A stretch of 36,883 bases of DNA from an uncultured Pseudomonadota bacterium (lineage in GTDB: Bacteria; Pseudomonadota; Gammaproteobacteria; Burkholderiales; Methylophilaceae): positions 1-36,883 of the forward strand of contig CAIRBH010000039.1 in the NCBI GenBank assembly GCA_903876765.1, in the 5' to 3' direction. The notes under the pieces were generated by a model. It was given only the letters and a program-made list of their open reading frames with translations. It was not told the DNA's origin and made no database searches. Below, in pieces: positions 1 to 36,883 of the stretch (positions within the stretch are counted from its first letter, which is position 1; each line of letters opens with the position of its first letter). The position numbers were made by a program, and so were the translations under genes.

Positions 1-1
1 C

Positions 2-3000
2 CTCAACATGACGGCGGATTTCAACAACGTCAGCGGTATGTGGGCGACTAATAGCCTAGCGGGTAGTGGCTTTGTGCCAGTCGGTGCGGATTATGGCAGC
101 CCATTCACAGGCACTTTTGATGGGCAAAATCACACCATCACAGGATTAACCATTATTCGCCCAAGCACTTTGGGTGTGGGATTGTTCGGTTATGGCAATG
201 CTAGTATCAGTAATGTGGGTTTAGTTGATGTGGCTATTAGCGGTCAAGACAATGTGGGTGGTTTGCTTGGTAATAACTTCGGCAGCATTAGCAACAGTTA
301 TGTGACTGGTATGGTAGAAGGCACCGGATCTAATGTCGGTGGCCTAGTTGGGGTTAATTCTATTGGTGGCACCATTACTGATAGTCATGCCAGTGCTAGC
401 GTCACTGGCAGCTATTGTTTAGGTGGCCTAGTTGGTAGTAATTATGGCGGTACTATTAGTCAAAGTTATGCTACGGGTGCGGTCAGTGCTAGCAATAGTA
501 ATGCGGGCGGTTTGCTTGGTTTTAATTTTTGGGGAGATATCGTTGATAGTTATGCCACTGGCAATGTGCATGTTGACGATCAAAATGCTGGCGGTCTGGT
601 TGGCCAAAATAGATATTCTACAATTACCAATAGCTATGCCACTGGTAATGTTTCTGGTAGCGGCGATGTTGGTGGCTTGGTGGGGCATAATGGTGAGCTT
701 GGATCAGCGTTTGGCATTATCAGCAACAGCTATGCCTCAGGTAGTGTTACGGGGCTAGCTAACTCTATTGGTGGTTTGGTGGGTTACAACGGTGACGAGA
801 TTGCTAATAGTTATGCCATTGGCAGTGTGATAGGCGTGGAATATGTCGGCGGTCTAGTGGGTTACAACGATGGCAACATTTACAACGATGGCAACATTAG
901 TAATAGTTATGCTACAGGTGCGGTAACAGGAACCAATTCTTATGGCGGCTTAGTCGGTTATAACGGTGGTGTGGTCACTAGCAGTTTTTGGGATAGACAA
1001 ACCACAGGCCAGTTAACATCGGCGGGATCGCTCGATGGTGATGGCAAAACTACCGCCGAGCTACTGAGTTTAAGCACCTATGCGGGCTGGAGTTTTGGCG
1101 ACGCGCCCAACTCTGGCACTTGGTTTATGTTAGCTGGCGAAACCCGCCCCTTCTTGCAATCTGAATATAGCACCACGATTAGCAATAGCCATCAATTACA
1201 ACTGATGGCCATGGATCTAACCGCCAACTATACGCTGGCCAATAACCTCAACATGACGGCGGATTTCAACAACGTCAGCGGTATGTGGGCGACTGATAGC
1301 ATAACGGGCAGCGGCTTTGTGCCAGTGGGTTCGGATGCACACCAGTTTACTGGCAGCTTGGATGGCCTAGGCCATAGCATTACGGGCTTGTATATTAGTC
1401 GCAATAGCAATCAACTAGGTTTGTTTGGCGTTAACGTAGGCAGCATTAGCAATGTTGGTTTGATAGGCGTTAGTATCACTGGCGGTGATTATGTAGGTGG
1501 CTTGATAGGCACTAATCATGGCGGCAGTATTCGTAACAGTTATGCCACTGGCTATGTTACAGGCAGTGATTATGTAGGTGGCTTGATAGGCAAGAGCTAC
1601 GGTGCCGACATCAGCAATAGTTATTTTACTGGCAGTGTGCTGGGGAGTCTCTATGTGGGCGGTCTAGTTGGCATGAACAGCAATGATGACTACACTTACA
1701 TGGCAGGCTCAATTAGCCATAGTTATGCCAACGCTTTAGTGGAAGGCAATGATCAAGTCGGCGGTTTGGTGGGTAGTAATAGTGGTGATATTACTGCTAG
1801 TGACGCGACGGGTGATGTGGTTAATTCAAGCGGTGCCGGCTCAGTGGGCGGCTTGGTGGGCTATAACGCAATCTATGGCATTATAGATATCAGTTACGCC
1901 ACTGGCAACGTCAGTGGCACTACAGCAGTCGGCGGTTTGGTCGGCAGTAATAGTGGCGACGTGACTGCTAGTTTTGCCACAGGTAGCGTCCATGGTATTG
2001 ATGCGGTCGGCGGCTTAGTTGGTGGCAACTATGGTGGCAGCGTGAGCAATAGCTACGCGACTGGCAATGTGACCGCCGATATTGGCTTGGGCGGCAGTGA
2101 TGTCGGTGGCTTAATCGGGCTGAGCGACGGCAATATTACCAATAGCTACGCCAGCGGCGCTGTGCTAGGCAAGCTACACGTTGGCGGTTTAATTGGCAGT
2201 TCAGGCGCTACTTATGGTTCTACCATCAGCAATAGCTATGCCAGCGGCAATGTCACGGGTGATCAGCGTGTGGGTGGTTTGGTGGGTAATAACTATGGCT
2301 TTGTTATCAGCAGTTATGCGCTGGGAGACGTCTCTGGCAATAGCGCGGTTGGCGGCCTAGTGGGCTATAACAGCAGCACAGGTATTATCAACACCACTTA
2401 TGCCACTGGCGCGGGCGGTATTAGCCCTAGTTTTGGTGGTTTGGTTGGCGAGAACGATGGTGGCACCATAACTGGTAGCTATTGGGATACCGACAGCTCA
2501 GCTACCTCATCGGGTATTGCTTGGGATAGTGGCACTGGTTCTATAGGTTCTATAGATGTCACAGGTTTAAGCACTGCTGATTTCTTAAATGCCAATCGCT
2601 TTCTTTTCTGGAGTTTTGGACCAACGCCCAACACCGGCACATGGTTCATGATAGAGGGACAAACCCGCCCCTTCTTGCAATCTGAATACAGCACCAACAT
2701 TAGCAATAACCACCAATTGCAACTGATGGCTATGGATATGACTGCCCGTTACACGCTGGCCAATAACCTCAACATGACGGCGGATTTCAACAACGTCAGC
2801 GGCATGTGGGCCACCGATATTACAGCGGCGCAAGGCCAAGGCTTTGCAAGCTTAGCCCAGCATAATGAGGATAGTTTTACCGGTAGTTTAAATGGCTTAG
2901 GCCACAGCATTACTGGCTTGTATATTAATCGGCCTGCGGATAATTACGTTGGCTTATTTGGGTATGGCGATAGCACTGGCAGTATCAGCAATTTAGGCTT

Positions 3001-6000
3001 GTTGGCAGTGAATATTACTGGCCAAGCTTACGTCGGTGGTTTGATTGGGGGCAACTATGGCGGCACTATTCGCAATAGCTATGTCACAGGCAGTATCATG
3101 GGTGGTAATTATGTGGGTGGTTTGGTCGGCAGAAACTACGGCAACATTAGCAACAGCTCTGCCACTGGCACAGTATCAGGTAATAGCAATGTAGGTGGCT
3201 TAGTTGGAGAGCATTCCTTTGGCACGATTAGCGGCAGTCATGCCAATGTCGATGTGACTGGCTCACCTGATGGCAGCTCTTATGTAGGGGGCTTGGTTGG
3301 ACTAAGTTACAGCTTGATTAGCACTAGCTATGCCAGCGGCAATGTCACGGGTGACCAGCATGTGGGTGGTTTGGTTGGGCTAAGTTGTAACTTGATTAGC
3401 ACTAGCTATGCCAGCGGCAATGTCACGGGTGATCAGCGTGTGGGTGGTTTGGTGGGTAATAACTATGGCGAAATCAGTGCTAGTTACGCCACTGGCAACG
3501 TCATAGGCGATACTAATTATTCGCAAAATTTAGTCGGTGGTTTAGTCGGTAATAATGATGGCCACATTAGCAACAGTCATGCGACTGGCACGGTGACAGG
3601 CAGCTCTGACTATGTGGGGGGGTTGGTCGGTAGAAACTATAGCAACATTAGCACCAGTTATGCCACAGGGGCAGTGACAGGCGATAGCTACGTGGGTGGT
3701 CTAGTCGGTGCTCATATTGGCTACTCTAGTAGTATCAGCACCAGCAATGCTACAGGTGCCGTGACAGGCAATAGCTACGTGGGTGGTCTAGTCGGTGGTA
3801 ATTATGGCGGGACGATTAGTGAGGTTTACGCTACAGGTGCCGTGACCGGCAATAGCTACGTGGGTGGTCTAGTCGGTGGTAATAGTGGCGACGTAAGCAC
3901 CTCTTTTGCCAGTGGTCGTGTCATGGGTGGCAGTCATACGGGTGGTTTGATTGGCCAGAACTATGGTGGTGATATTATCTATAGTTTTTGGGATACCAAT
4001 AGCACTGGCCAATTAAGCTCAGATGGCGGCGCAGGCAAAACTACCGCCGAGCTGCTGACTTTAAGCACCTATGCGGGCTGGAGCTTTGGCGTCGCGCCCA
4101 ACTCTGGCACTTGGTTCATGTTAGAGGGCGAAACCCGTCCGTTCTTGCAATCTGAATACAGCACCACGATTAGCAATAGCCATCAATTACAACTGATGGC
4201 CATGGATCTAACCGCCAACTACACGCTAGCCAATAACATCAACATGACGGCCGATTTTAACAACGTTAGCGGCATGTGGGCGACCAATGGTGCTGCCTTA
4301 ACTGGTAAAGGGTTTGTGCAAATTGGTACGGATGAGGGCCATGAGTTTACTGGTAACTTTGACGGCCTAGGCCATACTATCAGCGGTTTAACCATCAATC
4401 GACCACTGGAATCCGATGTGGCGCTGTTTGGTTATGGCGATGCCAATATCAGCAATGTGGGCTTGCTGAATGTCAATATCACGGCCAATGGTTTTGTCGG
4501 CGGCTTGGTGGCAGATAACTTCGGCAGTATTAGTAATAGTTATGTGACAGGCACAGTTACTGGTCTTGGTGGTTTTGTGGGTGGTTTGGTCAGCAGCAAC
4601 TACGGTAGCGTCAGTCACAGCCATGCGGACGTTGAGGTGCTTGGTACTGATAATGTGGGCGGTTTAATCGGCAACAATGACTATGCCGCAACAGTTAGCA
4701 ACGCTTATGCCTTAGGCAGCGTTACTGCTACTGGCGATAATGTCGGCGGTTTGGTGGGCTTGACTGACGCATACACTAGCATTAGCAACAGCTATGCCAG
4801 TAGTGATGTGCAAAGCACGGGTAATAGTGTGGGTGGTTTGGTAGGTTTTGCTGAAGGCGGCACCAGTATTAGCAGCAGCTATGCTACGGGCAGTGTGACG
4901 GGTGATGGCCATCTTGGCGGCTTGGTTGGCCACATTAACTCTGGCAATATTAGCAACAGTTACGCCACGGGTGACGTCACTAGCACAAGCAATGCAGACT
5001 GGGTGGGCGGCCTGATAGGCTACAGCCAAGCGACAGTGGCACAAACTTATGCCACAGGTTTGGTGACCAGTACGGGCATAAATGTGGGTGGCCTGGTAGG
5101 CCAAAACGATAGTGGTGCTGTAGTTAATAGTTACTGGAATACAATCAATACAGACAATGGCAACGGCACTGGCCTGAGCGCTAGCCAAATGCGCGATAGC
5201 GCCAATTTTAGCGGTTTTAATTTTACTAACACAGCGGGTGCCACAGGCAATAACTGGGTGTTGGTCAATATCAATGGTCATTTAAATAATGCGGGCGGTG
5301 TGGCTGGTGCAACCACACCTATGCTGGCCTCAGAATATGCTGGCAGCATAGACAATGCCCACCAATTGCAGTTAATGGCTATGGATTTAACAGCCCATTA
5401 CAGCCTAGCGCAAAATATAGACGCCAGTAAAACCGCAAGTCTGCATGATGTTTGGGCTGACGCAGGTGGTTTTGTGCCAGTCGGTAGTAATGGTGGCTAT
5501 TTTACTGGCAGTTTTGATGGTCTAGGTCACACCATTAGCGGCTTAACCATAAATCGCCCGTTCATAAATGGCGTGGGTCTGTTTGGTTACGGCCAAGATA
5601 TTAGTAATGTTGGCTTGATTAATGCAGAGATTACAGGACAGTATTTAGTGGGCGGGCTAGTTGGCTTCACTATAGGCGACATACAAAATAGTTATGTGAC
5701 AGGGAATATTACTGGACTATATTATGTAGGCGGCTTAGCTGGTTACACGGATGGCGACATTATCAATAGCAATGCCAGTACCACTTTGATTGGCAACCAA
5801 CGTATCGGCGGTTTGGTCGGATTAGTGAACTGGAATGGTGTAATCAGTCACAGCTATGCCACAGGCACCGTGACTGGTACTAACAACGTGGGTGGTTTGG
5901 TGGGAGCTAACTATGGCAAAATAAACAATAGCTATGCCAATGAAACGGTCACTGGAACTAATAAAGTCGGTGGTTTGGTTGGCGCAAATAAAGCTAGTAT

Positions 6001-9000
6001 AGACACTAGCTATGCCGAAGGCAGTGCCACTGGTACTAGAAAAGTGGGAGGTTTAGTGGGGGCTAACTATGGCAACGTAGACACTAGCTATGCCGTAGCT
6101 AGCAGCACTGGGACTAGTAAAGTCGGTGGTTTAGTGGGGGCTAACTATGGCAACGTAGACACTAGCTATGCCAGCGGCGCGGTCAGTGGTGTTAGTCAAC
6201 TTGGTGGTTTGATAGGCCTTAACAGCAATTCAGTCACTAATAGTTTGTGGGATAGCCAGACCACAGGTCAGTCAACATCAGCAGGCTCAGCCGATAGCGA
6301 TGGCAAAATCACGGCACAGCTACTCACCCTTAGCACTTATACCGATGCAGGCTGGAGTTTTGGCAATGCACCCAACTCTGGCACTTGGTTCATGTTAGAA
6401 GGCCAAACTCGTCCGTTCTTGCAATCTGAATACAGCACCAGCATCAGCAATAGCCATCAATTACAACTGATGGCCATGGATTTAACGGCCAACTACACGC
6501 TGGCCAATAATATAGACATGAGCTCAGCCTTTAATAATGTGGGTGGTATGTGGGTGACAGATATCGCCACACATACTGGTCAAGGTTTTGTCACCATAGG
6601 CCAAGTGTTTGATTTCACCGGTAGTTTTGATGGCCTAGGCCATACCATTAGCGGTTTAACCATTAATCGGCCAACAGAATACGATGTAGCGTTATTTGGC
6701 TATAACCACGGCAGTATCAGCAATGTGGGCTTGCTTAACGTCAGTATTACCGCTGACAGTTATGTGGGTGGCTTAGTGTCTGACAACTACGGTAGGATCA
6801 GCAATAGCTATGTGACTGGCACGGTAGTAGCCTATAACAGTGTGGGTGGCTTGGTGGGTACAAATGGCGGCATTATTAGCAATAGCTATAGCACTGCCGA
6901 TGTCACTGGTGAGAATAAAGTAGGCGGCTTGGTGGGTGAGAATTTCTCAGTCGTCAACAATAGCTATGCCAGCGGCAACATCAATGGCACTAGTAATGTG
7001 GCTGGCTTAGTCGGCTGGAATGAAGGCGAGATTAGTAATAGTTACGCCAGTAGTAATGTACTAGGGACTTTTGATATTGGTGGTTTAGTTGGCTACAACG
7101 ATGGCACGCTGAGTAATAGTTTTTACAATCTAGATGAGGTAACAATTAACGGCACACATCAGTTGACGGCAGGGGGTATTTACAGCGGTCAATATGAGGC
7201 ATGGAGACTGAACAATAACACGCTGAATATCAGCGATTACTTGACTATGAGCGATGGTAGCTACCAAATTAGCAGTGTGCAAAATTTTAAAGACATGCTG
7301 GGTTTTGCGGAAACCAATAGCTACTATTTTATACAGACAGCAGATATTAACTTGTTGGCTAATGCTGGCTTGTACATGCCTTATTTTGCTGGTAACTACA
7401 ATGGCCAAAACCTTAGTATTTATAATGCGGTGCTTGATTTATCGGGTAATTCTAATATAGGCCTATTTGGTGATTTACGTGGTAGCTTGATCTATACCAA
7501 CGCGATCAATGTTGATGTCACAGGCGGTACCAACGTCGGTGGTTTGGTTGGCCGAGTGGCCTACGGTTCGTCAGTGTTAAGCAGTATTGCCACGGGGCAG
7601 GTGATGAGTTATGGCCAAAATGCGGGCGGTTTAGTGGGTTATAACGAGGGTCACATTAATGATGTTGATGCCTATGTTGTGATAAATGGTGGTGCGGTAG
7701 CCAATAATATAGGTGGTTTAGTAGGCTACAACGATGGCGATATCAGCAATGCCAATGCCTATAGCCATGTATATGCCGACAATGGCGGCACTTACGGCAA
7801 TGCGGTAGGCGGCTTAGTAGGTAAAAATTATGGCAATTTAAGCAATGTGTATGCTTATGGCAATGTGACGGGCAGCAGCCAAGTAGGCGGTCTGGTGGGT
7901 AGCAACCAGGGAGGCAGCATCGCCTATGGTTATGGCTATGGTAACGTCACGGCTAGCCGGGATGATGTCGGTGGTTTGGTTGGCTTGAGTAGTGCTACTT
8001 ATCGTAATGCTAGTATCAGTCACAGTGAGGCTTTTGGGCTGGTGTCTGGCGTGAATAATGTAGGCGGCTTGGTGGGCAAAAATGCTGTTGACTCATATTA
8101 CGACAATTATATTTTTAGCAATGGCATTGTGTCGGCCAGTATTACCGATAGCTATGCCACAGGTCAGGTCACGGGTAGCTATCAGGTAGGTGGTTTGGTC
8201 GGTTTAAATGAAAGCGCTATTCATGTGGTGAATGCGCATATTGACCACATCAGTGCTGACGTCAGCATCGCTAATAGTTATGCTACAGGCAGTGTAACAG
8301 GCGATCATCATGTGGGTGGCTTGGTCGGTCTCAATCAAAGCATAATCACTAACGATGGTGGCACTATAGACACCAGCAGCGCTAGTGCCAGTGTTGCTGA
8401 TAGTTATGCCACTGGTGCGGTCACGGGTGGCTATCAGGTGGGCGGCTTAGTCGGCACTAATAATGACGATATTAGCTCTATTTCTTACGACGATGCCCCG
8501 CCTATCATCGATAGCACTACCAGCGCCAGCATCAGCAATAGTCACGCCACTGGCAACGTTGCCATGTTAGATGTTGTTACTTATTCAGCAGGCGGCTTGG
8601 TCGGCGCCAATTATGGCCTGATTGAAAATAGTTATGCAACGGGTAAGGTCAGTGGCTTTGATTTCATAGGTGGCTTAGTGGGCTATGAAGAGGGCGGCGC
8701 TATTATTAATAGCTACGCCACTGGTGATGCGACTGGTAAAGGCCAGTATGTAGGTGGTTTGGCCGGGAGTAACGAGTTCGGCAGCATTAGTAATAGTTTC
8801 GCAACTGGCAATGTGAGTGGTCCTGATGATGCGGGTGGCTTAGTCGGTTACAACAGCGGCGATATTAGCACTAGCTATGCGACTGGTCGGGTAAGAGGTG
8901 GCAGTTATGCTGGCGGTTTGGTTGGCTTTAACCTCGGCACGATAGACACCAGTTATGCCACGGGCGCGGTGACAGGCAATGCACGATTAGGTGGCTTGGT

Positions 9001-12000
9001 GGGTGACGGGAATGCTAACAACGTGATGAATAGCTACTGGGATACGACTAGCAGCGGCCAATTAAGCTCTGCTGGTGGTGTGGGCTTAACAAGCACGGCA
9101 CTATTACATGCCGAGAATTACACAGGCTTTGACTTTGTTAGCGATTGGTTCTTAATCCAAGGTGAAACTCGCCCCTTCCTGCAAATGGAGTACAGCACCA
9201 GCATCACTAACGCCCATCAATTGCAACTGATGGCCATGGATCTAACCGCGCGTTATACCTTGGCCAATAACATAGCCATGACGGCGGATTTTAATAATAC
9301 CAGCGGCATGTGGGCCACCAATATTGGCTTAGCTACGGGTAGTGGTTTTGTGCCAGTGGGAACGAACGCAGACAATTTTACTGGTACGTTTGACGGCCTA
9401 GGCCATACCATTACTGGTTTAACCATCAATCGCCCTAAGTTAGACGGTGTGGGCCTATTTGGCTATGGGCAGGATATTAATCATGTTGGCTTGATAGATG
9501 TCAATATTACTGGTGAGAATTTTGTCGGTGGTTTAGTCGGTAATAGCTATCGCAGCATCAGCAGTAGTTATGTCACTAATAGTTATGTCACTGGTAGCGT
9601 CAGCGGCAATAATGAAGTAGGTGGCCTAGTTGGGGTAAGCAGCTTTGCTAACATCAGGAACAGCTATGCCACGGCTACGGTATCGGGTGCAAGCGATGTG
9701 GGCGGTCTGGTGGGGTTCAACTACGCCAGCAACATTGATAATAGCTACGCCACTGGGGTCGTGAGTGGAATTGCTAATGTGGGCGGCTTGGTTGGGATGA
9801 ATTATAGTAGCACTATTACCAATGCTTACGCTACGGGTGCAGTGACTGGAAATAGCGCTGCTGGTGGTTTGGTAGGAGCTAGGGGTATTTACAGCAACAT
9901 CAGTGATAGTTTTTGGGATACAGACACCACAGGTCAATTAAGTTCGGCTGGTGGTACAGGCAAAACCACGGCAGAACTCTTGAGTGCTAGCACCTATGCC
10001 AGTTGGAATGTTAGCTCAACGCCAGATTCAGGCATCTGGTTTATAGTGGATGGCGAAACGCGGCCCTTCCTGCAAATGGAATACAGCACCAACATTAGTA
10101 ATAGCCATCAATTACAGCTGATGGCTATGGATTTAGGCGCCAACTACACGCTGGCTAATAATATAGATATGACGGCAGACTTTAACAATACCAGCGGCAT
10201 GTGGGGCACCAATGCTAGCGCAGGTCGTGGCTTTGTACCAGTGGGCAGCTATGGTGACGGGTTTAGAGCTAGCTTTGATGGGCAAAATCATGTGATTACC
10301 GGGTTGAGCATTAATCGAGCAGAAAGTTACGGTGGCCTGTTTGGTTACACCAATGATTTTACTGATATCCATGATGTTGGTTTGATTAATGCTAGCGTTA
10401 TTGGCTATAACTATACTGGCGGGCTGGTTGGCTTAAATCATGGCACCATTGAAAACACTTACTTCTCAGGGCAGGTTGTAGGGCTCTCGCATGTTGGCGG
10501 TTTGGTCGGTGATAACGCTGGCAACATCCTCAATAGTTACAGCAGTGGTAGCTTGCAAGCATGGAATCGAATAGGCGGCTTGGTGGGCATTAATAATGGC
10601 TTGATTAGCAATACTTACAGCACCATGAGTGTTGCTGGTAGGCAAGATAATATCGGTGGATTGGTCGGGGGCAATGGCGGCACCATAGAACAAAGTTATG
10701 CCAGCGGTCATGTAGGGGGCGGATTTGGCACACAAGGCAGCCTAGTTGGTAACAATTCTGGTACGGTTAGCCAAAGTTTTTGGGATGCCGATATTTCAGG
10801 GGCGGTTGCAGGCATAGGCGGCGGTGTAAGCGCTGGCGCAGAGGGAAAAACCACGCTAGAACTCTTGAGTGCTAGCACCTATGCCAGTTGGAATGTTGGC
10901 TCAACGCCAAATTCAGGCACTTGGTTTATGGTGGATGGCGAAACGCGGCCCTTCCTGCAAATGGAATACAGCACCAACATTAGTAATAGCCATCAATTAC
11001 AGCTTATGGCCATGGACTTAAACGCCAACTACACGCTGGCTAATAATATAGATATGACGGCAGACTTTAACAATGCCAGCAGCATGTGGGGTACCGATAT
11101 TGGCGCAGCAACCGGCGCTGGCTTCGTGCCAGTGGGAACGGACACAGCCAATTTTACTGGCAGCTTTGACGGGCAGGGTCACACCATCAGCGGCTTAACC
11201 ATCTATCGGCCTACATTAATTGGTGTGGGCTTGTTTGGCTATGGTCAAGGCGCTAGCAATGTTGGTTTGCTGAATGTTGACATTACTGGCGCTGGGTCTA
11301 TCGGCGGTTTAATCGGTAACAACAGTGGCTCTATCATCAATAGTTATGCGATAGGCAGCGTGACGGGCGGCGGCTACAACATTGGCGGTTTGGTGGGTTA
11401 TAACAACGGCGATATCAGCAGTAGCTATGCTAAAGGTCGCGTGCAGGGGCTATATGCTGTTGGCGGTCTGGTTGGTTGGAATAATGGAGCCATCGCCAAT
11501 AGCTACGCTACAGGCGCGGTATATGGTGCTAACTATATAGGCGGTCTGGTTGGTTGGAATAGTGGAGCCATCGCCAATAGCTATGCCACGAGCGACATTC
11601 ATGCGGATAGCACCATTGGCGGTCTGGTGGGAGTCAATAGTAACAACGCTAGCATCAGCAATAGTTATGCGATGGGTGCTGTGTTTGGCTATGAGTTTGT
11701 GGGCGGCTTAGTGGGTAGCAACGAGGGGAACGCTAGCATTAGCAATAGTTATGCGATGGGTGCTGTGTCTGGATATGTAAGTTTAGGCGGTCTAGTGGGT
11801 AGTAATCAGATGAGTTCTACCGTCGCTGATAGTTTTTGGAATATTGATACTACAACTCAAGCCGTTGGCATAGGCCGTATAGGATCAGACCAAAGCGGTG
11901 TGACGGGCCTTGATGCTGAACAGATGACGCAAGTTGCTAGCTTTAGTCGCTGGGGAGCCGACATTAATAATACGGGCGAAACTGGCGCGGTTTGGCGTAT

Positions 12001-13201
12001 TTACGAAGGCCACACTGGCCCATTGCTAACCAGTTTTATGCAAAACATCAGCTTGGTAGATACGCACTTATCTTATAACGGTGCTAGTCAATCTGGTACA
12101 GCGGTGCCAACGGCAAATGGGCGGTCTGGCACTGCCGCTAGCGGCACTAATGCGGGCAGTTATGGCAGTTACTCTGATCAGCAAGGTTATAACATTTTCG
12201 GTGGCAACCTGATTATTGACCCTATCGCCTTAATCGCCATTAGTCTAAACGGCACACGCGTCTACGACGGTACCGTTGATTTGGCGGCCAGTATTTTTAA
12301 TTTGTACGGGGTGTTGGATGGCGAATCGCTTACGCTCACTGGTAGTGCTTATATGGATGATAGACATGTGGGCGTAGATAAAACGGTACGTGTGGGTACG
12401 CTGGCTCTGGGCGATTGCACCGAAGTCGGCTGCGCTGGCCTAGCCAGCAATTACAGCTTTAGTGGCGGTACGCAGAGCGTTACCATCACGCAAAAAGCCC
12501 TTAACCAGACAGGCTTAAGCGTCGCGGGCAGCAAAGTGTATGACGGTACACGAGACGCGTTAGCCTTAGGTGCAGCAAGCATCGCCACAGAAAACACTGG
12601 TACAGGTAACAGCCTAGACGGCCAAGCTTACACAGACGATGTGCTTAGCCTCACAGGCACGGCGACGGCAATCTACAACAGCAAAGATGTTGCCGATGCC
12701 AACACGGTAAGCTTTAGCGGTTTAAGTTTAAGCGGCACAGATGCAGGCAACTACAGCCTCACAGCACATGCCGATGCGGCGGCCAGTATCAGCCAAGCAC
12801 ATGCGCGGGTCACTGCAAATTCTGCCATAGTCAATTATAACGGCGCCAGCCAAAGTATTACTGGCTTTAGTTTCAGTGGTTTGGTGCATGATGAAACGGT
12901 GAGTGTATTAAATGCAGTAACGGCATTGGGCAGCGGGGTTGAGGCGGGCGATTATGCGGTAATCGCCAGTGGTACGGCGGCTAATTATGACTTAAGTTTT
13001 ATTGAGGGTATTTTAACTATAGAAAAACCCAGCACCAGTGCATTCTTATCAGCGATTAATGCTACACTCAACGGCTTGAATAAAGCGGGTGAGCAAGAGT
13101 CAGGCGATGTTCATGCGGATCAGGCAGATATTTTAAATGAAGATAGCATCAATTTACCGGAAAATAGAATGACCTCATTGCATGTTAGCGTTAGAGATTA
13201 A
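2..13201 (+). CDS. Giant GLUG-repeat exoprotein, TpsA-like (5' end outside window)
   Basis: This is the C-terminal part (about 4,400 residues) of a very large exported surface protein. The frame is open from nt 2 and the first visible ATG (nt 8) lies inside a repeated hinge (NLNMTADFNNVSGMWAT), so the true start, signal peptide and any TPS secretion domain are upstream. About 85 GGLVG/GGLIG cores, counted by eye, sit in 24-30-residue units of the pattern GGLVGxNxGxIxNSYATGxVTG, typical of the GLUG family. Hinges with PFLQSEYS, HQLQLMAMDL and MTADFNN divide it into about ten blocks. After nt 12050 come two YDG-type modules (KVYDGT-like motifs near nt 12255 and 12535), one MBG-like module (about 12800-13030) and a 55-residue tail. 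No toxin-like C-terminus is evident. The transporter gene starts 6 nt after the stop. It is probably a filamentous adhesin of two-partner secretion; its ligand is unknown. It is rich in Gly/Ser/Asn/Tyr and poor in Lys and Cys. Confidence 0.88.
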   Translation, partial: LNMTADFNNVSGMWATNSLAGSGFVPVGADYGSPFTGTFDGQNHTITGLTIIRPSTLGVGLFGYGNASISNVGLVDVAISGQDNVGGLLGNNFGSISNSYVTGMVEGTGSNVGGLVGVNSIGGTITDSHASASVTGSYCLGGLVGSNYGGTISQSYATGAVSASNSNAGGLLGFNFWGDIVDSYATGNVHVDDQNAGGLVGQNRYSTITNSYATGNVSGSGDVGGLVGHNGELGSAFGIISNSYASGSVTGLANSIGGLVGYNGDEIANSYAIGSVIGVEYVGGLVGYNDGNIYNDGNISNSYATGAVTGTNSYGGLVGYNGGVVTSSFWDRQTTGQLTSAGSLDGDGKTTAELLSLSTYAGWSFGDAPNSGTWFMLAGETRPFLQSEYSTTISNSHQLQLMAMDLTANYTLANNLNMTADFNNVSGMWATDSITGSGFVPVGSDAHQFTGSLDGLGHSITGLYISRNSNQLGLFGVNVGSISNVGLIGVSITGGDYVGGLIGTNHGGSIRNSYATGYVTGSDYVGGLIGKSYGADISNSYFTGSVLGSLYVGGLVGMNSNDDYTYMAGSISHSYANALVEGNDQVGGLVGSNSGDITASDATGDVVNSSGAGSVGGLVGYNAIYGIIDISYATGNVSGTTAVGGLVGSNSGDVTASFATGSVHGIDAVGGLVGGNYGGSVSNSYATGNVTADIGLGGSDVGGLIGLSDGNITNSYASGAVLGKLHVGGLIGSSGATYGSTISNSYASGNVTGDQRVGGLVGNNYGFVISSYALGDVSGNSAVGGLVGYNSSTGIINTTYATGAGGISPSFGGLVGENDGGTITGSYWDTDSSATSSGIAWDSGTGSIGSIDVTGLSTADFLNANRFLFWSFGPTPNTGTWFMIEGQTRPFLQSEYSTNISNNHQLQLMAMDMTARYTLANNLNMTADFNNVSGMWATDITAAQGQGFASLAQHNEDSFTGSLNGLGHSITGLYINRPADNYVGLFGYGDSTGSISNLGLLAVNITGQAYVGGLIGGNYGGTIRNSYVTGSIMGGNYVGGLVGRNYGNISNSSATGTVSGNSNVGGLVGEHSFGTISGSHANVDVTGSPDGSSYVGGLVGLSYSLISTSYASGNVTGDQHVGGLVGLSCNLISTSYASGNVTGDQRVGGLVGNNYGEISASYATGNVIGDTNYSQNLVGGLVGNNDGHISNSHATGTVTGSSDYVGGLVGRNYSNISTSYATGAVTGDSYVGGLVGAHIGYSSSISTSNATGAVTGNSYVGGLVGGNYGGTISEVYATGAVTGNSYVGGLVGGNSGDVSTSFASGRVMGGSHTGGLIGQNYGGDIIYSFWDTNSTGQLSSDGGAGKTTAELLTLSTYAGWSFGVAPNSGTWFMLEGETRPFLQSEYSTTISNSHQLQLMAMDLTANYTLANNINMTADFNNVSGMWATNGAALTGKGFVQIGTDEGHEFTGNFDGLGHTISGLTINRPLESDVALFGYGDANISNVGLLNVNITANGFVGGLVADNFGSISNSYVTGTVTGLGGFVGGLVSSNYGSVSHSHADVEVLGTDNVGGLIGNNDYAATVSNAYALGSVTATGDNVGGLVGLTDAYTSISNSYASSDVQSTGNSVGGLVGFAEGGTSISSSYATGSVTGDGHLGGLVGHINSGNISNSYATGDVTSTSNADWVGGLIGYSQATVAQTYATGLVTSTGINVGGLVGQNDSGAVVNSYWNTINTDNGNGTGLSASQMRDSANFSGFNFTNTAGATGNNWVLVNINGHLNNAGGVAGATTPMLASEYAGSIDNAHQLQLMAMDLTAHYSLAQNIDASKTASLHDVWADAGGFVPVGSNGGYFTGSFDGLGHTISGLTINRPFINGVGLFGYGQDISNVGLINAEITGQYLVGGLVGFTIGDIQNSYVTGNITGLYYVGGLAGYTDGDIINSNASTTLIGNQRIGGLVGLVNWNGVISHSYATGTVTGTNNVGGLVGANYGKINNSYANETVTGTNKVGGLVGANKASIDTSYAEGSATGTRKVGGLVGANYGNVDTSYAVASSTGTSKVGGLVGANYGNVDTSYASGAVSGVSQLGGLIGLNSNSVTNSLWDSQTTGQSTSAGSADSDGKITAQLLTLSTYTDAGWSFGNAPNSGTWFMLEGQTRPFLQSEYSTSISNSHQLQLMAMDLTANYTLANNIDMSSAFNNVGGMWVTDIATHTGQGFVTIGQVFDFTGSFDGLGHTISGLTINRPTEYDVALFGYNHGSISNVGLLNVSITADSYVGGLVSDNYGRISNSYVTGTVVAYNSVGGLVGTNGGIISNSYSTADVTGENKVGGLVGENFSVVNNSYASGNINGTSNVAGLVGWNEGEISNSYASSNVLGTFDIGGLVGYNDGTLSNSFYNLDEVTINGTHQLTAGGIYSGQYEAWRLNNNTLNISDYLTMSDGSYQISSVQNFKDMLGFAETNSYYFIQTADINLLANAGLYMPYFAGNYNGQNLSIYNAVLDLSGNSNIGLFGDLRGSLIYTNAINVDVTGGTNVGGLVGRVAYGSSVLSSIATGQVMSYGQNAGGLVGYNEGHINDVDAYVVINGGAVANNIGGLVGYNDGDISNANAYSHVYADNGGTYGNAVGGLVGKNYGNLSNVYAYGNVTGSSQVGGLVGSNQGGSIAYGYGYGNVTASRDDVGGLVGLSSATYRNASISHSEAFGLVSGVNNVGGLVGKNAVDSYYDNYIFSNGIVSASITDSYATGQVTGSYQVGGLVGLNESAIHVVNAHIDHISADVSIANSYATGSVTGDHHVGGLVGLNQSIITNDGGTIDTSSASASVADSYATGAVTGGYQVGGLVGTNNDDISSISYDDAPPIIDSTTSASISNSHATGNVAMLDVVTYSAGGLVGANYGLIENSYATGKVSGFDFIGGLVGYEEGGAIINSYATGDATGKGQYVGGLAGSNEFGSISNSFATGNVSGPDDAGGLVGYNSGDISTSYATGRVRGGSYAGGLVGFNLGTIDTSYATGAVTGNARLGGLVGDGNANNVMNSYWDTTSSGQLSSAGGVGLTSTALLHAENYTGFDFVSDWFLIQGETRPFLQMEYSTSITNAHQLQLMAMDLTARYTLANNIAMTADFNNTSGMWATNIGLATGSGFVPVGTNADNFTGTFDGLGHTITGLTINRPKLDGVGLFGYGQDINHVGLIDVNITGENFVGGLVGNSYRSISSSYVTNSYVTGSVSGNNEVGGLVGVSSFANIRNSYATATVSGASDVGGLVGFNYASNIDNSYATGVVSGIANVGGLVGMNYSSTITNAYATGAVTGNSAAGGLVGARGIYSNISDSFWDTDTTGQLSSAGGTGKTTAELLSASTYASWNVSSTPDSGIWFIVDGETRPFLQMEYSTNISNSHQLQLMAMDLGANYTLANNIDMTADFNNTSGMWGTNASAGRGFVPVGSYGDGFRASFDGQNHVITGLSINRAESYGGLFGYTNDFTDIHDVGLINASVIGYNYTGGLVGLNHGTIENTYFSGQVVGLSHVGGLVGDNAGNILNSYSSGSLQAWNRIGGLVGINNGLISNTYSTMSVAGRQDNIGGLVGGNGGTIEQSYASGHVGGGFGTQGSLVGNNSGTVSQSFWDADISGAVAGIGGGVSAGAEGKTTLELLSASTYASWNVGSTPNSGTWFMVDGETRPFLQMEYSTNISNSHQLQLMAMDLNANYTLANNIDMTADFNNASSMWGTDIGAATGAGFVPVGTDTANFTGSFDGQGHTISGLTIYRPTLIGVGLFGYGQGASNVGLLNVDITGAGSIGGLIGNNSGSIINSYAIGSVTGGGYNIGGLVGYNNGDISSSYAKGRVQGLYAVGGLVGWNNGAIANSYATGAVYGANYIGGLVGWNSGAIANSYATSDIHADSTIGGLVGVNSNNASISNSYAMGAVFGYEFVGGLVGSNEGNASISNSYAMGAVSGYVSLGGLVGSNQMSSTVADSFWNIDTTTQAVGIGRIGSDQSGVTGLDAEQMTQVASFSRWGADINNTGETGAVWRIYEGHTGPLLTSFMQNISLVDTHLSYNGASQSGTAVPTANGRSGTAASGTNAGSYGSYSDQQGYNIFGGNLIIDPIALIAISLNGTRVYDGTVDLAASIFNLYGVLDGESLTLTGSAYMDDRHVGVDKTVRVGTLALGDCTEVGCAGLASNYSFSGGTQSVTITQKALNQTGLSVAGSKVYDGTRDALALGAASIATENTGTGNSLDGQAYTDDVLSLTGTATAIYNSKDVADANTVSFSGLSLSGTDAGNYSLTAHADAAASISQAHARVTANSAIVNYNGASQSITGFSFSGLVHDETVSVLNAVTALGSGVEAGDYAVIASGTAANYDLSFIEGILTIEKPSTSAFLSAINATLNGLNKAGEQESGDVHADQADILNEDSINLPENRMTSLHVSVRD
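2233..3469 (+). repeat. Pair of identical 67-nt intragenic repeats
   Basis: Positions 2233-2299 and 3403-3469 are identical over 67 nt, spaced by 1170 nt (390 codons), and encode the unit SYASGNVTGDQRVGGLVGNN. The second copy is also part of a local 78-nt tandem duplication with 3314 onward. These are direct-repeat substrates for in-frame recombination. Confidence 0.85.
9974..11100 (+). repeat. 885-nt tandem block duplication inside the exoprotein gene
   Basis: The segment from 9974 to about 10215 recurs nearly unchanged at 10859 to about 11100. The offset is exactly 885 nt (295 codons); the two hinge ATG codons are at 10169 and 11054. Both copies carry ELLSASTYASWNV and then RPFLQMEYSTNISNSHQLQL. 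The sequence between the copies is a short GLUG block. The high nucleotide identity in the hinge, against divergence in the block body, suggests recent duplication or gene conversion. Confidence 0.85.
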
Positions 13202-13207
13202 CTGAAT

Positions 13208-14890
13208 ATGCTCAGTACATATTCACAATACAAGCGGCCGCAGCTGTTGACGGCCTTTATTTTTGCCCTAAGCGCGGGGCTTACTGCGCAGGCTGCTACG
13301 CCAGATGCGGGGCAGTTTTCGCAAGAGCTTAAAAAGCAACCTAATCTTAATCCGTCTAATCCAGTGGAGTTATTGAATATTCCTAGCACTAAGGAAGGTT
13401 CAGCGGATGCTGCTGACGACATTCGTATGACGGTGAATAAAATTAAAGTCTCTGGCAGTACTGTGACCACGAGTGAAGCCCTAGAAGCCATGGTGGCCGA
13501 CTTGCTAGGGCAGTCGCATAATTTTGCTGAAATTAATGCGGGAGTGGCAAGAATCACCAATTGGTATCGCCAGCAAGGTTATTTGGTGGCGCGGGCTTAT
13601 TTGCCAGCACAAGACTTAAAAGATGGTCTGGTTGAAATTAAGGTATTAGAAGGCTTGCTGGGTGAGCCGCACATCAGCAACCGCTCACGCATTGCTGACG
13701 CTAAGGTGAATCAGCACTTTAAAGAGGTGGAAACTGGCGCGCCTTTGCAGAGCAAATCGGTTTATCGTGCCATATTGCTATTGAGCGATACGCCTGGGGT
13801 GGGTGGCGCCAGAGCTACTTTGCAGCCTGGGGCCAGCGTAGGCACATCGGATTTAATTTTTGAGCTTGACCCTAGTCAAGCTTATACCGCCAATGTTGAG
13901 CTGGATAATTATGGCAGTCACTACACGGGTGAAAATCGTTTAGGCGCGGCGGTGGCCTTAAATAGCCCCTTGCATTTGGGTGATCAGCTTACTGTGCGGG
14001 CACTGACTAGTGATCAAGATATGACCTATGCCCGTATTGCTTACCAATTGCCTATAGGCGGCCAAGGCTTTAAGCTGGGCGCAGCTTATTCTGATATGAA
14101 ATACACCTTGGGCAGGCAGTATACCGATCTGAATGCACACGGTGATGCTACTAGTATGAGCGCTTATGTCAGCTACCCGATTGTTCGTAGCCAAACACTC
14201 AATGTCTATACGACACTGACCTTAGAGCAAAAAGACAGCAAAGACACACAAGTCGACACGGTCGATAAAAAGGTAAGGCTACTTAATTTTGGCCTAACTG
14301 GTAGTCAGCCCGATAATCTATTTGGTGGCGGCGTGAATTCATTTGAAACCTCGTTTGTGACTGGCAATTTGTCTATGGATGCTGCCAGTTTGGCGATAGA
14401 TCAAGCCTCGGCAAACAGTCATGGCGGCTTTGCTAAACTCAACCTTAATTTAAGCCGCTTACAGCGCATTACCGATAGCAATTTATTATCTATTGCCGTG
14501 TCTGGGCAATGGGCCAATAAAAACTTAAATTCATCAGAAAAATTCTACCTAGCTGGTTCAAATGGGGTGCGTGCCTATCCGCCTGGCGAAGGAGGTGGTG
14601 ACCAAGGCTTGATGTTAAACGCAGAGCTGCGCCACAGTTTTAGCGACAAGTTGCAAGCGATTGCTTTTTTTGACGCAGGCACGGTACGCATTAATCAAGA
14701 TGCCTACATTGCCAATACGGCCAATAACCGCAGCATCACTGGTGCGGGGTTTGGCTTAAATGCCTCATATAAAGCCTTGCAATTTAAAAGCGCCTTGGCC
14801 TGGCGTTTGCATGGTGGGCCAGCCTTGTCTGAGCCGATTAGCGAAGATACCAACCCACGATTATGGATGCAGATGAGCAGTACTTTTTAA
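13208..14890 (+). CDS. TpsB outer-membrane transporter, FhaC/ShlB family
   Basis: This 560-residue protein is the predicted outer-membrane partner that exports the preceding giant exoprotein. A signal peptide ends near Ala29 (LTAQA|AT). A POTRA_2-like domain spans about 72-149 and ends in DGLVEIKVLEG. The rest is a predicted 16-strand Omp85/TpsB barrel. The L6-type motif VRAYPPGEGGGDQG lies near residues 454-467, followed by the barrel strand AIAFFDAGTVRI, and the chain ends in the terminal Phe typical of outer-membrane barrels. Its length fits the family's usual 550-590. The gene starts 6 nt after the exoprotein stop with no good Shine-Dalgarno, which suggests translational coupling. The order exoprotein then transporter resembles HMW1A-HMW1B. 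Confidence 0.93.
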   Translation: MLSTYSQYKRPQLLTAFIFALSAGLTAQAATPDAGQFSQELKKQPNLNPSNPVELLNIPSTKEGSADAADDIRMTVNKIKVSGSTVTTSEALEAMVADLLGQSHNFAEINAGVARITNWYRQQGYLVARAYLPAQDLKDGLVEIKVLEGLLGEPHISNRSRIADAKVNQHFKEVETGAPLQSKSVYRAILLLSDTPGVGGARATLQPGASVGTSDLIFELDPSQAYTANVELDNYGSHYTGENRLGAAVALNSPLHLGDQLTVRALTSDQDMTYARIAYQLPIGGQGFKLGAAYSDMKYTLGRQYTDLNAHGDATSMSAYVSYPIVRSQTLNVYTTLTLEQKDSKDTQVDTVDKKVRLLNFGLTGSQPDNLFGGGVNSFETSFVTGNLSMDAASLAIDQASANSHGGFAKLNLNLSRLQRITDSNLLSIAVSGQWANKNLNSSEKFYLAGSNGVRAYPPGEGGGDQGLMLNAELRHSFSDKLQAIAFFDAGTVRINQDAYIANTANNRSITGAGFGLNASYKALQFKSALAWRLHGGPALSEPISEDTNPRLWMQMSSTF

Positions 14891-15010
14891 TCAATAGCCT
14901 TTTTGTAGCAGCAATTTTTTAAGGGATGAATGATGCCATCGATGACCTAAGATGGCCTAGGTTGGCCTATATGCTGCGGTGCAACCGTGCACAGGCTAAA
15001 GCTCACCATT

Positions 15011-15052
15011 AATAAACTATAACCAATAAACCATAACCAATAAACCATGACG
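15011..15052 (+). repeat. Three 14-nt tandem repeats spanning a start codon
   Basis: Three consecutive 14-nt units run AATAAACTATAACC, AATAAACCATAACC and AATAAACCATGACG. A change in the third unit provides the ATG at 15047 used by the sulfotransferase gene. No Shine-Dalgarno sequence is visible, so the repeats occupy the place where the ribosome-binding site should be. Confidence 0.85.
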
Positions 15053-15880
15053 ACTAAACTACCTAAATTTGTAGGGGTGACAGGGCTGCCGCGTGCAGGA
15101 TCTACCCTACTTTGCCAGTTACTAGCGCAGCACCCTGAAATTAATTGTGAAGGCCATAGCTCGCCCTTGTGCAATACTTTGCTGGGCATACGCCGCATGA
15201 TAAGTGATGACAGCTTTTTTTTAGCACAGCTGGACAGTAGCTTTGAATCTAGCTATACACATTTACGTACCGCCATGCAGGGCTTTTTGCAGGGCTGGTA
15301 TCAAGGCGCAGAAGAGCCGCTGGTGGTCGATAAAAATCGCGCTTGGTTGCATGCCATTGAGCTACTGCTCCACATACAGCCAGAGGCTAAGCTGATTGTT
15401 TGTGTGCGCGAATTAGGGCAGATTTATGGCTCTATAGAAGCGCAACATCAAAAAACCATATTATTGGATTTTATTGATCATCTGGCTGATTACGACCGCT
15501 TTGGTCGGGCGGATATTTTATTTGCTAAAGATAAAGCCATAGGTGCGCCGCTGACCTCATTACATGCAGTACCTGACTTGCCGAAACATGTGCAAGAGCG
15601 ACTGTACTTTGTGCGTTTTGAAGACATGATGAGCAATCCTGTGGCCTGCATGAGTCATATCTACGCTTGGTTAGGGGTGTCAGCCTATGCAATTAATCCT
15701 GAGAAGATTGAAACAGGCCTACGTGAAAGTGACAGCCACTACCACATGAAATATACCCATCAACAATCAACTAGCATCCGTCAGCCCAAGCCGCACTTAA
15801 TCCCGCCGCGCATACAAAAGCAAATTGAGACAGCCTACGCTTGGTTTTACCAAACCTATTACCCGCAAAAGAAAAAATAG
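15047..15880 (+). CDS. PAPS-dependent sulfotransferase-like protein
   Basis: This 277-residue cytosolic protein is predicted to transfer a sulfuryl group from PAPS. The 5'-phosphosulfate loop GLPRAGSTLL is at residues 13-22. A second conserved stretch, LIVCVREL, fits the 3'-phosphate-binding strand, and VRFEDMMSNP near residue 190 fits the late sulfotransferase core. There is no signal peptide or membrane segment. Closest by eye are the bacterial Sulfotransfer_3/Sulfotransfer_1-type proteins; the acceptor cannot be read from the sequence. It lies 156 nt after the transporter gene and 20 nt before the next gene, on the same strand, so it may act on the exoprotein. The start is the first ATG, embedded in a 14-nt repeat without a clear ribosome-binding site. 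Confidence 0.85.
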   Translation: MTTKLPKFVGVTGLPRAGSTLLCQLLAQHPEINCEGHSSPLCNTLLGIRRMISDDSFFLAQLDSSFESSYTHLRTAMQGFLQGWYQGAEEPLVVDKNRAWLHAIELLLHIQPEAKLIVCVRELGQIYGSIEAQHQKTILLDFIDHLADYDRFGRADILFAKDKAIGAPLTSLHAVPDLPKHVQERLYFVRFEDMMSNPVACMSHIYAWLGVSAYAINPEKIETGLRESDSHYHMKYTHQQSTSIRQPKPHLIPPRIQKQIETAYAWFYQTYYPQKKK

Positions 15881-15900
15881 CAAAGCCTAGGAGCGCCAAC

Positions 15901-16398
15901 GTGAGCATTCAAGATACGTCTAAGCCCCAGCTTAAAGACCTACAATTAGTCAGCAGCGGCCTCAATGACACAGCTTTGGTGGGGGTTTCGCTTATCGTTT
16001 CTCGCCACCCACCTTTTGTGAATTATTCATTCCGCCTCATGCTGATGAAATTGATAGATCAGCTGAAATATAAAGCTAATGTGACGGCCATGCAAAATGG
16101 CAAGATAGTCGCTTATGCTGGTTGGATAGTGGTTAATGATGCCGATGCTCAGCGTTGGTTAAAAGTCGGCGGTGAAATTCCTGTGCCAAACTGGCAAACT
16201 GGTGATGCCGCCATTATCACCATGATAGTGACCGAGCATAAGCGCTATTTACTGCCCTTAATGCGAGCAGTATCGCATAGTTGTGCGGGTAAAAAAGGCT
16301 ATGCCATGCGGGCATATCAAGATGGCCGAGCTGAAACTAAACGGCAAACCATAGATGCCAGAGTACAAATTTTTCATCATGAGCCATCATGCAAATAA
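15901..16398 (+). CDS. HlyC-like (toxin-activating) acyltransferase candidate
   Basis: This is a 165-residue protein starting at GTG 15901, chosen because AGGAG at 15889-15893 sits 7 nt upstream; the longer ATG-started frame from 15841 overlaps the previous gene. Compared by hand with HlyC from memory, the order of landmarks agrees: a histidine in SRHPPF (His36) where HlyC has its catalytic His23, then GKIVAYAGW like HlyC PVAYCSW, then NWQTGD like DWTSGD, then a helix and GYAMRAY where HlyC has FRAIRV. HlyC-family enzymes move an acyl group from acyl-ACP to a toxin lysine. The catalytic Asp92 equivalent is not obvious (the segment reads ITMIVTE). It could be a divergent or inactive relative, or another GNAT-like protein. 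The context, between a sulfotransferase and a P450 behind a secreted giant protein, favours a modifying role. Confidence 0.5.
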   Translation: MSIQDTSKPQLKDLQLVSSGLNDTALVGVSLIVSRHPPFVNYSFRLMLMKLIDQLKYKANVTAMQNGKIVAYAGWIVVNDADAQRWLKVGGEIPVPNWQTGDAAIITMIVTEHKRYLLPLMRAVSHSCAGKKGYAMRAYQDGRAETKRQTIDARVQIFHHEPSCK

Positions 16399-16429
16399 AA
16401 CAGTGCAGCAGTACCCCTGAGGCTTGCAG

Positions 16430-17626
16430 ATGAAAATTAATGGCATGGACAGCCGAGATATTTTATCGGGGCTGGTGGTAAATTTGTACAAAAAAGCCAT
16501 TAACCCTAGTTTTGAGTTTCCGCTAGCTATTAGGCTGATAGATACGCCTGACTTAGCAAAAGCGATTTTTTTGGCGCCTGATACTTTTGTAAAAAATTAT
16601 TTCTTTTTAGAAAGTCTGTCTAAAGGTCGCTTCTCAGCTAATGGTGAGGATTGGAAAAGGCGGGCGGCGATTACCCAGCCATTTTATAGCCAAGCCACTA
16701 CAGTATTAGACGAGCAGGCGCTTGAGGCGATCTATGCCAAGCATATACAGCTTTACTTGCATAGCAGCCAGCCTAAGCTCAGTGAAACTTTTATTAATGC
16801 GGCTTTAGAGGCCATTTCGCGCATGTTCGGCTTATCCAATAACATTGCCTGGCCAGCTGAATTGGTCAGTCGGGCAAGGGCGGCGCTGGTGGATCAGCAA
16901 GCCATTGCTTGGCTAGGATCATCGCCCAAACTAGCAGAACAAAGTCAGCGAGAATTAAGACTTATTTTTGCTGAATTTAGCTCGCTTTGGCAGGCAGACC
17001 CTGAGCTGATGCAGTTGCTCGATCAGTTTAATGCCCGTGCACAAGGGTTGGCAGATTTCAGTGCGGCGGGCGAGCTATTGCAAAGTTTATTCGCCGCCAC
17101 AGAAACTGCCGCATCTGGTATGTTATGGGCGATAGAATGTATGACTAGATATGCAACATTGCCCGCTATCATGCACCCCGAACTACACCCAGCAGAGATA
17201 GGTTTCTTTCTGGATGAGGTGCTTAGAATTTTTACCCCAGTGCCCTATGTCAGCCGCGTCTGCACCAAGGCAAGTGTCATTAATGGCCAAGCCTTTGCTG
17301 AAAATGAAGCGATTATTATTTCTATAGTCGGCGTGCATAGTGACCCAAAGCACTGGCATGAGCCGCTATTATTCAAGCCTAAGCGCGAGGAGTTTGTCAA
17401 CGCCAGCTATGCGCGCCATGCTTATATCCCATTTTTAAGCGGCCCTAGAGCCTGCGCTGGCATGAAGCTGGCTAGACAGGAAGTCAAATGTGGTATGCAG
17501 GCATTGTTAAAAGTCTTTGCCGTGCAAGCCTGCGTTGAGCCCAGAGGGCTGGATTACGGCCTGGCTTCTAGGCCTAGCGTGCAGCTTGAGCGCTACCTGA
17601 CCCCGCGGCTAGAAGTCAGCGTTTAA
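16430..17626 (+). CDS. Cytochrome P450
   Basis: This 398-residue soluble P450 has the K-helix ExxR motif at Glu263-Arg266 (EVLR) and the haem-ligand loop FLSGPRACAG with Cys342. An I-helix-like segment, FAATETAASG, is consistent with the oxygen-binding groove. There is no membrane anchor, as expected for bacterial class I enzymes that take electrons from a ferredoxin; no ferredoxin or reductase gene is nearby. ATG 16430 is preferred over TTG 16424 because TGAGG at 16418-16422 is 7 nt from the ATG and 1 nt from the TTG. The gap to the preceding gene is 31 nt. The substrate is unknown. Its place as last gene of the secretion locus suggests oxidation of the exoprotein or of a small molecule attached to it, which is inference. 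Confidence 0.92.
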   Translation: MKINGMDSRDILSGLVVNLYKKAINPSFEFPLAIRLIDTPDLAKAIFLAPDTFVKNYFFLESLSKGRFSANGEDWKRRAAITQPFYSQATTVLDEQALEAIYAKHIQLYLHSSQPKLSETFINAALEAISRMFGLSNNIAWPAELVSRARAALVDQQAIAWLGSSPKLAEQSQRELRLIFAEFSSLWQADPELMQLLDQFNARAQGLADFSAAGELLQSLFAATETAASGMLWAIECMTRYATLPAIMHPELHPAEIGFFLDEVLRIFTPVPYVSRVCTKASVINGQAFAENEAIIISIVGVHSDPKHWHEPLLFKPKREEFVNASYARHAYIPFLSGPRACAGMKLARQEVKCGMQALLKVFAVQACVEPRGLDYGLASRPSVQLERYLTPRLEVSV

Positions 17627-17761
17627 GTTGATGTTTGCACCAGCTTATGAGCTTACAGAGGCGTAGCCCCTTGTATAGTCAATATCTGCGGTCTTATGGA
17701 TGCATGTAGCAGCGGCGTTCCACAGCGATAGCAAGAATCTTATGATTTATGGCCTTAATAT

Positions 17762-17816
17762 AGGCACGGTGCCTTGCCTACAAAAAAACATTAGGCCGCA
17801 GGCGGTCTAGGTTTTT
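17762..17816 (+). terminator. Weak putative terminator after the P450 gene
   Basis: Two small hairpins lie here: GGCAC/GTGCC near 17763-17773 nested between TAGGCA and TGCCTA, and TAGGCC/GGTCTA at 17792-17809 with one G-U pair, followed by GGTTTTTG. The T-run is short. It would separate the secretion locus from purL. The rest of 17627-17897 holds no recognisable gene. Confidence 0.35.
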
Positions 17817-17855
17817 GTCTTGCTAAAATCGCGTTAGCGGTCTGCTATCTGATAG

Positions 17856-17894
17856 AATTCAGCTTTCGCAATTGCACTTAATTTTAGCTGAATT
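17856..17894 (+). promoter_or_regulatory. Inverted repeat just before purL start
   Basis: AATTCAGCT at 17856-17864 pairs perfectly with AGCTGAATT at 17886-17894 over a 21-nt spacer, ending 3 nt before the purL ATG. No Shine-Dalgarno is present between the right arm and the start. In RNA the hairpin would hold the initiation region; in DNA it could be an operator. Which one cannot be decided from the sequence. Confidence 0.5.
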
Positions 17895-17897
17895 TTC

Positions 17898-20800
17898 ATG
17901 ACTCAATCTAACGCCAACTTTCAAATGCTCAGTCTGCCTGGTAGCGCCGCTTTATCGCCATTTCGTATTGAAAAAATTCAAAAAACCTTAAGTGAAGTTT
18001 GCCCGAATATTACGCATTTATATGCCCAGTTTTGGCATTTTGTTTGGCTCAATCAATCTGACTCGCTCAGCGCATTGCAGCAAGAGACGCTTAAGCAAAT
18101 TCTCACCTACGGCCCAAGCTTGCAAACAGAGGCGCCCACAGGCAGCTATTTTTTAGTATTGCCGAGAATTGGCACGATTTCACCTTGGGCATCACGCGCC
18201 ACCGATATTGTGCGGCATTGTGGTTTGCCACAAGTGCAGCGGGTAGAACGTGGCGTGGCTTATTACCTGCAAACAAAAAATGGCCAGCCCTTAACTGAGA
18301 CCGAACGTTTAGCCGTTTTGCCAGTGATTCATGACCGTATGACAGAGGGCGTGTTTGCGCAGCTGCAAGATGCCGAAAAGCTTTATCACACTGATAGCCC
18401 TGCGCCATTGTGCACGGTAGATATTTTGCAAGGTGGAAAAGCCGCATTACAGACGGCCAACGCCGAGCTGGGCTTGGCGCTATCGGCCGATGAAGTCGAT
18501 TATTTGTATGAAAATTTCTCCAAAATTAAGCGCAACCCCACCGATGTAGAGTTGATGATGTTTGCTCAGGCAAATTCTGAGCATTGCCGCCATAAAATAT
18601 TTAATGCGGATTGGGTGATTGATGGTCAAGTGCAAGACAGGTCTTTGTTTGCCATGATACGCAACACACATCAGCTTAATCCTGGGGGTACGGTGGTGGC
18701 TTATTCGGATAATTCTTCTATAGTGGCAGGGCAGGCAGCAGGCGTCACGACCAAGCGTTTTTACCCTAGCGCCGATGGCGCTTACCGCTATATTGACGAA
18801 GAAATGCATTATTTGATGAAGGTAGAAACGCATAATCACCCGACGGCAATCTCGCCATTTGCTGGCGCTGCGACTGGTGCAGGCGGCGAGATTCGCGATG
18901 AGGGTGCAACGGGCAGCGGGTCTAAGCCCAAAGCAGGGTTAAGCGGGTTTTCGGTGTCTAATTTAAACATTCCAAATTTTCAGCAACCTTGGGAGCGAGA
19001 GGCCTATGGCAAACCTAGCCGCATCGCTTCAGCTTTGCAGATTATGGTCGATGGGCCACTTGGCGGCGCGGCTTACAGCAATGAGTTTGGCCGGCCGAAT
19101 ATTGCGGGTTATTTTCGTACTTTTGAGCAAGCGTCTGTCGATGCAAATGGCCAGCCCGAAATGCGCGGCTACCATAAACCGATTATGTTGGCTGGCGGTA
19201 TCGGCAATATTTCGGCTAAACATGCAAAAAAGAACCCGATTCCAGCAGGCGCAGCGCTCATACAGCTGGGCGGCCCGGCCATGTTGATAGGCTTGGGTGG
19301 TAGCGCGGCATCTAGTATGGATACTGGCAGTAATGTAGAGAATTTAGATTTTGATTCGGTGCAACGTGGCAACCCTGAGTTGGAACGGCGCGCCCAAGAA
19401 GTGATAGACCGTTGTTGGCAACTAGGCGATGCCAATCCCATTTTGAGCATACACGATGTCGGCGCTGGCGGTATTTCAAACGCCTTTCCAGAGCTGGTCA
19501 ATGATGCGGGGGTGGGGGCGATTTTTCAATTGCGTGATGTGCACAATGAAGAGCCTGGTATGTCGCCGCGCGAACTATGGAGCAACGAGGCGCAAGAGCG
19601 CTATGTCATGGCCATTGCACAAGCTGACTTGCCACGATTTAAGGCAATCTGTGAACGGGAACGCTGCCCATACGCGGTGGTTGGCATTGCCACTGCCGAG
19701 CGTCACTTAACGGTAGCAGACAGCCATTTTGCAAACAAACCAGTGGATATGGAATTGTCGGTATTATTGGGTAAACCACCAAAAATGACGCGTGATGTGA
19801 CTAGCGCCGTACGTCAATTAAGCGCTTTTAGCACCAGTCATATTGATTTAAAAGAGGCGGCAGCCCGCGTGCTTAGGCTGCCTGGCGTGGCTGATAAAAC
19901 CTTCTTGATTACCATAGGTGACCGTTCAGTGACAGGTTTAGTGGCGCGCGAGCAAATGGTAGGCCCTTGGCAAGTGCCTGTGGCAGACGTGGCGGTGACC
20001 TTGGCTGGCTATGAAACCTACTGCGGTGAAGCCTTTGCCATCGGCGAAAAAGCGCCGCTAGCCTTGGTTGATGCGCCTGCTTCAGGCCGTATGGCCATAG
20101 GTGAGGCGATTACCAATATTGCCGCCTGCTTGATTGAGGATATATCAGACTTAAAACTCTCTGCCAATTGGATGGCTCCCGCTGGCCATGCGGGCGAAGA
20201 TGCCGCGCTGTATGCAACTGTTAAAGCAGTGGGTATGGCGCTATGTCCGCAACTGGGTATCAGTATTCCAGTCGGCAAAGATTCTATGAGCATGAAAACA
20301 GTTTGGCAGGATGCTGGCGAGAATAAAGCCGTGACTTCACCTATTTCGCTGGTGGTCACTGCTTTTTCTGCCACGCCAGATGCACGTAAAACCTTAACGC
20401 CGCAATTGCAAACTGATGTGCCTAGTCAGTTGATTTTGATAGATTTAGGCGCGGGTAAAAACCGTATGGGCGGCTCTAGCTTGGCGCAAGTGTATGGTGC
20501 GCTGGGGGATGTGGCGCCTGATGTGGATGATGCCGCGCAGCTTAAGCATTTCTTTAACTGCATACAGCAGCTTAATCTAGCAGGCAAGTTGCTGGCTTAC
20601 CATGACAGATCTGATGGCGGTTTATTCACCACTTTGCTAGAAATGAGTTTTGCTGGTCATTGTGGCTTACAGGTCGATATTTCTAGCTTGGCGGGCGATA
20701 TTGTCAGTGCTTTGTATAACGAAGAGCTAGGGGCGGTCATTCAAGTGGCCGCGCAGGAGGCAGCGGCAATTGCTGCCCAATTTAATGGCTTGGCGCACGT

Positions 20801-21839
20801 CATTGCTGAGGTTGTGCTAGGTGATCAGATTGAAATTAAACAGCATGGCAAACTGGTATTTGCGGACTCTCGCACGGCTTTGCATCGTATCTGGTCAGAG
20901 ACCACTTATCAAATGCAAATGCTGCGCGACAACCCCTTATGTGCCCAGCAAGAATACGACCGCATTTTAGACCAAGACAATCCTGGTTTATTTACAGCGC
21001 TAACTTTTGAACCCAGCCAGAACATCGCAGCACCCTATATCAACACTGGCGTTCGCCCAAAAATGGCGATTTTACGTGAGCAAGGCGTCAATGGTCATGT
21101 GGAAATGGCCGCCTCATTCGACCGTGCCGGCTTTGCCACCTTTGATGTGCACATGAGCGACATTATTGCAGGTCGGGTCACGCTTAAAGACTATGCAGGG
21201 GTTGTTGCTTGTGGTGGCTTCTCTTATGGCGACGTGCTGGGGGCGGGCGAGGGTTGGGCTAAGTCGATTTTATTTAATGTCCGTGCGCGCGATGAGTTTT
21301 CGGCCTTTTTTGCTCGCGCTGATAGTTTTGCCTTGGGCGTGTGTAACGGCTGCCAAATGATGAGTAATCTGCGTGAGTTGATTCCAGGTGCGGCGCATTG
21401 GCCGCATTTTGTGCGTAATCAATCTGAGCAGTTTGAGGCCAGACTGGCCATGGTAGAGATTTTACAATCGCCGTCTTTATTTTTTAATGGCATGGCGGGT
21501 AGCAAAATGCCTATCGCCGTAGCGCACGGCGAAGGCTATGCAGAATTTTCTAAAGAACCTTATGCCAAACACATGGTCAATGAGTTGTTAGCGAATAATT
21601 TGGTGACCATGCGTTTTATTGATCATGCCTCAGCGCCAACCACAGTTTATCCGTATAACCCTAACGGTTCGCCACAAGGGATTACTGGATTAACCAGCAC
21701 AGATGGCCGCTTTAGTATTATGATGCCACATCCTGAACGGGTAATTCGTCAGGTGCAAAACACTTGGCAACGCTGTGGTGATGAAGAAGATAGTGCTTGG
21801 ATGAGAATGTTCCGTAACGCAAGACGCCATATCAATTAG
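17898..21839 (+). CDS. purL: Phosphoribosylformylglycinamidine synthase
   Basis: This 1313-residue large-type PurL converts FGAR, glutamine and ATP to FGAM in de novo purine synthesis, in the cytosol. The domains are in the expected order: N-terminal PurS-like region, linker, two AIRS-like halves and a C-terminal class I glutaminase. The signature [20 protein letters not shown] is near residues 313-332. The glutaminase nucleophile is Cys1149 in GVCNGCQMM, with HGEGYAEF and PHPERV supplying the other expected motifs. Its length is close to the E. coli enzyme. It appears monocistronic, between a weak terminator and an unrelated gene. It starts at the first ATG without a clear Shine-Dalgarno, directly after an inverted repeat. 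Confidence 0.98.
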
Positions 21840-21887
21840 AGTTTTAAGTGGTAAATTAAATTAAAAATAACCTTGGAGAAAAGTAAC

Positions 21888-22373
21888 ATGAAATTAATCA
21901 GTACCTTATTGGCGGCCCTCGTTTTAAGTTTTTCTATCAATGCCATGGCATTGTCAGATGATGATTCCTTAGAGTTTACCGAGGCAATTACCAGTGGCAA
22001 CATGAAAATCGTTAAAAAATATATAGAGGCAGATAAGAAATTGGCCAATGAGAAATCATTTGCTTGGTCGCCAGTACAAATGGCCGCGAATAAAAACCAA
22101 ATCGAAACTGTGAAATATTTGATTAGCAAAGGTGCAGACCTTAATTACATCCACCCTTTATCTCATAACACAGCTTTTCATTTAGCCGCTTTTAATGGCT
22201 TTGATGATATGGTCAAGCTATTAGCAGCCAATGGCGCAGATGTGAATATTAAGCTCAAAGCTGAGGTGTCAATATTGCGCGCAGTTCAAGATGCAGGGGA
22301 CACGCACATGGCCGCATTGCTGACCAGCTTAGGGGTTAAGAATGACGGATGCCAAGAAGAAAGATGCTTCTAA
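21888..22373 (+). CDS. Small exported ankyrin-repeat protein
   Basis: This is a 161-residue predicted periplasmic protein. ATG 21888 is preferred over TTG 21873 because GGAGA (21875-21879) lies 8 nt upstream and the ATG-started protein opens with a good signal peptide (MKLISTLLAALVLSFSINAMA, cut near Ala21). The mature part has about three ankyrin units, with motifs such as WSPVQMAANKNQIETVKYLI and NTAFHLAAFNGFDDMVKLLA. It ends in a Cys-containing tail (DGCQEERCF) that could form a disulfide. The partner is unknown. A second exported ankyrin protein is encoded at 29752-30720. Confidence 0.8.
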   Translation: MKLISTLLAALVLSFSINAMALSDDDSLEFTEAITSGNMKIVKKYIEADKKLANEKSFAWSPVQMAANKNQIETVKYLISKGADLNYIHPLSHNTAFHLAAFNGFDDMVKLLAANGADVNIKLKAEVSILRAVQDAGDTHMAALLTSLGVKNDGCQEERCF

Positions 22374-22401
22374 TCAGCTCATCAAGCTTGCGAATAAAAT
22401 C

Positions 22402-22429
22402 TTGGCCATACAGCGAATATTGTTAAAAT
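22402..22429 (+). promoter_or_regulatory. Putative sigma70 promoter of the cytochrome c cluster
   Basis: TTGGCC at 22402-22407 and TAAAAT at 22424-22429 are separated by 16 nt and lie 27 nt before the cytochrome c start. The -10 box matches five of six consensus bases; the -35 box is weaker. Confidence 0.45.
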
Positions 22430-22456
22430 GATATTTTGCTTTCGGCCTACTAAAGC

Positions 22457-22882
22457 ATGAAAAAAACGCTAGCAATTTGGTTTTGTCTAGTATTACTTAT
22501 AAGCTCATCGGTGCTGCCAGTTATCGGCAATGCCGATGAGCTTTTAACTGCTACAGCACAGCAAAATAATCATATACGGGCACTTGCCGCCTCATGTGCA
22601 GCCTGCCATGGCACTTTGGGTAATGCGGTTCTTCTTCCTAATGTAGGCAGCAAGGTCGGTCAGGCTAATGCCGTATTAGCTGGCATGGCGGTCAGTGCGT
22701 TTACCAGTAAAATGCTAGGCTTTAGAGATGGCAGTGAAAAAGCTACGGTGATGCATCATCATGCCAAAGGCCTAAGCTTAGATGAAATCAATCAACTGGC
22801 CGTGCATTTTTCGCAACAAAAGCCCGTTGTGACTAGCCCACTTAAACCACAAACATTACAGGCTGAACATGAGCCACTTTAA
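22457..22882 (+). CDS. Monohaem cytochrome c, flavocytochrome c partner (FccA-like)
   Basis: This 141-residue periplasmic c-type cytochrome has a signal peptide ending near Ala26 and one haem site CAACH (Cys47, Cys50, His51). The later segment KMLGFRDGSEKATVM carries likely axial methionines and resembles the small class I/cytochrome c4-like subunits paired with sulfide dehydrogenase flavoproteins. It has one haem, unlike the dihaem FccA of Allochromatium. The gene overlaps the next by 14 nt, strong evidence that the two products work as a complex passing electrons from the flavin to downstream cytochromes. Confidence 0.85.
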   Translation: MKKTLAIWFCLVLLISSSVLPVIGNADELLTATAQQNNHIRALAASCAACHGTLGNAVLLPNVGSKVGQANAVLAGMAVSAFTSKMLGFRDGSEKATVMHHHAKGLSLDEINQLAVHFSQQKPVVTSPLKPQTLQAEHEPL

Positions 22883-24140
22883 TCGCCGTGACTTTATTAA
22901 AGCCGCAGGCGCATCTGGCGCACTGTTGCTCAGCGCAAGCGCGTTTGCCCTTGCTAGCAAGCCGCCCTTGGGTCGTGTGGTGATTATAGGCGGCGGCTAC
23001 GCGGGGGCTACGGCAGCTAAGTATTTACGCATGTGGAGCTTAGGGGCGATAGAAGTGATTGTGGTAGAGCCTAATGGGCAGTTTGTGTCTTGCCCGCTAA
23101 GTAATTTGGTATTGGGCGGCAGTAAAACCATCAACGATCTGACCTTTGGCTATACTGCTTTGCAGGCCAACCATGGTATCAAATGGCTGCAAGACAAGGT
23201 GGTTGCTATAGATAGTAGTGCAAAAAAAGTCAGCATGGCGCGTGGCGAGCTTAGTTACGATAGGCTGATAGTCGCGCCCGGCGTTGATTTTAACTACGAT
23301 GAGCTGCCCGTGTTGGCAACTGCACAAGCTCAACAACAAGTGCCACATGCTTGGAAGGCAGGCTGGCAAACCGTTAATTTGCGCAATCAACTAGAGGCGA
23401 TGCCTGATGGTGGGGTGTTTGTCATGACCATACCGAAAGCGCCTTATCGCTGCCCGCCAGGGCCTTATGAACGTGCTTGCCAAGTGGCGAGCTACCTAAA
23501 AGCGCACAAACCTAAAAGTAAAGTTATCGTGTTAGATGCCAATGCAGAAATTATTTCTAAAAAAGGCCTATTCACTAAAGTGTTTAAAGAAACCTATGCA
23601 GGCATCATAGACTATCGGCCAGATCACAGCATTAAAGGCTTAGATTTGGCGACAAAAACCGTTAGTACCGATTTTGATCAAATCCGTGCTGATGTGCTGA
23701 ATGTCATTCCGCCGCAGCGCGCTGGCAAAATAGCTCAATTGGCAGCATTGACAGAAAAAGATTACCCTTGGTGTGAGGTTGATTTTTTAACTTACGAATC
23801 AAAAATAGTCCAGTATGTGCATGTGCTAGGGGATAGTGTGGCGGCAGGATTACCCAAATCTGCCCACATGGCGACCAATCAAGCTAAAGTTTGCGCTAAC
23901 GCCATCGTGCAACTCATGGCAGGGCAAGCGCCAGACCCGCTACCCGTATTTGCTAACACTTGCTATAGTTACGTGACAGACAGCACTGCGATGCACGTGG
24001 CTAATGTTTACCGCTATGATGCAAATAAAAAAATCATGATAGCAGCTGAGGGGGGTGGTGTTTCTGCTAGCCCAACTGAGCAAGAAGGCTTGTATGCGGC
24101 GGCCTGGGCACAGAATATTTGGGCGGATACACTCACTTAA
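22869..24140 (+). CDS. fccB: Flavocytochrome c sulfide dehydrogenase flavoprotein subunit
   Basis: This 423-residue FAD protein is predicted to be exported folded by Tat: the N-terminus has NRRDFIKAAG followed by a hydrophobic stretch. The FAD-binding motif GGGYAGATAAKYLR is at 41-54. The two cysteines expected to form the redox-active disulfide are Cys195 (PYRCPPGPYE) and Cys365 (NTCYS), spaced much as Cys161 and Cys337 of the Allochromatium enzyme. The family oxidises sulfide to sulfur or polysulfide and reduces cytochrome c. Paralogues with other substrates exist, so sulfide is likely but not certain. It is translationally coupled to the cytochrome gene upstream (14-nt overlap) and followed by an unknown exported protein. 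Confidence 0.88.
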   Translation: MSHFNRRDFIKAAGASGALLLSASAFALASKPPLGRVVIIGGGYAGATAAKYLRMWSLGAIEVIVVEPNGQFVSCPLSNLVLGGSKTINDLTFGYTALQANHGIKWLQDKVVAIDSSAKKVSMARGELSYDRLIVAPGVDFNYDELPVLATAQAQQQVPHAWKAGWQTVNLRNQLEAMPDGGVFVMTIPKAPYRCPPGPYERACQVASYLKAHKPKSKVIVLDANAEIISKKGLFTKVFKETYAGIIDYRPDHSIKGLDLATKTVSTDFDQIRADVLNVIPPQRAGKIAQLAALTEKDYPWCEVDFLTYESKIVQYVHVLGDSVAAGLPKSAHMATNQAKVCANAIVQLMAGQAPDPLPVFANTCYSYVTDSTAMHVANVYRYDANKKIMIAAEGGGVSASPTEQEGLYAAAWAQNIWADTLT

Positions 24141-24168
24141 CAGTCACGCTTAAGGGTTGATCAAACAT

Positions 24169-24765
24169 ATGAAAATTCATTTAGTAAAAATTTGCCTATT
24201 ATTAAGCTTATGCATGGTGATTAGCTTGAGAGCTGAGCCCGCCAGTCAAGCAAGCACTGCGGCAAAAATGTTGGTGTATATTCAAGCCATAGAATATAAC
24301 AATCCGATTTATTTATGGCAGCCGTATGATGGCCGCTGGGTGCTGCAAGGTCCTTTGTTAGAGGCGCAGGCTATGGCTAAATTTAGCCAAGTGTACCCTG
24401 ATGTTGGCCTTTGCGAGGGCTATCAGTCTGGTAAAGCCCTAATCTGGATGCAACCGGGAATTTTTTATAACCCGCAAGTGCAGCGGTTTTATGGCAAAGT
24501 AACGGCCAATGTCTATAATGGCATGGGCCATTTTGTCGCCAGTTATGTAGGCGAAGCCAGCCTGCAAGGCCTGTTAGATTCAACAACAGACGACAGTTTG
24601 AGCAAAACTTATGCGCAGTCAATTGATGTTGTATTAGCCCAGATGCAAGCAGATAGCGCTTTGCAAGCTATGCTGGCGAACGTCAGCCCAAGCGTTGCTG
24701 ATGCTACACCTTGCAGCATGGTAAGTTTGTTGCCTATCCCCAAAATCCGTGTCATGTCTTTTTAG
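24169..24765 (+). CDS. Exported protein of unknown function in the fcc cluster
   Basis: I do not recognise this 198-residue protein. It starts with a signal peptide (MKIHLVKICLLLSLCMVISL, cut near LRA|EP). The mature part has aromatic-rich segments (NNPIYLWQPYDGRWVLQGPL) and conserved-looking Gly/Tyr positions but no cofactor motif. Two mature-region cysteines (in GLCEGY and TPCSM) could pair. ATG 24169 lies 12 nt after AAGGG; TTG 24157 is an alternative in-frame start. It sits 28 nt after fccB, and its stop codon is part of the Shine-Dalgarno of the next gene, so it belongs to the cluster and probably works in the periplasm. Confidence 0.7.
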   Translation: MKIHLVKICLLLSLCMVISLRAEPASQASTAAKMLVYIQAIEYNNPIYLWQPYDGRWVLQGPLLEAQAMAKFSQVYPDVGLCEGYQSGKALIWMQPGIFYNPQVQRFYGKVTANVYNGMGHFVASYVGEASLQGLLDSTTDDSLSKTYAQSIDVVLAQMQADSALQAMLANVSPSVADATPCSMVSLLPIPKIRVMSF

Positions 24766-24774
24766 GAGAAAATA

Positions 24775-25665
24775 ATGTTAAAAAAATGCTTAAAAATTAC
24801 CAGTGTGTTGACCGCCAGCTTGCTTATGCTAGCTTGTCAAACGCCTAGCCAGTCTGTGCATTATGTGCCGCAAAAAGTCACTGGTTTAAAAACCCCAGAA
24901 TCCGTATTGCAGGCAAAAGATGGCAGAATTTTTGTCTCTGAAATCAATGGCTTTGGTAAAGATGGAGATGGGCAAATTAGTGTGATTGATAGTCAAGGCA
25001 AATTGGCTGTTTTTGCGACGGGTTTAGATGACCCTAAAGGCTTGGCCATGATAGGCAGCAATTTTTATGTGGCAGATAAAACTAATATTATCAAAGTCAG
25101 TGCCGATGGAAAAACCAGTGTTTTTGTGCCTGCCGCCAGCTTTCCCACGCTGCCCCTCTTTTTAAATGATATAACAGCTGACCCGCAAGGTAACTTGTAC
25201 GTGAGCGATAGTGGCGACTTGTTTAACACTGGCAAAGGCGGAGCTATTTATAAAATCAGCCCAGAGGGCAAGGTGACTTTGTTAATCAGCGCATTACAAG
25301 ATGCCCGTATAAAAGCACCTAACGGCTTATTGATTGATGATGCAGGCGAAGTGCTGCTGTGCGTTGATTTTACTTCTGGCGTATTGTATCAGTTGAATAT
25401 TAAATCAGGCGCAGTGGCCGACATTGCCAGTGGCTTTGGCGGCGGGGATGGCCTAGTGCGCCATACTAATGGCACCATGTATTTGAGTGATTGGAAAAAC
25501 GGCAAAGTATTTAGTTTAAGTCTCACTGGGGTCGTGCAAGAGATTAAATCAGGCTATCAGGCTGCCGCTGACATTGCGCTCAGCCAAGACCAAGCCTATC
25601 TCATGGTGCCTGATATGAAGGCGGGTGAGTTAGATTTTATTGCGATTGGCACGGTAGCTAAGTAG
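24775..25665 (+). CDS. SMP-30/NHL-like beta-propeller lipoprotein
   Basis: This 296-residue predicted lipoprotein has a lipobox around LLMLAC with Cys21 as lipidation site. The mature part has repeated propeller-like strands: DGRIFVSEINGFG, DDPKGLAMIGSNFYVADK, DPQGNLYVSDSGD, APNGLLIDDAGEVLLCVD and GTMYLSDWKNGKVF. This pattern fits the SMP-30/gluconolactonase or NHL fold, whose members hydrolyse lactones or bind ligands; metal ligands were not assigned. AGGAG (24764-24768) overlaps the stop of the preceding gene and is 6 nt from the ATG, so translation is coupled. It is the last gene of the fcc cluster, with a REP-like palindrome directly after it. Confidence 0.75.
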   Translation: MLKKCLKITSVLTASLLMLACQTPSQSVHYVPQKVTGLKTPESVLQAKDGRIFVSEINGFGKDGDGQISVIDSQGKLAVFATGLDDPKGLAMIGSNFYVADKTNIIKVSADGKTSVFVPAASFPTLPLFLNDITADPQGNLYVSDSGDLFNTGKGGAIYKISPEGKVTLLISALQDARIKAPNGLLIDDAGEVLLCVDFTSGVLYQLNIKSGAVADIASGFGGGDGLVRHTNGTMYLSDWKNGKVFSLSLTGVVQEIKSGYQAAADIALSQDQAYLMVPDMKAGELDFIAIGTVAK

Positions 25666-25679
25666 CCCCTATCAATTAA

Positions 25680-25776
25680 GTAGCCCGTAAGCAGCGCAGC
25701 GCAATACGGGGTTAATTTAAACCCCCGATACGGCGCTCATGCAATTCCGCACTCCGCGTTGCTCCCTGCGGGCTAC
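25680..25776. repeat. REP-like long palindromic element
   Basis: This 97-nt element begins GTAGCCCG (25680-25687) and ends CGGGCTAC (25769-25776), which are perfect complements. The arms continue imperfectly (GCAGCGCAGCG on the left, CGCGTTGCTCCCTGC on the right) around an inner hairpin CGGGGTT/AACCCC(C)G at 25707-25727. It resembles the GTAGCCC-type repeats scattered between genes in many proteobacteria. It could act as transcription terminator or mRNA stabiliser for the cluster upstream. No gene lies in 25666-25823. Confidence 0.75.
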
Positions 25777-25823
25777 GGTTTAGATTGAAGGGTTTAAATG
25801 GATGAGTTTAAGGTAATAATCAA

Positions 25824-26609
25824 ATGGAACTCAGGCAGCAGGCCTTGCATTTATTAGCAGCATCTAGCGTGCACGAAAAAGTTGATGGGCTTAATCTGTT
25901 ACTCCAAGCTTGGCAATCAAACAAAGTCAGTCTAGATACTCAGCAAATACTCACCACCCCCCTAGTTGTTCCAGGGCGTCCAGAGCGGCCGCAATTGGTC
26001 TCACCGTTAGCGGTTGCCAAGCGCTCAATGCGCACGGTAGAAGGGCGCGCTGTATTGATTCATGCCTTAGCGCATATAGAATTTAATGCCATTAATTTAG
26101 CTTTAGATGCCGTCTGGCGCTTTGCTAATATGCCGTCTGATTATTATGCCGATTGGCTTAAAGTGGCCGCCGAAGAGGCTTATCATTTCAATTTATTAAA
26201 TGCTTATTTGCAGGCGACAGGCTACCAATACGGAGATTTTTCTGGGCATAACAGCTTATGGGAAATGGCAGAGCGCACCCAAGATGATGTATTAGCGCGC
26301 ATGGCTTTAGTGCCTAGAACCATGGAAGCGCGAGGCTTAGATGCCAGTCCAGCGCTGCGCAGCAAGTTTGCGCAAATTGCTGATATTGAAGCAGTAGCTA
26401 TTTTAGATATTATTTTGCGCGATGAAATCGGCCATGTGGCGATAGGCAATACTTGGTTTAATTGGCTTTGCCAGCAGCGAGGTTTAGCGCCGATTGCAAG
26501 TTATAGTGCACTGGCTTTGCAATATCAGGCCCCCAGCTTGCGTAAACCATTTAACCTAGAGGCCAGACGCCAAGCTGGCTTTACAGAGGCCGAATTAGCA
26601 CTGCTTTAG
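25824..26609 (+). CDS. DUF455-family ferritin-like protein
   Basis: This 261-residue cytosolic protein has a ferritin-like four-helix pattern. Likely di-iron ligands are Glu86 (LAHIEFNAINLALDA), Glu117/Glu118 with His121 (AAEEAYHF), and a later Glu/His pair in ILRDEIGHVAIGN. The segment TMEARGLDASPAL is characteristic of DUF455 proteins, which are distantly related to the tRNA hydroxylase MiaE; no reaction is established. AAGG at 25810-25813 precedes the ATG by 10 nt. It converges with serB, with one base between the stop codons. Confidence 0.85.
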   Translation: MELRQQALHLLAASSVHEKVDGLNLLLQAWQSNKVSLDTQQILTTPLVVPGRPERPQLVSPLAVAKRSMRTVEGRAVLIHALAHIEFNAINLALDAVWRFANMPSDYYADWLKVAAEEAYHFNLLNAYLQATGYQYGDFSGHNSLWEMAERTQDDVLARMALVPRTMEARGLDASPALRSKFAQIADIEAVAILDIILRDEIGHVAIGNTWFNWLCQQRGLAPIASYSALALQYQAPSLRKPFNLEARRQAGFTEAELALL

Positions 26610-26610
26610 C

Positions 26611-27450
26611 TTAAGTCGTTAATAAATTGATGACGCCGTCTAATCCCACATAATTTAACGCGTAAGTTGCCTGTGCCTGAACGATAGGCTTGGCATGATA
26701 GGCTATGCCTATGCCTGCATCAGCCATCATTTTTAAATCATTCGCGCCATCGCCTATGGCTATGGTTTGTGCAGATGTGAGGCCTAATTGATGGCGTAAT
26801 TTGACTAATTCATCGGCTTTAGTTTGTGCGTCCACGATGCCACCTAACACATGGCCAGTGACTATGCCGTCTATGATTTCTAAGTCATTAGACACAGCGT
26901 AATCTAGGCCTAGCATAGCCTTGACGCTATCAGCAAAAAAGCTAAAGCCGCCAGACACCAGCAGCGTAGTAATATTATTTTTTTTGCAGCAATTCACCCA
27001 CTCAACTGCGCCTGGGTTTAGCGTCAGCCGCTCATTGCGCACGCGCAGTAAATCAGCTTCTTTTAGGCCTTTGAGTAGCGCTACCCGCTCACGCAAACTT
27101 TGTGCAAAATCCAGTTCGCCCAACATGGCGCGCTCAGTAATGGCGGCTACTTGCGGTTTTATGCCCACCATGTCAGCTATTTCATCTATACATTCAATGC
27201 TGATCAGCGTCGAATCCATATCCATGACGCATAAGCCAAATTTTTTAAGCAATTGGCTATCTTGCACATAACTGCAATCTATTTGTTGTTGCAGACAAAA
27301 TGCTTGCACGACTGGCAAAGGCTGCGCCTGATTGGCTAGGTAATAAGCGTGCTGGCCAATTTGTACAAATTGAACGCTAGTGCCGCATAATTGATGTATA
27401 TGCACTAAATGGGGATGACGGATGGCAGAACCTTGAACAACTAAACGCAT
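26611..27450 (-). CDS. serB: Phosphoserine phosphatase
   Basis: This 279-residue HAD-superfamily enzyme makes L-serine from phosphoserine, the last step of serine synthesis. Motif I is DMDST with nucleophile Asp77 and acid/base Asp79. Motif II is SGGF. Motif IV is GDGANDLKM. The SerB-specific ECIDEIAD follows motif I. About 70 N-terminal residues precede the catalytic domain and match the variable regulatory region of SerB. A TATAAT hexamer on the minus strand (27477-27482) lies 26 nt upstream of the start, but no convincing -35 or Shine-Dalgarno is seen. The gene is divergent from sucC. Confidence 0.95.
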   Translation of the reverse strand: MRLVVQGSAIRHPHLVHIHQLCGTSVQFVQIGQHAYYLANQAQPLPVVQAFCLQQQIDCSYVQDSQLLKKFGLCVMDMDSTLISIECIDEIADMVGIKPQVAAITERAMLGELDFAQSLRERVALLKGLKEADLLRVRNERLTLNPGAVEWVNCCKKNNITTLLVSGGFSFFADSVKAMLGLDYAVSNDLEIIDGIVTGHVLGGIVDAQTKADELVKLRHQLGLTSAQTIAIGDGANDLKMMADAGIGIAYHAKPIVQAQATYALNYVGLDGVINLLTT

Positions 27451-27536
27451 AAAAATAGCTTAGACTAAAAATAATAATTATACACTTGGCATCACAATAG
27501 CCAGCTTAATGTTGCGGCAAAGGCATAGAATATCAA

Positions 27537-27577
27537 GCCAGCGCTGGCACATTTGCCTGAATTGGGCGAAAATGTGC
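27537..27577. promoter_or_regulatory. Palindrome and inverted repeat in the sucC leader
   Basis: GCCAGCGCTGGC at 27537-27548 is a perfect 12-nt palindrome. It overlaps the left arm of a second inverted repeat, GCACATTT (27547-27554) with AAATGTGC (27570-27577). The latter ends 27 nt before the sucC ATG. The two structures share bases and could be alternative, as in an attenuator, or be operator sites between serB and sucC. Confidence 0.5.
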
Positions 27578-27604
27578 ATAACATTTATTTAGACTAAAAC
27601 TTTT

Positions 27605-28765
27605 ATGAATTTGCATGAATATCAAGCCAAAACTTTGCTGCAAAAATACGGCATTCCTGTGCCGCGCGGCCAAGTTATTTCTGTGGCCAAGCAAACGCCT
27701 ACGGTAACTTCTGAAATAGATAGCCATGCTTGGGTAGTTAAAGCCCAAGTACATGCAGGTGGCCGTGGCAAAGCTGGTGGCGTACGCATGGTTAAATCCG
27801 CCTCAGAAGCGCAAAGCGTGGCCAGTGAGCTATTAGGCAAAACCTTGGTCACCTATCAAAATGCGCCCGATGGTCAGCCAGTCAATCAAGTGTTGATAGA
27901 AGAGACCTTGCCGATTGCCCGTGAGCTTTATTTATCGATGTTGGTAGATAGAACTTTAGAGCGTGTGGTGGTGGTTGCCTCATCAGCGGGTGGCATGGAT
28001 ATTGAAGAAATAGCCCAAACTAGCCCAGAGAAAATTTTGCAAGAAGTCTGTAGTCCTTTGAATGGCTTGGTGGATTATCAGGCGCGTAATCTAGCCTTTA
28101 AATTAAATTTGGTGGGCGACCAAATTAATGCATTTAGCCGTATGTTAAAAGGCTTATATCGCTTGTTTAAAGAAAATGATTTGGCATTATTAGAAATTAA
28201 CCCGTTGGTGGTGACCACAGACGGCAAGCTGTTTGCATTAGATTGCAAAATGAGCGTCGATGACAATGCGCTATATCGGCAAAAAGCTTTGGCTGAACAG
28301 CGCGATTGGTCGCAAGAAGACAGTAAAGAAGCAGTCGCCCATCATGCGGGCTTAAATTACATTGCCCTTAACGGTAATATAGGCTGCATGGTTAATGGTG
28401 CGGGCTTGGCTATGGCAACCATGGATCTGATTAAATTACACGGCGGCACGCCAGCTAACTTTTTAGACGTAGGCGGCGGTGCCACGGCAGAAACGGTAAC
28501 CAAGGCATTTAAAATCATCTTGGCAGATACCCACGTTAAAGCGATTTTAGTGAATATTTTTGGTGGCATTATGCGCTGCGATATTATTGCAGAAGGCATT
28601 ATCAGCGCGGTTAAAGATGTGGGCATGCAAATTCCTGTGGTAGTACGGCTAGAAGGTACCAATGTAGCCTTAGGAAAAGAAATGTTGAAATCTAGTGGGC
28701 TGAATATTATCTCCGCAGACGGTTTAACCGACGCGGCTGTACAAGCAGTAAAGGCTGTCTTATGA
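27605..28765 (+). CDS. sucC: Succinyl-CoA synthetase, beta subunit
   Basis: This 386-residue ATP-grasp protein forms the nucleotide-binding half of succinyl-CoA synthetase in the TCA cycle. It opens with the family N-terminus [20 protein letters not shown] and has the glycine-rich [12 protein letters not shown] loop. LLEINPLVV and [18 protein letters not shown] lie mid-chain, and [15 protein letters not shown] near the C-terminal ligase domain. The length matches the usual 386-390. It overlaps sucD by four bases (ATGA), so the subunits are translated together. No clear Shine-Dalgarno precedes the ATG; a structured leader lies just upstream. Confidence 0.97.
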
Positions 28766-29643
28766 GTATATTAGTCAATCAAAACACCAAAGTGCTATGC
28801 CAAGGCTTTACTGGTAAGCAAGGCAGTTTTCACTCTGAACAAGCGCTGGCCTATGGCACCAAAATGGTAGGTGGCGTCACCCCAGGTAAAGGCGGTGCGC
28901 TGCATTTAGGCTTGCCAGTATTTAATACCATGCGCGAGGCAGTGCGCCAAACTGGCGCCAGTGCCAGTGTGATTTACGTGCCGCCAGCCTTTGCCGCAGA
29001 CTCTATTTTGGAAGCCTGCGATGCTGGTATAGACCTGATTATCTGTATTACGGAAGGCATCCCAGTATTAGATATGCTCAATGTCAAAGCCGCATTAAAA
29101 GCCAACGGCACGCGCTTTATAGGCCCCAATTGTCCAGGGGTGATTACCCCTGACGAATGTAAAATCGGCATCATGCCAGGCAGCATACATTTGCGCGGCA
29201 AAATCGGCATCGTATCGCGTTCAGGCACCTTGACTTATGAGGCTGTGCACCAGACCACCGCTTTAAAACTAGGCCAAAGTACATGCGTAGGCATAGGCGG
29301 CGACCCGATTAAAGGGCTTAATTTTATTGAATGTTTGCAAATGTTTGAGGCCGACGATGAAACCCAAGCCATTATTATGGTGGGTGAAATTGGCGGCTCA
29401 GATGAAGAGGCCGCAGCTGAGTATATTAAAAGTCATGTCACCAAGCCAGTAGCCGCTTATATAGCTGGGCAAACAGCCCCAGCGGGTAAACGCATGGGTC
29501 ATGCTGGGGCAATTATTTCTGGTGGTAGCGGTAAAGCCTCAGATAAAATGCGCGCCCTAGAATTAGCTGGTGCGGTAGTGGCTAGCTCACCAGCGGGTTT
29601 AGGCGAGGCCGTACTGGCCGCCATGCTGCAAAAAGTGGGCTAA
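28762..29643 (+). CDS. sucD: Succinyl-CoA synthetase, alpha subunit
   Basis: This 293-residue subunit carries the CoA-binding Rossmann domain ([20 protein letters not shown]) and the phosphorylated histidine His247 in [13 protein letters not shown]. Other family landmarks are [10 protein letters not shown] and [12 protein letters not shown]. It forms the alpha-beta enzyme with SucC and converts succinyl-CoA to succinate with nucleotide triphosphate formation. It overlaps sucC by 4 nt. No strong terminator is seen behind it; a 15-nt tandem repeat fills the gap to the next gene. Confidence 0.97.
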
Positions 29644-29665
29644 ATTGTATTTAGCCTGGGTTATT

Positions 29666-29740
29666 TTTAAATAAGACTATCTTTAGTAAGGCTAGCTTTA
29701 GTAAGGCTAGCTTTAGTAAGGCTACCTTTAACAAGGCTGT
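29666..29740 (+). repeat. 15-nt tandem repeat array (five units) between sucD and ankyrin gene
   Basis: The consensus is CTTTAGTAAGGCTAG. Units at 29681 and 29696 are identical, 29711 has one change, 29726 has about four, and 29666 is a degenerate leading copy. The array ends 11 nt before the ankyrin-gene ATG and supplies the only AAGG-like sequence there. Confidence 0.9.
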
Positions 29741-29751
29741 GTAAGCACAAT

Positions 29752-30720
29752 ATGACGACTATGCATCCACGTTTTTTCAGCGCAGTGACGATATTATTCA
29801 CCGTACTACTGGTGGCTGGCTCACTCTCAGCACTGGCTAATGAGGACGTGAGCTATCTACTGACTGCCGCCGCAAAAGGCGATCTGGCCACAGTCAATGC
29901 GCTCTTGGTCAGTGGTGCAAACGCCAATGTGCAAGATGAAGACGGTATAACAGTGTTGATGTATGCGGCGCGCAAAAATCAAGCTGAGGTCGTGGCCACT
30001 TTAATAGACAAAGGTGCCGCCATCAATGCCATAGATGCAGGTGGTTGGACGGCTCTAATGTTTGCTGTCAAAAAAGATAATGTAGCTAGTGTCAAGGTCT
30101 TGTTAGAGAAGGGGGCAGACGCCAAAGTGCGTGACCCCTCAGGCTGGAGCGCATTAGGCCTCGCAGCGGCAGCTGGTTTTGCGCCTATAGTGGATTTGCT
30201 GATTAAGCATGGCGTGGACGTGAATACACAATCTGATAGCGGCAGTAGCATCTTGATGTACGCGGCAAAAAGTGGTGATATAGCGACGTTGACGACACTC
30301 TTAGACCATCAAGCCAATAGCCTGACTTCTGACAAATTAGGCATCACAGCATTGATGATAGCCGCCCGCGAAGGCCATGCGCCAGCCGTAGACTTAATGA
30401 TTAAGCGCGGCGCATTACTTAATCAAAAAGACAGCTCAAAATGGACTGCGTTGACTTGGGCGGTTAAAAAATCAAAATATGATGCGGCCAAAGCACTGCT
30501 TGCAGCGGGTGCCGACGTGAATAATTTAGACGCTGAGGGTACGCCCTTGCTACATATTGCCGTGCATAATGCCGACCTTAACATGGTAACGCTGCTGCTA
30601 GCGAACGATGCTAAAGTTAAAGCCAAAGACCAATATGGCCTTACTGCTTTGGTTTACGCCTTAAAAGGTCAGCAGGCAGAAATCATAAAGCGCATCAAAG
30701 ACGCTGGGGGTGCTTATTGA
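29752..30720 (+). CDS. Exported ankyrin-repeat protein
   Basis: This 322-residue protein has a signal peptide (hydrophobic 10-28, cut near ALA|NE at residue 29-30) followed by about eight ankyrin repeats filling the mature part. Recognisable units include DGITVLMYAARKNQAEVVAT, GWTALMFAVKKDNVASVKVL, GITALMIAAREGHAPAVDLM and GLTALVYALKGQQAEII. It is predicted to be a periplasmic protein-binding scaffold; no enzymatic domain is present. Its stop codon overlaps the TTG start of nadE (TTGA), so nadE translation may depend on it. A second ATG at 29761 is an alternative start. The partner is unknown. Confidence 0.85.
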   Translation: MTTMHPRFFSAVTILFTVLLVAGSLSALANEDVSYLLTAAAKGDLATVNALLVSGANANVQDEDGITVLMYAARKNQAEVVATLIDKGAAINAIDAGGWTALMFAVKKDNVASVKVLLEKGADAKVRDPSGWSALGLAAAAGFAPIVDLLIKHGVDVNTQSDSGSSILMYAAKSGDIATLTTLLDHQANSLTSDKLGITALMIAAREGHAPAVDLMIKRGALLNQKDSSKWTALTWAVKKSKYDAAKALLAAGADVNNLDAEGTPLLHIAVHNADLNMVTLLLANDAKVKAKDQYGLTALVYALKGQQAEIIKRIKDAGGAY

Positions 30721-32315
30721 TAGTCGCCATCGCGCAAATCAATTGCATGGTCGGCGATATAGCTGGCAATGTAGAAAAAATTATTGCCAGTGCCAAGCAA
30801 GCCCAAGCACAGGGCGCCAGTTTGTTGCTCACGCCTGAACTTGCCCTATGTGGCTACCCCCCTGAAGATTTATTATTACGCGCAGATTTTTTGCAAGCCT
30901 GTGATGCGGCATTGCAACAATTATCAGCCAGCATAAGCGGCATCACGCTGGTTGTTGGCCATGCCCAGCAAGTGGGTGCCGCCTGTTATAACGCCGCTTC
31001 AGTGCTGCAAGACGGCAAAATTCTAGCCAGCTACCATAAGCACGCTTTGCCTAATCACAGTGTGTTTGATGAAAAGCGCTACTTTAAAGCTGGTGATCAA
31101 GCGCTGGTATTTGAGCATCAAGGCCGCCAGCTCGGCGTGCTGATTTGCGCCGACGTTTGGGAGCCGCAGCCGGCCTTGTTGGCTAAAGCTGCGGGGGCTG
31201 AAATCTTACTAGTGTTGAATGCCTCGCCTTTTCACATGCAAAAGCAAGCTACCCGTTTGGCGATTTTGCGTGAACGTGTGGCAGAAACGCAGTTGCCAAT
31301 TATTTATGCCAATATGGTCGGTGGGCAAGATGAATTGGTGTTTGATGGTGGTTCATTTGTACTCGATGCTGCAGGCAATCTTACTCAGCAATTGCCCGCG
31401 TTTGAAACGGCATTGACTGCTGTTCAGTTTGCTGGCTTGCAGCCTGTCGCCAGTAGCATTACGCCACAATTGACACTAGAAGCCTCAGTTTACCAGGCCT
31501 TAAAATTAGGCCTTGCCGATTATGTGCATAAAAATGGTTTTCCTGGGGTGGTGCTAGGCCTATCAGGCGGGGTAGATTCAGCACTGACGCTAGCCATAGC
31601 GGTGGATGCCTTAGGGGCGAATAACGTACATGCCGTGTTGATGGCGTCAGAATTCACCGCCAGCATGAGTGTAGATGATGCCTTGGCGATGGTTCATAGC
31701 TTAGGCGTTAAATACAGTGTGATGCCTATTCATAGTCTGTTTGCAAGTTTTAGGCAAGCGCTGGCGACTGAGTTTGCTGGTTTGCCGGTAGATACCACCG
31801 AGGAGAACTTGCAAGCACGCATACGAGGTATGCTGCTGATGGCATTGTCTAATAAATTCGGCAGCATCGTCGTCACAACTGGCAATAAAAGTGAGATGGC
31901 GGTCGGTTATTGCACCTTGTATGGCGATATGGCAGGTGGTTTTGCTCTATTAAAAGACGTGCCCAAAACTTTGGTTTATCAACTTTGTGCTTACCGCAAT
32001 GGTTTATCTGAAGTCATTCCGCAACGCATTATCAATCGTGCACCGTCCGCCGAATTACGCGCAGATCAAACTGACCAAGATAGCTTGCCACCTTATGCGG
32101 TGCTAGACGCCATAGTAGAAGCCTATGTAGAAAATGATTTAGGCCGTGCCGATATTGTCGCCATGGGCTATAAGCTAGCTGACGTGAATCGTGTGGTCAG
32201 TCTGATAGATCGCAATGAATATAAACGCCGACAAGCACCAGTTGGCGTGAGGATTAGCCATAAAGGCTTTGGCAAAGACCGTCGCTACCCAATTACGGTG
32301 AAGCTAGATTTTTAA
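30717..32315 (+). CDS. nadE: Glutamine-dependent NAD+ synthetase
   Basis: This 532-residue two-domain enzyme makes NAD+ from nicotinic acid adenine dinucleotide using ammonia released from glutamine. The N-terminal nitrilase-like amidase has the triad Glu41 (LTPELALCGYPPED), Lys108 (YHKHALPNH) and Cys144 (VLICADVWEP). The C-terminal synthetase has the ATP-pyrophosphatase loop LSGGVDSALT near residues 281-290 and GNKSEMAVGYCTLYGDMAGG. TTG 30717 is the start: it gives the family N-terminus (IVAIAQINCMVGDIAGN), has GGGGG 6 nt upstream, and overlaps the previous stop by 4 nt. Confidence 0.96.
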   Translation: MIVAIAQINCMVGDIAGNVEKIIASAKQAQAQGASLLLTPELALCGYPPEDLLLRADFLQACDAALQQLSASISGITLVVGHAQQVGAACYNAASVLQDGKILASYHKHALPNHSVFDEKRYFKAGDQALVFEHQGRQLGVLICADVWEPQPALLAKAAGAEILLVLNASPFHMQKQATRLAILRERVAETQLPIIYANMVGGQDELVFDGGSFVLDAAGNLTQQLPAFETALTAVQFAGLQPVASSITPQLTLEASVYQALKLGLADYVHKNGFPGVVLGLSGGVDSALTLAIAVDALGANNVHAVLMASEFTASMSVDDALAMVHSLGVKYSVMPIHSLFASFRQALATEFAGLPVDTTEENLQARIRGMLLMALSNKFGSIVVTTGNKSEMAVGYCTLYGDMAGGFALLKDVPKTLVYQLCAYRNGLSEVIPQRIINRAPSAELRADQTDQDSLPPYAVLDAIVEAYVENDLGRADIVAMGYKLADVNRVVSLIDRNEYKRRQAPVGVRISHKGFGKDRRYPITVKLDF

Positions 32316-32346
32316 ATAACCGCTCAGTCATATTGAGCCAATATGT

Positions 32347-32424
32347 TTAGATAAATAGTTAGATAAATGGCTAGATATAAGTCAGCACTGAACCACTATA
32401 CTGACAGAAAACACACTATACTGA
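32347..32424 (+). promoter_or_regulatory. Repeat-rich promoter region of the PII gene
   Basis: Three 12-nt units (TTAGATAAATAG, TTAGATAAATGG, CTAGATATAAGT) cover 32347-32382. They are followed by two copies of CACTATACTGA at 32394-32404 and 32414-32424, exactly 20 nt apart. Each copy contains TATACT, a five-of-six match to a -10 box. GTCAG (32381) and CTGAC (32401) also form a short inverted repeat. The layout fits a regulator binding on one face of the helix or two overlapping promoters. No sigma54 -24/-12 pair was found here. Confidence 0.45.
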
Positions 32425-32802
<378 letters not shown>

Positions 32803-32871
32803 AAAGGCTAGTTTAGCTGACCCTCGCCCCACTCCTACCTATCCTAGCTTCAGCTACCTAGCCCAAGTTAT

Positions 32872-32899
32872 TTAGGCGCGTTGGCGGTATAGCGCCTAA
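32872..32899. terminator. Hairpin between convergent PII gene and feoB
   Basis: TTAGGCGC (32872-32879) and GCGCCTAA (32892-32899) form a perfect 8-bp stem with a 12-nt loop in the 107-bp gap between the two convergent genes. Neither side has a T-run, so an intrinsic terminator is only possible; placement is the main support. Confidence 0.4.
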
Positions 32900-32909
32900 T
32901 CATGGCCGA

Positions 32910-34700
32910 TTAAAAGCCCAGCCAGCGCGCGCCTTGATAAAACACAAAACTCACCAGCCAAGCCAGCCCTAGCGACCAAGCAATAGATAGCCACATAAAG
33001 GCGCTACTTTTAGATTCGCTTTTTAGCGTAGCAATGGTCGATAAGCAAGGCGTGTAAATCAGCGCAAATAGCATAAAGCTCATGGCCTGCACCCAATCAA
33101 TTTGCGTGGCCATTTGTGCCATCAGCGCATCACCCTGTAAGCCATAAATTACCGCCAGTGCGCCTATCACGATCTCTTTTGCCACAAAGCCAAAAATTAA
33201 AGCAATTGCTAATTGGTTGTTGATGCCTAGCGGGTCTAATATTGGGGCAAACAAGGCGCCAATTTGACCAGCAAATGTGCCTATGCTGGCAGGCGCAACG
33301 TTACTAGGAAAATTAGTTAACGCCCAAACCATAATCACGCCAATCACAATAAACTTACTCGCGCGTACCAGAAAATGTTTAACTTCAAGCCAGCCGCGTA
33401 AAACAATTTGCCGTAGTGTCGGAAAGCGGTAAGGCGGCAGTTCTAAAATAAATGGCTCAGCATTTTTATACTGGCCTTGAAAAAGTACGGCAGTTAAAAA
33501 CATGGTTAAAAAGCTCATCACATACAAGGCAAATAACACCAGTGGTGCTTGCTGCGCGGTGAATAATGCGGTAATCATAAAAATAAACACTTGCAGTCTA
33601 GCCGAGCAAAGAGAAAGTGGAATGACCAGCATGGTTAATAAGCGCATAGGCCTAGAGCGCATAATTCGCGTTCCCATCAGGGCTGGCACATTACAGCCAA
33701 AGCCCATTAGCATCATGACAAAACCGCGGCCATCCAAGCCCATTTTTGCCATCAGCGTATCCATTAAAAACGCCGCGCGCGATAAATAGCCGCTGTCTTC
33801 CACCATAGACATCACTAAAAAGAATAATACGATAATCGGCACAAACGCCGCCACGGTGGCAACGCCGTTATAAACGCCATCTAACATAAGTCCGCTTAGC
33901 CAATGTGGGCTGCTAGCCAATAGTGGCTCTAATGCGCTGCTGCGTAGCAGTTGTAACAACCAAGCCAAGCCATCTTGCAGGGGCTTGCCTATGGTAAAAA
34001 TAAACTGAAACAGCACAAACATGGCTAAAAAGAATAAAGGTAGCCCTAGCCATTTGTGCAATAAAAGTTTATCTATCTTATCGGTGGTGCTGTTGGCTAA
34101 AGTGGTAGGAATCTGCACATGCTGATCAATCAGCCGTGCCATTTCTTGTTCAATTTGATGGTCTGCTTGTAATAATTGGCTAATCACTGCGGGTTGACTC
34201 GCGGCTATATTTTGCTGGATGATACTGGCCGCCACTTGCAGCGCTTTGGGCAAGCCGTCGCCATATTTTGCGCTCATTTGCAACACTGGCATCTGAAGTG
34301 CTTGCGCTAAGTTATCGGCATCTATGGTAATGCCAGATTGCTTGGCCTCATCCGCCATATTTAACGCTAAGAGCATAGGAATATTCAACTTTTTAAGTTG
34401 TAATACCAGTGACAGCTGACGGTCTATCTGCGCGCTATTGAGCAACACAATGACTAAATCTAACGCGTTATTTGCTAAAAAATGCCGCACCACTTGCTCA
34501 TCTTCAGAAAAGCCATGTAAGTCATAAATACCAGGCAAATCAATTAACGCTGCAATATGGCCACCGATGAGTATTTTGGCACTCATTAAATCTACGGTAA
34601 TGCCCGGCCAATTACCTACACGCGCTGAAGCACCACTGATGCGGTTAAATAAGGTAGATTTACCCGTATTGGGCATGCCTAATAATGCAATACGTTTCAT
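32910..34700 (-). CDS. feoB: Ferrous iron transporter FeoB
   Basis: This 596-residue inner-membrane Fe(II) transporter has an N-terminal G domain with G1 GMPNTGKST (8-16), G3 DLPG (54-57) and G4 NMAD (about 115-118). Two Gate-type membrane cores follow. GFGCNVPALMGTR is present, and the first-gate cysteine motif reads LCSARLQVF where many FeoB have SCGARLPVY. YTPCLSTIA lies near the second core. It is shorter than the 773-residue E. coli protein, as are many FeoB without the C-terminal hydrophilic part. feoA lies 21 nt upstream on the same strand behind a Fur box. Confidence 0.95.
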   Translation of the reverse strand: MKRIALLGMPNTGKSTLFNRISGASARVGNWPGITVDLMSAKILIGGHIAALIDLPGIYDLHGFSEDEQVVRHFLANNALDLVIVLLNSAQIDRQLSLVLQLKKLNIPMLLALNMADEAKQSGITIDADNLAQALQMPVLQMSAKYGDGLPKALQVAASIIQQNIAASQPAVISQLLQADHQIEQEMARLIDQHVQIPTTLANSTTDKIDKLLLHKWLGLPLFFLAMFVLFQFIFTIGKPLQDGLAWLLQLLRSSALEPLLASSPHWLSGLMLDGVYNGVATVAAFVPIIVLFFLVMSMVEDSGYLSRAAFLMDTLMAKMGLDGRGFVMMLMGFGCNVPALMGTRIMRSRPMRLLTMLVIPLSLCSARLQVFIFMITALFTAQQAPLVLFALYVMSFLTMFLTAVLFQGQYKNAEPFILELPPYRFPTLRQIVLRGWLEVKHFLVRASKFIVIGVIMVWALTNFPSNVAPASIGTFAGQIGALFAPILDPLGINNQLAIALIFGFVAKEIVIGALAVIYGLQGDALMAQMATQIDWVQAMSFMLFALIYTPCLSTIATLKSESKSSAFMWLSIAWSLGLAWLVSFVFYQGARWLGF

Positions 34701-34721
34701 GGGCGGTTGTTTTGGCTAAAT

Positions 34722-35027
34722 TTAAGCAGATAATGCATGAATGTGAATATGCGATGCCACACTGTTGCGTAAAATCACATCGGTAGTGCCTAAGCGCACA
34801 TGCAGCGGGCCGTTAAAATTAGCCCGCCGAATAACGCTAAGCGGCTTACCCACTCTAAAGCCCAAGGCAGATAAGCGATGAAACAGCAAGGGCTCTGCCT
34901 CTATTGCTAAAATCACGGCGCGCTGACCTATGGCTAATTGACATAGCGGCAATTCACATAAGGTCGATTGACATAAGGATGATTCAGATAAAAGCGGCAT
35001 AGCGTGTATTTTTTGTATATATAGCAT
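34722..35027 (-). CDS. feoA: FeoA-family protein with repeated N-terminus
   Basis: This 101-residue small SH3-like protein works with FeoB in Fe(II) uptake. The FeoA core begins near ELPLCQLAIGQRAVI and continues RLSALGFRVGKPLSVI to the C-terminus. Upstream of it four 5-residue units (LSESS, LCQST, LCELP, LCQLA) come from a 15-nt tandem duplication and bring three cysteines. ATG 35027 gives the longest form; Met10 is an alternative, and neither has a clear Shine-Dalgarno. A Fur box lies 25-43 nt upstream of the start. Confidence 0.88.
   Translation of the reverse strand: MLYIQKIHAMPLLSESSLCQSTLCELPLCQLAIGQRAVILAIEAEPLLFHRLSALGFRVGKPLSVIRRANFNGPLHVRLGTTDVILRNSVASHIHIHALSA
34936..34995 (-). 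repeat. 15-nt tandem repeat inside feoA
   Basis: Four 15-nt units start at 34936, 34951, 34966 and 34981 (plus strand AATTGACATAGCGGC, AATTCACATAAGGTC, GATTGACATAAGGAT, GATTCAGATAAAAGC). They keep the frame and encode the 5-residue repeats at the FeoA N-terminus. Confidence 0.8.
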
Positions 35028-35051
35028 TAGGTTAATGGATGCTGTTTAATT

Positions 35052-35070
35052 GATAACCATTCTTATTATG
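35052..35070 (-). promoter_or_regulatory. Fur box of feoAB
   Basis: On the minus strand the 19-mer CATAATAAGAATGGTTATC matches the classical Fur consensus at 14 of 19 positions by hand alignment. It overlaps a CATAAT -10-like hexamer (35065-35070) and ends 25 nt before feoA. Repression of feoAB under iron sufficiency is the expected outcome. Confidence 0.75.
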
Positions 35071-35145
35071 GCATAAATGCCAGCGCCTAGGCCAGCGCTT
35101 TAAAAAACCCGAGCTATACAAGTAGCCACTAAAAGCAGCGCCCAT

Positions 35146-35170
35146 AAAAAACACCCCTAAACGAGGGGCG
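35146..35170 (-). terminator. Intrinsic terminator of the pilin gene
   Basis: On the minus strand CGCCCCT and AGGGGTG form a 7-bp stem (one G-U pair) with loop CGTTT, followed by TTTTTT. It starts 50 nt after the pilin stop. A T7 run at 35171-35177 means it can also stop plus-strand transcripts. Confidence 0.85.
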
Positions 35171-35220
35171 TTTTTTTGTTTGATAACCCGATTCTATTAC
35201 ATCGGGGCTATGCTAATGTA

Positions 35221-35658
35221 CTAAACTTTTGGATAGAATTTACTATTGATAGTGCCGCTAACTGTCCACGAAGTTCCTGCATCTGCGCTGCAGGCTGCAG
35301 TATATATAATTGTGTTGCCAGCAGTTACAGAAGAGCCAATCGCTTTCATTACAATAGTAACTGTCCCAGCTGAAGTAGAGGTGCCTACGGCAGTAACGGA
35401 AGTTACATATTTCCCAGCAATATCAGTGTTTGTACCTAAACCTAATGATGAGTTAGTTGTTGAAGAAGAAAGAGACCCTTCACTACAAGCTACGCCGATT
35501 GCGGCCATTGCTGGAGAAGCCAAACTAACAGCTTCTTGAACCTTAGCCTTAACTGTGTAGTCTTGATAAGCTGGCAATGCAACTGCTGCTAAAATACCAA
35601 TAATTGCTACCACAATCATCAGTTCAATTAAAGTAAAACCTTTTTGTAGTTGTTTCAT
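35221..35658 (-). CDS. pilA: Type IV major pilin (PilA-like)
   Basis: This 145-residue prepilin has a short basic leader MKQLQKG cut before Phe, then [20 protein letters not shown] with the conserved Glu5 and hydrophobic N-terminal helix that packs in the pilus core. The globular part is Ser/Thr/Gly-rich. Cys58 and a second Cys in [10 protein letters not shown] can form the C-terminal D-loop disulfide. It needs the PilD peptidase and PilB/C/Q machinery encoded elsewhere. AAAGGA lies 7 nt before the ATG. The gene is flanked by its own sigma54-type promoter and strong terminator, so it is probably monocistronic and highly expressed. A minor pilin cannot be fully excluded. Confidence 0.92.
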
Positions 35659-35775
35659 TGTTATTTCCTTTGTAAAGAATTTCGGTATATAAAATTTATA
35701 GGTTAAAGTGAAGATTAACTATTGCTTTACTTAGGCATGCAAAAGCACTAATCAATTTAATGGCAAGTTCTAAGA

Positions 35776-35792
35776 TGCAAACTCTGTGCCAG
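35776..35792 (-). promoter_or_regulatory. Sigma54 (RpoN) promoter of pilA
   Basis: On the minus strand the sequence reads C-TGGCAC-AGAGT-TTGCA, with GG and GC dinucleotides at the correct -24/-12 spacing. Transcription would start near 35765 and give a leader of about 107 nt. Pilin genes in several proteobacteria are RpoN- and PilR-dependent, so the assignment fits. Confidence 0.85.
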
Positions 35793-35880
35793 GTTTTTTG
35801 TAAAGGCTAATTTAGTCGCTAAAAACGGGGATAAGGTTAATTAATGAGCTTTTGCTGCTAATTAATTGATGAGTAGACGT

Positions 35881-35911
35881 AAAAAAGCAGAACCCTAGGT
35901 TCTGCTTTTTA
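35881..35911. terminator. Bidirectional intrinsic terminator
   Basis: GCAGAACC (35887-35894) and GGTTCTGC (35898-35905) form a perfect 8-bp stem with loop CTA, flanked by A6 on the left and T5 on the right. It can act on both strands and insulates the pilA promoter region from the gene ending at 36064. Confidence 0.8.
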
Positions 35912-35944
35912 TTCCTTAGTTATATTTCATGACATGAGGATGGC

Positions 35945-35981
35945 AAAAAATTGTCAGCTTTAATGGAATGCTGACAATTTT
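35945..35981 (-). terminator. Terminator of the MxaD-like gene
   Basis: AAAATTGTCAGC (35947-35958) and GCTGACAATTTT (35970-35981) form a perfect 12-bp stem with an 11-nt loop. On the minus strand it runs into six T residues (35945-35950). It lies 83 nt after the stop of the gene at 36064-36615, with a second terminator further on. Confidence 0.75.
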
Positions 35982-36063
35982 GGTCAGTATTGCTAAGCTA
36001 AAGTCTTGGTTCTAATGCCGTAATTTAGTGGTGGCTTTTATACTTAGGCTTAATTTAGAGGGC

Positions 36064-36615
36064 TTATTTTGCTGCTTCTGCTACTTTTTGCAGATTAGCT
36101 AAACCAGAATCAAAAATATCGGTGATAGCTTTAACGGCGGTTGCATCATCTTGGCCTTCAGGGATAGGTGGGTTGAGTTTGTATAAGCGGTAAAAACGCC
36201 CTACCCAAGTAACCGTGGCCTCGCCAGCATTTGCGCCTGGCGTCACGGTCATGGTGGCGTTATAGTCGGTAAGCGGCAGTGTGCCAGAGATAATCTCATA
36301 TTTAATCTTCATGCTGGCATCATCTATGCTGCGCAGTTTTTCGTAAACACCACCACCTGATTTAAAGCTCAGTGTTCTGTAAGTTGCCATGTCGCCATTG
36401 TCATCTTTCTTTTGTTCTAACTTGGTGCTGGCAACACCAGGATGCCATTGATGAATATTGCCAAAATCTTTAACGATAGCCCATACTTTGGCAGGATCCG
36501 CTTTGATATTGATGGTTTTTTCTACTTTTTGTGGGGCAGGGCCGTGGGCATTAGCGCTGTAAGGCAGTAGGCTGATGCCTAGGCTAAGCGCGATTAAAGC
36601 TAAGATTTTTTTCAT
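36064..36615 (-). CDS. MxaD-like periplasmic SRPBCC protein
   Basis: This 183-residue exported protein has a signal peptide (MKKILALIALSLGISLLPYS, cut near ANA|HG). The mature start HGPAPQKVEKTINIKADPAKVWAIVKDFGNIHQWHPGV matches my memory of MxaD, a periplasmic protein of methylotrophs thought to help electron transfer between methanol dehydrogenase and cytochrome cL. The rest fits an SRPBCC/START-like cavity fold (about 30-175). No other mxa or xox gene is in the window, and related SRPBCC proteins exist in non-methylotrophs, so the role is provisional. GGAGA lies 8 nt before the ATG. Confidence 0.75.
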   Translation of the reverse strand: MKKILALIALSLGISLLPYSANAHGPAPQKVEKTINIKADPAKVWAIVKDFGNIHQWHPGVASTKLEQKKDDNGDMATYRTLSFKSGGGVYEKLRSIDDASMKIKYEIISGTLPLTDYNATMTVTPGANAGEATVTWVGRFYRLYKLNPPIPEGQDDATAVKAITDIFDSGLANLQKVAEAAK

Positions 36616-36669
36616 TTTTTCTTTCTCCAGGACTCTGAATGTATGAGGAATAATTAGAACTACAAAGCA

Positions 36670-36695
36670 TTATAAATGAGAACCCACATTTATAA
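36670..36695. promoter_or_regulatory. Inverted repeat upstream of the MxaD-like gene
   Basis: TTATAAATG (36670-36678) and CATTTATAA (36687-36695) are perfect complements with an 8-nt spacer, 55 nt upstream of the start. Each arm contains TATAAA-like sequence, so it may be an operator over a -10 region. A further 7-bp hairpin TGCTGCA/TGCAGCA lies at 36715-36733. Confidence 0.5.
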
Positions 36696-36745
36696 AATGA
36701 ATTAGCATGTTAAGTGCTGCAAACAATGCAGCAAGAGCAACGTAG

Positions 36746-36883
36746 TTGTAGGAGCGGTCTGTGACCGCGAATTGAGCAGGCCTATGGTTTTTGTAGGAGC
36801 TGTGACCGTTAATTGAGCAGGCCTATGGTTTTTGTAGGAGCTGTGACCGTTAATTGAGCAGGCCTATGGTTTTTGTAGGAGCG
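36746..36883 (+). repeat. REP-derived tandem array running off the right edge
   Basis: Units begin TTGTAGGAGC at 36746, 36791, 36832 and 36873, so the spacings are 45, 41 and 41 nt. The first unit contains the perfect palindrome GCGGTC-TGT-GACCGC after GTAGGA, the layout of REP elements used by RAYT transposases. Later units lost four bases and with them the palindrome (GAGCTGTGACCGTTAA). All share ATTGAGCAGGCCTATGG. The array continues beyond the window. Confidence 0.88.

Follow-up and report, generated by a model that had tools for sequence, protein, structure and literature searches.

A recurrent HlyC-like/P450 gene pair beside giant type V exoprotein genes suggests a chemical decoration before export

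The locus described here raises the question of whether enzymes encoded directly behind a giant two-partner exoprotein act on that exoprotein before its secretion. The window, meaning the whole 36,883-nucleotide stretch analysed, is an entire contig (C39) of an uncultured Methylophilaceae bacterium. Five genes follow one another on its plus strand: a tpsA gene cut at the contig start, tpsB, and genes for a sulfotransferase, for a divergent HlyC-like protein and for a cytochrome P450. These open reading frames (ORFs), together with Pfam matches, bear out the gene order and motifs given in an earlier note on this DNA. The gaps of 156, 20 and 31 nt reported there hold provided that GTG 15901 and ATG 16430 are the starts of the HlyC-like and P450 genes.

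2..13201, plus strand: GLUG-repeat TpsA exoprotein, 3′ part, 4,399 codons, 5′ open at the contig start
13208..14890, plus strand: TpsB outer-membrane transporter, 560 aa (P0002), POTRA_2 and ShlB barrel
15047..15880, plus strand: stand-alone PAPS-type sulfotransferase, 277 aa (P0003), Pfam Sulfotransfer_3
15901..16398, plus strand: HlyC-like (toxin-activating-acyltransferase-like) protein, about 165 aa, GTG start, AGGAG at 15889-15893
16430..17626, plus strand: cytochrome P450, about 398 aa, ATG start at 16430
17791..17810, plus strand: terminator-like stem-loop (consensus match only), after the P450 gene and before the next gene (17898)
Contig C38 of the same genome, L012:6095-10090, plus strand: probable N-terminal TpsA part (ESPR, TPS domain, GLUG)

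Residue numbers below follow the start of longer frames, 15841-16398 for the HlyC-like protein (P0004, 185 aa) and 16424-17626 for the P450 (P0005). Terminator-like consensus matches in the window are as numerous as expected by chance, and a second plus-strand match at 15496, within the sulfotransferase gene, counts against the explanation favoured below.

The TpsA frame matches Pfam Glug (735.5 bits over 79 stretches) and contains YDG domains near the C-terminus. A giant GLUG exoprotein, as earlier claimed, is thereby supported by domain content, although the frame in the window is incomplete and open at its 5′ end. Contig C38 ends within a 3′-open GLUG frame bearing an ESPR signal peptide and a TPS secretion domain, and each of the 61 listed GLUG matches of the genome falls on C38 or C39. 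The two frames probably belong to a single gene, over 5,700 residues long; since the ends of C38 and C39 share no exact overlap of at least 15 bases, this continuity is something we infer. P0002 has the domains of a type Vb transporter (POTRA_2, 74.8 bits; ShlB, 106.6 bits).

The hallmarks of a P450 are the ExxR motif, an acid-Thr pair in the I-helix and the heme-Cys motif FxxGxRxCxG. P0005 (PF00067 p450, 99.6 bits; cut-off 22.8) displays all of these in invariant alignment columns (E265/R268; E227-T228; F337-G340-R342-C344-G346, with heme Cys344). It belongs to a clade of nine loci, the window included, with tree support of 100/100. Profile A4 scores the nine clade rows at 334-609 bits and six control P450s at 123-146 bits; seven of the nine rows built the profile, and the two outside rows, G720 and G1513, score 498 and 334. 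A type V exoprotein-system gene lies near the P450 in eight of the nine loci. Near the control P450s none is annotated (0/6), and a search confined to the TPS motif found no ORF with it; the controls are six hand-picked proteobacterial plasmid hits, and PLSDB gene tables are incomplete. Beyond the window, the partners are as follows.

Caulobacter AP07: TpsA with TPS, GLUG, YDG and MBG_2 near the P450
G720: TPS-domain and TpsB hits near the P450
G1513: giant autotransporter (PF03797, 6e-36), in an autotransporter–HlyC-like–P450 run
Methylohalomonas: TpsB near the P450; a large ORF next to this TpsB matches no Pfam family
L024, Loktanella and Gemmobacter: a type V gene near the P450 in each

For Methylohalomonas, no TPS motif was seen on the stretches examined. 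Thalassobium has only a Legionella_OMP-type barrel; its ORFs, listed over about 61 kb, include no large exoprotein and no TPS motif.

The HlyC-like gene accompanies the P450 in six of the nine clusters, lying directly upstream on the same strand in four, and the HlyC-like and P450 trees agree over the six shared rows. G1513 was located by the P450 profile alone, and its HlyC-like gene was then found 33 nt upstream of the P450. Two Caulobacteraceae carry the pair beside a GLUG-type TpsA gene; together with the window and G1513 they form a P450 subgroup (tree support 100/99) in which a type V exoprotein gene is, besides the pair, the partner common to all four. For the three loci without a HlyC-like gene, a search of the rest of two genomes and of the Loktanella plasmid revealed none either. 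The AP07 contig ends about 0.8 kb before the HlyC-like gene and the L024 contig begins inside the P450, so genes upstream are not visible there. A contig scan with two peptide patterns yielded four loci. L044 and L018 are one locus and were counted once. The sampled genome searches scored only some first-look candidates per genome, and the recurrence rates are therefore lower bounds. Plasmid searches with two other clade P450s and one HlyC-like protein gave no new recognised clade member among the matches listed.

Motifs binding the 5′- and 3′-phosphates are the hallmarks of PAPS sulfotransferases, and P0003 (PF13469, Sulfotransfer_3, 72.5 bits; cut-off 27) has them, with GLPRAGST at residue 13 and R121 in VRELGQIYGS. 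Its best PDB sequence matches are the protein-tyrosine sulfotransferases TPST1/2 (E 6e-7), but the alignment to TPST1 spans only residues 9-123, with a gap near the expected motif, and among plasmid records it is matched best by a 52% identical, stand-alone gene of cyanobacterial origin on a Geminocystis plasmid. The Geminocystis gene adjoins an annotated integrase and transposase. Sulfotransferases occur near five of the nine clade P450s (in G1513 a double one, accompanied by an APS kinase) and are of three dissimilar types, which weakens the link between this enzyme and the module; a single conserved sulfotransferase component was rejected on the same grounds. Relatives of six known sulfotransferases were not found in the AP07, G720, Loktanella and L024 stretches, a test that also missed the annotated sulfotransferase of Loktanella and thus does not prove absence. 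All three enzyme types occur together in four loci (the window, G1513, Thalassobium and Gemmobacter); a type V exoprotein lies near three of these.

Three unrelated enzymes might simply have landed between tpsB and the next gene. Absence of the set from the window's family sample would fit such an accident: P0005 finds a match in one of 187 family genomes and P0004 in one of 121 relatives, each time only the window's own. The integrase and transposase beside the plasmid relative of P0003 point the same way. Against this, the HlyC-like/P450 pair turns up again beside type V genes in distant genomes, and the trees of the two genes agree. Accidental adjacency of the whole set is thus considered very improbable; it is unlikely for the pair and possible for the sulfotransferase alone. 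The idea of a three-enzyme set conserved among relatives was rejected, as none was present in the samples. Co-occurrence of the three enzymes with TpsAB in relatives, which the earlier note had set as its own test, is absent from the samples of close relatives, and among the nine loci only the window shows it. The joint action on the exoprotein that the note inferred is partly supported: the HlyC-like/P450 pair recurs beside type V exoproteins in distant genomes, whereas the dissimilar sulfotransferases and the doubtful HlyC-type catalysis (below) speak against it.

The P450 could instead act on the passenger alone, introducing hydroxyls or cross-links at tyrosines in the manner of RiPP P450s, with the HlyC-like protein as a non-catalytic presenter of the passenger. 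The best NCBIfam model for P0005 is indeed the RiPP P450 ApyO, the window passenger contains 5.1% Tyr and 0.6% Lys, and three of the nine loci have the P450 without a HlyC-like gene. However, at 72.7 bits the ApyO match is far under its cut-off of 525 and denotes family-level resemblance only, the HlyC-like gene is retained with the P450 in the other six loci with agreeing trees, and the wider HlyC-like family adjoins ORFs with RTX motifs, with no clade P450 in the stretches searched. A P450 acting alone is regarded as distinctly improbable. The scarcity of Lys in exoproteins of these loci (0.6-1.8%) does count against the explanation favoured here, and no Lys or Tyr target motif stood out among them in composition and 5-mer counts.

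The HlyC-like protein had been called an acyltransferase candidate, a fair word given that P0004 scores 18.8 bits against Pfam HlyC (PF02794), below the cut-off of 25. Other members of the close family (P0013, P0014, P0010 and the G1513 protein) have no Pfam HlyC match at E 1, and P0012, of the wider family, barely exceeds the cut-off (25.1 vs 25). Profile A6, built from 14 sequences with the weak hits L042, L051 and L059 left out, has one significant PDB match, ApxC (4whn, E 3.2e-6). The family is homologous to ApxC and the RTX toxin-activating acyltransferases; evidence from single sequences is weak, and PDB searches with P0004 alone and with profile A3 returned no acyltransferase, including ApxC. 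In the A6-ApxC alignment the ApxC His (SPLH) corresponds to invariant F59, and the ApxC Asp (FID), Asp93 in ApxC numbering, to the hydrophobic residue M128 of P0004. No conserved replacement dyad was seen in the close-family alignment. H56 was rejected as the catalytic His: the ApxC alignment puts it three residues away from the His position, and three close relatives have Ile or Tyr in its place. Because the His/Asp dyad is not conserved, HlyC-type catalysis is doubtful and P0004 is not assigned to the toxin-activating acyltransferases. Two AlphaFold models from three-row alignments were poor (pLDDT 48.4 and 44.6) and were discarded as too low in quality for use; Foldseek with the first placed GNATs at the top, at E 0.04 or worse.

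In the wider HlyC-like family, a large RTX-motif ORF adjoins nine of 12 loci, and PF00353 was present in all three such ORFs checked. No P450 of the window clade was found near this family in the stretches searched. At G1012 the HlyC-like gene has an internal stop, and no clade P450 occurs within the 20 kb inspected. At the weak hit G1552 (L059) there is no RTX-motif ORF, and the ORF list for this locus shows no P450. The HlyC-like tree leaves out the broken G1012 row and the weak hits L042, L051 and L059.

The missing dyad and the general GNATs among the weak model matches would also suit a pathway in which the pair's product is a small molecule or surface lipid, such as an oxidised N-acyl amino acid; the sulfotransferase would then decorate this product or a surface glycan, and the exoprotein would be a mere neighbour or carrier. 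Genes for AMP-binding, methyltransferase-like and alpha/beta hydrolase proteins adjoin some loci, by annotation or by eye, and the genes upstream in G1513 include those for the APS kinase and for three glycosyltransferases. These accessory genes vary by locus, however, while the type V gene is the common feature of eight of the nine and the shared partner in the subgroup of the window, G1513 and the Caulobacteraceae; the RTX-motif ORFs beside the wider family likewise speak against this pathway, which we consider unlikely.

That the pair turns up next to giant secreted proteins in several unrelated bacteria suggests an undescribed chemical decoration before export. With moderate confidence, we favour a cytoplasmic module of two, sometimes three, enzymes that modifies giant type V exoproteins prior to export; we infer that the exoprotein is the substrate, where and in which order the steps occur, and the whole of the chemistry. 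At this type Vb locus the co-inherited pair would modify the giant, adhesin-like GLUG exoprotein in the cytoplasm, before Sec export. The divergent HlyC-like enzyme would transfer a group onto the passenger, the simplest case being an acyl chain taken from acyl-ACP, and the P450 would oxidise that chain or a passenger side chain. The sulfotransferase, added in about half of such loci, may sulfate a hydroxyl, possibly one made by the P450, and TpsB would export the modified exoprotein to the surface. A fuller version is offered only tentatively. In it, these exoproteins would receive, before export, a group that is oxidised, acylated and sulfated, built by a dyad-less relative of the toxin acyltransferases together with a dedicated P450 and, in some lineages, with a sulfotransferase that has a PAPS source of its own.

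If this fuller version is true, the module would be common to alpha- and gammaproteobacterial lineages with different secretion routes (two-partner or autotransporter), and its P450 would, to our knowledge, be the first whose substrate is an entire secreted exoprotein. Sugars are known as covalent modifications of type V exoproteins. A single acyl chain on CdiA is known as well (PMC8510554). To these, a co-inherited acyltransferase-like/P450 pair linked to the giant exoproteins of environmental bacteria would add oxidation and possibly also sulfation. Such a pair would further indicate that one branch of the HlyC superfamily uses a different catalysis, and would provide a genomic marker for modified exoproteins. 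The proposed role of the pair predicts that the passenger undergoes a mass shift dependent on two small genes next door.

Among known systems, the published passages on class IV CDI loci describe CdiC, a HlyC homologue encoded with a two-partner exoprotein, which puts 3-hydroxydecanoate on the TpsA-type CdiA (PMC8510554). These passages mention no P450 or sulfotransferase, and they give CdiC the toxin-activating acyltransferase dyad His37/Asp107 (PMC8510554), which the HlyC-like family of the window does not retain. The window exoprotein also differs from CdiA in having no toxin domain by Pfam, with YDG domains near its C-terminus instead, and it is followed by tpsB and the enzymes, not by a CDI toxin/immunity arrangement. 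ApyO, the aminopyruvatide RiPP P450, is the closest NCBIfam model to P0005 and acts on a ribosomal product, where it is described as joining two tyrosines (PMC13192836); its substrate is a short precursor peptide, in contrast to an exoprotein of thousands of residues, and P0005 lies well short of its equivalog cut-off. The RTX acyltransferases (HlyC, ApxC; PF02794) share the A6 match and the RTX neighbourhood of the wider family, whereas the window subgroup has a type V partner and lacks their dyad. HMW1C is a cytoplasmic enzyme encoded next to TpsA adhesin genes that glycosylates the adhesin before export. The proposed module would likewise be a cytoplasmic, pre-export modifier encoded beside an adhesin, but with other enzymes and other chemistry.

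The window locus consists of genes on one strand, listed below with their Pfam matches.

Window start (5'-open), + strand: GLUG ORF of 4,399 codons; 79 GLUG stretches and YDG, above cut-offs
13208-14890, + strand: TpsB; ShlB and POTRA_2, above cut-offs
15047-15880, + strand: sulfotransferase; Sulfotransfer_3, above cut-off
From GTG 15901, behind AGGAG, + strand: HlyC-like frame; HlyC, 18.8 bits, below the cut-off of 25
From ATG 16430, + strand: P450; p450, above cut-off
17898: next gene after the P450, which we take from its translation to be purL

With the two listed start codons, the gene order and the gaps of 156, 20, and 31 nt described in the earlier note hold. Consensus scans, whose match numbers equal chance, left the interval from 14890 to 15047 free of + strand promoter- and terminator-like matches; + strand terminator-like matches lie at 15496, inside the sulfotransferase gene, and at 17791, after the P450. 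Co-transcription of these genes is plausible. The flavocytochrome c sulfide dehydrogenase flavoprotein chain (FCSD_central) at 22869-24137 has no relation to the exoprotein locus.

The exoprotein ORF is cut by the assembly: the window, which spans the whole of contig C39, begins inside it. Contig C38 of the same genome ends inside a 3'-open GLUG-repeat ORF that carries an ESPR signal peptide (58 bits) and a TPS domain (131 bits). None of the 61 GLUG matches listed for the genome lies outside C38 and C39. At their ends the two contigs do not overlap by as much as 15 bases. The simplest reading is that both ORFs would belong to one split gene.

All P450 signature residues are present in the window enzyme, which in the PDB matches general P450s. 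Eight further, sparsely distributed loci of its clade were recovered from plasmids, genome contigs, and sampled genomes. The nine P450s score 334–609 bits with a profile built from seven of them (the two outside rows, G720 and G1513, score 498 and 334), against 123–146 bits for the P450s of six control plasmid loci. In a tree with the controls, a branch with 100/100 support sets the nine apart, and among them the window, G1513, and two Caulobacteraceae are grouped (100/99).

Loci of the P450 clade and their type V (two-partner or autotransporter) neighbors
Window: TpsA/TpsB
Caulobacter sp. AP07 (L021): TpsA with TPS, GLUG, YDG, and MBG_2
G720 (L040): ORF like the TPS region of the window genome (8e-29) and TpsB match (3e-13), the latter ~10 kb from the P450; both by sequence match
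G1513 (L055/L069): autotransporter, 5,540 aa
Methylohalomonas lacus, gammaproteobacterium (L019/L023): TpsB, convergent with the P450
Thalassobium R2A62 (L022): barrel of Legionella_OMP type only
Gemmobacter aquarius (L016): autotransporter, 3.3 kb off
Loktanella salsilacus (L017): autotransporter
Rhodobacteraceae MAG (L024; P450 cut by contig end): autotransporter

Eight of the nine P450s have a type V gene within 10 kb; within 6 kb of the six control P450s, none is annotated. The large repetitive ORF adjoining the Methylohalomonas TpsB matches no Pfam family, and the stretches covered there showed no TPS motif. For Thalassobium, neither a large exoprotein nor a TPS motif was seen in ORF lists covering ~61 kb, with Pfam run on part of the ORFs. 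Small outer-membrane barrels adjoin the HlyC-like gene or cluster in the Rhodobacteraceae branch (L022, Legionella_OMP; L016, annotated Lpg1974 family; L046:9025-9981, OMP-like by eye).

The enzyme set is not kept among the window's relatives: the HlyC-like protein was found in 1/121 genomes of the relatives set and the P450 in 1/187 genomes of the family, in each case the window's own. The P450 has matches in 2/369 of an even sample of the class, and strong matches in at least 1/325 sampled Thalassobium-family and at least 2/329 sampled phylum genomes.

An HlyC-like gene accompanies the P450 in six of nine clusters. It is directly upstream on the same strand in the window, AP07, G720, and G1513, and convergent at ~2 kb in Thalassobium and Gemmobacter; none was found in the Methylohalomonas genome, the L024 genome, or the Loktanella plasmid. 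G1513 was located by the P450 profile alone, and an HlyC-like gene 44% identical to that of the window was then found there, flanked by the autotransporter at 16 nt and the P450 at 33 nt, a fair blind test of the pairing. The HlyC-like and P450 trees have the same topology for the six rows common to both. The HlyC-like tree groups the window with G1513 (83/84), the two Caulobacteraceae (97/92), all four (99/99), and Thalassobium with Gemmobacter (98/97), while the six as one group are weakly supported (66/58). This tree excludes a broken row from G1012 (C7, L043:10153-10422), a close-type gene with an internal stop; neither a clade P450 nor an RTX-motif ORF was found in 20 kb around it, and it is perhaps the remnant of a lost locus.

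Homology of the HlyC-like family to toxin-activating acyltransferases is poorly visible from single sequences; it is established by a profile built on 14 relatives, for which ApxC (4whn, E 3.2e-6) is the one significant match in the PDB. When aligned to ApxC, the catalytic His is replaced by F59, a Phe invariant in the family, and the Asp by M128. His and Asp form the catalytic dyad of toxin-activating acyltransferases (PMC8510554, in excerpt). The family shares profile homology with ApxC but lacks this defining dyad, and is therefore not classed with these enzymes.

Among wider HlyC-like relatives (Caulobacteraceae, Rhodobacteraceae, and the genus of G1513), a large RTX-motif ORF adjoins 9/12 loci (divergent, dyad-less members of Caulobacteraceae and Rhodobacteraceae: L041, L042, L044, L045, L047-L051; exceptions: L043, L046, L059), and the three checked are all HemolysinCabind proteins. 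HlyC-like proteins thus often go with large secreted proteins. No clade P450 was found in the stretches of the RTX-adjoining loci; the P450-linked branch has type V partners in place of RTX.

A PF13469 protein lies near the P450 in five of nine loci (window, Thalassobium, Gemmobacter, Methylohalomonas, and G1513), a count that leaves out an annotated Loktanella sulfotransferase 9.6 kb off among glycosyltransferases. The Methylohalomonas protein is of TPR type, as is that of G1513, which has two Sulfotransfer_3 stretches. On G1513 contig C4 (L069:34-17797) the end of an MBG_2/YDG protein, this TPR protein, an APS kinase, and three glycosyltransferases lie 5' of the autotransporter on the same strand. 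The window sulfotransferase is weakly like the G1513 type (9e-9) and has no match to the other three; a Geminocystis plasmid gene, with an integrase and a transposase nearby, shares 52% identity with it. A conserved sulfotransferase component is accordingly rejected; repeated recruitment to these loci is possible.

The locus is real, and so is the gene association, which is sparsely distributed, although the sulfotransferase part of the proposed tailoring set and its "HlyC acyltransferase" label are weaker than the earlier note supposed. The association makes the tailoring idea testable and better founded than sequence alone could show. By analogy with CdiC, the HlyC-like protein might transfer an acyl group, the P450 might oxidize the acyl chain or a side-chain, and the sulfotransferase could cap the new hydroxyl.

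In open-licence full text, one rhizobial genome paper's match aside, no description was found uniting type V exoprotein systems with such enzymes, nor anything on the phylogeny and genomic context of toxin-activating acyltransferases. The precedents found were CdiC and ApyO. Acylation of a TpsA protein has its precedent in CdiC, which adds 3-hydroxydecanoate to CdiA (PMC8510554, in excerpt); the absence of the dyad and the passengers' low lysine content (0.6–1.8%) weaken the analogy. ApyO, a RiPP P450, is the nearest NCBIfam model to the window P450, which scores far below the model's cut-off.
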